DNA of 64,000 bases, taken from contig JAPYXD010000701.1 of NCBI GenBank assembly GCA_030998225.1, positions 7,672,501 to 7,736,500 of the forward strand, read 5' to 3'. The notes below the pieces were generated by a model that saw only the letters and a list, made by a program, of their open reading frames with translations, was not told where the DNA came from and ran no database searches. This DNA comes from Diplolepis rosae (lineage: Eukaryota > Arthropoda > Insecta > Hymenoptera > Diplolepididae). The number at the start of each line of letters is the position of its first letter. Within the stretch, counting starts at the first letter, position 1. The translations under genes were made by a program, and so were the position numbers. Positions 1 to 64,000 of this stretch are shown piece after piece.

Positions 1-212
1 GTTTTCTCTCTCAAATAAGATTTCAATTTTACAGAATGTTTTTTCGCTCTCCTGTAAAATTGCCAAAATGCCCCTTAGCACCTTTTGGACATCCAGCCTT
101 CAATTATTCTTTAGTCAGATAATTTTTAGTTTCAACTGTATTGCTGGGAAATTTTTGATTTGAGTTGGTACTTCGTTAAAAAATTTCGTTTTGATAGCTT
201 ATAGTATCCCAG

Positions 213-775
213 GTGGAAAGGTCGGATTCATGCCAGTATTTACAAACGGCACAGTACCGCGCCAGGTGTCCTGAGACCAAGTGTCGGCTAACAACTGACT
301 TCGAAGTAATGCCAGTACTGAACGAGTACAGATATCAGTGCTGGCATGGTACCGATGTCCAATACCGTGCCAGTACTGAACCAGTACAGATATTAGTGCT
401 GGCATGGTACCGACGCCCAATACCGCGCCAGTACCGATGGACAACTTCCAGCCAAGTTACCTTTCGGAGCCGCGCCGTGCTTATGCCAGTACCTCGCCAG
501 TACTGCATTTCCTTCTGCGGTACTGGTGCGGTACTAGTACAGGCTCAGTCCTGAGACCAAGTGTCGGTTAACAACTGATTTCGAAGTAATGCCAGTGCTG
601 AACCAGTACAGATATCAGTGCTGGCATGGTACCGACGCCCAATACCGCGCCAGTACCGATGGACAACTTCCAGCCAAGTTACCTTTCGGAGCCGCGCCGT
701 GCTTATGCCAGTACCTCGCCAGTACTGCATTTTCTTCTGTGGTACTGGTGCGGTACTGGCGCGGTACAAACTCGG
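213..775. repeat. 280-bp tandem repeat rich in GTAC/CCAGTAC motifs
   Basis: Two tandem units begin at 271 and 551 with the same CTGAGACCAAGTGTCGG start (period 280 bp). The second unit is shorter because unit 1 carries an internal 58-bp duplication (CTGGCATGGT at 341 and again at 399, but only once, at 621, in unit 2). The units are built from short inverted motifs such as CCAGTAC/GTACTGG and GGTACCG, and are far richer in G+C than the flanks. The frames stay open over this stretch on both strands, but the translations are permutations of the repeat and I do not regard them as genes. Confidence 0.85.
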
Positions 776-1760
776 TTGTAAATTTCCATCTGGGTAACTG
801 ATATTTACTTTGAATAAATTAACTCTCGTGGACCAAAGTAGCTAACCATCGAACTTTATTTTCTCATAGTTGCTCTTGGCCGTTTTCTTCTCCGCGGACT
901 AATTCTGTATCATCAACAAAATTGCTATAATCGCTCACCGTAATGCGAGAAGATCATTTGCAACGACAGCCAGGACACGAATAATGTGGTCCATTCGATA
1001 ATTGGCCCGGTAACGAAGCTCATATGCGACTGAGCCTACAAGTGCGAATAAGTAAAGAACAGCACAAACTCTTTGAACTAGGTAACTGTCTTAGAACTAT
1101 AATGAGAGTTCTTTGCCATTTTACTGAATTCTTTTACTTGTTTCTATCTTTTCTTAAATTTCTACCAATTTCTTTGGAGACCTTGGGATTATGCATCTCT
1201 CAAGAAGAGATTTGCAAAATTTTTATGAATGATTCCACCCAAGATTTACATTTCAAAATTTTTTTTGCGTGAAATATTTTTTTTTTTGTCTTTGGTCGAA
1301 AATATTCGACAGATAATTTTTTATTTTCATATGGTTTTTAAGCTTTTTGTGTAGTGAATTTTTAAACTTTTGAGTTTCGGTAAATGTACTTTTTTACGAT
1401 TTAATTTTTTGTTAATAGAAAAAGCGGGAAAAAAATTAGTACCAAATTTGAAAAAAATCTATTTGTTCATAAAATTGCGCGTTTTTCTATTAATAAAAAA
1501 TTGAATCGATTCATAATAAACCTCATTTAACATCTGAGAAAAAAACGTAAATTTCATAGTGTGCAGAAATGTTTTGAATAAAATACTTATTTATCAAATA
1601 ATCAAATTTCTAGAAAATCAAACCGAAATATTTTGTACTTTGATGACAAACCAACTTTTCAAATTGTTTCATACAGAAATTTGGTTTTGATTTGTTTGAT
1701 GGAAAAAAATTAAAAATGGCAGTCTACTCGTAGCATGACTGGGAGTGTCCTTTTTTTAAG
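776..1760. other. AT-rich sequence without recognised gene
   Basis: A moderately complex part (820-1200) holds one short open frame on the plus strand (1024-1272) with no recognisable domain. The rest is low-complexity A/T sequence. I see no splice-supported exon and no repeat with defined ends. Confidence 0.5.
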
Positions 1761-1761
1761 G

Positions 1762-2114
1762 CCATGAACCAACCTGGTCACGTGACTAGATTCCTACTTT
1801 ACCGGCATTTCAGTTTTTGTAACCCCATTTCTATAAAAATTAAGACAGGTAACTGGAAATTTATAAAATTAAATAAAATACATTAATATAGGTCTGTCTG
1901 GTAATAAATGTTTATAATTATGACAAAAAACTTCTTTGAAATTTTTTTTATTTATAATTATAAACATTTATGATCAGACAAACTTGCCTCAGTGCATTTC
2001 ATTTTCATATTTTCACAAATTTTCAACTTATCTCATTTTTTACAGAAGTGGGGTTGCACAAATTGAAAATGCTCGTAAGGCAGGAATCTAATCACGTGAT
2101 CCGGTTGGTGCATT
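1762..2114. mobile_element. imperfect palindromic MITE-like element
   Basis: The ends form an imperfect inverted repeat of about 65 bp: the left arm carries CCAACCTGGTCACGTGACTAGATT and the right arm AATCTAATCACGTGATCCGGTTGG in complementary orientation. Inner arms (a motif around ATAAATGTTTATAATTAT near 1905 and its complement near 1955) extend the fold. There is no coding capacity. A related end with GGACCACGTGACTA occurs near 48635. Family unknown. Confidence 0.6.
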
Positions 2115-2229
2115 TTTTTTCATAAACTACATTACATTTGCTAGATAAGTACACACAATTATCAAAAAAATTCACCTTATTTTATTTATATAAAAAATTA
2201 TTGACCAATTCAAATAATCGTGTGTACTA

Positions 2230-2367
2230 CTCTGTAAATTTGAATCAGTCAAAATCTACTGATTATCAGTGAAATTTGACTGATTCAAATAGCTAAAAAG
2301 AGGTTACTGTAAATCAGTCAAATTTCACTGATTACTTCAGTGGAAATCAACTGATTTAACGGTGAAA
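2230..2367. mobile_element. truncated copy of the CTCTCTAAA / TCAGTGAAA MITE
   Basis: The left end (CTCTGTAAATTTGAATCAG) is preceded by TA. The inner part shows the alternating ATCAGTGAAAT and ATTTCACTGAT blocks of this family. The right end is missing, so the copy is truncated or eroded. Complete relatives lie at 6507-6775 and 16274-16464. Confidence 0.7.
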
Positions 2368-2369
2368 CT

Positions 2370-3224
2370 TATTTTATATGATCGGATGAAAATTGTTGGA
2401 GTTTTGCTGCCGGTCGATTTTGAAAACATGGTTTCGAAAAAAACGCTTTTGAAGTTCCAAAACGTGTTCCAGAAATTGAGCTTTCAGGTCCTTTTAAAAA
2501 ATGTTCCCACTCATAATAGATATTAGATATCATTTTTGAGATGTTTATTACCAATTGAAAAATTAATTTTCCTAAAAATTCAAACAGGTATAACCCCTTA
2601 AATTAGAATATCCTTCAGTTTTAATCGTGTCAAAGTAACAACCTTTTTTTTCTATTGAAGAAGCAAATTTTAAGAATTCTGTCAAAATTCAAACGAGCCT
2701 TAGGGCAACAGAAGCCATTACGATAAACTGTTCCCTGACGCTTTGAATGCACCTGCGACGAGGTACCTTTTTTCTGATATTCGAACGCAGCAAGATCTCG
2801 TGCCATAGATATAGTCCGGCCCCTAAACATTCAACCATTATATTAAATTGTGTATATTTCCCTTCATAATTACTCGAATTATACGCATTATGTAAATCGG
2901 TATGTTAATACGACGAGCATGGTACCTCCGCGAGGATTACAACAATTTTGTTTAAGCGCGCATTAAACGTTACTTCTTGCATTTTTTTATATCTTTGCCT
3001 CATTTATCCCTTTTCCTCAAAATAACCTCAAAATCTCCTATGCATTTTATTGTTCTCTCTTTCCTTCTTTCTCTGCCTCTAATTCTATGCGCTTATATTT
3101 ACATAATATTATTGATCCCTATCGAATTGGTTTTTACACTCTTATCATAAATGAGAGGGTATTAGTTTTATGTGGGAAATGACTTTCGAACTAATTATCC
3201 TAATAACATTTTTCGATTAAACTA
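2370..3224. other. intergenic sequence without recognised feature
   Basis: It contains short ORFs on the minus strand (2369-2554, 2630-2830) that match nothing I know. A less AT-rich part at 2680-2830 could be old coding or regulatory sequence, but no splice sites or motifs support this. Confidence 0.4.
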
Positions 3225-3396
3225 AAGTTAGGAAAGTTACAGTATTTTAAAACTTGAAAAAAGTCAATATCTAAATTCCATTTTCCAGTTAAATTATACG
3301 AAATATGAAAAAAAAGTTATGATACAGTATTGTTTACTACATAAAAATCTACAAGTTTGAATCGCAACATTTTTTCATAAGATGTATATGGGTCAT

Positions 3397-5254
3397 TCCA
3401 TATCAGATTTACAATCATAATTTTGATTCACCTGAAAATTTTTTTCCTCGTTCTAGAAAGGAAAAAAAATGACACGTATTTTTTTTTTCAACATGATATG
3501 TAAATTTTTCAAGTTATTGATTTTTTTATTTTCAAAGTGCAAAAAATGTTTTTTTCAATACTGCTTCTAATATTCAACGAAGAGCATAGAATACATAAAT
3601 GAAATATGCCATGGGATCTACTATTAAGTCCATGCTTTGATGAAAACTCAGAAACGGTATTTAGTACTTTCTATGCAACAATTAAGCAAACAAATGGAAT
3701 TATCTCAAAAGGGACTTGTCTGAATTGAATCATTTTTTGTGTAATTTGTTCGTTAAGTACACAGAACTTTGTGTCAAAATTTGGTAGTGGACCGTTTGAT
3801 ACTTTTCGAGAAAAAAAATTTTTTGTGTGACCGCGCGCTTGGAGCGCGCAACGCGAAGTATAGAGTCGAGCGCACTCAAACATTTGTAAGTGAGTCTACC
3901 ATATTCCGATGAGGATTTTATGCAGTTCCCACAAATAAAAGTCGGTAAATAATAAAAAGTCTTTTGAGAAAGAAACACTGTTTAATTCGAAAGCAGTCAT
4001 GTAATTTATTAACAATGCACTTTTACATCCAATACTTTCAAATAAATGAAAATACAATTGTTGTCAGTTTGTAATGTTTGTAATGGTGTCGTTATTTGAT
4101 CATACACAGACCTTTGAAGACTAGCTTTTCGTGCTTGTCTTTCAGGAGTTTGAAGTCATGTTTGGGCCTTTTTTTAATGTGCAACATTTTAGCGAAAAAC
4201 CAAGATTGACGTTATTTTGTGCTTGATTTATATTTTTAAAAGCCGTTTTCAAAATAAAAATCGGACCACCTCTGCGGCAAGCAGATATTTTACAATTAAC
4301 GGATTAAATAAATTAAAGTGTCAATAGCGCGAAATCGTATTATCTCAAAGTGTCCGTTTTTTTATGCATTTGAAGAGCATAAAGTCTGCTACTTTTCCAC
4401 CAAACCTTAACCCTAAAAAGTTGAAAATTAACTGAGATATTAATTTGTTTAACAAAAGCTAAATTTACCGATTTTTCCGAATTTTCGCCGCTTCTAATTA
4501 TCCAATCAAATCAAGCGACAGCTTATTTTGTTGGCAATTCAATTGTCTACAACTTATCAACTGATGTCGTCAAGATTGGATAATTACCTTTAATGTTCTA
4601 AACAAAAAACTAAAAAAAGTGCTATTTTTTGGTCTTAAATGTTGATAAAAAATTTATAAATCATATTTCATTGTCCAAAACATGACACAATTACTCTATG
4701 ACCAACCTTTCTTCTGATGGCGCAGTCCGTTTTCTAAAATAAATAATGTCATAAATCATTCATAATAAATGCCCTGTTGCTTGGACTATCGACTCTATAC
4801 TTCGCGTTGCGCGCTCCAAGCGCGCGGTCACACAAAAAATTTTTTTTCTCGAAAAGTATCAAACGGTCCACTACCAAATTTTGACACGAAGTTCTGAGTA
4901 CTTAACGAACAAATTACACAAAAAATGATTCAATTCAAACATGTCCCTTTTGAGATAATTTCATTTGTTTACTTAATTGTTGCATAGAAAGTACTAAATA
5001 CCGTTTCTGAGTTTTCATCAAAGCATGGACTTAATAGTAGATGCCATGGCATATTTTAATTATGTATTTTATACTCTTCGTTGAATATTAGAAGCAGTAT
5101 TGAAAAAAACATTTTTTGCACTTTGAAAATAAAAAAATCAATAACTTGAAAAATTTACATATCATATTGAAAAAAAAATACGTGTCATTATTTTTCCTCT
5201 CTAGAAAGAGGAAAAATTTTTTCAGATTAATCAAAATTTTGATTGTAAATCTGA
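3397..5254. mobile_element. foldback element with arms of about 470 bp
   Basis: The left arm (about 3397-3870) and right arm (about 4785-5254) are closely matching inverted copies. Both contain a GC-rich patch reading GCGCGCTTGGAGCGCGC or its complement, which is striking in this AT-rich background. The spacer is about 915 bp and non-coding. Open frames within the arms (for example 3671-3883 and 5116-5388) are shadows of low-complexity sequence. Confidence 0.7.
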
Positions 5255-5649
5255 TATTTTTTAAAATTTTTAAATATACTATTGAAAATTCAAGATTCAA
5301 TTTTTTAACAATAAAATATGTGAAATTCGAAAAAAAACCTAACTTTGCAAAATTGTTCGTTTCAATAAGATCTAAAAATTTTGTCTGATATAGTTTCTAA
5401 TAAAATGTATATTTTTCATTCCAGTTCCAAAAAATACGATTAAAAGTAAAAAATTCCATTATTTAAACAAAATATGTGACATACGGAAAAAACGCTGAGA
5501 TGGGAAATTATTCGCTTTAATAAGGTCTAAAAATTCTCAGTGGCACATTTTTTGACAAGATATATATTTTATGTTTTGATTTTAAGTATTGAAAATCAAA
5601 AATTCTATTTTTTAACGAAAATATAACAGAATATGTATGCGGAAAATCG

Positions 5650-6500
5650 AGCGCGAAGCGCCAGTGTCATGATGAGAAACTCTTAAACAGTTCTATAAAC
5701 TTTACTGAACTATTTTTTTCCGTGCAATGAGAACTAATATTTCGAATTTCTCCTACACTGTTAGTAATTTCTGCCGGATTTTTACGAAAGACGTAACTGG
5801 AAATTCCGTTAGTTTCGTAATATGAAGAAAAGTCACGGAAATTTAAATCAATCTTCAGATATAAAAAAAAAGGTATTGTGAATTTCATATAATTTTCCTT
5901 TACATTTGTAAATTAAAAATTTCGTGAATTTCAGAACATTCTTTAAAATTGTTATGTGTAATTCATTTAAATTTGTCACATAAGTGTTAGAAAAATTACA
6001 ATGTGGGAAATTAAGAATTTCAATTTTTAATTCATAACAAAATGGCTTTTGAAGATTAATTTTATTTATGGTTCTTTTTTTTAAAGACTGGCATAGAGAG
6101 AATTAACTTATTTTATATCAAATTAATTTTTACTTGTCAAAGAAGTTTATTTTTAAATTATAAATCTCAAAAATGTGTTTGTAAACCAAAGAAAACAATT
6201 TTTTCATCTTTATTTTATTGAATCAAGCATAAATTTCATTCTGTTTAAAAATATTTTCACTTTTTGACGCAGTCAAACGAATACACAGAGAACATTTTTA
6301 TAGCAATATATGTTTTATTTAATAGTTATGATTCTAAAAAATAATAGGAATTTAGGGAAAATCTAGGTGCAATGGTAATTATTCCTAGCAGACTGGAAAT
6401 TTTTCTCAGTCCAAGCACTAAAAATTCGAAAAATTACAAGAAACTTTAGTATAGGTTATAGTAAAATTCGACACAACCTATAGTAAATTCATTTCAATTT
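5650..6500. other. AT-rich repeat debris
   Basis: No gene is visible. A CACTGTTAGTAATTTC block at 5756, preceded by TA, resembles the ends of the CACTGTTAG element family (see 11366-11647), but I could not place a partner end. Confidence 0.4.
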
Positions 6501-6506
6501 TCCATA

Positions 6507-6775
6507 CTCTCTAAATTTGAATCAGTAAAATCTACTGATTATCAGTGAAAGTTGACTGATTCAAATATCTAAAAAGAGGTCACTGTAAAACAGTCAAATT
6601 TCACTGATTATTTTAGTGAAAATTGACTGATTTTACAGTGAGAAATATTTTTTCACTGATGAATCAGTGAAAATTAACTGATTTAACAGTGAAAAATATT
6701 TTCCACTTTTGAATCAGTGAAAAAGCAAATCACTGATTCAATCAGTGAAAATTTGACAGATTCAGATTTAGAGAG
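6507..6775. mobile_element. complete CTCTCTAAA MITE, TA target duplication
   Basis: Ends CTCTCTAAATTTGAATCAG and CAGATTTAGAGAG are inverted, and TA lies directly outside both (6505-6506 and 6776-6777). The interior is a series of alternating TCAGTGAAA and TTTCACTGA blocks, so the transcript could fold into many local hairpins. Length is 269 bp, with no coding capacity. Superfamily unknown; the TA duplication is compatible with Tc1/mariner-type mobilisation, which is inference. Confidence 0.8.
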
Positions 6776-7026
6776 TATAAATGTTAGAAAAATTACAATG
6801 TAGGAATTTATAGAATATTCTATAAATATTACGAAGAATAAAAAATACTTTTATATTTTTAACTTCAGCATTTCGTAGTTTTATCGTACATTTAAAAATA
6901 TCCAGAAATGCTTAAAAATTTGAACCATTCTTGACTTTTCTAATATTCAAAGATTTATTTTTCAAGCCATAAATATTCCAATTTGTCCAATTACCGATGT
7001 TTATTAATTGTTCAATTTAATGTCTA

Positions 7027-7200
7027 CTCTCTAAATGTGAATCAGTCAATTTTTCACTGTTAAATAAGTTAATTTTCACTAATTGAATAACTGAAAAAAT
7101 ACATTTCGCTGTTAAATCATATCCAGTAACCTCTTTTTAGCTATTTGAATCAGTCAAATATCACTGATAATCAGTAGTTTTTCACTGATTCAGAATTAGA
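7027..7200. mobile_element. decayed CTCTCTAAA MITE copy
   Basis: The left end CTCTCTAAATGTGAATCAG is preceded by TA. The right end (CAGAATTAGAA) is degraded. It has the same internal TCAGTGAAA-type blocks as the copy at 6507-6775. Confidence 0.7.
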
Positions 7201-7850
7201 AATTTAAAATTTCCCAAATATTGTTAATTTTAATTTTGAATTTTTCCTATTTTTCAACTAAACTTGCCAAGATTTTATGTTTCAGAATGTTGTCTCTTAA
7301 GTAAAGTTATATGTTAGATTGTAATTAATAATAATGATGATTAATTTGAACACTTGTTGCAATTGGCAGGAATAGTGGATAAGTTGTATTTCTGAAACAG
7401 GCGATGTAAAATATTGTACTAGACGACGCACGTTCGTACTTTTAATGACGAAGCATCTCCGCACCTCCTACTCACCTGTCAGATTATGATGGATACAACC
7501 GGAATTCTAATATATTTTAATTTATGTTTTCACCTGAGGAACGCGTGCGTTGATTTCCCTGGCGGAAACTGACGAAACTGCGACTCGAAACTGACGTTTA
7601 ACATTGATCGAATCGAGAGTCACAGGTTAACAGGTACTTTTGACAGGTCGGAACCAGTCTAGAATATAATGGAGTGGCTGAAATACGCTCGCGGAAGAGG
7701 AAACATGACCATTCTAATTGAAACTGGTATATATGAAAGTTTCTAACAACTGAAATGATGCAGTTGAATATTTCGTTCTGTTACGAGCCATTCAGCTTAA
7801 AAGTTTCATTCTGGGAACGAGTAGTTTTTGAATGTCTTACAAATTTTCAG
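7201..7850. other. unique sequence, no gene recognised
   Basis: A less AT-rich stretch (7370-7760) could be old unique sequence. No ORF over 60 codons, splice-bounded exon or RNA gene is visible. Confidence 0.4.
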
Positions 7851-7854
7851 AACT

Positions 7855-8115
7855 AAATAGTAATGCACTAGGTTACAACTTCTTTATTTTGAAATCTTTT
7901 TTATTGTAATCTTGTATAAAATCATGTAAGACTTTCTAGAATATTACAAAATATGAGTGAAGAACTTCGAATGCCACAGGAGATTTAAAAGAATTTCAAA
8001 CGATTTTCAAGACACAAAAGCTCGAATCACAGCGCAGTCGAAAGCGTCTTTTTTCCACAGAAAGATTTCAAATTATTAAATTTTAAATTTTAAAAAATGT
8101 TGTAATTAATAAGAT
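7855..8115. repeat. dispersed repeat, inverted copy at 14290-14518
   Basis: This stretch and 14290-14518 are inverted copies (shared CTAGGTTACAACTYCTTT and ATTTAAAAGAATTT motifs). The copy here appears to contain an extra truncated SINE (8016-8090) that the other lacks. Confidence 0.6.
8016..8090 (+). mobile_element. 5'-truncated tRNA-derived SINE
   Basis: It carries only the 3' half of the SINE: the B-box remnant GCTCGAATCACAGCGCAG, then the family tail GTCGAAAGCGTC, a T-run, and CAGAAAGATTTCAAATT. A full copy with the tRNA head is at 9146-9298. Confidence 0.7.
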
Positions 8116-8969
8116 TTCTTATTTTGAATTTTTCGAATGATTTTGATTTGATTTTTTAAAAATAGTTTGTTCTAAAAGCTTAGAAATGTAAGAAATTGAA
8201 AAACTGGTAATCGCGCGTTACAAATTTTTTTGATTTTAAATGAAAAAGGAAATTTAATTTATCTACTTCCAAATATCTCAAAAGGAAAAAAATTGTTTAA
8301 TTGTGTATTTATTCAACTTTCTATTGAAACATTGAAATATTTGGTAGTCAGAAAATCTAAAACTTCAGTAATTTCAGAATTAGAATCTTATAATCTCTGA
8401 GAATTGCAATGTTTGTGTATTTTTGAGGAAAATAGACTTCGCAATGATTATTTTTTATATTTTGTATTTTGTTTAAAAAATGGAATTTTTTATTTTCAAT
8501 ATTTAAAATCAAAACATAAAATATATATCTTGTAAAAAAATGTCCTACTGAGAATTTTTAGACCTTATTAAACCGAATAATTTTCCATTTCACCGTTTTT
8601 TCGTATTTCCCATATTATTGTTAAAAAATTGAATTTTTGATTTTCAAGAGTATTTTTTTAAATGAAAAAGAAAAATGTACATTTTATGAAAAATGTTGCG
8701 ATTCAAACTTGTAGATTTTTATGTAGTAAACAAGTGTGTATCATAACTTTTTTTCGTATTTTGTATTGTATAATTTAACTGAAAAATAGAATTTTGATAT
8801 TGACTTTTTTCAAATCTTAACATACTGTATAACTTTCCTAATTTTAGAAAAATGTTATCAGGATAATTAACAGAGATTTATGAGAACTATTAGAAACCAG
8901 TATTGGAATTTTGGATTTTGTTTATAAAGTTTTTTTTCAGAAACGCAAAAAATGCTCCTATTTTGTCAA

Positions 8970-9012
8970 TTTTTGTCGGATTTGGCTGGTTAACGAACTT
9001 GTCCTTACAGTG
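8970..9012 (+). repeat. short LINE-type fragment
   Basis: GGCTGGTTAACGAACTTGTC is shared exactly with the better preserved fragment at 26628-26870, where it precedes a 3' end typical of arthropod non-LTR elements. Confidence 0.4.
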
Positions 9013-9145
9013 ATTTGAAAAGAAAGTTGTATTCATATAGCAAAAATTTACTCAAAACATTTTTTAAAAATAAATATAAGGAATCAAATTTACAATTTCG
9101 TGCTTGTCATAAAACAATAAAAAGAATTGAACAATATAATGTTAT

Positions 9146-9298
9146 CAAATTAATTAGTTGAGTTTGAAATTTTTGTCACTGCCTCTGTGTAGCTCAGTGG
9201 TTAGAGCAGTCGATCGGCAATCAAAAGACCTGGGCTCGAATCCCAGCGCATTCGAAAGAGTCTTTTTTTCCGCAGAAAGATTTTCTAATTCTTTAAAT
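9146..9298 (+). mobile_element. full-length tRNA-derived SINE
   Basis: A 36-bp leader (starting CAAATTAATTAGTTGAG) is followed by a tRNA-like head (9182-9254), with A box TAGCTCAGTGG, B box GGGCTCGAATCCC, a good D stem (GCTC/GAGC), T stem (CTGGG/CCCAG) and most of an acceptor stem. The anticodon position reads GGC but nucleotide 33 is C, and the anticodon stem has a mismatch, so this is not a working tRNA gene. A tail of about 45 bp ends in TTCTTTAAA. RNA polymerase III promoter boxes are intact. Other copies: 11662-11780, 12602-12717, 13340-13454. Confidence 0.8.
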
Positions 9299-9299
9299 A

Positions 9300-10040
9300 T
9301 AACATTACACCTTTAAATTAAGAAATTCATTAAAACAATTTTTTTTTAAACACGGAAATCTAGATTAATCCAAGGATATTTTTTGTTGAATCTACTAAAT
9401 TATTAGATTATATTATTATTAGACATTTGATCTTATAAACAATAGTATAAAAACAATATGGATAATTAAATAAGAGTTTAAAAATACGTTTAAGTTATCA
9501 ATTGTTTGAAATATTCAGATCCATGTAGGGTTCGTCCCCCGAGCACGTAAATTTTTAGATATTCAGATATAAGTAAAATTCGAGACAGTTAGCAGTAAAA
9601 CATATAAATACATGTAACATATCGAGACGTTAAGAGAGAGAGTTTGAGGGACGATAAGGGGTGATTACTGGACTCGGGTATCTCAAGATCTATCTGAATA
9701 ATAACGTGTATGACAACATGTCAAATTATACAGATCTCAGAACACACAGACAAGCACACAAATACACCAATTGCTGTGTATTTTTGCGTGCACGCGTGCA
9801 TAAGTGCGTGCGTGAGTGCGTGTTTTGTGTCGCTCGTCGTTCGCTCCCGTGTCGGTATCGGACGACATGTGTTCGCGGTGGCGGCAGCAACCACATTATA
9901 CAATTTTATAATTGCAAGTGATATTACCGGATATACATACGTACTTACATGCACTCTGATACACCCATTCGAGTAATATTGGCCCGCGACATAATCTCCA
10001 AAGTCCGCCTACCTATTCTCTTATATCTTGAAATCTCTTC
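9300..10040. other. non-coding sequence with a GTGC/CACA-rich patch
   Basis: AT-rich up to 9600, then a less AT-rich stretch (9730-9900) with alternating GTGCGTG and CACACA runs that resembles decayed microsatellite. Overlapping open frames on both strands there come from composition. No gene is supported. Confidence 0.5.
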
Positions 10041-10042
10041 TA

Positions 10043-11345
10043 AAGGGTTTTCCAATAGGGACATAACAATTTTATCTATTAATAAAACACAGAAATATTT
10101 GAGATATCGAATTCAAATTTATTGTGGGTGTAGTGCAAGCATTACATTTTATGAATGAAATTCGATATCGGTCATATGACCACCACGAGCCCGTTTACAG
10201 CGGTCGATTCTTTGGACCCAATTTTCCACCACCTGGCACACATTTCGACCGGAACGTTGGCAATTTCGCGTTGGATGTTGTCTTTGAGGTCGTCTAAAGT
10301 TGCTGGCTTGTTGGCATAGACCAGTGACTTGATATGGCCCCATAAAAAGAAATCCAATGGCGTTAGATCGCATGAACGAGGCGGCCATTCGACCGGACCA
10401 TTTCTCGAGATAACACGTTCACCGAATTTGCCTTTCAATAAATCAATTGTGACGCGTGTTGTGTGGCTAGTGGCACCGTCTTGTTGAAACCACATATCGT
10501 TGATGTCAAGTTCATCCAATTCTGGCCAGAAATAATCTTCCAACATAGCACGATAGCGCTCTCCATTGACGGTAACATGACGGTCGTTTTCATCCACAAA
10601 AAAATACGGCCCAATCACACCTCTGACATGAAAACCACACCAAACAGTCACTTTTTGCGGATGCAACGGTGTCTCAAGAAGCACATTTGAGTTTTTTGCT
10701 GACCATTAACGCATATTTTGCTTATTAAAAAAGCGATTGAGCCAGAAATGAGCTTCATCGCTGAAGATGATTTTTCGATGAAATTCTTCATTTTCTTCAA
10801 GCTTTGCCAGAGCCCAATTGGAGAAGTTTCGGCGTTTCAAATGATCTAGTGGCTTTAGTTCTTGAGTCAATTTAATCTTGAAAGCATGTAGGCCAAGATC
10901 TTTTTGCATAATACGCCACAGTGTCGTTTGAGCGACGCCCAATTCTTGAGAACGACATGGAATCGACTGATCTGGCTCATTTTGAATCGATGCACTTACG
11001 GCTGCGATTATTTCTTCGCTTCGAGCAATACGACGTCTTTTTGGCACCGGAACGTCCAATAGTGTAAATTTGGTCTCGAATTTATCCACTATAGCACGCA
11101 CAGCCTGTCGGGTGGGACGATTATTACGGCCGAAAATTGGAGTAAGCGCTCTTGAAGTTGCGACCACCGACTCAGAATTTCGGTAGTAATTTTGAATAAT
11201 TTCCAAACATTGCTGGTTCGTCAACTTTACCATGATGAAAATGTTGACTTTAACTAACGTTTTGACATTGACAGTTCAATAAAAAATTTTAAGGGTGCGT
11301 TCATATAAAGATACGAAATTGTTATGTCCCCATTGGAAAACCCTT
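10043..11345 (-). mobile_element. full-length mariner-like transposon, TA flanked
   Basis: The terminal inverted repeats are about 31 bp: the left begins AAGGGTTTTCCAATAGGGAC, and the right end is its complement with one difference in that stretch. TA lies directly outside both ends (10041-10042, 11346-11347), the target duplication of the Tc1/mariner superfamily. The element is 1303 bp, a usual mariner length, with one transposase gene on the minus strand. The ends look intact, so it could in principle be moved by a related transposase in trans (inference). Confidence 0.95.
10149..11233 (-). pseudogene. mariner-like transposase with stop and frameshift
   Basis: Reading from 11233, the protein has an N-terminal helix-turn-helix region (residues 1 to about 110), then the catalytic core: first Asp in FSDEAHF (residue 159), second Asp in QQDGATSHT, third Asp in RSCDLTPLDF. 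I count 36 residues between the second and third Asp, so a DDD-type mariner relative with wider spacing than classic DD34D. Two lesions are visible. A TAA at 10706-10708 lies in frame between NMR and W, where mariner proteins normally read through. A one-base loss near 10226-10236 shifts the last 25 or so residues; the natural C-terminus (ending TDIEFHS) continues in another frame to 10149. Otherwise the sequence looks nearly intact, so inactivation seems recent. Confidence 0.92.
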
Positions 11346-11365
11346 TAGTTACAGTGGGTTGACAT

Positions 11366-11647
11366 CACTGTTAGCAATGTTCGGAAATTTACAAAATTTT
11401 TTTGCTACAAAGGTAACGTAAAATTTGACAATACTTATAATGTTTTAGAGTAAAAGTATCTTAAAATTGTAAAAATTGTACTGAATGTTCTGAAATTTGT
11501 CTTAATATTATGAAACTCAGACTCTAAAAAAAAGTCTATTGATATTATTAAATTTATTTATTATTAAATTCATTAATTACTATTACATTTTTTTGACAAA
11601 ATTAATTTACGAAATTCGGGAAATTACGGTAGGAGTATCTAACAGTG
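11366..11647. mobile_element. CACTGTTAG-ended MITE, AT target duplication
   Basis: It begins CACTGTTAGCAATG and ends TATCTAACAGTG, with AT directly outside both ends. The interior shares GTTCGGAAATTTAC and AGTAAAAGTATCTTAAAATT with the left part of the larger element at 14884-16563. Length is 282 bp, with no coding capacity. Confidence 0.7.
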
Positions 11648-11661
11648 ATATTATTATATAC

Positions 11662-11780
11662 TTTAAGAATTTGAGAATCTTTCTGCGGAAAAAAAGACGC
11701 TTTCGATTGCGCTGGGATTCGAGCCCAGGTCTTTCGATTGCCGGTCGACTGCTCTAATCACTGAGCTACACAGGCGTCCA
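11662..11780 (-). mobile_element. tRNA-derived SINE copy
   Basis: On the minus strand it has the full tRNA-like head (A box TAGCTCAGTG, B box GGGCTCGAATCCC) and the family tail with a T-run. It lacks the 36-bp leader seen at 9146; the upstream sequence is unrelated. A C-to-T change lies near the A box (GTGATTAG instead of GTGGTTAG). Confidence 0.75.
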
Positions 11781-12601
11781 CTCACTTTTTTTTTGTTAAT
11801 CGCATAAAACCTCATAATATTGACAATACATATATTATAATTTTTCCCTAAAAATAACATGAAAAACGTCAAAATCATGGATTAAACGACCTCAAGATGA
11901 AGTGTTTTTGTCAATTTTTCAGGAAGATATTGTGAAAAAAATCAAAATTATAAATTTTTATTAAATTATGAATAACTCTCGAAATAATAGATGTTTTTAG
12001 ATGTTCTTGGACTCATTTTAAGGTTACACGGAGAAAAATGGATATTGACCCATAATATCTAGATATTGAGGCACAATGTCAGTAGTATTCAACTATGTGA
12101 CAAACATTTAGATATTCTACTTCAATACCTGCAGATATTGAAAAAAAGATATTAACCACCAGTATCTCAGATATTAAGCTTGATTATCTCAGATATTAAA
12201 AATGAATATTCAAAATACTAAACTTCTGAATATCCTCGTTAGTAAACTTGAATGTCTGAGGTACTAAAGTTGAATATCTCAGATATTTAACATCAATATC
12301 AGGTATACTGAAAAGGTAAGTTATAGATATTACAGCTCAATGTCTAAGATACTTAAAAAATTATTTTAAAGGTTATAAAATAACTATGCATATTCAGTTT
12401 TTAGAAAAAAGTCAAATTATATTTTATTATGTAATAAGTATATAGTATATTTCAAATTAATTAGTTGAGTTTGAAATTTTTGTCACTGCCTACATTATCG
12501 GAGGATCACTAGTCGCGTATCAGATAGGATACGTTGTCGACAGGTGTCCTCGTAGACAATTTCAAACTCTTATATCGCAAATAATGCAAATAAATTCAAT
12601 A

Positions 12602-12717
12602 TTTAAAGAATTTGAAAATCTTTCTGTGGAAAAAATGACGCTTTCGACTGCGCTGGGATTCGAGCCCAGGTCTTTCGATTGCCGGTCGACTGCTCTAACC
12701 ACTGAGCTACACAGGCG
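12602..12717 (-). mobile_element. tRNA-derived SINE (inside palindrome)
   Basis: Minus-strand copy with full tRNA-like head and tail. Upstream of its head is an extra block (12718-12790, with GCCGCAAGGCTGAGCC on the minus strand) that also occurs in the mirror copy but not at 9146. Confidence 0.75.
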
Positions 12718-13339
12718 TCCGACATCTCCTTCTCCACAGGAAGATCTCCTTATATCGCCTAGTGGCTCAGCCTTGCGGCTGTAAATGATTTCAAATTAAT
12801 TAGTTGAGTTTGAAATTTTTGTCACTGCCTACATTATCGGAGGATCACTAGTCGCGTATCAGATAGGATACGTTGTCGACAGGTGTCCTCGTAGACAATT
12901 TCAAACTCTTATATCGCAAATAATGCAAATAAATTCAATATTTAAAGAATTTGAAAATCTTTCTGTGGAAAAAATGACGCTTTCGACTGCGCTGGGATTC
13001 GAGCCCAGGTCTCAGTGGTTAGAGCAGTCGACCGGCAATCGAAAGACCTGGGCTCGAATCCCAGCGCAGTCGAAAGCGTCATTTTTTCCACAGAAAGATT
13101 TTCAAATTCTTTAAATATTGAATTTATTTGCATTATTTGCGATATAAGAGTTTGAAATTGTCTACGAGGACACCTGTCGACAACGTATCCTATCTGATAC
13201 GCGACTAGTGATCCTCCGATAATGTAGGCAGTGACAAAAATTTCAAACTCAACTAATTAATTTGAAATCATTTACAGCCGCAAGGCTGAGCCACTAGGCG
13301 ATATAAGGAGATCTTCCTGTGGAGAAGGAGATGTCGGAC

Positions 13340-13454
13340 GCCTGTGTAGCTCAGTGGTTAGAGCAGTCGACCGGCAATCGAAAGACCTGGGCTCGAATCC
13401 CAGCGCAGTCGAAAGCGTCATTTTTTCCACAGAAAGATTTTCAAATTCTTTAAA
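13340..13454 (+). mobile_element. tRNA-derived SINE (mirror copy)
   Basis: Plus-strand head GCCTGTGTAGCTCAGTGG, B box GGGCTCGAATCCC, T-run and tail. It is the mirror image of 12602-12717 in the palindrome. Confidence 0.75.
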
Positions 13455-15066
13455 TATAGTATATTTATACATCGCTCTTATTTTTATTATTTGGCATGTC
13501 TAAAATTAATTTAATGTTCTTGTTAGAAACTTAACCTTAACACTAAGGTTAGATTTCATTCTCGGCTATAAACCAAATATATAGAAAATATATAACTTAT
13601 ATGTTTTACTCACTGCATCTCAAGTTAAAGACCCGATCACTTTTATTCCATTATAAACACTTATTAGAATTTAAGGAAACTTTAATAAACTTTCAAAATT
13701 TTTCTTTACGGCACGCTGCAAGCATGTCAATCTTAGATTCACTTAGATTTCGATGAGAGCGAAAAAGTGATCACATGACCTTTATATATATGCGCGCGCA
13801 CTTCATGCTTCAATATCTAAACTATTGAATCTGAATATCAAATGTTACTTCTCGGAAAAATCTTATATATTGAAAAAAAAATTTAATTTTACGTGTCAAT
13901 ATCTAGATATTATGGATGAATATCTCCTATTTGAATATCTACTTTTCAATATCCATTTTTCTCCGTGTAACTTTTACGTAGAATGTGAAAAGCGTGCAAA
14001 AAGAATTATAATAATTTTCCCCTAGATTCTGAAAAATCTAAATTTAGAACAAAAATGTCGTAAAAATTCAAACTTGCAAAATTATTTATAAAATAATACT
14101 AAAAGTAATGATATGTAATTTTTTAAGAAAATTCAATTAATACTTCTGGGTATTTTTAAAATCCTTTTTCTGAGTATTAGCATTTTTTCAATTTTTACGA
14201 CCTCTTGGTTCTAAATTTATACTTTTTCAGAATCTAGGGAAAAAATTAATCAGATCTCTAGAAATAAAATCTAATCAAGATCATTTAAAAGATTATAAGT
14301 AAGAAATCTTATTAATTACAACATTTTTTTTAATAAGAAACTTTGAGATTTGAAAACATTTAGAATCTTGAAAATCGTTTTAAATTCTTTTAAATCTCCC
14401 GTAGCATTCGAGGTTCTTTTCAAATATTTTGAATTATTCTTAAAGGCTTTCATAATTTTATACAAAATTACAATATACAACATTTTAAAAGAAAGGAGTT
14501 GCAACCTAGTGCGTTACTATTTCGATCTACAAATTTTTAACACATTTAAAAACTTTAACACTTATTGAAAAAGTGAAAAAAATAAAATTGTCAACGACAA
14601 AACTTGAATAATTTAGAGATTTGAAGAATCAATAATCGAAAAATCAAAAACTGTTATTGAATAGAAAGTTAAAATATTCAATAATTCACAATCATGTGTA
14701 ATTTGTGAAAATGAAAATTGGAAAATCGAAAAATTTTAAGCCAATAGAACTATTATCAATATATAAGGCAATACATTTTTAGAATAAAGCTATTTAGAAA
14801 TTTCATAATGAGTCGAATAAGAGGCTAGATAAAAAAATAATTAATCAAGATTCAGAAAAAAAAGTTGTAATTTATTAAAGCTACACTGTTAGAAATGTTC
14901 GGAAATTTACAAAAAAATTTTGTTACAAAAGTAACGTAAAATTGGACGACATTTATGATGTTTTTGAGTAAAAGTATCTTAAAATTGCGAAAAATGTACT
15001 TAATTTTCATAAAATAGGACTTGTATCGACCTTCAAATAATAATTTCATATGATGTTGTTATTAAT

Positions 15067-15350
15067 AATTAGCTTTAGGGTCCAGAAATGATAACTCAGG
15101 AACTTACATACTTTCAAACGTTTTGACTCTGTTTGGAGTCCTCATCAGTGATCTTTATTTCTAAAATATCTAAACATTAAATAAATATTATACAGATCAG
15201 CCCTATTTTGGAGTAAACTTTGGTAATGTGAAAAATGTAAAAATGTACAATAAAAAACCGTGAGAAAATTTACATAAAATTGTATAGAAAACATCGATAA
15301 ATTACCTAAAAACTTCCTTATGAATAAAAATAAAATTCTAGCACATAACA
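15067..15350 (-). mobile_element. family B fragment with hammerhead-like motif
   Basis: On the minus strand it ends with the family signature TTTCTGGACCCTAAAGC downstream of a ribozyme-like motif (15111-15153). Upstream sequence is the AT-rich family B body, partly eroded. Confidence 0.6.
15111..15153 (-). ncRNA. hammerhead-like motif, family B, decayed
   Basis: CTGATGAG, stem II GACTC/GAGTC with loop CAAACA, then AAAACGTTTG. The conserved GAAA after stem II has become AAAA, which should abolish cleavage. Stem I bases TCA/TGA are kept. Confidence 0.5.
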
Positions 15351-15954
15351 TTAAGATACATCAAATAAAAACTAGTATATATTTGTGTGTAAATGTTACT
15401 GAAGATATAGATGCAATTACATATATAGTATAAAATTACAAAGTATTATTTATGAAAATTATCTTAGAATTGATAATATGAATTCTTCACTGTTAGAAAT
15501 TTCTATACCGCACTTTCGCAGAACATGTGATTGGAATTCTATTCAGCCACAGCCTCAGGGAAATAAGACAGAATTTCAGAAAATTCAGTTACTTTTAGTA
15601 AATTTATGAAATTTTTTTTTTATTTTGCAGTTATAAAGTGTTGAATATTCTGTATATGTTTCTCTGGAAATTCTGAAACCTGTAATAAGAATAATTTTAT
15701 GTTTTGGGTAACTGAAGTTTAATGTAGTCACATGCAACTGAAAATTAAGCTACATGTAACTGAAAACCCAGTTACAATTACGTAATTTTATGATAAATTT
15801 TATAAAAGCTCTGTTACAGTTTGCTATTTTAAAAGATACATTTTATGAAAGTTCAGTTGAGCTCCATAATATTAAGAAAAATTTAGAGAATTCAGTACAT
15901 TTTTCCCAATTTCAAGATATCTTTACTCAAAAACATAAATACTCTTCAAAACGG

Positions 15955-16212
15955 AATTAGCCAAATTTTCACCGATTGAATCAGTGATTGTCCGGTTCAC
16001 TGATTCACCAGCGAAAAAATATACCTTACTGTTAAAACAGTCAATCTTCACTGACTGAAACAGCGAAAAACATTTCTCACTGCTAAATCTGTTGATTTTT
16101 GGTGAAATAATCAGTGAAACTCGACTCATCCACAGTAACCTGCTTTTAACTACTTGAATCAGTCAAATTTCACTGATAATCAGTAGATTTTAACCGACTC
16201 AGGCCTAGAGAG
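15955..16212. mobile_element. divergent CTCTCTAAA MITE copy
   Basis: The right end CTAGAGAG is followed by TA (16213-16214). The interior has the TCAGTGAAA/TTTCACTGA block pattern; the left end is eroded. Confidence 0.6.
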
Positions 16213-16273
16213 TATCGTCAAATTTTACGTCACCACATAGTATACGTAAATAGAAATTAAATGTAATAATGCA

Positions 16274-16464
16274 CTCTCTAAATTTGAATCAGTCAAATTT
16301 TCACTCATTGAATCAGTGATTTGCCTTTTCACTGTTAAATCAGTTGATTTCCACTGAAGTAATCAGTGAAATTTGACTGATTTACAGTAACCTCTTTTTA
16401 GCTATTTGAATCAGTCAAATTTCACTGATAATCAGTAGATTTTGACTGATTCAAATTTAGAGAG
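16274..16464. mobile_element. CTCTCTAAA MITE, 191 bp, CA target duplication
   Basis: The best preserved copy: ends CTCTCTAAATTTGAATCAG and CTGATTCAAATTTAGAGAG are perfect inverses, bounded by CA on both sides (16272-16273, 16465-16466). The inner blocks alternate as ATCAGTGAAAT and ATTTCACTGAT. Confidence 0.85.
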
Positions 16465-16569
16465 CATACAATTTTTTGGAAATTTCCGAATTTTACGATA
16501 CTGTACCTGAATAAAACTCCAGTCTCGTGTTTCGGGAAATTACTGTAGAAATTTCTAACAGTGTAGAAG

Positions 16570-17020
16570 AAAATATTTATCTTTTCCCAAATATCTCAAA
16601 AGGAACAAAAATTGTTTAATTGTGTATTTATTCAACTTTCTATTGAAACATTGAAATATTTGGTAGTCAGAAAATTAAATAATTCAGTAATTTCAGAATT
16701 AGAATCTTAAAATCTCTGAGAATTGCAATGTTTGTGTATTTTTGAGAAAAATGAGATTTCGTAATGATTATTTTTTTTATTTTGTATTTTGTTTAAAAAA
16801 TGGAATTTTTTATTTTCAATATTTAAAATCAAAACATAAAATATATATCCTGTCAAAAAATGTCCAAAAGAAAATTTTTAGACCTTATTAAACCGAATAA
16901 TTTTCCATCTCAGCGTTTTTTTCGTATATCACATATTTTGTTTAAATAATGGAATTTTTAAATTTCAATCGTATTTTTTGAAATTAAAATGAAAAATATA
17001 CGTTTTCTAAAAAATATACT
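16570..17020 (+). repeat. direct copy of the 8258-8650 repeat module
   Basis: It shares long stretches with 8258-8650 (for example ATTGTTTAATTGTGTATTTA and TTTGGTAGTCAGAAAAT). Non-coding. Confidence 0.7.
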
Positions 17021-19270
17021 ATTTCTAAAAAATTATTTTGATGTTTTTTCATCAAATGATTAGGGTCAGTAATAAGTTGTGTTGGTTTCTGAAAAAAATT
17101 AAAAATGTTTAAAAATGGAAATGGAAAATTCCAAACGTTCTGTTATTCAGAAAAGTCGTTCGATAGATGTTTTGACTCACGTCAGACTAATTTCCTTTTT
17201 ATACTTTCTCCGTTTTTTTCCCCTTCGAGCCTTATTTACTACTCGACCGGTGACAATAAAATCACAGGTCCCGCTTGATCATGATGGATTACTTGCTTGG
17301 TAAAGTGCCGCGTGCTAGTATAAGTTGCACAATTATGAGTTACAAATTCTCTGCTTTGACTTTGAGATTTCGCACGAGTTCCTTTCAACCCTCGTTTCAG
17401 GAAGTTTTTTTTCCAGAGAAAATGATATTCTGCGTAACTACGGCAATTAATTTTCAACTGCAGCAAACAGAAGTTTATCAAGCTAATATTTCTACTACTT
17501 TTTTTATTTCACAAAACATGAAACACTGTAACAATTCAATTTGATATTTAATTTTCTTCACAATTCTGCCTATGCTTGGGGCCCAAAAAACATGTCGATT
17601 TTCATTGTCATAGTCTTTCCATTATAAACAATTTTTTCTATTGGAGAATATTGATGAAGAATGATGACCTGAAATAAAAAATGAAAATTCTCCTTTAATA
17701 CAATAATAAAACTGTAAAATAACTGGATACTTTTTTGAAATTTCAAAAATTACGAAAATTGCATGCTGTAGAAAAAAAAAGTTCGATTTTCGACCAAAAA
17801 AACAACTCCAATCATTTGTTTATTAACAAATAGATAAACGTACTAAAAAACATCCAGTCATTTTATTGAAAATCTTATAAACTATGCTCTTTCCAAATTT
17901 GATATGAATCGAACGAATCGAACGAACATAGATTTTGAGATAGAACTTTTACCGTTTCATAAAATCGCAAAAGAAAAAAAGATATCGCAGAATCTTTGTT
18001 ACAAATTAAATTTAAGACTCTAGGCTATAAAACTATAGAATAAAAAATCGAATTTTCGAAATTTTTTAGGCAGAGCCATTTAAAAATGACAAATTATTCC
18101 ATACTTGGTATATGTTTCTATCCGAGAATTGGTTTAAAAATGATAAAAATGATTTTGTAAACTAGAGCAAACACAAAGCGATTTGTAAATAAGAATAATG
18201 CCTCCCACGATGCAACAAATTTTGACATTAATTACGTAATAACAGAATATAATAATCATGGGTCTTCTGCCATTCTTGAGGAACGTTATCTGATAGATCA
18301 TTATCACTTGCATAAATAAACCGCCCTCCAGAAAGCAATTATAAAAGCTAATGGAATATTCAAAGCTCGAGGTTCTCAGGAGTTACTTAATCTCATTACT
18401 CCGTTGAGTTCGTTTCTTGCACGCTTTGTTTAATAAGTAGTTCATAGATACAAAACGAGAAATTTGTAGCCTTGAGTCTTTCATTAATACAATAATAATA
18501 CTTTTCATTATAATTTAATGTTTAATTAATTTTCCATTTTATTTATGTTTCATGTGTGGCCTTGGCACTGGACTTGAATCTGAATCTGGTTTGGATCTGT
18601 AGTATGTGAGTAATGAAATTATATCATTCATTTTATTATGTTGAGCTGAGTGGTATTATTCGCCAATTAACTACACGAGTAATGCAAAACAAACTAGTTT
18701 TCTACGGCGTTTCCCAGTTATCGCTGTAATTAGTTTTGCTGCGAATTAATTTCCTCTTATCAGCAAATGATGTGTTTACATCTCGCCTTGAATATATTTT
18801 TCGCAAGGTGCAAAATACCTTAGAATTTTATAAAGTTCAGATATTTTCATGATCTAATTATTTTTAAATTCTCAGTTATATTTAAATTGTAAGTGTGGAA
18901 GTTTAACAACTCTCAAAGAAGAATGTATTGAAGTTCAAAGTATCCAGCATGTCTAAGGTATGCGATTTCAAGTAAGTAGTTACTCCAAATTCCTTAAAAT
19001 TGAGGTAAAAAGTTTGATTCAGGGTAAGAATTGATATTGTGAAATTTTATATAATTTATTTGCGCAAAATGTAAAATGAAACTTTTTTGAAGATTTTTTC
19101 AGGGGTTTAATAATTTAAATAATTCTTAATTTGGTTTCTTTCATGTTCAAGATCAGACGATCCTAACTTCTCAGAGTGAGTTTAGTAAAGAGTATGTGTT
19201 GCTCAAAAAAAAAATGTATGGAAAATTGCACCAATTAAACATGTTTTTAACTCAATCGCATAGAAGATAT
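17020..19270. other. 2.2-kb AT-rich stretch without recognised gene
   Basis: Short open frames at 17115-17303 and 17239-17544 overlap on both strands and show no domain or splice-bounded structure. 18160-18800 is slightly less AT-rich, with no recognisable exon. No bounded repeat was found. Confidence 0.4.
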
Positions 19271-19276
19271 TGATCA

Positions 19277-19322
19277 AAATTACTGATGAGGGTTCCGATC
19301 GAAGCCGAATCGTCTGATTAAA
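19277..19322 (+). ncRNA. hammerhead-like motif, family D
   Basis: CTGATGAG, stem II GGTTC/GAAGCC (one bulged G), then CGAATCGTC. The flanks ATTA and TGAT can pair as stem I and continue for one more pair. The A at the first stem III position has become T. The motif points opposite to the neighbouring Penelope remnant. Confidence 0.5.
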
Positions 19323-19686
19323 TTAGGCTAATCATTTTTGAAGCCTAAAACCAATTCTTCCAACAAACGTACCAGCATTATTAAAAATGGTATTATAAAC
19401 TGACAAAATAAAATAAACTTATCTCAGAATACTATTGAAAATTTAAAAACACTTGAATGAATTAGCATAATAAAATTTATATCTTTTTTGATTTTTTGAA
19501 AATTATTATTCGCCTTTTTGAATTGAACCGTTTTTAGTAGAAAGATATAAACGATCGACAGGAATAAATTTTCAAAACTTTTAAAAAGTTTTAGTAATTT
19601 AAGATTATTATGAAATTTTCATAATTTTACTTGTATTGGATTTGGATAATTTTTTTAAAATGCACTTATTAAAAACTCATATGAAC

Positions 19687-19730
19687 AAAATAAAGGCAAA
19701 CTTTCCGGCCACAAATCAGTACCAACTAAT
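19687..19730 (-). ncRNA. eroded hammerhead-like 3' core
   Basis: Minus strand: CTGATTTGTGGCCGGAAAG followed by TTTGCC. The 5' core and half of stem II are lost. The equivalent in copy 2 at 26049-26075 has an intact GGCCGAAACGTTTGCC. Confidence 0.35.
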
Positions 19731-19902
19731 AATAGTAAACCAAATAATAATAGTAATTCTTGTTTTTTTCAAATGGAAATACAAAAAATCATGCAAAATA
19801 AGTAACTTTAAAATTCGTTGATTTAACGTCCGACTAATTTTCTTCATTAAAAACAGGAAAATGACCATCTTCGGACAATCTGGATGTTTTTTTTTAATTT
19901 CT

Positions 19903-19947
19903 TTAATGACGTTTAGATAAACAATATGTCATCCTCTTCAGATTTTT
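19903..19947 (-). ncRNA. hammerhead-like motif in Penelope 3' region, family A
   Basis: Minus strand: CTGAAGAG, GATGA, loop, TTATC, then TAAACGTC. The stem II and GAAA positions carry substitutions compared with the intact copy at 25786-25828. It lies downstream of the GIY-YIG coding remnant on the same strand. Confidence 0.5.
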
Positions 19948-20125
19948 ACATTCCTTTAATGTTTAGATTCTATAATAATTATAAAAATTATAAAAAACAA
20001 AACCCTAAGAATAATAAACATAAAAATTATCCATAATATATAAATCAAAATACCTGTAGTTTTAGTGTCACATTTTTTACACACACATCACAAAAAAGTA
20101 TATATCGTCGATTGTTTTTCAAAAC

Positions 20126-20600
20126 TTAAGTCAGTATAAAAATAAATTTTATAAACATTTCTGCAATTTTTCTTTTGAAATAGTTTGATTCTTTGTGTAA
20201 GATTTTAATATTATCCCAATCAAAATTATGTTGAGTACCTGTATCATTGTTATTGTTTATTCTATGTTTAGTAACAACATTATGGTATTTTTCATTAAAA
20301 TTTTTTTTTTTTGTGTTCATCACATCTGACAAAAATCATTCTCCCAGTTTGACGTACATGGGTTTTTGAACAATCTAAGCAAGGAATCTTATAAACTACA
20401 TATGAATTTTCGAATTTTTCCAATGGGTCTTTTCCTAATTTTATGTATTTATCTAATTTTGAGGTGTTTCTGAAAACTATAGTTATGTTGTATTCTTTCA
20501 TCTGTCTTTTAATTTTACAAGATAATTTTCCATAATAAGGAATAGAAACTACACGTTTGTAATCTATTTCTCTTTGATTATTCTTTGGAATGAACCCGAG
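20126..20600 (-). pseudogene. GIY-YIG endonuclease domain of a Penelope-like element
   Basis: The reading frame from about 20600 shows the linker (SIPYYGKLS), then VVYKIPCLDC, HVRQTGR, VRCDEHK, and after a frameshift the typical C-terminus (FDWDNIKILHKESNYFKRKI). Penelope-like elements carry such a GIY-YIG domain after the reverse transcriptase; VVYKI is the GIY counterpart. The second motif, normally YIGQTGR, reads HVRQTGR, so the catalytic strand is altered. A frameshift lies in an A-run near 20305-20332, joining the frames 20501-20295 and 20332-20126. It is a dead fragment whose RT part lies at 23348-23870. Confidence 0.85.
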
Positions 20601-20739
20601 TCGAAATCCTAAGACTCGTCTCAGTCTCTACTGTCGAGATTGAGGCGAATGTGTGACGACGGTTACGAGAATGTGAAAAGAGAGTCTATAAATGTTCAGC
20701 ATTCATTGTCAACTCTCTTCTAGTCATCGAAAACTGCAC

Positions 20740-21605
20740 ATATTACCGTTTTCCCATTTTTCGAGGGTGAGGCTATGGCCAACTCTATAGAAATACGTTG
20801 CCATGGTTCTCTTAAATAACAAAAAAATTCTTACCACGAACCTGCCATTGGTCATCCGATACATACATACATACATAAACAGAATACAAATACATTCACA
20901 CCATTCAGTCGTAGCCAAACATATTTTTAATCACAAATACACTTAAACATATAACCTTACATATATAAACCTAATAACTACACTTATATATAGGACGATA
21001 CGCTTTCGTCGAATCACGCACACGCTCGCTTACAATCCTGAGACATAAAACTTGGAACTTTCTTAACACGTGGATCAATAAGTCCCGGGACTGACACATA
21101 GATGGAGTTGCCAACAAAAGTTCTGTATGGTTTTTCATGAGTACCAACCTTCAAAAGATACGTGTCAAAATTTCATGACATTCTGATGTTTGGTCCACGA
21201 GTTACAGTGATTTAAGTGACGCCAGTCTTGATATTCTCAAAACAATGGATTCGAAACAATTTCGTGTGTGTATATCACCGACGCTTGAAGTGCTTCAAAC
21301 CGTAGTTGGGTAAAATGAGAATCGGACGTATTATTTCAACTGGCAATGGTATGGTTCTTTTGAATACAAAAAATTCTTAACTCGAGCCTACCAATAGTCA
21401 TCCGGTACATACATAAACAACATACAAATACATACACCATTCATTAGTAGGCAATCATATTTTAAAACATAAATACACTTAAACATATAACTTTATATAT
21501 ATAAACCTAATAACTACACTTATATATAGTACGATACGCTTTCGTCGAATCACGCTCACGCTCGCTTACAATGATGAGACATAAAATTCGAAACTTTCTT
21601 ATATA
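20740..21605. repeat. direct repeat flanking a mariner fragment
   Basis: About 250 bp near 20800-21065 recurs at 21355-21605 (shared CGATACGCTTTCGTCGAATC, then ACGCTCGCTTACAAT). It includes a CATA microsatellite (20860-20880). The two copies flank the mariner fragment at 21066-21350. Confidence 0.75.
21066..21350 (+). mobile_element. 5' end fragment of a second mariner element
   Basis: It begins after TA with ACACGTGGATCAATAAGTCC, close to the ends of classic mariner elements (AATAAGTCCC, then CTGACACATAGATGG). About 180 bp in, an ATG opens a frame reading MDSKQFRV, the usual type of mariner N-terminus; the frame stops soon after. Only the first 285 bp remain. Confidence 0.65.
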
Positions 21606-22184
21606 GTGACTGCAGGAGTTATTCAGAACTTGTGAGAGAAAGTGTCGTAACTAGAGTTTTTTAGCCTTACTCAAGTAAAAATAAATCAACTTTTTTCACA
21701 AATTTTCCATATAATAATGATTTTTTTTAAAATTAATGTAATTAATTAATTGATTTTTATAATTATGATTGTTGATATATATAGTATAATTATTAATTGA
21801 TATTTAGCATACAGTTTTATCATAACTACGTATAAAGTTTAATGAAACTAAAGTTTGAAATATACATTAAAAAATTGCATTATTTATTATCAAAAAGTAT
21901 CTTGTGTAATAGTATATTACAACTCTAGGGCATCAAACATTCTGGCCGTGGGTTGTATACTATTTTTCTTGATCTCCAGCCGAAAGTACGCCCAAAACCG
22001 AAACAATATTAATATTGATTTTTCGTGCAATTGCATGAAGTCACATTAAATTAAATTAAACAAACGAATTATACGATGAATTTAGCGGCACATATATAAT
22101 AAGGTTCTTTTATTTTCCGTGTTGTATATTTTCAAAATATGAATTTTATTTAAATTTTATGTAATGCATTAAAAAAAATTTATA

Positions 22185-23092
22185 GCTTCTTTTTAATAAA
22201 TTAACCAACACGTATATCGGGATTTAAAAAAAAAAATTTTTTGAGAGATTTATTAATTTAAACTTTTCATAAAATTGGATAAAAAGCTAAATTCTCTTAT
22301 ACTTATAATTCATTATTTCCGGTTGAAATAATCAAATCGATTTTGGGTTTGTTTCATTTTCTAGTTTATTAAGTTAGGTTTTCAGATAAATAATTTTATA
22401 ATTTATATTTTGTTAATTAACTACAGATATAGGCAATTTGATTGTTCAAACAATTTTATCATGTTTGCCCCCTCAGTAGAAAAATTTGGAAAAAATACAG
22501 CCATATGCGCTATGTCTCAATATAACTAGCGCATATTTAATAAAAGTAGAAACTCAATTAGATCGGAAGATATTAAAGATTTTTGAGCGCGCGACGTGTT
22601 TAATCCTGTCTGAATCGACCAATAGCACATTATGTCTCGAGGAAGGCTAGTTGCGGCTCGACTCGGACATGATTAAACACGTCGCGCGCTCAAAAATATT
22701 TAATATCGTCCGATCTAATTGAGTCTCCACTTTTATTAAATATGTGCTAGTTATATTGAGAAATAGCGCATACGATACTATTTTTTCCAAATTTTTCTAA
22801 TGAGGGGGCAAACATGAAAAAATTGTTCAAACAATTAAATTGCCTATATCTGTAGTTAATTAACAAAATAAAATTTATAAAATTATTTATCTGAAAACCT
22901 AACGTAACAAGCTAGAAAATGAAACAAACCCAAAATCGATTTGATTATTTCAACCGGAAATAATGAATTATAAGTATAAGAGAATTTAGCATTTTATCCA
23001 ATTTTATCAAAAGTTTTAATTAATATATCTCTCAAAAAATTTTTTTTTCTTAAATCCCGTTATACGTGTTGGTTAATTTATTAAAAGGAAGC
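22185..23092. mobile_element. 908-bp foldback element with TA flanks
   Basis: Two arms of about 420 bp (22185-22612 and 22660-23092) are inverted copies, bounded by TA (22183-22184, 23093-23094) with ends GCTTCTTTTTAATAAATT. The hairpin tip is unusually G+C rich, with GAGCGCGCGACGTGTTTAAT and its complement around a spacer of about 50 bp. No coding capacity. Confidence 0.8.
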
Positions 23093-23094
23093 TA

Positions 23095-23330
23095 CAAAAA
23101 TATAAGAATGTCCCATATACATATTACTCATTGCAACTATATACATCTGCCCCAAATAATTAATTATACCTTCTTGAATTCTAAATTTTCTGATCTTGGA
23201 ATTGTAATTTTCAATATCACTTCGCTCTCGTTTCACCATCGCATCATATTCGTTCGTCTCTGCGTTCAACTTGTAAACTATTCACCTTCAGTTTTTCGAG
23301 AATTTGAGACATAATATTCGCTCCACGCTC
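23095..23330 (-). pseudogene. possible coiled-coil protein fragment, unknown
   Basis: On the minus strand an ATG at about 23311 opens MSQILEKLKVNSLQVERR. After an apparent frameshift, NAETNEYDAMVKRERSD follows, a charged, helix-prone stretch unlike random translation of AT-rich DNA. No family recognised. It could be a captured exon or a processed pseudogene fragment. Confidence 0.25.
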
Positions 23331-23347
23331 ACCAAACACTCGATTTT

Positions 23348-23870
23348 TTAAATAGAAAGTGTAGCGAGGGCAAAGAGAAGGCAAGATCTTCGACTCGGGA
23401 AATCTGAAGTTTTGTCTTGATATTTTAGTTGAAAAATTCTATTATTGATATGTTTGTTTATAAAATTTTTAGGATAATTATTAAGCATTAAAAGATTTTT
23501 GAATGTTTCTAAATTTTCTTCATGAAATTTTTCATGTGGCAGTAGTATTGCAGTGTCTACAAAATTTTTATTAATCGCAATTTTTTGTTGAAAAGGATAA
23601 TTAGAGAAATAGTTTAAATATCTACCGGAATTCGTGTTTTCTCTATACCAATTTGTTTCAATGATACCATTTTCATTTTTTATTATCAAAAGATTTAGAA
23701 ACGGAAGTGTGTTATCAAATTCTAATTCATATAAATATAAATTTTAATCATGAATGATAAGAATTAAAGTTTTCTGTAGTTTCTTTAATCATGTTCTTTG
23801 AAATTATTAAAAATGTGTCATCAACATATTTGTAATAAGAGTGTATTTTGAAACTTAATTTTTTTTAAAC
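23348..23870 (-). pseudogene. reverse transcriptase C-terminal part of a Penelope-like element
   Basis: Minus-strand YKYVDDTFLIIS (codons for YVDD at 23817-23828) is the RT catalytic box. Following it in another frame are LPFLNLLIIKNENG, YRENTNSGRYLNYFSN and the FVDTAILL region typical of the Penelope RT thumb. The frame shift lies near 23740-23765. Upstream RT motifs are absent, and the part is cut at about 23348-23395. Confidence 0.85.
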
Positions 23871-24094
23871 TACACATTTGATATAAGAATGTACAATTTT
23901 TAAAAAATTACAGAATTGAAAATGATAAAAACTTTTAATCTGTCATTGCAATTTGCAAATATTATTTTTGACTGTAATTTGTCACAAATTGGAAATTAAT
24001 ATTGACCACTCTTTTTTCTCAACATTTATACGAATTTCCAGTTATGATGCGACTATTTGAAAAGTTTTTAAATTTTATTTTTATATTGACTTAA

Positions 24095-25649
24095 GGTAGT
24101 TGATCCACGAAAATTAGATCTCAGGCAAAAATAGATAATGTTGCTTTCAAGAATAGCAATATTATTATTGAAGGGCTATTTTGGAAGAGAAAAGATTAAT
24201 TTCCATGAAAAAAATTTGAAATACATAAAAAAAAAAATTTTTATGGTTTTTCTTTGCCCCAACTTTTTTTCTTATCGCTTCTTACCAAATTTTAAAAAAT
24301 TATGCGATTTTAAAAAATTACAAATCACTTTTTCAAGAAAAAGATTCTCTACAACGTAACCATTTCCAATTTTCGAAAATGAATAAATTATTATCAAATT
24401 CAGCAATTTTTTTATAAAAATTTCGTTTTGGAAAATGTTTTTTTAATTGTTTTAGCCACTAAAGAATTTATTTTAAAAAATCAGAAAAGGTGAAGTTGTG
24501 GGAAATCTTTTCTCTGAAAAAATGATTCATGATTTATTAGAATCGCATAATTTTTTAAATTTGGTAAGAAGCAGTAAGAAAAAAAGTTGGATCAAAAATA
24601 AAATTTATTAATAAAATTATTTTTCTGTGTTTCAAATTTTTTTCATGTAAAATAATCTTTTCTCTTTCAAAATAGCCCTTCAATAATAATATTACTATTC
24701 TTGAAAGCAAAATTATCTATTTTTGCCTGAGCACTGCAAAAAGAAGTGTCTTAATATAAGATACTTGTGTAGTTATTTCTAAGATGTTTCGGTAGTCACA
24801 TTCAAGTTGCCTAAAGCATATTAATTGGAGACACGTAAAATATCTTGAGTTGAACCATCGGTAACACAGGTTACTTAAGTTACCGACAGTTCATGTTCCT
24901 TATAACCTCTACACTGTGAGAAAAAGCTTACGGCACACCGGTATCTGTTACACATGTGGTGGTTTACATGGCTGTATGTACTTCTTAAAAAAATTAATTC
25001 AAGAAAATGCTCTATTGGGAAAGGAGATAAGCGACTTAGCAAACGTATCCACTACGTTAAATCAGAAGGTATACCTGATATCGAGTTACGTGTTGCTGAT
25101 ACGATTCCCAATTTTTATATGTAGCTCCACATCCATCATATCTAAAGTTTAAATAAAGGATCGTGTCGATGAAAATGAACAATATATTCCTCTAAATGTG
25201 TTTATATTACACCACAGAAGAAAAACATGCAACACTCAAAACGCTCCATTTTTTGAGGTTATGAACTGTAACTATAACCCTTTGAGAGATTCTATCTTTC
25301 GACCACTACTTCTTTGACACTTTACGCGTCTTAGTTTTTGCTAACTTATTGACCTGCTATATCTTACAATTCAGAAACATCTTATGCCAGAACCATCTTA
25401 TGACACCCTAAACATCTTAATCTAAGATACATTATCTAACTCAACCAAGTATCTTATTTTGTAAGACGGAAATTACATCTTCATTCGTACCAAGATACGT
25501 AAGTCGTTTTAATTTTGAATAAGACACTTCGTGAGACATCTTATTTTAAGACAGAAGATAGCAAATTCCCATCTCATATCTTACAGTAAGATACCAGGTA
25601 AGACACTTCTTTTTGCAGTGAGGTCTAATTTTCGTGGATGAAAACTACC
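24095..25649. mobile_element. piggyBac-like MITE with TTAA duplication (with nested element)
   Basis: TTAA lies at 24091-24094 and 25650-25653. The ends GGTAGTTGATCCACGAAAAT and its counterpart are inverted, and the whole 664-bp core is an imperfect palindrome. TTAA duplication is diagnostic for piggyBac-type integration. No transposase. It contains the 889-bp CACTGCAAAAAG element (24732-25620). Confidence 0.85.
24732..25620. mobile_element. CACTGCAAAAAGAAGTGTCTTA-ended element, AG duplication
   Basis: The inverted ends CACTGCAAAAAGAAGTGTCT and complement are perfect over at least 20 bp, bounded by AG (24730-24731, 25621-25622). Removing the element plus one AG restores the palindrome of the host MITE. 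The interior has repeated AAGATAC/GTATCTT motifs. A 79-codon frame at 24916-25152 includes CYTCGGLHGC; with no identified family I do not call it a gene. Confidence 0.85.
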
Positions 25650-25785
25650 TTAAGTTTTGAAAAACAATCGACGATATATACTTTTTTGTGCTGTGTGTGT
25701 AAAAAATGTGACTCTAAAACTGTAGAGGTATTTTGATTCATACATATATAATTATTATAGAATCTAGACATTAAAAGAATGTAAA

Positions 25786-25828
25786 AATCTGAAGAGGATG
25801 ACATATTGTTCATCGAAACGTCATTAAA
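25786..25828 (+). ncRNA. hammerhead-like motif, family A, intact
   Basis: CTGAAGAG, stem II GATGA/TCATC around loop CATATTGT, then CGAAACGTC. Flanks AAT and ATT can pair as stem I. Stem III would be the loopless palindrome ACGT, with predicted cleavage after the C of GTC. All core positions (CUGANGA, GAAA) are present apart from one extra G before stem II. Confidence 0.65.
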
Positions 25829-26048
25829 GAAATTAAAAAAAACATCCAGATTGTCCGAGGTTGGTCATTTTCCTGTTTTTAATGAAGAAAATTAGTCGAA
25901 CGTTAAATCAACGAATTTTAAACTTACTTATTTTGCATGTTTTTATTTATTTCCATTTGAAAAAAAAAACAAGAATGACTATTATTAACTTAACTTTTTT
26001 ACACATTTTCCCGGCTTAATTATTAATGATATTAAATTATTTGGTACT

Positions 26049-26075
26049 AATTTGTGGCCGAAACGTTTGCCTTTA
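26049..26075 (+). ncRNA. partial hammerhead-like 3' core
   Basis: TGTGGCCGAAACGTTTGCC retains the 3' strand of stem II, the GAAAC core and the stem I strand; the CUGANGA side is lost. A similar partial copy is at 27636-27662 (TGGTTGAAACGTTTGTC). Confidence 0.4.
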
Positions 26076-26111
26076 TTTTGTTCATATGAGTTTTTAATAA
26101 ATACATTTTAA

Positions 26112-27202
26112 GGTAGTTTTCAGCCACGAAAAATTAGACCTCAGGCAAAAATAGATAATATTGCTTTCAAGAAAGCAATATTATTATTGAAGGGCTATTT
26201 TGAATGAGAGAAGATTATTTTTCAGGAAAAAAATTTGAAACACAGAAAAATAATTTTATTAATAAATTTTATTTTTGCCCCAACTTTTTTTCTTATCGTT
26301 TCTTACCAAATTATAAAAAATTATGCGATTCTAATAAATCATGAATCATTTTTTCAGAGAAAAGATTTCCCACAAATTCACCGTTTCTGATTTTTAAAAA
26401 TAAATTCTTTAATGGCTAAAACCATTAAAAAAACATTTTCCAAAACGAAATTATTATAAAGAAATTGCTGAATTTGATAATAATTTATTCATTTTCGAAA
26501 ATTTGAAATGTTTAAGTTGTAGGGAATCTTTTTCATGAAAAAGTGATTTGTAATTTATTAAAATTGCATGATTTTTTAAAATTTGGTAAGAAGCGATAAG
26601 AAAAAAAGTTGGGGAAAAAAATTTTGATTGGATGTGGCTGGTTAACGAACTTGTCCTTACTTTTTCGGCTCCGATAAAGTGTACCAAAGCTCAATTCAAT
26701 CTGATAATTCTATCGAGAGTTATGCCGCACACGACCTACTACAGACAGACAGACAGACAGACAGACACTTTCGTAAAAACCATTTTTTCTGACTCAGGGG
26801 GTCTCAAAACGTAAAGATTTGATGAAAATTTCGAAAGTCATTTTTCACATAAAACCAATACCTTCTCTTCCATGATGAGAATGTAAAAAATTGCTGAATT
26901 TGATAATAATTTATTCATTTTCGAAAATTTGAAATGGTTAAGTTGTAGGGAATCTTTTTCTTGAAAAAGTGATTTGTAATTTATTAAAATTGCATGATTT
27001 TTTAAAATTTGGTAAGAAGCGATAAGAAAAAAAGTTGGGGCAAAGAAAAATCATAAAAATTTTTTTTTTTATGTATTTCAAATTTTTTTCATGGAAATTA
27101 ATCTTTTCTCTTCCAAAATAGCCCTTCAATAATAATATTGCTATTCTTGAAAGCAACATTATCTATTTTTGCCTGAGATCTAATTTTCGTGGATCAACTA
27201 CC
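26112..27202. mobile_element. piggyBac-like MITE copy 2, TTAA duplication
   Basis: TTAA lies at 26108-26111 and 27203-27206, with the same inverted ends as 24095-25649. It is longer (1091 bp) because the middle holds a LINE-type fragment (26628-26870), and the right half is partly duplicated. Confidence 0.8.
26628..26870 (+). mobile_element. non-LTR retroelement 3' fragment
   Basis: GGCTGGTTAACGAACTTGTC, a (GACA)n run at 26741-26766, and CTGACTCAGGGGGTCTCAAA are typical of the 3' ends of a common arthropod LINE group. No coding sequence remains. Confidence 0.6.
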
Positions 27203-27510
27203 TTAAAAAAACTACCCAATTCCAATACAAGTAAAATTCTGAAAATATCGTAATAATCTCAAATTACTAAAACTTTTTAAAAGTTTTGAAAATTTATTCC
27301 TGTCGATCGTTTATATCTTTCTACTAGAAACGGTTCAATTCCAAAAAGGCAAATACTAATTTTCAACAAATCAAAAAAGATATAAATTTTATTATACTAA
27401 TTCATTCAAGTCTTTTTAAATTTTCAATAGTATTCTGAGATCAGTTTATTTTATTTTGAGCGTTTATAATACAATTTTTAATAATGCTGGTACGTTTGTT
27501 GGAAGTTAGG

Positions 27511-28486
27511 TTTTAGGCTTCAAAAATGTTTAGATTGTCCAAGGTTGGTCATTTTCCTGTTTTTAATGAAGTAACTTTACTCTTTTGGACTTTTTGCAGC
27601 TTATAATTATTAATGATAATAATTTAATTGAAACTGATTTGTGGTTGAAACGTTTGTCTTTATTTTGTTAATTCGAGTTGGATCAAGAAAAATACTAGAG
27701 ACATGAATACAAGCATGTCACGAAACTATTAATACGGAAGTTTCACTTTTCAAGACTCACAACCCTACTGATAGTATATAAAATAATAATTCACATATCT
27801 AATGTTATGATCCTTGCTTTTGAGAAACGAGTCTCAATTATGGTTATTACGTAAGAGATGAACGTATTGGTCTGTTCTCGTTGATCATAATAGCGATCGA
27901 TTCGGCCATTAGCAATACGATGAGCCAATGCGGAGCAGAGCACGGATAAGATTTTAGCGATTTCCCGATCAACGTCGAACCTGGATATATACGAAACGAT
28001 CCATGCTGATGTTAGCGGCCGTGGGCACCGCACATTTCAATTACGTGGCGGTGTCGGCCTGTGATGTAGACCTGCCGCACTCATTATGTGGAATATAAGC
28101 TCGTGCTAGGTGTTCTCTCGGGTGCTGCTACCTCTTATGTTGATCGTTCCACACTGATCTGAAAGAGCCACCTGTGTACCGGTTACACGAGTTCCAGGTC
28201 GATCTCGACCACGGGGTGAAAGGGGAGAAGGTCAGAGGACCATATTAAGTTCAAACGCCGCCGATTGAAAGATCCAGCCTGATTGACGTTCATCTCAAAT
28301 TTTTGCTCATAATGGAACCTATAAACGTTTCAGGCTAAGTTAGATTGGACTCTCGTGGCGCCACTTTGTAGCAGACACGATTCGCTTAAAATTGTGGGAA
28401 TAATAGTCTCAGTCGATTTCATAAATTTTATCCTTTTATACTTCATTTTTCAAGAATTGAAGAATTATTGATTTCTAGTGCTTTGG
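27511..28486. other. repeat tail, then GC-richer unique sequence
   Basis: 27525-27660 repeats parts of the Penelope 3' region (CATTTTCCTGTTTTTAATGA). From 27780 to 28400 G+C rises clearly, and a minus-strand frame (27791-28033) stays open for 80 codons without known domain. This may be conserved regulatory sequence or an unrecognised exon. Confidence 0.4.
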
Positions 28487-28591
28487 AAAGGACATAGCCG
28501 GGTTTCCATGTAGAAAGTGCCCCCAAACCAAATGAAGCTTTGCATTAACCATATCAAAATACTTGACATGAAATGAGTTTTCAGAAATTTG

Positions 28592-29334
28592 CAGGACATA
28601 TTTAATGAGGAAGATTTTAAGTTTCTTCCTCTGTCTTTTTACAAGAAATTTTTCTGTACAAGTTTTTTTACATTTTTTACATTTTTCTTACATTTTACAT
28701 TTTTAACATTTGGTTTATACCACTTATAGTTTCACTTGTACAATTTCATTCATATCGGTTAACCAAAATTGTTATCTGTCACACGTGTTACTTTTAAGTC
28801 TCTCTTGTTAGTATTTCTTTCAAATTAAGGCTTTACGCCTTCACTTTTTTAGCAAATTTAGTTATTTAGACCAATATTTTCATCGGTCACAGTTTCAAAT
28901 TGTTCAAGTTTCTTCATTTGTATTCTTATAGAAATATTTTTTTTCTGTACAGTTCATTACAATTCAGTTTAGACCAATTTTATAGGTTCACATGCATAAT
29001 TCATTTATATCATTGTATTACAATGTCTCTTTAAAGTTCTTTTTAGCAATATTACGAAAAAATTTTTTGTACAGTTTTGTTACAGTTTTACTGTATTGCA
29101 AATTTAGTTACTTAGTCCAATTTTATTTTCACACCTGCGATTCTTATATCACTTTTTTACTACAATGTTTATCCGTCACACGGTCAATTCTTAAGATTCC
29201 TCCTTTGTATTTTTTATAGAAATAAATTCTCACTGATGAGGACTCCAACCTGAGTCGAAACGTTTGAAAGAATGTAAGAACTGAGTTTTCATCATTTCTG
29301 GACCCTAAAGCCAATTTACACATATGTCGAAACT
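28592..29334 (+). mobile_element. family B element: tandem subunits plus hammerhead-like motif
   Basis: Roughly 170-bp subunits repeat three to four times (each with a TTTCTTCNTTTGTATT-type box, TTTAGACCAATTTTA, and a TCGGTCACAC-like box). They are followed by the ribozyme-like motif and the family end TTTCTGGACCCTAAAGCCAA. There is no ORF with any RT or endonuclease motif, so it is non-autonomous. Relatives are at 53511-54105 and 54098-54984. Confidence 0.65.
29229..29272 (+). ncRNA. hammerhead-like motif, family B, intact
   Basis: CTGATGAG, stem II GACTC/GAGTC (loop CAACCT), CGAAACGTTTG. Stem I TCA/TGA pairs at the junction, then one mismatch and further A-U pairs. The predicted cleavage triplet is GUU. 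Confidence 0.65.
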
Positions 29335-30068
29335 ATTTATTCTAAAATTCTGAAAAAATCCACACTGCTATTTGTCATTACTATACATCATTATAAATTT
29401 TTTGCAAATGTTCAGATGCAAAATTCGCGGTTAAAAAAATTGCAAAATTTTTTGCATGCGATTTTTCGCATTAAAATTCACGGTACAATTCTGATTTTTT
29501 TTCTAAATATTAGTCTTAACAAAAGTATTTAACGTAATTTTTTCAAATTCAAATTTTGATTTTATATGTTTTTAATTTTTTTAACCCCCGACCACCCCCC
29601 GCAAAAAATTGAAAAAATTACGTTAAAGACCTTTGTTAATGACTAATAATTAGGGAAAAAATCAGAATTGTACCGTGAATTTTAATGCGAAAAAATCGCA
29701 TGCAAAAAATGATGCATTTTTTTTAACCGCGAATTTCGCATCTGGAAATTTGCAAAAAATTTATAATGATGTATAGTAACGACAAGTAGCAGTGTGAATT
29801 TTTTCAGAATTTCTGAAAACTCATTTCTTGTCAAGTATTTTGATATGGTTAATGCAAAGCTTCATTTGGTTTAGGGGCACTTTCAACATGGAAACCCGGC
29901 TATGCCCTTTCTTTAAAAGATTTGATCTTCCGAAATGAGTTTGTGAAAATCGTGAAAACAATTTTTTAGGATAAATACTAGACGTGAAGAAAATGAAAAA
30001 TTATTTTGAAAAAAACTCTTGTTATCATGATTTAGCCTTTGACGATATAGAGAAGTTTGAAAATCGTG

Positions 30069-30983
30069 CTCGGAAAAAAATAGATATTGACCCATAATAT
30101 CTAGATATTGAGGCACAATGTCAGTAGCATTCAACTATGTGATAAACATTTAGATATTCTATTTCAATACCTGCAGATATTGAAAAAAAGATATTAACCA
30201 CCAGTATCTCAGATATTGAGCTTGATTATCTCAGATATTAAAAATGAATATTCAAGATACTAAACTTCTGAATATCCTCGTTAGTAAAATTGAATGTCTG
30301 ATGTACTAAAGTTAAATATCTCAGATATTTAACATGAATATCAGGTATACTTAAAAGGTAAGTTATACATGTTACAGCTCAATGTCTACGATACTCAAAA
30401 AATTATTTTAAAGGTTATAAAATAACTACATATTCAGTTTTTAGAAAAAAGTCAAATTATATTTTATTATGTACATAAGTATATAGTAGATTTATACATC
30501 GCTCTCATTTTCATTATTTGGCATGTCTAAAATTAATTTAATGTTCTTGTTAGAAACTTAACCTTAATATTAGGGTTAGATTTCATTCTCGGCTATAAAC
30601 CACATATAGAGAAAATATATAACTTATATGTTTTACTTACTGCATCTCAAGTTAAAGTTCCGATCACTTTTATTCCATTAGAAACACTTATTCGAATTAA
30701 TGGAAACTTTAATTAACTTTCAAAATTTTTCTTTACGGCACGCTGCAAGCATGCAAGCAGATTTCAATGAGCGCGAAAAAGTGATCACATGACCTTTATA
30801 TATATGCGCGCGCACCTCATGCTTCAATATCTAAACTATTGAATTTGAATATCAAATGTTACTTCTCGGAAAAATCTTATATATTGAAAAAAAAAATTTT
30901 AATATTGCGTGTCAATATCTAGATATTATGGATGATTATCTCCTATTTGAATATCTACTTTTCAATATCCATTTTTCTCCGTG
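30069..30983. mobile_element. CACGGAGAAAAATGG-ended element, uninterrupted copy, TG duplication
   Basis: 915 bp, bounded by TG (30067-30068, 30984-30985). The left end is eroded (CTCGGAAAAAAATAG). It is nearly identical along its length to 12027-13967 without the 1-kb insert, giving the empty site for that insertion. Confidence 0.8.
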
Positions 30984-30985
30984 TG

Positions 30986-32245
30986 TTTTTGACTTGGATG
31001 GTATTAAAAATTTACATCGTAAAAATTATTCCAAAGAGAGCGATTTATCTAAATTTGATAAGTGCTTAAAGAATTTCAATGATATTAGTAAGCTTTCTAA
31101 TTTTCCAATTTTATCGGTTTTCCTTTCATTGTTTTTGGTTCAAACTCAATCGTAAACCTACTTTTGTTATAAAATTACTTTTTATTACTAAAATTTCAAA
31201 TAAGGACTTTATAATTGTCTATATATATTTTCTACTTGTGTCGTTTTTTAGTCTCTTTTGATTTCTCAAAATTTTTTGAATCAAAGATCGTATTTCTAAG
31301 ACTGAGAAAAAAATTAAAAATTTTTCTGTAGACCAGTAACGACTCTAACTTAGTAAATTTGACTAGAAAAAATTCAAAACTTCAATTGAATCAATCACAT
31401 TCCTTGTTTTTTTTATGTTAAATCCCAAAAACTGCTCGTTTATAATTTTAGAGTGTATCAAGATTAATTTTAGTTTTATACAATTATAATAACCTAAATC
31501 TAGAAACTGATTCCAAACCCAGAAAGTATTAAATGACGTAATTTAAACCTAGAGAAAAAATCCCAGAACATTCTCATGAAGTAAACAAATTACTAAAAGA
31601 AATAAGTTCAATTTAATATCATATAATTTAAAATCACTTGAGCGACTGCTGAGAAGTACAGATATCGAACATGTTCAGTGGAAGGCCAATAAACCCGGAA
31701 TGCATATATTTCGGGTGGAAATTTCGTTTGGGACTTTTAGTAGAGACTCTGGATGATGAAGATCTGATGGATAATTTTGTAGTGGTCATCTGGTGTCCTG
31801 TTGGCTAGAGAAAGAGACGAATCGACTGATGCAGTAACAGCAGCGTGCAACCATCTAACCAACTAACCAAGCTAGTTTGGAGGTGGGATAAATTGCGGGC
31901 AAGGGTCAGCTACAGATTTTTGCGGGCTGCTCAACCGACGTTGGGCATCTGGCGTGCGGTCAGCCACTGCCCGCAGCGCTGCGTTGGTCGTGCATCACCG
32001 GCCACCGTATTAACCCCAAGCCTAAAGCTCTCGACGTATACGCTCGTGGAATGGACCACAGATTCCATGGGCCGCGGTCCACGAGCTACCAATACCATAC
32101 CCGGATTCGCAAGTGCAACTGTAATCGCAGGTTGTGTCCATAGCCGCCATCCCTCTACTACGTCTGTTTGCATCAATCTCAAGCTGTTGATTATTCAACA
32201 CCAAAAGGCACTATCAGTTGGGTCCAACCAGTTTCTGTTTATATC
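30986..32245. other. AT-rich sequence then a GC-rich island (31640-32230)
   Basis: The island has open frames on both strands. On the minus strand one frame reads TTCDYSCTCESGYGIG, superficially like the end of an EGF module, but splice sites and further cysteines are not convincing. I treat the island as unassigned, possibly regulatory. Confidence 0.35.
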
Positions 32246-32247
32246 TA

Positions 32248-33377
32248 CACTGTAAACAATTTTTCGGAAATTTTTCCGAAAATAGTCGGACAGCTTAAGG
32301 TAGTACGATCACAAAAATTAGACCTCAGGCAAAAATAGATACTTTTGCTATCAATAATAGCAATATTATTAATGAAGGGCTAATTTGAAAGAGAAAAGAT
32401 TATTTTTTATGGAAACAATTTGAAACACAAAAAAATAATGTTATTAATAAATTTTATTTTTGCCCAAACTTATTTTCTTATCGCTTCTTGCCAAATTATA
32501 AAAAATTATGCGATTCTAATAAATCATGAATCATTTTTTCAGAGAAAAGATTTCCCACAATTTCACCGTTTCTGATTTTTAAAAATAAATTCTTCAATGG
32601 CTGAAACCATTAAAAAAACATTTTCCAAAACGAAATTTTTATAAAGAAATTGCTGAATTTGATAATAATTTATTCATTTTCGAAAATTTGAAATGTTTAA
32701 GTTGTAGGGAATCTTTTTCATGAAAAAGTAATTTGTAATTTATTAAAATTGCATGATTTTTTAAAATTTGGTAAGAAGCGATAAGAAAAAAAGTTGGGGA
32801 AAAAAAAACATTAATAAAATTATTTTTCTGATGCATTTCAAATTTTTTTCATGAAAAATAATCTTTTCTCTTTCAAATTAGTCCTTCAATAATAATATTG
32901 CTATTCTTGAAAGCAAAATTATCTATTTTTGCCTGAGGTCTAATTATCGTGATTGTACTACCTTAAAATACAAATGGGTCGTAAATTTTTCCAAAAATAT
33001 ATTTGGAAATATTTCCGACACAGAAGTGGAAATAGTTCCTACTGTTTGGTCGGAGAAATATCCAGTTTATTAGGAAATATATATTTATTTCATAATTTAA
33101 GTGGAAAAAGATCCAAAAAAAGTGAACAAATTTCCGTTTTTGTGAAATAATTTTCGCTTTTCATGGGAAAAATTTCCTACAACTTAGGAGATTTGTGAAA
33201 TGTTTTCACCTTTTTGATATATTTTCTAATAGTTTGGACATAAGTCCGAAAATTCGGTCAATTTTCTTCAAATCTATGAAATATTTCCACTTTCTGTAGG
33301 AAAATACATGCTTCCTAGGAATTTAGGAAAAATTTCCTAATACATAGTAGGAAAATTTACCGATATTTTCTACAGCG
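32248..33377. mobile_element. CACTGTAAACAATTTTTCGG-ended element, TA duplication, nested host
   Basis: The imperfect inverted ends CACTGTAAACAATTTTTCGG and CCGATATTTTCTACAGCG are bounded by TA (32246-32247, 33378-33379). The interior is rich in self-complementary GGAAATATTTCC motifs. A TTAA-flanked MITE (32299-32962) is inserted near its left end. Confidence 0.6.
32299..32962. mobile_element. piggyBac-like MITE copy 3, 664 bp, TTAA duplication
   Basis: TTAA at 32295-32298 and 32963-32966. Inverted ends GGTAGTACGATCAC and GTGATTGTACTACC. The same length (664 bp) as copy 1 without its nested element, which supports the nesting model. Confidence 0.85.
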
Positions 33378-33379
33378 TA

Positions 33380-34129
33380 GAGCACTAGGTTCCTAAAAAA
33401 TATTGTGCTCCAAAATTATCATAATAATCGAAAAAAGCTAGGAAGAAGCATAATCGAAAACGTTCTTTACTCGAATACAGAAGCCGAAGAAGAAAGAATG
33501 GGATTGAGAAATTAAATTCAAATCCTCTGCTGTTTTATAACTGATAATTGCATTTTACAGACATTTTGAAATATGAAAGCTAGAGAAGAAGCAAAATAAA
33601 AATCTGTTCTTAGAGCACTAATTTTCTAAAAGAATTCATCAATATCTTCGCTATCCTATGAAGCTACAAGGACGCAGAATCAAAAACTTTCTTAACTTGA
33701 ATGGAGGTGAGAAAAAAAACGTAGCTTGAACTATAAAATTTAATTTTTATGGTGTTTTGGAAGTGGACCCCTTCGGTTCATTTTTAACCTAAATCCTCTC
33801 CCTCTTGAACTTTTATTTTTTCTTTGGCTAATATTAATTTTTCTTTTCAGGAATCGTCATTTTGGATAGAAACGGAATGACCCTCGAAGAACTGTAAATG
33901 AGGAATAAAATTGGAATTAGGATCTTGAAAAGTTTAAATCTTTTAGAGGAAAGTCTTGTGACCGGAAGCCGCCAAAATCCATGTTCGTCCAGGTGGTCGC
34001 TGAACGCATCGAATTCCGAATCCATCAGAGAACCTCATCCTCGCTACTTTACCGGAAGTTGGTATTTAGCGAGCGTATCGAGACTCCAAGTCTTTAAATG
34101 TAAACCATGGTTCAGTACCTCGTAGAGCG
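33380..34129. other. unassigned sequence with GC-richer patch
   Basis: 33940-34130 is richer in G+C, with open frames on both strands. The minus-strand frame beginning MDSEFDAFSDHLDEHGFW (34025) is preceded by an in-frame stop and lacks an acceptor, so I do not call it an exon. Confidence 0.35.
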
Positions 34130-34141
34130 TTAAGTCAGGTA

Positions 34142-34357
34142 CTTACCTGCGTGAGGTATCATTGGGATTTTCTTCACGTACACACTCGAACGTCGTTGTA
34201 ATTGCGTTAAACGTCGAGTTATGTATTCGTCCCCATGTGCGATACAACATACGACGATTGGCGTAAATAATAGAATTCCCAGAGTGATTATACGAGAGGT
34301 GAAAAAGGACAAAGATATAAAGGGAATATGAAACGTGCTAGGCTTTCGAAGAGTCAT
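34142..34357 (-). CDS. candidate first exon of a secreted peptide or protein
   Basis: A true ATG (34357) opens 71 codons up to a consensus donor (CACGCAG then GTAAGT, near 34142). After a basic start (MTLRKPS) comes a hydrophobic run (ITLGILLFTPIVVCCIA) ending like a signal-peptide cleavage site. HGDEYITRRLTQLQRRSS follows, with paired basic residues (RR, RR, KK) of the kind used in prohormone processing. No known neuropeptide or family recognised. The exon lies in a G+C-richer island, and the upstream minus-strand sequence is also G+C rich (34370-34400). The downstream exon was not found. Chance ORF remains possible. Confidence 0.35.
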
Positions 34358-37125
34358 CTACATTGTCACCTTCTGTCCGACGGCGACGCCGTCATGATAG
34401 CACAGTCGTTGACTACTAATAACTTATGATTCACTTGATAATAGTTTGATGTGCAAAACACTGGTGTCTAGTCAATGTAATCGATTTCTGTTTTCTTTTC
34501 ATTTCTCAGTTCATCTCGCTCTTTGTCCTTCATTTCCTTTGTAATTCACACGAGTCTTTCGTATTCCGGCCCCGATCGCACTTGCGATTGTTCTTCTTTT
34601 CTGACTTCGCAGACCTATGAAACCAAAATCGGTTCTGGAATATCAATCGATTTTCGACAAATGGGTCCCAACTTTATTCACAGTCGATGCGTGATCAATA
34701 CTGTTTACTTTCTTCTTTGAAGAACTTGGAATATTGTCCCACGCGTAGCAGGAATTTTTTATTCCATTCTCGAAAAATTTGATTTTCTTTATTTTAAAAA
34801 TCCATTCATGAAGATTAGACTTTGTAAATAAAATTCATCTGGAAAGTTTGGTAACTGAATTTTCGTAGAATTTTTATGTGTGAATTTTTTTATTTAACTA
34901 AAAGAACTTAAGTAAAATCACTAGTTAATGTTTATGAATTAAACTAGAACGTGTAATCAAAATACCTTGAATTTATGACTTTTGGAGATAAATTTTAAAG
35001 ATGTAATGTTAGAATTCAAATGAATAGGTTCTAGTTTTGAGGGAATTCGAAAAAATTTCTGAAGTCTAAGGTGTTCTTTCTTTTTTACCAATTTGAAATC
35101 TTTACATCTGGAAAAAAGACGCATTTACCGATAAATGAAGTCGGCAAGCGATATATATTGACTTTATCTCGAATTAATAAATTTCTCTGGACACATTACG
35201 TGCATGGAGTATGCGACGGGACCACTGGGTGCGACCCGAGTCTTAAGTCTTGCAAGTCCTCTTGTATCCTAAGGGCGGTCTTACCGGATCGTCGTCCTCG
35301 TGGGAAAGGGTCTCGATGCACGCGGAATACGATAGAATGCCTTATTGGTCAGGTAGGAGGTAAACTCGAGACGCATATTGTGGTCTTTTAATTGACCCCG
35401 ACATGGTCGCAAGAACGGTGCTCTTTTCGCGTAATGGTCCTTTTCCTTTCCCAGCTTCGATGATTTCATAAATATTCCAGTAATCGCAGTAATCCCAGTT
35501 AATTTAGAATTATCCTCTCAATTTGCCGCTACGCAATCTTACGCGTCAGAATAAGTGCTGATTTTTTAATAACATAATTGGAGATTCATTTTCCCTCATT
35601 GTAAAATCTTGTTAAAAACCATAATTATTATTTCATTGAAACTGTGTTATAATTTTCAACAATTGGCATTCTCGACAAATGATTCAAAAGTAGTTTTGTT
35701 GAGCAATAAAAGAAACTCGATTTAGTAAAATAGTATTAGTGTATTACCGTGTTTAAACTAGGAAACAGACGAAACTTTCTCTTCGGTTTGTAAACGACCC
35801 TCCATCTATTAGTTAGTGAGATGTTCATTCAAGAGACCACAAAGTGAGAAAGTTTGTCTTCGTTCAGGAAGACTTAGTGTCAAAACAACAAAAACAAATA
35901 AGAAAGGTTTAAAAAAAGTTAAGGTACTTTGACTCTTATCTTTTTGACTTGCAATTCGTCTATTTAATTAATTATATTAAGCAGTTAGACCTGATTCTTC
36001 TTTCAAGACTTTCAAAAACTTTAGATAATATCAAATCTATTCAAAAATTTCAAGGGTGAATATATTTTTACTATTATAGAATCAGTTTCAAGGAAGTAGT
36101 TTAAAATCTAGACGTTTGTTCTTTAAAATTATCGTTTTGTTCTAGTTTTAGGATCTCATCAATGAAACAAATAACTCAAAGAGTTAATCAGCATAAACTA
36201 ACTTATGTTCGTATTTTGTACCGAAAGAAAGGAGAATAATAAATATAAAAAAACCAGAAAGAAGGAAGAGAGCTGGAACAAACACGAGATATAATCTGAT
36301 TAGAGCAAAATGGATCCAAGCCAATAGACCAATTGTAGTTCATATGATCCAGAAGAGACGTCCACTTTCAGGTAGCCATTCTCGTCGTGGTCGAGCTGGA
36401 CTATTAAATCCCTCATAAATAGAGCGATTACTACCAGATCGTTATGGTTCATTGTTGGTGCCATTGCGGCCTCTCTCAGTGACAACGATACCTTATTGGC
36501 TAGGCTTTGTTATAGCTTCATGGTGGAATCACCACGTCAGAAGTGTCTTTTCTCTTGTCGTTGCAATTTTACGGTCGTTTCCTTGGACACTGGAGTTTAT
36601 GGAAGGAATAAAGCGAATGACACAGTCGTTGCGGAGACACAATACTGGGTTGGTAGGAGGTCTCTGTGTCTGCAACCCAAATCCAATTTGCATGAATGAA
36701 AGCCGGAGTGGACGAGGTAATTGGTACACAGTAGGGATTAGAGACACGGCAAGACGACGGATGGTGGATACGACCTGGCGACCTGGTTAAGTTTGCGTAA
36801 ATACGCCTGGCTGAGCAGAAACTTCGTGAATCCCGAACTGATCCTCCAAGTCGCAAACGGCCCTTGTCCTCTGGAGAATTACAATTTGAGGTCCCTTGGC
36901 TTCTAAAAGTTTAGAAACTGTCTGATTTATCATCTGCAAGCTCTTCTTCCGAGTTCCCAACCTAATTTAGAAATTAATGATGCTTTTTTAATTCTCTTAA
37001 AGGATTTGAATTTTTGTCTTTTTTTATTATTGATTTGTCAGGAATCAAAACAGGAACTTTCATTTTAAAATTAGGTTCCAGAACTAGGAAATCTGATCTG
37101 AATCTTTGCTTTCATCATGGAAGCG
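34358..37125. other. AT-rich sequence with GC-richer islands
   Basis: Islands at about 34370-34640, 35180-35480 and 36290-36880. Each has open frames on both strands but no recognised domain. The minus frame at 36300-36485 reads LDHDENGYLKVD, faintly like an EF-hand loop but lacking the final acidic residue. Possible cis-regulatory or unrecognised exon sequence. Confidence 0.35.
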
Positions 37126-37662
37126 TCAGTTTTCTCCAGGTGAATTTTCCATTCTGCTAATCGAGCTTGGCTTTAATTCAGTGGAAGAGAATTTTATTCC
37201 TTCGGAAGGAGTCCTCTCAAGTTTTACATAAAACAAATCTCCCGAAACGACCCTGAGTTGGGTCGCCTCTCCACGACCATGCCATGGTGGGAGGAGAATA
37301 AGAAGGACGCTCACATAAATACGTACGCAACGCAAACAAAAACCCACAAAGGGCCGCGCTTGCGGCAGATACGATCTTACGGCATGCAGATACGAGCATA
37401 CTAATCTCTCCAAGAGAGGTCTTTCCCGAGGAAATCGCCTTCTTTTGTTGCAGTATCCCTCTATGAAATACACTGGTGTCTGGCTGACTTGTCTGACTAC
37501 AGAACGATTCAATATTATTTCTATATTATTCATTACCGCCTTCTCCATAAACATTTTCGGTCTCCCGCGAGGAAGTGGCTGAACTGACCACAATTCATTC
37601 CCAATGCTTGCTAAAATCAAAATCGCCATGAATTGCGCGAAAAGTATGAGCTGACTACACAC
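37126..37662 (-). other. long open minus-strand frame, uncertain
   Basis: 178 codons are open from a GTG at 37662; the first ATG is at about 37629 (MAILILASIGNELWSVQPLP). This is the longest uninterrupted frame in the window. A good donor (CATGCC then GTAAGA) lies near 37383. The hydrophobic start could be a short signal peptide. No domain recognised; G+C-rich composition makes chance opening likely. Confidence 0.2.
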
Positions 37663-37669
37663 GTGCTTT

Positions 37670-38570
37670 TCAAATTATTTATGGCTAATAATCGTTATTT
37701 ATTGATTCTCAGAAACATGTTCGCGGACTTGTCCGAGACTCGCCGCTGGATGGAGAGTCTCAGACGATGCTAGATCATTTCTTTTCTTTGATGTAATCTT
37801 AGCCTTTTCTCAATGAAGCTGAAACCAAAACTCCATTCAAATGCCTTTCTCAAATCAGTTTTAAAATATGACTTGAACAATCTTTTCGAGTTATTAATTA
37901 GAAATTGTTTGAATTAATTATTTGTCCAATCCAAGACTTGATTAGTCGTTTCTTTATATAAGAATTGGGAGTCTAGAGAAGATCTACATTTGAGAACAAC
38001 TCTCAACGTCCCCAAGAGCAAAGCTCCAGGGTAGTTTCAATTTCGTAACGCCAATCCAATCATGTAAATCAGGACTGGCATTATTAGTGGCAGCAATCGA
38101 ACTCTCCTACGCTATGGAGAACCAACCGAATCGAGGACTTTGCAAGAGTAGTGGCATCCAACTAATCCTGGGTTTACCTAATCGCCCATCTTCCTTCCCT
38201 CTTCTCTCTTACTCGCGATCTAACTATCTCGCTCTCTCTTTGTATATAGTCTCCATAGCCTAGCAATTCCGGTCGTTCACAAAGCGGCTTACAGTTTCAC
38301 CCCTTCCTGCCTTTACTCACAAGCTCTGTTCAAACAGTGTATTCGTAGCTGATCGATCAGTCGACCTGCATCAATCGCAGGATGCAGCATCTCTAGTTGA
38401 ATTACATTAACAGTTCCTAAATTGAGATCATACGCCTCTTTAGTGGATTGAATAAATAATTTGATTGGCTCGTAGTTCAAGAGTTGTGTTCCTTGATTTG
38501 AAAAAATTAACTTGATGATTTGGAGGACCTGAAAAAGTTTGAAAACTGTTTTAAATTTTTATTCATTTTG
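37670..38570. other. GC-richer, pyrimidine-rich stretch
   Basis: 38000-38400 contains CTCTTCTCTCTTACTCGCG-type pyrimidine tracts and a TATATA run near 38244. No exon could be defined. Confidence 0.35.
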
Positions 38571-38573
38571 CTA

Positions 38574-38857
38574 TTTTGGCATTGGGTCAGATTCTTTTTA
38601 TTTTCACATTAAAAATTGGATGCTTCATTTTGATTTGCAAGCTATTAGATAAGTTTTTGATTTTTATGCTTTTCCTTATTTTAATAATCTCCTATACTTT
38701 AATGTATAAATGGAATTTTGAATTAATTTTTTAATTTATGGCACTGACGAGGGCCCCCATATGTGGCCGAAACGTTTGCCTTACTTTTTACGTTTTTTTA
38801 TTTCAGCCATTGATAATTTTTAATGTGGAAATAAAAAGAATCTGACCCAATGCCAAA
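38574..38857 (+). mobile_element. family C element with central hammerhead-like motif
   Basis: 284 bp bounded by inverted TTTTGGCATTGGGTCAG (left) and CTGACCCAATGCCAAAA (right). The ribozyme-like motif lies in the middle. The body has no ORF. Related elements are at 42186-42610 and 46144-46357. Outside, GACATGTTTTCAAACATGTC near 38910 recurs near the other copies, so the true element may be larger. Confidence 0.65.
38738..38782 (+). ncRNA. hammerhead-like motif, family C, intact
   Basis: CTGACGAG, stem II GGCC/GGCC around loop CCCATATGT, then CGAAACGTTTGCC. Stem I GGCA/TGCC gives four perfect pairs plus further ones, the strongest stem I among the copies. Predicted cleavage follows GUU. Confidence 0.7.
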
Positions 38858-39144
38858 ATAACAGAATGAATAAAAATTCTGTGAATTTTGGGTCGATATA
38901 ATAGCAGACATGTTTTCAAACATGTCACATTACATAGATAAAATATTTCCAATTTCTTTTAACCTTTTACATTATTCTAAAATCTTTCAAAGTATTCTGA
39001 AAATTCTCTCTTCAATTTTTTTCCCATTTAGTATTTTTTTACATACTTGGAAAGTCTTGGAAAAGTTTTGAAATCTTTCAAATTCAATTTAAACCTTTTG
39101 AAATCGTTTAAATTTTAGCTACAGTGATGTTTTAATTCTTTATA

Positions 39145-39423
39145 CACGGAGAAACTTTTTATATCAATTTATATTATAGTATTTTTCAATTTAGGGAAAA
39201 ACTTATCACTTTGAGAATTTTTGTTAGTAAAAGTACTAAACTTTATAATAATGATATGAAACTTCAGTATAAACTATAGTAAAATTTGCTATCAACTATG
39301 CTGAAGTTTCATATCATTATTATAAAGTTTAGTATTTTTACTAACAAAAATTCTCAAAGTGATACGTTTTTCCCTAAAATGAAAAATACTATAGTAAAAA
39401 TTGATATAAAAAGTTTCTCCGTG
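39145..39423. mobile_element. palindromic CACGGAGAAAC MITE, TA duplication
   Basis: 279 bp, almost a perfect palindrome, bounded by TA (39143-39144, 39424-39425). Arms of about 120 bp share ATCATTATTATAAAGTTTAG and its complement. The ends resemble those of the 12027 and 30069 elements (CACGGAGAAA), so a common transposase is plausible. Confidence 0.85.
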
Positions 39424-39425
39424 TA

Positions 39426-42180
39426 AGATTGCAATTTTATAATCTAATAATTTTACATTTTTTTACTTTTTTGTGCTTTAAACTTTCTTAGAATTTTTGA
39501 CAAATTAGATAATAATTGGAATTATGATTTTAAAATTTTCAAAATTGTATACCAACTTTAAAATTACCAAGTTTTAAAATTTACAAAACTTTATACACTT
39601 ATTTCTAGATTCTTATTTCTTAATTTGAGATTTGATATCTCTTAAAGTTTTGAAAAAATAAAGCTTGTTTAAATTTATGAGATTCCGAAACGGGACAAAT
39701 CAAGTTTTTTGTCGCTAAGGTAATTCGAGTAGCTGAACGAAAGCATAAGCTGCTATAATCCTCCGTGAAATCCTCACTAAGTTAAACCGGACCGAGAACG
39801 TCATCGTATCAGACCAGAACATTGATTTTTCACGGTATAACAAACCGGTTAATCGTTCAAACTCTTTAAGTACTTTCATATTTTCGAGTCAATTTATCCA
39901 AATTTATCAACTTGGAATTCTGGATATTAATTATATTCAGTTGTTTAAAATAGTGGAATTGATTGTATTGATTTCATTGTGCAGCTGGTTTCAAGTTTTC
40001 TTATTGCTTGCAGGTTCTTCCGGTCTTATGAACTAAGGAATTGTTTTCTAGGAAGAAAACTGTTCAGAGTAATTAACAAATAAAATCATCCGGTCAACTT
40101 CTCAACATGCGAATAGTCAACTGGTGTAGCTCAAGTGAATCAGAGTGACAGTTTAATGGGCGACTGATGGCAATGTCTTGTCGCGTCGCGGCTCGACGAA
40201 GCCACCTGCAGGCAATGAGTATTCCGTATGTTGACGAGAAGGTTCTGCCACTCGCCTGATTAACATCCGTACTCGCACGTTGAAAATCGCTTAATTCATT
40301 TCAGTTCAAATATACTAAACCTGATAGAATATTCTCTGATTCTTAGATTAAATCTGAAGCAGAAAAACAAATTCAAGTTAGATTCAGACTTCCTCAGCTA
40401 ATATGTTATTTAACAACTAATCATTTCAAGGCCTTTTAAATCTAAACATTTTTGGAATATAAAAATTTTCTATATCCATAGGTTTTTGAATTTGAATGTT
40501 TGCTTTGAATTCATGAATTTGTCTTTTATCTCGAATTTTAATTAAAACCATTTTATATTCCGAAAATCTTTAAAATTTTAATTTTGTTAAATTTATAGTT
40601 TTTCCTAAATTAGAAAACTTATTACCCAACTGAATTTTTTTGAAAATATTGTTAATTTGAAGAACCTTAAAATTTTTAAAAACCACTATAAATTTCTTTT
40701 AACTTCTTACATTATTCTAAACTTCCTTGAAATTTTTGAAAAGTTCTCTCTTTAAATTTTTTACGTTTCTCAATGTTTTATTACATTTTTGGAATGTTTT
40801 GAAAACATTTAAAAAAATTTTAATTTCTATGTGTTCTGATTTTCTTTGATTCCAGCTTCTATAAGATAAATTTCGTGTATCTCACTTTTCTTGAACTTCA
40901 AACTTTCTTAAAATTTTAAAACGATTAAACAATAAATGAAACTAAAATTTAAAAAGTAAACATGAACTTTCGAATCAGTCAATTTTAAGTTTTATGAAAC
41001 TTATAGATTTAGCAAATAGAATAGTATATTATAGATAAAATATTTTTTAATATGTAAAGATGAAAAATGTATGAATCCAGAAAATTTGAGGCCTTTTAAA
41101 TTTTTTGAAATTAGTATATTACTAAGACTTTATTTCTTTCAATTCAAGATGTATGCCATCCTTTAAAATTAAAACATATTTCTATTGAAAACAATCTAAT
41201 TTCAAAATAATTAAAAATGCTCAGAGAATTATAAATTGATATCGCTGATCAAAAAAAATGTTCCAGAAAATATTTAGAAGTCAGAAAACTTTTATATCTA
41301 TCTAAGAGTTATTCAAAATTTGCACACACCGTTCGAAAGCTTAAAAATTGAAAAAAATACAGAATACATTATCCTAAACATGTCATAGTATAATTAGTTA
41401 CTAATATACCTTCTATTATCCGAAAGACCCAATTTAAAATATTTAAACGTAAAACAGAATCTCCAAATTGGGATAAAATCAAATTACTATATCCTTTTTG
41501 CAGAGAAACATAGTTTGAAGATGCTGAAGTGTTCCTAAGATTTCAAATTCTTAAAAGAGAGATTGGGTTAGAGAAGTAATACCAAAGACTCAAAGAGGAT
41601 GATACACCCTAGGATGACTCTTGCGGAAGTCGCTTCTGGGAAAACGCTTGGACACTGGGCGCGTGTCTTCCGAGAGGATGAAAGCAGAAAAGGAGAAGAC
41701 GCTGAAAGAAAGAGGAGACGAAAAGAGAAGGAAAGAAGGATGCCGCGGGTAACGAGCCTCCGGTCACGTGTATATGGTGTCGGGCGTCGAGATGTCAGAT
41801 CTACGGGCGCGTGCTCAATGGCACGTGTCTTCGCTTGCTGATCAGTTAAGTCTCATAAGACACTCGTTCGTCATCGACTCTATCGTCACAGGACGTGATT
41901 CTGAAAACTCTGGATGGTAAAATGAAAAGCTCTGCTTTCTTCCTATTCCTATTGTCAATTTCCAACCAGGTTTTCACGGTACCAAAGAACTTCAAAATTG
42001 GAATCAAACTTGAGAATCTGACGAGTTTTTCAGTTTTCTTTCTTAGTGAGAAATACAACTTATTGGGAATTCTTCTAATTCTTTACGGAATAAATGTTCT
42101 ATCAGGATTTCAAAATCAAGAATAAGGTTTGAAGAAAAGACTCAAGAGGCTTTGTTGAGAAAAATTTCTTTGTAACGTGA
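39426..42180. other. AT-rich sequence with GC-richer islands
   Basis: Islands at about 39700-39860, 40130-40290 and 41580-41900. The frame at 41599-41841 is basic and low-complexity (RKRRRKEKERR) without domain. No repeat with defined ends was found. Confidence 0.35.
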
Positions 42181-42185
42181 CATGT

Positions 42186-42610
42186 TTTTGGCATTGGGTC
42201 AGCCTCTTTTTATTTTCTTCTATTAAAAGTATCAATGCTACTTACGATAAAAAACGCAAAAAAAGAGAAGGCAAACGTTTCGGCCACACATAGGGCCCCT
42301 CTTCAGTGCCATGAATTTAAAGATTAATTCAAAATTGTCGTAAAAGATAAAAATGTAGAAGATAGTTAAAATAAGGATAATAATGAAACTCAAAAACTTA
42401 TCTCATCGCTTGCAATTCAAAATGAAGAAGTCCAGTAAGCGACAACACGAATTGGAAACAATATGTAGAATTCGTTGTATATAGAAAACCGGATGGGCCC
42501 CCATATGTGGCTGAAACGTTTGCCTTCTCTTTTTTTCCGTTTTTTATCATAAGTAGCATTGGCAATTTTAATATAAGAAAATAAAAAGAGGCTGACCCAA
42601 TGCCAAAAAA
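42186..42610. mobile_element. family C element, double form
   Basis: Bounded by TTTTGGCATTGGGTCAG and its inverse. It contains a minus-strand ribozyme-like motif (42268-42312) and a truncated plus-strand one (42491-42528, GGCCCCCATATGTGG then CTGAAACG), i.e. two family C halves head to head. Confidence 0.65.
42268..42312 (-). ncRNA. hammerhead-like motif, family C, intact
   Basis: Minus strand: CTGAAGAGG, stem II GGCC/GGCC with loop CTATGTGT, CGAAACGTTTGCC. Stem I GGCA/TGCC is perfect. The loop and the N of CUGANGA differ from 38738, while paired positions are kept. Confidence 0.7.
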
Positions 42611-45600
42611 TGAGAAATTAACAAAAATTTCTTTCCCATAAAGTATATAAGGAAAAAGGAAATAGTTGATACTCCCCCATTATGTGTATTTAAAGTCGAA
42701 GAGAAGGATACGTGGGTTTTCAATTGTGCTTGGCCCACTTCTTTTAATACTTCACTTGTAAATTGAGGTATTCAAATCAGACCTGATTGCGCAAGGGTCA
42801 TAATATAGCACCGACTCGGCGAAGGAACATTGTACTTTTCCTCCGATTGCCATAAAATGCAGGTGGTGTCGTGATGGCAACAATACATTCAACACTTTGA
42901 ACTCTGTTGGTTCGTATAAGGATGCACACAGGATGCAGGACGTGTCATTAGCATAGCACTCTTCGTAGCTGTGGTTTATGATTTATTCGCTCTCTTCCGA
43001 AACTCCGTTTTCTTCACTCGTGATGCGTAATGGCACCTTCGTGACGTACAATCAGGATCGTACACAGCACTGATTCCTTTTTGGTATCGACTCTTCAGGG
43101 ACTTTAAACTAGGTTAGTAGAACTCCATCTGTTAGTAGTCTCTTCAATTTTCATGGGAAAAAAGTGGTTAAAGGTATTTTGATATTATCTTCAGAAATAC
43201 TAATACTGTTGAACATAATCGAAATTAGAATTCATACTTGAAAATTGAAACTTATACATTTTTAACACTTTGGAATTTCAAGCTTCAAATATTCATTATA
43301 TTTTTGAACCTCATTATTTACAAGAGTTTAGAAATTGAGGTTTCATAATTATAAATCTCTAGTGTTCCAAGATTAAAATCGTCTAATTTAGTAACTACAG
43401 CCCTGAATAAAAACAATTCTCGTAACGTGTAGATCATTTTATGGTGCCTCGCATTCCCATCAGAGATACCCTGGGATATATTCAATTGTCTGGAAACGCC
43501 TACTCTCCATCGACTAATGATTTCTTGGTCTCTCTTGTGATTTTCTCTTTCCTTCTCTAATTCTGGCTCGTTTGCAGCCTGATCTCGAAATCACAATACT
43601 ATCAGTGTCTGATCGCGATCTCCAGCAGTGCGATTGAAACACCGCTTCCTCGTTTATGGAAATATAAGAAGCGGCTGTCAGTCCACGCAAACGAGCTGTA
43701 ACCAGATCTGACACTGAAATGAAATAGACGTGGTGCGATCGAGTCGTGTTGGAAAGACGAAGAGGTTTTAACTTTTTGCTACCGTGGTTAGATACCTTGT
43801 TTAAACGAGGGGAATGAATTCATTTCCGAGCCACTTTTATGGAGTCATGCCAGGTTTTCATTTCCATTCTGAGATGCTAAAAGGATGCTTACTTCAATCG
43901 ATATTTAACTCTGATAGGAAAGATACCTGAAAGAGTTTAAAGTTCTGCATTCAAAAATAATGAGTGTTTTATACTCTTTAGTTGGGACTAACTTTTCACG
44001 AAAAGATACATTTTAATCAGGCATATTTTTTTACTTCATTTGAGGCTTTTATGAAAAGCATGTTCTATTTTTCAAAATATTATAATTTCCAACACTTTCT
44101 TTCTTTGAAATCTTCAAGTTTTATGAATTACGTTTTAATTACATATTCTTTTATAAAAAGAAGTTGAAATAATTAAATTTTGGAAATTCTTTAATTTTCT
44201 GATAAAAGCGTTTGGGGTACGGAAGTTAAAATTAATTTAAAACATAAAATAGCAGATCGTATGAAATTAATTTAAAACATTTTTAATTAATATTTATTGA
44301 CTACAAATATTTGCAAAAATAAAACATACACGGAGAACAAAATCGGGAATGGATGCCGAAAAATGAAATAAAAATTATCAAACTCGATGGAAGACGGAGT
44401 ATAAACTCGGAATATGCTTTATATTACCAAAGAACATGGTAAAAATAGCGTTAGGTAAAAGTTATTATTTTTTCGCAAAAAAATCACCAAAGCACATCAA
44501 CTTTTAATGCAAGAGTTAAATGTTTTACCATCGTGGCTAGAGAAAAAATTATGAGAAAAAATGTAAATAAAAAATATAAATTACTTCATCATGCGAATCA
44601 CGTGATGCTGTATACCGTGTTCTATAGATGTTGGATTTGTCATTTAGCTATGTTAAGTAAAAGTTAAATAATTAAAAGTAGTATAAGTTGTATTGACCCT
44701 TAATTTTAATAAAATGGTACGTAGTTGGACAAAAATTGGCTAATTTTTGGAAAAATCTCTTGAAACTTTTAGAAATTTTTTTGATCTTCTAAAACCACTC
44801 AAGCTCTTTCGAAATATTTCGCAAACTTGTACAATCTTTCAAAATTATCAAAAATCTTTTTAATAGTATGTTACCAGACTTGAAACTTATGAAAGCAGAT
44901 AATTTGTTCAGTAAAAATTTAGATAATGATTCAGCTTGCTAATATTATATTATAGTACACAATATTTTTAAATTCAAAAGTATTCATAAATTATTAAGTT
45001 GGTGGATTTCCCAACTTTTAAAAAAACTTGATTCTCTATCCGTTTACCTAAAATAAACTATCCAAGAATACACACAATCGATCAGAAAAACTTAAGGAAT
45101 TTAGAAACTGAAATTCTGTGATTACTCAGAATTAAAATCCTATCTCTGCACTACCTGAAACTAAAATTGGCATCCCGATTTGACACAAAAATCAGTCGAA
45201 ATTAATTAAAGACAGGATAACAAAACAGAAACGAAATTGGTGATGAAGCAAACTAGATTTGGAATTCCGGATAAAATTTCTCTGGCGCATTGTGAACAGT
45301 GACCAAAGTAATTCCAGCAGTCGGAGGAAGCCGTACTGGTTCCTGGAGCTTTAACGATCCTTACGATCGGATATCTCTTCTTTATTTTCGATAGTCTCGA
45401 ACGCAAGACCTTTAAGACCCTGGAAAAATTTGGAGCGTGCATACCTCGAAGCCAGGAGTCCCACGGGAGTCAAGAAGAGGAAAAAGATAAAGGGGTGGCT
45501 AAGAGGGAGGAAGGCCACTAAATATTGTGTTCTCGCTGAGAATACAGGGCCGCGGACACGTGTAAGCGGGCCGCGGGATTCCGTATGAGCAGATCGGCCC

Positions 45601-46140
45601 GCCGATTATACGCTAATTCAACGCAAATTCCTTCTCGGAGATATCTGTATCGCTTCTATACATCAGAAGAGAGAGAGTTTCTCAAAGAAAGAGAGACAGA
45701 TCCGCGTTAACTGGAAAACGTTACGCTTAATCAGTACTCGCCTAAAGAGATCTAATATGTTCTGAATATAATTTGTAATTTACTCAGATATATTTCTAAT
45801 CTTCCAGGCTTCCTGATTGATCACCCCAGTTTGTCAAATTCAATCAAAAAAGATTCAAATTAAAAATAGTCTATCAAAGCTTGAAAAATTAGTTGAATTC
45901 CGTTTCCTCTTTCATTAATTCCTGTGAATTATAGATCTGAACTTAGGAAGACGACCTTCTAGTTCCTGATTTAATAAGGTCATCCACAATTTTTTTTTTT
46001 TTATTCAAAGTTAATTTTTATTTTTTTATTTTATAAGAAAAGTTTGAAAACAAGCTGTATATTTAATTGTAAAGTGACATGTTTGATAACATGTCTGCTA
46101 TTATATTGACCCAAAATTCACAGAATTTTTGCTAATTTCT
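42611..46140. other. AT-rich sequence with GC-richer islands
   Basis: Islands at about 42690-43100, 43430-43800 and 45200-45730. Minus frames at 43514-43714 and 45206-45442 stay open but carry no domain. A CACGGAGAAC block at 44335 may be an eroded MITE end. Confidence 0.35.
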
Positions 46141-46143
46141 CAT

Positions 46144-46357
46144 TTTTTGGCATAGGGTCAGTTTTATCCTTATTTTAATTATCTCCTGCATTTTTACCTT
46201 TTACAAAAATTTTGAATTAATCTTTTAATTGATGGCACTGAAGAGGGCCCCCATATGTGGCCGAAACGTTTGGCTTCCTTTTTTGCGTTTTTTTATATAT
46301 AACATTGATAATTTTTAATCGAAGAAAATAAAAAGAAACTGACCCTATGCCAAAAAA
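46144..46357 (+). mobile_element. family C element with hammerhead-like motif
   Basis: Inverted ends TTGGCATAGGGTCAG and CTGACCCTATGCCAA; both ends carry the same A-for-T type change relative to other copies, so they changed together. The motif is at 46232-46276. Confidence 0.65.
46232..46276 (+). ncRNA. hammerhead-like motif, family C
   Basis: CTGAAGAG, stem II GGCC/GGCC, CGAAACGTTTGGC. Core intact; stem I has one mismatch (GGCA against TGGC). Confidence 0.6.
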
Positions 46358-46850
46358 TCAAAAATTAACAAAAATTCTGTATAATTAATGTTTTTCGCAA
46401 AAAATGGAAAGAAATAAATGTTACGGGTGGTGTTTTGTCACCAAATCTAAAAGTACTAGTGTTAAGAATTGAGAAAAAAATACAACGAATAAAATTGAAA
46501 TGAATGAATGTTCTAATGAACTAGTTGAGCTATATTGTTTATTAAGATTGGATCAAAATTAGAACTATAGGAACTAGTTACTGAGAGGTTAAGAAATACA
46601 TGAAAGGTTAAGTAGCTAATATTAATAAACAAATAATTTTGACTTAAAGTAATTTTCTCTAAGAAATGTATTGCTTTCTCTTCGAAAATACAGTAGAATT
46701 AATTCTGGTTCTGTTCTTCCTGCTTCTGCAAACAGCTTTTTAGTTCGAGGTTATGTCAGTGGGTCGACCCTTTTTAATTAATAAATTGATGTACGTACAA
46801 TATTATGCACATTTCATAATTCTAAATTCAAAATTAATATATATACTTAC

Positions 46851-47045
46851 GTTAAAATGGTCTTCACAACAAAGTATTGCCGATGTTATCGATGTTGTAG
46901 GACACATGTCACGCCGGACAGTTTTATACCACTTTTTCCGTAGTTCTCCTTTCAGTACACAAAGAAATATTTTTTCTCGATTCTTAACATTAGTACTTTT
47001 ACATTTAGGGACAAAAGACCACCGGTAACATTGATTTATTTCCAT
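46851..47045 (-). CDS. THAP-domain protein, first exon
   Basis: An ATG at 47045 opens 65 codons ending at a consensus donor (TTTAAC then GTAAGT). The protein matches the THAP zinc-binding DNA-binding fold: FVPKCKS near residue 15, a basic stretch, LRKKWYKTVRRD around residues 35-46, and CCEDHF at the end (Cys and His ligands). THAP proteins bind DNA through a C2CH zinc module and many insect copies are linked to P-element-type transposases. The first zinc ligand, normally C-x-VP-x-C, appears replaced (SFVPKC), though a Cys lies earlier (QCYRW). Either this copy has lost zinc binding or it uses the earlier Cys. Downstream exons not identified. Confidence 0.6.
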
Positions 47046-47094
47046 TTTTTGAGAAAAGCATTAATTATACAGCTTGTTTTTAAACTTTTCAAAG

Positions 47095-47122
47095 AAGATA
47101 ACGTCACAGCAAGATGGCGGAA
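47095..47122 (-). promoter_or_regulatory. YY1-like and CRE-like sites upstream of the THAP exon
   Basis: On the minus strand CCGCCATCTTG is a strong match to the YY1/Pho site and is followed by TGACGT. They lie about 55-75 bp upstream of the ATG, the usual place for the 5' UTR start of housekeeping-type genes. Distance and orientation support a real promoter for the minus-strand THAP exon. Confidence 0.5.
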
Positions 47123-47129
47123 AGGCGCG

Positions 47130-48610
47130 ACAAAAACAAGAGTTTGAAATTAATATACCGAATATACATTTCTTTTTTAGCTAATAAATTGAAAAAATTG
47201 TTTTTTTACATTGTATTTGTATTATGAGTAATTGCAAAACCTGTAATTTCATATTCAAGCATAACAAAATTTTAGTGGATGACCCTATTTATTCTACCAT
47301 TGATGACAGTCTAAATAGCTCAATCAGAGAAGTTTGGGTTCGAAAGAAAGTAATAAAATCAAATTTCTGAATCTGGAAAGTAGAATTTGGATAGAAAGAA
47401 AAAAGCAACTGGAAAGGTTGAATATAGTATGTTTAGAGAAGATAATTGAATCCAAAGTTCAGATTTGAACGAAGTAAACGAAAGATCGGCTGGACCTTTT
47501 GGAGACAGGTAGTCGTGTGTTAGGTGGTTTTAAGGGAAATTAATTGTCTTCGGTGAGCCTAAAGGGTGAAAGGAAATGTCGTGGTGCGCATAAAGAAGCT
47601 ACCGGTACATACCATAATCGCGACTCGAGGGGTCCATGGTACAGGGGCAAAGATTTATCATGGTGTCAGCCAACATACCATTCTTTTGCGGCGCGAAACC
47701 AGTCGACAGAGTGCAGCATTCACAAATTAAGGAGCGCCAAAGTCCGCGGCGGAAGGTATGGTGCTATCGCGCTTCATAAAACTTCGTTAGCTTGCTACAA
47801 GTAGACAGCAACCGGGCTGGTTATACACGAAGGGGTGAGACCGAGAACTGAGGGTCGAAGGCGCGAAAGGTCACGCCAGATAGTCGAGAAAATTTTTCAG
47901 GGACAAATTTCCAGGCCTTGAATTTCTTAAAATACAGGATTTCAAGCCTATTTCTTTACAGGATCCAGGTTTAAGAATTTTGTTAATTGGGTTGATTCAC
48001 GAATTTGAGAAATTTTCTATTTCTAGAATTCTCTTTTATCAAATTTAAAAACTTTTAAACTTATCAAATATATTTAGAATTGATAAATTTTAAAATTAAT
48101 TTTGACTGAATCTCAAAATTCAGATGTAAAAAATTCCTATAATTTTTTAAAATGGTTTTAACGAATTTATTTTTGCAGGACAAAAGCGAAGTCATCTTCA
48201 GTAATCTTGTGGACTCTTATATGAACAAGCGCATGTTTGTCATTAGGATAAATTTTCCGCTGCTAATGAGGATACTCGCAAGTTGCCTAGCGTCCAGGAA
48301 GAGAGGCGCTGTATGTAACCAGATCATGTCATCTCTTCTATAATTCTCGTCGCGTCGTAGAGACCAGAGCACTGTTTTTTAATTCGCACAGGACACTCTC
48401 GATTATAATGCATGGACACCAAGGAAAAGAAATCTTGTGAATTTTGTCGAGGCGATGCGACGTATACATTTTTATTGGTGCGAAAGAACGAACGCACATG
48501 TCGGTCATGTAAGGGAATTAAATGCTGGAACGAATGCGAAAAATAGAACACCTCCACGTTTTCATTCGATGAAGTTTTACTTCTATTTATCTGCGGCGAA
48601 ATAAACTTTG
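47130..48610. other. unassigned; GC-richer island 47470-47900
   Basis: The plus frame 47544-47804 stays open without domain. A second patch at 48160-48350 follows a TTTTTGCAG acceptor-like site, but its translation is not recognisable. Confidence 0.35.
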
Positions 48611-48614
48611 TTAT

Positions 48615-48868
48615 TAAGGCCATGGTTCAATTGGACCACGTGACTAAATTAAACATAAATTCGTTCATGTAAGATAACTTTTTTGATTTACAAAATATCT
48701 TTCTGAAAATTTGGGAATCAAAAGACAATAAAGTACGTCTGTTAACTTCTTTTTGGTACAAATTTCACTCAAACGAAGTCAACAGACGTTCTTTATCGTC
48801 TTCTGTTGTATTTTCCAAATTTAGAGGAAGATATTTTGTTAAATAAAAAAATCCATGGACTTAAGGCG
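48615..48868. mobile_element. palindromic MITE-like element
   Basis: Arms 48687-48749 and 48777-48845 are imperfect inverse copies (ACAAAATATCTTTCTG, and its counterpart). The outer ends carry TTAAGGCCATGG and CCATGGACTTAAGG, and GGACCACGTGACTA relates it to 1762-2114. Confidence 0.6.
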
Positions 48869-49644
48869 TTTAAATAAAAATTCTTGCTTTGATAAGTGTT
48901 GGTCGCTAGAAGTAAATATACTAAAATAAATGAAATAATGTTTTTAAAATTTGAAACTGTGTTAATCTACTAAAAATAATTTAAGAAATGAGAAATATTC
49001 CATTTTGTACATTTTATTTTGAGTTTTTGACTGTTTCCTGGGATCTGACTTTTATTACTGAATGCAGAATTTAATTTTGTCGGGAACGAATTTCTGTGAA
49101 TTTCAAATGGAAGATTTTGTCCAAATGAGTCGATTCTTTTTCAAAGTTTGAGTGTAAGTGTTGTCCGGTGTAGCCATTCATTCAGAAGACGTCCTCCCGT
49201 GTCGACGTCGCTTAATTCGCGAATATTTCACAGATGTTGCCGAAAATACGCACTACAGCTGCTTGCGTCTTGTCTACAATCTTTTCCATGGCACACGGAA
49301 TCCGTGAAAGTTGCTAAACGAGGGCGACGATTGGTCGATGGCGAGAGGCGAAGAAGACGATCTTCTTCGACGAACATGTAAATTTACTCGTGTCTTCACT
49401 TTTTCACAGTCAACTTGTGAAAACTCTTTCTTTTCAGTTGATTCACCTTTAGGGAGTATTTACAACTTGAGGGGTAACTTTACTTTAGTTTTAATTAATT
49501 TCCCCCAAATAAAAAAGACCAATAATCGTTTAATTAATTTAGATTTGTATATAATGTATTTTGCGAATACCACTTGGCTCCAAATAAAAACACTTATTTC
49601 ATTTATCGCGATATATCCGAATTAATTACTAAACTTTCTTGCAG

Positions 49645-49743
49645 ACGGCTCTTCACTGGGGTGCGAAACATGGAGATGAAAATATCGTCAAACTGATAGC
49701 CGGCACCTACCGGGACTATATTAAAGGTGTTAATGAAACCACG
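49645..49743 (+). CDS. sowah exon: ankyrin repeat 1
   Basis: 99 bp, phase 0 at both ends, acceptor TTTCTTGCAG and donor ACG then GTAAAC. It encodes TALHWGAKHG, then an unusual RDYIKGVNETT end where relatives usually have a V-N-A type loop. Confidence 0.8.
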
Positions 49744-52700
49744 GTAAACACACTTGCAATTGAAAATAAAAGTCATGAAAATTGTAATTTTTTATCACTT
49801 TCAGCATATTAATTTATAAAAATATTTGTCTCTAGTAATTTAAATGAACGAAAACGATTAGTTTTTAAAAATTGGTTAAAGAAATATTTGTTTAATAATC
49901 TAAATTTTTAAATTTCATACATTTCAATTACTTAAGAAAAAGTTTGTCGGACAGTCGGGAAAAAGTTAGTCAAACTGACTATTAATTAATAATTAAAGAT
50001 ATGTGTTGATGTCACTGATGAGGGTTCCGATCAGAGCCAAAACGTTTGATTATGTAAAATTTTGAGCTTTTATTAACCTTGGACCCTAAAGCCAACTATC
50101 AATATCAACACATATCTTCAATCAAAAATTATATATTTTTTATTGGTGGAATCATTTTTTCGAAAAAAGCTGAATACAAGTTAAATTTGTGTATCGATCA
50201 CGACTATAATAAATCTATAATTTTTATTCGATTTCAACTTTTCATGGATCATTTTAATCAAGATACCATTTACTACACTTCCACTAAAAACCTCGATAAA
50301 GTGATATCCTAAATGGAAAAAAATTGAGAAAATAGTCACTTTGACTAACTTTTTTCCAATTACCTGCCCAAGTCTTGCTTAATTTTGTCTGGTTTCGTAA
50401 AACATCATAAATAAAATGCTCAATGCAACCAGTTAAATGTTTTAGTTAAAACTGAAATCTTTTGTTTTCCATCCTTGAGATATACTATTAAATTGTTTTA
50501 ATAATATTTTTTCTTTTTTCGGTTGGCTGTTCTCACCTGATACAGAATGGGGTAAGTTTTATTCTAATAATTTTGGAAAAATCATTTTTATGCCTAAGAA
50601 TCTGACCGAGAGATAAATTTTGTTCTGCAATTTTTTCCCCCGAGGAAAAAAGTTCCAGGGTAAATGAAGAGAACTAAACTTAATGAAATCATTCTAAAAC
50701 TATTCCCGTTGGGAAAAGTACTTGAGATGCCAATAGAAGTAACAATTAATCGTTTGGACATCGCGCTCCAGTTTCCCTGTTAGGAGATTTACTTTGTAAC
50801 AAGAAAGCAAGTGGTTTGAAAATAGGAAGAGATCGTCTCGTCTGCGGATAAAGGAAGGAAAGAAAGTAAAGGAAGAGAGCGAAGAGAAGACCGCAGATAG
50901 GATCGGATGTGTGTGGTCCACCGCTTTACTCTTTATAAGACTTATATAAGCCAGCTCGAGAAGCGGGCCTTGCTCGCTCGTTAGCGGCTCGCGACAAACA
51001 CCGTAAGGTCGCTCACCGCCATACGTAGTCCAGCGTAGGAAAAAGATGGTAGGGTGGTCTCAGTACATACGTACCTACCTGCAACGACAGAAATTCCAGG
51101 ATGCATAAAATCAACTTCCAACGTAATTAAACCTTTTTCTAACCCAAGAAAAACCACTTTCAGTAACAATGTTGCTCTCCACTATCTCATCAGTTTCCAT
51201 CCGCATTTCAAATCTTTCGATTGAAAGAATTGAATTCTAAAATATTTGAAATTTGATCCCAAAGGTACTAAATTCAAAAGCTCTTGTAAAAAATCATATG
51301 AAAGCTTGATGATCTAAAAATCAAAGGTGATGAATTAATTTTGTCTTTGCTCCAAATGAATGTGTATTTTTTTAAATTGCTTAATATTAGAGGAGATGAA
51401 TTTAGCATAATTGTATTTGAGAATTGGAGGAAGAACTCAGGTCGGGTCCTTGTCATTCTCGACATCTGTCTGTCGTTTTATCTTCTTAACTGCCTTTTGG
51501 TCGAAGCCGGCTCATTTGTTTTCACGGTGTAACCGGAGCCATCCTGTCGACACCGCGCCACCTTCATCCCTTTCTCTGGATGAGACTGATATCCACCGTT
51601 CGACTCTCATGTAAATCGGCTAATTCCACGTGGTGCATTAATTATCTCGTTACGTACGCTGCCTCGATGTCGCGAAGGACATAAGCTGGAAGAAAAAGGA
51701 GTTCGCATTCCTTGTATCCAATTATCGGAACAGAGAAAAAGCGTGCCTGTAACGACAAAGATTCTACTTGCATTGCGGTTTACACGGGAAATCTCCCATA
51801 ATCAAATCCAACAACCAAATCTTCATGATTGAGAGAGAAAGAACAAATGACTAAATTTCGTCAGAATAATAACTTGGCTTGAAATGTTATTTTTTTAATT
51901 TCTATTTTTTGAAATGATTTGTTTCGAATTTTTTAAAAGTTTTGTTTCTTCATTCAAGGAGGACCGAACACTACTAGAAATCGGAAAAAAACATAATTAC
52001 CATTTTAAAAAATACTAGTACTGTCATTCACTGTCCTATATTTTTAAATTAGAATTAGAGTTGCTAATTTGTTTCATTGGCATAATTTTTCGTCCAAAAT
52101 TATGCCCTTCTATAAAATAAAAATTATATTCCTTTTTCAGTTTTTATATTTAATATACAATTTTTATTGTTTCGATTCAGCAATTTTATAACACTTTACA
52201 TAAGATTTAAAAGATTTGTGTTTCAAATAATAAGAAGAAGATTTAATATTCACAACTTGGAAGAACTGGGAATTTGGTGGGAAAAAATTTAATGAACATT
52301 TAGAACACTACAAAATTTTTCTGAAGTAATCAATTATGTTTCTCTCGTGATTCTCCAGCCGCATTCGAACCTCTTGAAGTTTAGAGTTTGTCTGGAACGA
52401 ATTATGTTTGTATTTTTTATTTTTTCAGATGAGTTTGTAGAAAGAAGGAAAACCTGAAAGCAAGTGATCTAAGTCGACCTTGCACGTAGGATGAAATAAA
52501 TGGCGCTCTATGCGGACGGAATTTCTGCTGCGTTAGCTGGTATTTATTTTTCGTGGGTTTAAAGTCCAGAGAATAAAGCGTTACGTATATATATACATAA
52601 AGAGAAAGAAGAAAGGAGAGCAGGTCTCGTGGATCGTCCTGAGCGTAATCTGTCAGCAAGTATACACTGCTTTTACCGCAGTTTTCTCCATCTTATCGTC

Positions 52701-55700
52701 GGATCGACTCGCATTTAATCCTCACAAAAAACAGTGGCTGCTCCAAGAGAGACCTTAAGCCGCCCGTGTGGCGCCTGCATCCACGGTCCAATCGTAGGAC
52801 AGCCACGACAATGAAATCCAACCATGCAGAGCTTCTCGGATGTCCACCGGGTGACTTATTTAGAAAAATGTGCTCATACCTTCATCAGTATGAAAAAAAT
52901 CCAAATTAAAATCAAGATAGATATAAGGTTTTTCTTTCATGTTTACAAGCTTTGCATTTCAAAGACACACTAATCATACTCTTGAAATTTCTGTGATTTG
53001 AATTGAAGATCTTCTAAAATTCTAATTGTTTTCATTAAATTTATTCCAGATCTCGTGATTTTTTATTTGGAAACTTCAAGAGTTGAGAACTAGAAAGTTT
53101 GGAAGTCATTTCTTGCAAATATGATTTCATTCAAATTCAAAAGTTTTATTTAGAATTTACAATATATTGATATTTCAAAGAATAAATTTTTTAATGTTCA
53201 TAAAGGTGAACCGAATCAAGACCATTTAAATTTACAAAACCTTACTTTAAAATTTTTAATGTATCAAAATTGCTTTTAATTTTATTAATTTTATTAAAAT
53301 CTTCTAAATTAAAAGTTTTCCAATCTTTCAAGCCTTTCATATTCCAAGCGTGATCATTTTTGTTTAAAAAATTATTTCTCAGAGTCATTTGCATTTCGAA
53401 GAATGCACAATAGGTATGTAAATTTGTATTTGATACATAAAATTACAATTTTTATCAAGAAAAATTATTTTGAAAAATCATAAATAGCTGATTTATATCA
53501 ACCCTAAACAATATTAATAGTGGTTGGTTTTTAATTTGGCTTCAGGGTCCAGAAATAATCTAACTCAGAGTTTTTTTTTCCCTCAAACATTTCGACTCTG
53601 ATCAGAATCCTCATCAGTGATTTTTATTTCTAAAATATCAAAAAAATTGCTATAATATTACACTTATAAGCCCTATTTTGGTGTAAACTTTGGTAATTTA
53701 CAAAGACTAAAAAATGAAACACATTTGCATGATCTTTGAAAACCCTAAGCTAAAACTAAATATATTTGTGTATAAACGTTACAGAAAATATAGATGCAAG
53801 TAGTTAAACTATCACAAATCCTTAACACGATTATTTTTGAGAAATTAAATGAAAATTGTTTTTTGTTTATAACGATTGTATCCTAGCAAAAGGTGCTTTT
53901 TGATAGTTATATATTTATCAAATATCAGACGAAGGTAGCTGGAATATGGCAGACATAAACCTATTTATTTACCTATAAACCTATTTATTTATTTACTGTG
54001 AAAACTCCGATCAGAGTCGAAACGTTTAAGGAAACAAAAATGATACTCTGAGTTACATTATTTCTGGACCCTAAATCCAAATTAAAAATCAACCACTATT
54101 AATATTCAAATATTGTTGATGTTCTTGGTTGGCTTTAGGGTCCAGAAAAAATGTAACTCAAAGTTTCATATTTTCAAACGTTTCGACTCAGATTGGAGTC
54201 CTCATCAGTGAGAATTTATTTCTATAAAAAATACAAAGGAAGAAACTTAAAAAATTTGCACGTGTGACCGATGAACATTGTTGTAAGTAAATGATATAAC
54301 AGAATTGCGAGTGTGAAACTATAAAATTGGTCTAAATATCTAAAATTTGCAAAAAAATGAAACTGTAACAAACCAAATATTTCTGTAGAAATACTGGGGG
54401 GAGAACATTAAGGAATTGCCCGTGTGACGGATCAACATTGTGGTAAAAACGATGTAAATGAATGAAAAAAATAGTGAAAACTGTACAAAAAATGTTTCTA
54501 TAAAAATACAAAGGGAAAAAATTTAAAAGTTTGCACGTGTGACCGATGAACATTGTGGTAAAAATGATATAAAAGAATTGCGTTGGAAAATATAAAATTG
54601 GTTGAAATTAAATTAAATTTGCAAAAAAATGAAAACTGTACAAAAAAAATTTTTTTGTAAAAATACTAAGATAATGTTCTCCCCCCAGTATTTCTACAGA
54701 AATATTTGGTTTGTTACAGTTTCATTTTTTTGCAAATTTTAGATATTTAGACCAATTTTATAGTTTCACACTCGCAATTCTGTTATATCATTTACTTACA
54801 ACAATGTTCATCGGTCACACGTGCAAATTTTTTAAGTTTCTTCCTTTGTATTTTTTATAGAAATAAATTCTCACTGATGAGGACTTCAATCTGAGTCGAA
54901 ACGTTTGAAAATATGAAACTTTGAGTTACATTTTTTCTGGACCCTAAAGCCAACCAAGAACATCAACAATATTTGAATATTAACACTAAGGGTCGATATA
55001 AGTCCTGTTTCATTATTTATTTTCACTATTAATATTTCTAAAAACCCAAAAATTAATTCATTCAGAGATTGGTTTCAATCCTTCAATACTAGACACTCTC
55101 ATATCTCATAACCAACCCTTATCTCTTTGAAACCAACCGAAATTGGAAACTCACGAAGCAGTCCTTAACGAAAAGCGAAACGAATCAAGGCTCTAAAATT
55201 CAAAAATAAATATCTTTGAACGACATCAGGCAATATCGAGAAACTCTGATTCTTTTCATGCATCCCATGTTGAGATTTCCAGGCTCTCTTGGATGTCACA
55301 AAGGGTAACTCCCGCGATATGATTTAGTTGCTCGTAAAGGCGGGCCGATGTAAGAAAAATATTAAAATTGAAAATTCTCAACGGTGATATACGCGTGTGA
55401 TATTGGTGGCCAGCAGCTGTCCGGAGCTAGAGGCACGAAAAAGAGGTGTTCGGGGATGAAACCCGAGGGCGGCAATAAGATAAAAATATGTTGGGGGTGG
55501 AGAACCTCAAGAGAAAAGGGCACGTAATATTATCTCGACTCTTAGTGTGACTCGGCTGCCAGGACAACGCTACTTTAAAATATTGTCAAAAGTATATAAA
55601 GAGATCTATGTACAAGGGGGGGTTGAAAGAGAGAAGAAAATAAAATATACGATTTCTCTATTTATTTCTTTCTCTTTTTTTTCTATTTTAAGAGGGGTGT

Positions 55701-58700
55701 GTCGTGCCACTTGTCGCGAACACGCACGTGTCACATACTATTGGATCCAAAAAGGGTGACTACCCTTTCTACGATTTCTACAATATGTAGCATACATTTG
55801 GACTCTCGCATGTAGAATTGCAGATATCACGTACCTATACGCTGGGACTTTAAAGTGAAATAAATTAAAGCACCGCATCTGATCCCTTTCTTCGCCTCGA
55901 ATAATAAAAGGGTGCATATGGTTTTTCGACACGCTGGGGCCAAGGAGGGTGAGTTTAGTTTAAAGTCTGTTCTAAGTTTAGATACAGAGGACATTTGAAG
56001 AAATGAAAATATTGAAGTTTCTAATTTGAAAGTAGAATACTTTTGAAATTCAAGGTTTTCTATTTTTTATTGAGAAATTTCCATGGAATTGAAAATAAAT
56101 TTGATGTAATTAATCTGATAATACTGAGGATAAGAATTGAAATCTGAATCAATTTTCTTGAGATTGAGACCATTATTGTTGGTCGAATTCCAGCAATTAC
56201 GTGGACTGATGCATGTTTCTTTTAAATCGAACCTAATGGGGACGCGGAATAATAAATGAGTTGTACACCGGTCGATCGACTGATACGATCGAATCCACAT
56301 CGTCGAGTGGATTAGCCAGTAAAACCGAGGACGACACAAGCATCTGCTTCCTGACGAGCTGAGGAAAAAGAAACTCTCACCTGTCCAACGCCGATATGTG
56401 GAGATAACGTCTTCTCGATACTTCCTAGTGCGACGATTCGACATGAGCTCGTGTTTCCACTCTTACGACAAAATAACAAGTGTTTTTTTGCAATAACGAC
56501 TTGTATTCAAGTCTTCAACTAAATTGCAGCTTTTGATTACTATCGAGAATTTATATTGTTAATATGTATACGTGTATGTATCTGAAGATGACGAGATAAA
56601 AGTTTAATATCTCTGCATCTTAACCAGTATCCCTAGAGACTTTTTTTTATCAATTTATTCATACATTTTATTCAAAAACCGGTTAAAGCTGATTTGCATT
56701 TTTTACTTTGACAAGAATATTTAATTTAAATTAATTTCTTTGATTAAAATAAATTTCGATGGATTCTTCAAAAGCAATTTGCTATTACAATTGTTAGTTG
56801 AAAACTGCCAAGTTTTAATTTTTTGGACTCTAAGTATTCTAAACTTTTCTTTCAATTACTAAACTTATTTCTGAAATTCATTTACATTCAATTAAGAGAA
56901 ACATTTTGAAACTATCTTAGCAAGAAATTGTTGACTGGAAAAGTCTGAATTTTTTCCAAACAAATATATTTATATATATTCTTTCTACAAAAATATTATG
57001 ATTGAAATAGTAAACATTACTGAATTAGAAATTAAACATGGAAAATAAAACTCGTCCTGGTTTAAACTGGTTTCTTACCAAGTTTACAAAAGTTGTCCTG
57101 TGTTTCCTATTCGGAAACTTTACAACAAACAAAATTTCATCAGCTTTTGAGATTTCAGAAGTACCTAACAGAATTGAAGAACATGAAAAAAAGAAAAAAG
57201 GCGAGAAGTGAAATCAAATCACGATAATTATTTTAATTTCGTAACTCAGAAAGTTGCACAGAATAAGATTAAATTATTTCAAGTCTCATTTCTAAGAGAT
57301 TCTCGTACTCAAGCAAGGAAATAGAAATTCGCACGCTCGAGGTGATATTCATAATGCGACCTTTACAATTCTTCATTGTCTCTCCTAGCTTCAAACACTC
57401 CTTTTTATTCACCACTTCCATATCTGTTTCTGTCTCTTTCATCTTTTATGGACTCGATCTCCCTCTTATTTCTTCATCTCACTTCTTTTAGTTTGCAAAA
57501 CCCTTCTCGGTCTGTTAGACAGGAACACAACTAGCAAATCACAATAAAATATTCATAAGTGGAAATAAAATGGCATATAGGACGTCGAATCGTCAGAAGG
57601 AGGTCACTATTATTCTACCAAAGTCATTCAAGATGCATTTTAATCAAATGAGATGAAATATTTAAATTTTCACTTTCATCATTGATTTAATTTAATTTGT
57701 TTATTTTATTTACTAATAAACTTGTATTTGTTTTAGGGTTACACGCCACTTCATATTGCAATGCAGTTCGACCACGAGAATATTTTCAACCTTTTAGTCC
57801 AAGTTTATGGTGAGCAAAATATTTAAAATTTTTTGCTATTTCGAAATACTTTGATTTTTAAAAATTATTTGAAGATAAAAATAAAATTTTTTAGAATTGA
57901 ATGTGAGCCTAAAAAGGAAATATTTGAAAAGTATCAAATTTAGGATAGAAGTAACCAAAATAAAAACTGACAATAGAGAACTATATTATCAGAGAGTAAG
58001 TGTTGACAATGCTGGGATTTCCGTTTCAAGAAGGACAGGTAAAAATCAGTTAACAAAAGCGATGATCGAAGGCTTAAACTGGGCAAACAAGCGCTTCCTT
58101 GACTTCGGCAAAACTCAAAGCATGGTCGCCTGTTTGTCGAAGATTAGACAAACGATTCTCTTATCTTACCAATGAAAAGTCTCTTGAATTTTATCGATAT
58201 TGATATCAAATACAAATATTGATGACAAACTTTCATGACTGCCTGATGCTTTCAATTTTCTTGATTGTGATCTAGGGAAACAACTCTTAACTCTGAAAAA
58301 TTGGAGTTTATTTATCTTGATTAATGAAATTACAAAATTCAAATTAATTAATATAAATTCAGAGAGATCAGAGATAAGGCATTCTGAATTCTTTGCTTTT
58401 GGAAACATGTTAGAACATTCTTATCTTAGCAATAAATTTATATCGATAGTTAAGATTTACATTTTGTGTGGCTGAAAAACTGCTCCATTGTTCTAAAAGC
58501 AATAAATACAAATTTCCGTCTCAATAATTTTGAAAACGATATTCTTGTTTTTCAGGTGCAAATCAGGAAGTTCGTGACTACAGTGGTAAAAAAGCTAGGC
58601 AGTATCTGGTTTCTCAAGAGGCTGCGGTTAGTCAAGATACCTTTCGCAGTAAGTATTTGTCTCAATCTTATTACTACAATAATTTGTGGATTACGATTTT

Positions 58701-61700
58701 TAAAATTCACGCAAAACCTTTTTATTGCTTTCTTTTTTTTTATGGTTCCCAGACTCTGTTTAAGTTTTCTTTTTGATTTTTTAGTGACAAATATTATTTT
58801 GGCCCTGACGAGAGTTCCAACAAATTTCAACAAATTATTCGTATTTTCTGAATATTCAATTTCATAAAAGTCTTAAAAACTTAACTTACAAAAATCTCGA
58901 TTATTGCAAAACCCCGACTTTGTCTTCGATAAATAAAAGAGCTGGTATTGCAACATGATACCATATCCTGTATCCTTTCACAACGAGTAACTTCGTCTCC
59001 TTCGACACAAGAAGTTCAATGCGAACGCGGCTTCATTGCTCTGAGCAAAAGTGCAACGGCGGGTGGTCCACAGTCTTCGATTTAAAAAGCGACCAGGTCT
59101 TGCTGACAGTTTTTTTTTTCTTCAAGCCAGATCGCTATTACACTATTTTATTTTTCTTAGTTAAACTAAAAGCCGATAATCTATTATTGTTTTCATCCCT
59201 AGGATTTAAACCACAATTCTATTATTCTTCTTATATCCTCAGTATCTACTTTGATTTTGAAAATTTCTTTTGCATGGTAACGATTTATTAATATTTAAAT
59301 TTGCTACTGGTTTCTGCATTTCTTTACACGATTTCGAACGTGATATTTGAGATAGTCTTTTCTCTGCTAATGAGCTTCTTTCTCCAATGCTGCTATAAAT
59401 TTATCACTATTTTTTTGTAAGAAAATAACTTTAACTGAATTTTCTAATAGTTTATTATTTATTTTGTGAATGAAATATAATAACTAAATTTTCAAATTTT
59501 TATTAAGTTTTTATTATTTAAGAAGAACCGAGAGTTGCTCGGAAGTCGTAAAATGATTAATTTAAAAAATATTAGTAGTTATTCAATATATATTTAAAGA
59601 AAAAAAATTTTACTCAACCGGTAGAAAAATTAAACTTTTAAAGAATTGAAATTATAAAAGTAGATTGCCTAAATACTGCTTATTGCTAAAAGGTTTTGGG
59701 TTCTCTTCGGTGATTTTTGGGCCTCTGGATGGATTTCCTTCTGTTGTAGGACTTACTGCTGCTGCTACACTCAGGCAAGTTCAGAGGCGCACTTCTGCTA
59801 TTGTAGTAAAGCGCTTGTATCGCAAGATTAAAGTAAGAGCACCTTAGCGTAAACGTACAAAAAGGCTATATAATTTGATGGTAGTTATGTTAACGTGAGT
59901 ATTTTTGAAAACGGCAATCCTTCGATAATTTTGGAAATCGAGCTTCTTCGTTTACAAAATTCTTACATTTTTGAAAAGAATCATAAATCAATTCACAGGA
60001 AAAAAATTGATATTTAAGAATCAAAAGATTGAAAATAACCAATTGAGTTTTTCACTATTTGATGGGACCAAAAAAATAGAGGATTCGATTTTCACCTATG
60101 GACTGTCGTTCTCCACTATGTAGTTAGTCTAAATGATTGTCTCTCCTTTCCTTTTAAAAAGTCTTTAATTTTTAAGCACCTAATTTACTTTAGAAATATG
60201 TTTTGATGAGAATAATCAAAATAAGTTTCTTTTTCTAATTACTCATTGTTTTTGAGAAAAATAATAATAGATTAAAATTCAATTCTTTTTGTCTTGGAAT
60301 GTTATGTTGTCTGCAAATTGTAACGCGTGAGTGCATTTTATGCATTGCACGATTCTCAAACTCTCTTTCTTTGCATTTACACATAATGATAATGATTCTT
60401 ATCCAAAGTGAAAACATGTATAGTTTTGGCATTTATGTGAGCATACAGAGAATCAATTAATTCTCTCCTTTTCTTCCTACTCGCGACCGTCACTCGCCTA
60501 ACGTAATCGCTAATTATTCACCACTGACAATTAAATGAATTAAGTTTGCCGCTGTCGTCGAGTTTCAAAGTCCCGTTGAGCGATAATCAAGAACTCACAG
60601 CCAGATTCTAATTTAAATAAAAAATGTCTAAAGTCCTGTCTGAACCAAAGGAAAAAAAAATAATCTGAAAAGCATTTATTTTGAAGATTTTAAATTTAAG
60701 GCATTTTCTTTCATCTTTTTGAGATAAATACAATAAATAAATGCATTCACCTGTTTTTATCCTTTGCGAAAAGTACGGAAAATCGTGTAATAAATAGTTG
60801 TCCAAACACTAATTGAATATCTACTTTGACGATAATTAGCCCATAGCCATTTAGAACACCACATTTAATTTATTTTTCTAGATATTGTAATCGTAGAGGG
60901 TCCAAGTAATTCTTTCAAAATTCAGCACGAAGAACGTATTCAAGATTCAATTGCTATAAATAATTAACGTCATGTTTAACGAACCTTTTTTTCACCTGGA
61001 CTTTATACGCGATAAGAAATCAATTTACACATGCATTAACAAATTAATTAATCATCCAATTCTTTACTAAGTTCATATTCTTTTTATTATCTCTTCTTTG
61101 CCTTACTATGAATTGATTTACTTTCTTCAGCATTCTGTAAGATTAATTTTTGCTTTTTCTTTCAGAAATAAAAGCAAGGAAAAAGCATGCAGGTAAGAGA
61201 TAAAAATTACTAATTTATTTTCCCATTTAATTAAATGTTATTTTTAATTTTTGGGGACATAAAGAAGGATTTAAATTGCAATATATTGAGGGAACTCATA
61301 TCTGAAACTTGAGCGTCAAACTAGATTATTGGAAAACTTGTTATCTTAATCTGGTAGAAATATTTAAATGTTCATTACACGATAAAAGAGGGAATAAAGG
61401 ATTTATTTTAGCTCTTTCTCACATAGAATGGTGTACTTTTTCACAAGTACCAGTAACCTTTCTCTTTTTCATATAAAAAGTCTTGATAACATAATTTTCT
61501 TTAACATGCAGAGAAAGATCTTGGTTTCCTACGAATTGGCTCGTTGAACGTTCGCGTGAAACGTACGACGGAAGCTTTCAGTCAATTCCTGGGTGTGGTC
61601 AGTAACACTTCAAGTAACAACGAAAAAATTCACAAAAGCTGGGGATCTGCAGATAATATTCAGGTATTAAATTTTAAATAATCTCCAATCACTCTAAATT

Positions 61701-62077
61701 CTTAATCTATTTTTTTTTATATCAAAAGTATAGATTATTTACTAATGATTTCTGAATTTATGTTATTACTAATATATTTGCTGGTTTTATTTCAGTTTGA
61801 TCATAAACTGATGCCACCACCAAAATATGGAATAAAAAAGCGTCGAAGTAGAAGAGCTCAGGATTTTACATCCTCGAGGAATCAACATGCGGCTAGTCAG
61901 CCGAGCACACCAATTCCTCAAGGAAAAGTTTTGAATTATCGACAAAGACACGAGATTCGAAGACCATCTTCTACGATTTCCACTGCACCTACGACATCTA
62001 TCAATCCTCAGAATGATTCGGATTCTGACACAGCGTGTGGTTTTGATTCCGCTTGGCGTGGTTCTGCACAGCTGTAA
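49645..62077 (+). CDS. sosondowah (sowah), ankyrin-repeat protein, C-terminal six exons
   Basis: Joined exons 49645-49743, 57737-57809, 58556-58648, 61166-61192, 61512-61663 and 61796-62077 keep one frame through phases 0, 1, 1, 1 and 0 and encode 241 residues to a TAA. Ankyrin motifs are clear: TALHWGAKHGDENIVKLIAG in the first exon and GYTPLHIAMQFDHENIFNLL in the second, then VRDYSGKKARQYL, the signature after the repeats in SOWAH proteins. Exon 5 encodes FLRIGSLNVRVKRTTEAF, also conserved in that family. The last exon is Ser/Thr- and basic-rich, probably disordered. The molecular role of the family is poorly known; the fly gene is named for a sleep-behaviour phenotype. The N-terminal SOWAH winged-helix part is not visible here and must lie further upstream. 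The 8-kb intron between the two ankyrin exons is large. Confidence 0.8.
50009..50053 (+). ncRNA. hammerhead-like motif, family D, decayed
   Basis: CTGATGAG, stem II GGTTC/GAGCC type with wobble, then CAAAACGTTTG. The first G of GAAA is lost. It is followed by the signature TTGGACCCTAAAGCCAA shared with family B, which links D and B. It lies in a sowah intron. Confidence 0.45.
53511..54105. mobile_element. family B inverted pair
   Basis: Left GGTTGGTTTTTAATTTGGC and right counterpart are inverse. A minus-strand ribozyme-like motif lies near the left end, and a 5'-eroded plus-strand one at 53995-54034 (GATCAGAGTCGAAACGTTT kept, CUGANGA side lost). Confidence 0.6.
53579..53622 (-). ncRNA. hammerhead-like motif, family B
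   Basis: Minus strand: CTGATGAG, stem II GATTC/GAGTC (one G-U pair), loop TGATCA, CGAAATGTTTG. The GAAA core is kept; stem III has one change (ATGT). Confidence 0.55.
54170..54213 (-). ncRNA. hammerhead-like motif, family B, intact
   Basis: Minus strand: CTGATGAG, GACTC, loop CAATCT, GAGTC, GAAACGTTTGAAA. Stem I TCA/TGA. Confidence 0.65.
54869..54912 (+). ncRNA. hammerhead-like motif, family B, intact
   Basis: The mirror copy of 54170-54213 with one change in stem II (GACTT/GAGTC), which keeps pairing through a U-G wobble. Confidence 0.65.
55000..57730. other. sowah intron with GC-richer islands
   Basis: Islands at about 55240-55560, 55690-55960 and 56180-56460. Open frames here show no domain. 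No repeats with defined ends. Confidence 0.4.
57737..57809 (+). CDS. sowah exon: ankyrin repeat 2
   Basis: 73 bp, acceptor TTGTTTTAG, donor TATG then GTGAGC. Encodes GYTPLHIAMQFDHENIF and LLVQVYG across the junction. The reading continues past the donor only by a few codons. Confidence 0.8.
58556..58648 (+). CDS. sowah exon: end of ankyrin region
   Basis: 93 bp, acceptor TTTTTCAG, donor CGCA then GTAAGT. Encodes ANQEVRDYSGKKARQYLVSQ, the segment in which SOWAH proteins keep the RDYSG motif. Confidence 0.8.
58650..61160. other. sowah intron, no feature recognised
   Basis: AT-rich. A less AT-rich part at 58940-59110 and a frame at 59665-59847 show no domain. Confidence 0.4.
61166..61192 (+). 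CDS. sowah 27-bp microexon
   Basis: Acceptor TTTCTTTCAG, donor GCAG then GTAAGA. Adds nine mostly basic residues (KIKARKKHA) and keeps the frame, so it could be an alternatively used cassette. Both splice sites are strong. Confidence 0.65.
61512..61663 (+). CDS. sowah exon: conserved RIGSLNVRVKRTTEAF region
   Basis: 152 bp, acceptor AACATGCAG, donor TTCAG then GTATTA. Encodes a block conserved in arthropod sowah proteins after the ankyrin repeats. Confidence 0.8.
61796..62077 (+). CDS. sowah terminal exon and stop
   Basis: 282 bp including TAA. Starts FDHKLMPPPKYGIKKRRSRR (basic, possible nuclear-localisation type), then a Ser/Thr/Pro-rich region and an acidic NDSDSD stretch before the end. 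Confidence 0.8.
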   Translation, partial: FDHKLMPPPKYGIKKRRSRRAQDFTSSRNQHAASQPSTPIPQGKVLNYRQRHEIRRPSSTISTAPTTSINPQNDSDSDTACGFDSAWRGSAQL

Positions 62078-62469
62078 TAGTTCCATTCGATTACTTTACA
62101 ACGGAGTAATATACTTTAGTTTTTGCCTTCTGCAATTTGATCAAATAGAATAGAATAGTAGGTAAATTTTTTTAAATAAAATATATCATCTAGTTAAATT
62201 TGAGCACAAATCTGTCCAAAAAGTTTTAATTTAGGTAAAAACGTATTTTAATACCAGTGCGTTAAAAATTAAAGCGGATTAAAATTAAAATTTTAATAAT
62301 AGATTAAATGTTCGTAGTAACTGATAAAAGTAATAGGCATTGAAATACGTTAGAACAAATTTACTTTTATGTTTCTATTCAATTTCCTTTCTTCTGGTAT
62401 AATGGTTTGTTTTTATTCAAGGATCCCTTCTTTGAATTAGATTTTTATTAATTTTGAAGAGGAAGAACA

Positions 62470-62645
62470 AATAAATAGAGGCTTTTTGAATATATTCAGT
62501 ATGCCTTACTTAATAAATATATGATATTATTTTTTATTTAATAATATTGTTATAAGGAATGATTTTTGCTTGATTTATTTATTTTAGATTGTTTTAGTAA
62601 TGTCAGATTTTTATTCAGTGCAAAAACAATGTAAATAAAGAATAA
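62470..62645 (+). terminator. candidate poly(A) signals of sowah
   Basis: AATAAA-type hexamers occur at about 62470, 62512 and 62635 in the AT-rich 3' flank. The last, GTAAATAAAGAATAAAAA, is the densest. Which is used cannot be told. Confidence 0.4.
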
Positions 62646-62899
62646 AAATGATCTATTGTGTATTCTAAGCTGATTATAGTAACTGTAGTTTATTATGAAA
62701 ATACATTTTTGGATTTTACCAAGAAAGTTGCTTTTGCAGTTTTTTAAAATTTAATTTAAAAATTACGAAATTTCTTAGCAGTTAGAATTTATATTTTACT
62801 TATATTGGAAAGTCAGAGTTCCTTTTTTCAAGCTATGGAATTAATAACGAATTTCTACATAATATTTATTTTTTATATTTGCTGTACACAAAATGGCTT

Positions 62900-63150
62900 T
62901 TTTTATGTGCAAACGATTTCAAATTTTCAACATTGGGGGCGCTGTTATCGCTGTTATCACAACTAATTTTAACCTAAAAGTACTGTTGCCTGATATGTCA
63001 ATGATGTTGACGCTGTGATGGCCTGGAATACTAATTTTACTCAAAATTTGATTTAAATTAGTGTATTAAGTCAATTATTACTTGCATAGAATATATTTCC
63101 GAAAGTATAATAAAAATAATGTTTGATTTATGTCACCCAAGCGTAAGTAC
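62900..63150 (+). promoter_or_regulatory. possible 5' region of the right-edge gene
   Basis: A G+C-richer patch (GGGGGCGCTGTTATCGC near 62936) precedes an ATG at 63130 in good context (MSPK) with a strong donor (AAGC then GTAAGT). The phase of this mini exon does not fit the exon at 63667 directly, so at least one more exon would be needed. Confidence 0.3.
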
Positions 63151-63666
63151 AAAACATTTGTTTACCTTATAATCTAGCGTTACACAAAAACAAAGATTAC
63201 AAAGAAAGTATTTTTATTCCACTTTCAACGTTTGTTATGGACTTTTTCTTCAATTGGTTAAAGTGACTTATATTGTGGCATTCGTCTTGATGAAGAACTT
63301 TCAGCAGTGTGGTTTGCATCTGGCAACCTAACCTATAAAATGTTACCTATATAATTAAATTTCTGAAAAATAAATTTGTATATTGAAAGATAATTTTATG
63401 AATTTGTAAAAATCAGATCTTTTTCAATTCTAAGAATGGATTGTATAACTATATTGATTGCTATTGTTAAATCAAGACTTTAGTTAACTTTGAACAATAT
63501 AAGTATGAAAAATTATAAATTATTTTTCTCTATATATATTCGATTCTAGCAGTTGATAAAAACTAAAGATCTGTAAAGATCTATATACGCTTTTATATTA
63601 TTTAAATTTTAATAATGAACGGAAAGTAATAAATATTGTAACAAACTATTTGCATTTGATTTTCAG

Positions 63667-64000
63667 TACTACAAAATCAGTCAGCTTGGTTGTACTGATG
63701 GGACTAAAATCACTATAGCATTTTATGTCTACATAGAACTATGTGAAGGTAAAATATTTCTCAAAAGCAAAATTAATGCTAACTATTTCTTTATTTGCAA
63801 TTATAATAATAACATAGCTTTGCAGTAAAGCGATTATGGGATGTGGAGTATAAATACAACAGCGAAGCCGATATTATTTACATAAAAGGTAAAAAGACTA
63901 AATCTTCTGCAGTGGAAACGTATATACCATGGCCAGCTCTTTATAAAATTTCTGTCGCAAAAATTGAAGACATACAAGAAGCTCTAAAAATAAACCAGTA
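63667..64000 (+). CDS. unrecognised gene, two exons, partial at the window end
   Basis: Exon 63667-63748 (acceptor TTTTCAG, donor GAAG then GTAAAA) joins exon 63826 onward (acceptor TTTGCAG) in one frame that stays open to the window end. The protein reads YYKISQLGCTDGTKITIAF, then VKRLWDVEYKYNSEADIIYI, IPWPALYKISVAKIEDI. It has mixed composition typical of a folded domain. I do not recognise the family. The start and the 3' part lie outside what can be assigned. Confidence 0.5.

Follow-up and report, generated by a model that had tools for sequence, protein, structure and literature searches.

Minimal hammerhead ribozymes have reportedly been described in Penelope-like elements (PLEs) by Cervera and De la Pena in 2014 and by Lunse, Weinberg and Breaker in 2017. 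As papers citing these studies describe them, the motifs considered here resemble them in core, in stems I and II, in the lack of a stem III hairpin (self-complementary letters stand in its place), in their location in PLE terminal repeats and in a possible joint stem III in a dimer; the families found here are new by comparison. Helix III is usually missing from PLE hammerheads according to the available text of PMC6155905. In the same text, newt and avocado sunblotch hammerheads also have a weak stem III and cleave better as double hammerheads, but theirs is a short stem with a loop, whereas here there is none.

Penelope has inverted pLTRs, a tail and target duplications (PMC3846280, in the part available), and PLE copying starts internally at two adjacent sites, both strands being cut and extended (PMC11167929, likewise in part). 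By these portions, Adineta vaga Penelope (PMC3846280) and the lizard PLE PAc (PMC11167929) are like the present elements in having reverse transcriptase and GIY-YIG endonuclease in a single frame, pLTRs in both direct and inverted orientation, a tail and target duplications, and copying that would start downstream of the hammerhead. The elements here also have partial tandems of the pLTRs, and the tail is a short addition at one end. Metazoan retrozymes (PMC7229834, accessible sections) are hammerhead-bearing repeats without a frame, some of them tandem. Theirs are canonical type I hammerheads with stem III in tandem repeats of ~150-450 bp, whereas the frame-less array L042 of this genome has the minimal motif without stem III, 1.07-kb units and PLE-type ends.

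The best explanation, with a probability of about 93%, is that the motifs are minimal hammerheads near the 3' ends of at least three PLE families and of short frame-less derivatives, which would cleave and be inserted as proposed below. It is carried by a covarying two-stem fold, genome-wide abundance, linkage to PLE frames and a PLE insertion anatomy, i.e., outward-pointing pairs, direct repeats, and long and short ends.

Motifs in the window and the genome

The original prediction named 12 recurring hammerhead-like sites in the window, the whole 64-kb stretch of DNA that was analysed. A covariance model was made from 20 copies, and a search of the window without filters matched all 12 (E 1.5e-17 to 5.2e-10). 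Eight (25777, 29221, 38732, 42263, 46226, 50003, 54166 and 54862) were training sequences and match by construction; the independent matches at 15106(-), 19271(+), 19897(-) and 53575(-) have E-values of 4.6e-13 to 5.2e-10. A 13th motif, outside the predicted set, lies at 53984-54037(+) (E 8.4e-5). Up to E 1 there are 21 matches, and the remaining eight are weak. To judge from where they stand in related repeats, those at 42495(+), 26035(+), 27622(+) and 19688(-) seem to be motifs that are truncated or degenerate; 6644(+), 6645(-), 6721(+) and 57662(-) were taken as chance.

The features of the window are as follows.

15106-15160 (-): hammerhead motif, family B, probably inactive; CAAAACG at 15111, GAAA to AAAA; covariance model
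19271-19325 (+): hammerhead-like motif, GGUUC type, probably inactive; CGAATCG at 19277, GAAA to GAAU
19688-19731 (-): apparent second motif, degenerate, in an element of family A; E 0.3, weak
19897-19953 (-): hammerhead motif, family A, downstream of a PLE reading frame; CTAAACG at 19903, GAAA to TAAA
20087-20627 (-): PLE C-terminal part with endonuclease, frame broken; tblastn best E 8.3e-20 (129 PLE proteins as queries)
23255-23909 (-): PLE reverse transcriptase fragment, frame broken, YVDD motif readable; tblastn best E 1.3e-32
25777-25833 (+): hammerhead motif, family A, core intact; strict pattern and covariance model
26035-26078 (+): apparent second motif, degenerate, in an element of family A; E 0.045, weak
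27622-27665 (+): apparent motif, degenerate, in a fragment of family A; E 0.11, weak
29221-29275 (+): hammerhead motif, family B, core intact; strict pattern and covariance model
38554-38878 (+): family C insertion core, 64-nt inverted arms round one motif; 38554-38617 against 38815-38878, 95% inverted match
38732-38787 (+): hammerhead motif, family C, core intact; strict pattern and covariance model
42172-42622 (-): family C insertion, internal 115-nt inverted arms; 12-nt direct repeat 42160-42171 / 42623-42634
42263-42318 (-): hammerhead motif, family C, core intact; strict pattern and covariance model
42495-42520 (+): apparent partner motif pointing outward, truncated at the stem II base; E 0.019
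46226-46281 (+): hammerhead motif, family C, core intact; strict pattern and covariance model
50003-50057 (+): hammerhead motif of GGUUC/GAGCC type, downstream sequence as in family B; CAAAACG at 50009, GAAA to AAAA; enclosed by a short inverted repeat, ~50001-50117
53575-53629 (-): hammerhead motif, family B, altered after GAAA (CGU to UGU); CGAAATG at 53579
53984-54037 (+): decayed outward-pointing partner of motif 53575; E 8.4e-5; inverted arms 53510-53606 / 54006-54106
54107-55023 (no strand): family B insertion without PLE-like frame, two outward-pointing motifs, tail at right; 312-nt inverted arms 54099-54410 / 54672-54983; 13-nt direct repeat 54094-54106 / 55024-55036
54166-54220 (-): hammerhead motif, family B, core intact; strict pattern and covariance model
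54862-54916 (+): hammerhead motif, family B, core intact; strict pattern and covariance model

The 64-kb window holds six open reading frames of at least 120 aa; on this and the genome size of 758 Mb, a bacterial origin was discarded.

The strict pattern CTGANGAG-N{6,30}-CGAAACG has seven copies in the window and none in 100 window shuffles. An exact core is present in seven of the 12 motifs; the other five (15111, 19903, 50009, 53579 and 19277) carry core substitutions and are probably inactive. In the 758-Mb genome, CTGANGAG-N{8,24}-CGAAACGT has 14,558 copies, compared with 13 for the pattern read backwards. The proposed division into four families is fair, yet the number may be three or four, the GGUUC type at 50009 having downstream sequence in common with the GACUC family.

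Fold and class of the putative ribozyme

As in classical hammerheads (types I-III), stems I and II are separated by a core of CUGANGA and GAAA; the stem III hairpin of that class is absent. A single G after CUGANGA stays unpaired before stem II begins. A canonical register for stem II, which uses the G of CUGANGAG, was rejected, giving 56/95 pairs as against 74 with that G unpaired. Only C-G-U-H joins GAAA to stem I, so there is no room for a stem III hairpin; where it would stand, GAA is followed by the self-complementary ACGU. Judged from its letters, the motif is a minimal Penelope-type hammerhead and not a classical one, a distinction overlooked in the original prediction.

Across families, 89% of cells in stems I and II are paired (56% in shuffles), and sliding the stem strands lowers pairing to 22-48%. 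Double changes number 55 against 16 in shuffles, and the covariation score was reached by 0/500 shuffles, in agreement with the covariation originally claimed. The number of pairs with any double change, eight, was matched by 58/500 shuffles, and this measure alone is not decisive. Stem II has 74/95 pairs (54 in shuffles) and stem I 63/69 (36 in shuffles), values reached by 0/10,000 shuffles in each case. The flanks pair as stem I as had been proposed, with a sequence that differs by family. For stem II, GAUGA/UCAUC, GACUC/GAGUC and GGCC/GGCC are complementary as described, but a bulge is required for GGUUC/GAAGCC at 19277. Among 23 distinct combinations, the nucleotide where cleavage is predicted is T in 17 and C in the other 6, without any A or G, and intact copies would be expected to cleave after GUU or GUC. 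With both stems covarying and the cleavage position always T or C, a hammerhead-type fold under selection, as first suggested, is strongly supported by sequence comparison.

Current Rfam hammerhead models match none of the window's copies, either at the gathering score or up to E 5. The hammerhead fold was not favoured energetically, whether copies were folded singly or in pairs, and these calculations do not count as support.

Penelope-like frames and insertion anatomy

In the window, broken reverse-transcriptase and endonuclease frames of PLE type are followed, ~146 nt downstream, by one motif. At other places in the genome, PLE frames are flanked by families B, C and T; for B and C, tblastn with 129 PLE proteins found no PLE frame inside the window, and their link rests on the copies elsewhere. 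Pfam gave a sub-threshold bPH_3 match for one of the window's two PLE fragments and none for the other, and a PDB search found no match for the endonuclease fragment. At loci L032-L037, frames matching RVT_1 and/or GIY-YIG lie between outward-pointing motifs. Among 10 frames scanned from these loci and L040, RVT_1 is above cut-off in six, and GIY-YIG in one (L037) and below cut-off in three more. In Pfam, the 861-aa frame of L040 matches SRP54_N alone, below threshold, and not RVT_1; it is assigned to PLEs because of its PLE-type relatives, which carry PF00078 (the best is 55% identical over 98%). That the copies are parts of Penelope-like insertions, which the original prediction overlooked, explains their number, families and orientations.

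Same-family neighbours of family T within 5 kb are outward in 22 cases, inward in none and tandem in six. In a mixed list, with family letters assigned by eye from stem II, neighbours within 12 kb are outward in 18 cases, inward in three and tandem in 11. L040 has a 3.1-kb direct repeat and an inverted 1.9-kb part, corresponding to direct and inverted pLTRs and partial tandems. Direct repeats of at least 12 nt bound 21/39 outward pairs, compared with 20/1,482 crossed pairs; none of this length was found in the other 18. In all 21 pairs so flanked, the two ends lie at unequal distances from the ribozyme, whereas the available text on Adineta vaga Penelope and lizard PAc calls the tail optional. 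The window's family C insertion, with equal ends, is an exception. L048 was in the first end comparison and excluded from the second, its motifs sharing only 8 nt of downstream sequence. In L042, four motifs are spaced 1,070-1,088 nt apart in an array without a reading frame. Tandem Repeats Finder reported no array holding a motif in the window, whose copies are read as isolated or decayed remnants.

Alternatives and a possible insertion route

Chance matches in AT-rich DNA have virtually no probability: nothing was found in their favour, and they are refuted by the window shuffles, the backwards-pattern count and the loss of pairing when strands are slid. It is also very improbable that the motifs belong to metazoan retrozymes, i.e., short tandem repeats, non-autonomous and bearing classical type I hammerheads, that spread as small circular RNAs and have PLEs as neighbours by chance only. 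Frame-less arrays such as L042 would suit this, but in L042 an inverted 5' arm and a tail are present together with a direct repeat of 15 nt, and the missing stem III, the flanking of PLE frames by families B, C and T and the published retrozyme structure (PMC7229834, accessible sections) argue against it.

Less remote, if still unlikely, is a fold kept by descent or for some other function, such as a stem-loop for packaging or protein binding, with ribozyme activity lost in every family. Stem III is beyond the reach of a single copy, and in vitro insertion of a published PLE goes on despite mutation of its ribozyme (PMC11167929, in the part available), which makes the role of cleavage in mobility doubtful. 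Against this, core letters are conserved, as is T or C at the cleavage position, though family stems differ completely, the free evidence being families, stems and cleavage position only, as the pattern that fetched many copies demanded the exact core letters.

Under the preferred reading of PLE minimal hammerheads, since stem III cannot form within one copy, two would act as a dimer, sharing it via the palindrome ACGU in one tandem transcript or between two RNAs. The PLE reverse transcriptase/endonuclease would carry out insertion, copying starting roughly 70-175 nt downstream of the ribozyme; a start at both cut target strands would give head-to-head copies.

A tentative extension, which we consider rather less probable than its negation, combines two coordinated reverse transcripts per insertion, RNAs starting at the hammerhead and frame-less derivatives moved by the same machinery. 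There would be two adjacent start sites downstream of the hammerhead, one transcript per cut target strand, and one long and one short end would be an obligate signature, not an optional tail. The full-length template RNA would start at the hammerhead, and a complete RNA would have two, joinable via ACGU. Few-hundred-bp foldbacks and 1.07-kb tandem arrays without a frame would move in the same way, which, if true, ties retrozyme-like arrays to PLEs. The few 5' junctions seen inside the motif do not favour the ribozyme cut as the invariable start of the copied RNA. These sites were mostly found via the hammerhead 3' half, and ends at the cut could be missed.

This kind of element is already known; what is sharper here is the unequal-end pattern, which holds in 21 of 21 repeat-flanked pairs and by which coordinated twin priming can be put to the test. 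The several families, with more than 14,000 copies, provide enough bounded insertions to test it against self-priming. They bear on PLE insertion, inverted ends and the purpose of the ribozyme, questions that stand in the portions of the literature available, and make it possible to examine which of the two, the cleavage site of the ribozyme or its start, corresponds to the 5' end of the RNA.

Hammerhead motifs and covariation of their stems

A strict pattern for the conserved core matches seven places in the window and none in 100 shuffles, and further copies appear when mismatches are tolerated. The original prediction had placed hammerhead-like motifs with a covarying stem II at 12 sites. 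Twenty copies, of which eight come from the window and 12 from other parts of the genome, were used to train a covariance model, and it recovered all 12 sites at E values of 5.2e-10 or lower; the core said to be conserved in them is exact in seven of the 12 and inexact in five. The same model adds a motif at 53984-54037(+) (E 8.4e-5); with the limit set at E 1 it gives eight more matches, all weak. For four of these, 42495(+), 26035(+), 27622(+) and 19688(-), a broken motif is expected at that place from related repeats, and the other four are taken as chance.

In the 20-copy alignment, standard pairs fill 89% of cells (56% in shuffles) and changes on both sides of a pair are found in 55 cells (16 in shuffles). 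None of 500 shuffles attained the observed values for pairing, double-change cells or covariation, and three attained the number of pair types. Double changes occur in eight of nine pairs, the ninth being invariant; 58 of the 500 shuffles attained this value, so that this measure alone is not decisive. When the partner strand was slid by 1-3 columns, pairing fell to 22-48%. Across the exact copies collected, pairing in stem II reaches 74 of 95 over 19 distinct strand pairs, where shuffles reach 54; in stem I (three pairs, 23 distinct combinations) it reaches 63 of 69, where shuffles reach 36. None of 10,000 shuffles attained either value. Kinship among sequences inflates such tests, but the changes here separate families whose stems are wholly different. 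The covariation claimed for stem II is borne out, and stem I covaries across families as well. The position just before the expected cut holds T in 17 of the 23 combinations and C in the other six.

Only C-G-U-H lies between GAAA and stem I, which makes a stem III hairpin impossible, and one unpaired G intervenes between CUGANGA and stem II. The ACGU at the place of stem III is self-complementary, and two copies could therefore share a stem III of four pairs. A primary paper on minimal hammerhead variants of Penelope-like elements (PLEs) reportedly, from its title, describes cleavage as dimers. Rfam matches in the window up to E 5 number 13, with no hammerhead among them. According to excerpts of a review (PMC6155905), PLE hammerheads are usually minimal, lacking helix III and tertiary contacts; excerpts of another review (PMC6466107) mention reports of double hammerheads in Penelope-like retrotransposons, with their stems III joined. 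The motifs are real, selected hammerhead-type RNAs of an already published kind; judged from sequence, they would be catalytic and may act as dimers, with a possible role in mobility.

Association with Penelope-like elements

Exact copies of the core pattern number 14,558 in 757.7 Mb (428 contigs), against 13 for the reversed pattern. With 129 PLE proteins as queries, tblastn matches in the window are confined to 23255-23909(-) and 20087-20627(-), and the core of a family A motif starts about 146 nt past the latter. A 396-nt foldback (22223-23053, arms 92% complementary) separates the reverse transcriptase part of this element from its endonuclease part. Twenty stretches were fetched around outward motif pairs (opposite strands, pointing away from each other) elsewhere in the genome; because they were picked for holding such pairs, they are uninformative on how often a pair encloses a frame. 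The motifs enclose frames with a match to RVT_1 or GIY-YIG in family B stretches L032, L034, L035 and L036 and family C stretches L033 and L037. For family T, which is absent from the window, L040 holds an 861-aa frame. This frame has no RVT_1 match of its own but shares 55% identity over 98% with an RVT_1-carrying protein of the wasp Leptopilina heterotoma; other named relatives come from Trichogramma, ants and other insects. These relatives make an insect host probable, perhaps a hymenopteran one.

Orientation was tallied among the first 100 places listed in each search. For family T (1,143 places in all), neighbours within 5 kb comprise 22 outward, no inward and six tandem cases. For the first 100 of the 14,558 places, the tally within 12 kb is 18 outward, three inward and 11 tandem for neighbours of one family, and three, four and four, respectively, for neighbours of different families.

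Ends of the insertions

Ends were compared in 30 outward pairs and then in 39, comprising 29 of those 30 and ten new T pairs, with the direct repeat allowed away from the shared end; L048 was excluded, its motifs having just 8 nt in common. A flanking direct repeat of at least 12 nt is present in 21 of the 39 pairs, compared with 20 of 1,482 crossed pairs, and no repeat of 12 nt was found in the other 18. In 20 of the 21, one repeat copy lies no more than 10 nt from the end-match limit and the second copy is found 24-56 nt past it; the corresponding figures for L038 are 12 and 42 nt. All 21 therefore have unequal ends. Either side may be the longer. By eye, nine of the ten new T pairs have an extension at a single end; in L096/L097 the two sides are identical well beyond the tail. 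Several cases go against the unequal-end rule: the family C insertion of the window has equal 13-nt extensions and a 12-nt repeat (42160 and 42623), L033 has long sequence at both ends without a repeat, identity in L060 extends as far as the sequence fetched, and L058 gives 46 nt by the repeat versus about 28 by alignment to the T unit.

Portions of a study of a lizard PLE (PMC11167929) describe copying that begins at two adjacent internal sites, with both strands cut and extended, no start-site difference seen between strands, and a tail that corresponds to what lies between the two sites; in vitro, insertion still takes place when the ribozyme is mutated. The ends seen here are compatible with that two-site model as there described. 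Going beyond it, the bounded insertions seem to use both start sites, one per end, a use for which no statement was found in the literature surveyed, which covers the relevant papers in part.

Some copies do not start at the expected cut but inside or beside the hammerhead core, between about -5 and +19 relative to the core start; these are few, and most were located via the motif's 3' half:

L040:2768, fetched family T stretch
L058, fetched stretch
L062, fetched stretch
L078, fetched stretch
L079, fetched stretch
42495, window
50003, window

Derivatives without a PLE frame and other repeats

The insertion at 54107-55023, which has no match to the 129 PLE proteins by tblastn, holds two outward motifs, inverted arms of 312 nt and a direct repeat of 13 nt; it is placed at the end of a further pair of this kind (about 53510-54106). 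Fetched stretch L042 contains four same-strand motifs at intervals of 1,070-1,088 nt, with no frame of 180 aa in 798-4701; it also has an inverted arm at the 5' side, a direct repeat of 15 nt and a tail that includes a small stem-loop. Both look like passengers of the PLE machinery, and the L042 array, with its PLE-type ends, may connect PLEs to retrozyme-like arrays. Its units of about 1.07 kb each carry a family C motif without a long frame, and related arrays occur in L041 and L043.

The stretches 28640-29220 and 54238-54860 hold degenerate repeat units of about 115 nt, upstream of family B hammerheads. Related inverted-repeat elements are found at 24091-24731, 26106-27208 and 32295-32968, and one of them apparently contains the family A copy at 25777. 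Two adjoining frames at 10172-11275(-), one carrying a DUF4817 helix-turn-helix, are presumably a broken mariner/Tc1-like transposase. Four tRNA-like matches within repeats, 9186-9250(+), 11704-11775(-), 12645-12716(-) and 13340-13411(+), two of them called tRNA-Ala (GGC) by ARAGORN, are probably copies of a tRNA-derived SINE. The long hairpin at 48722-48802(+) scores 37 bits for MIR9563, far under the family cut-off of 90, and is probably merely an inverted repeat.
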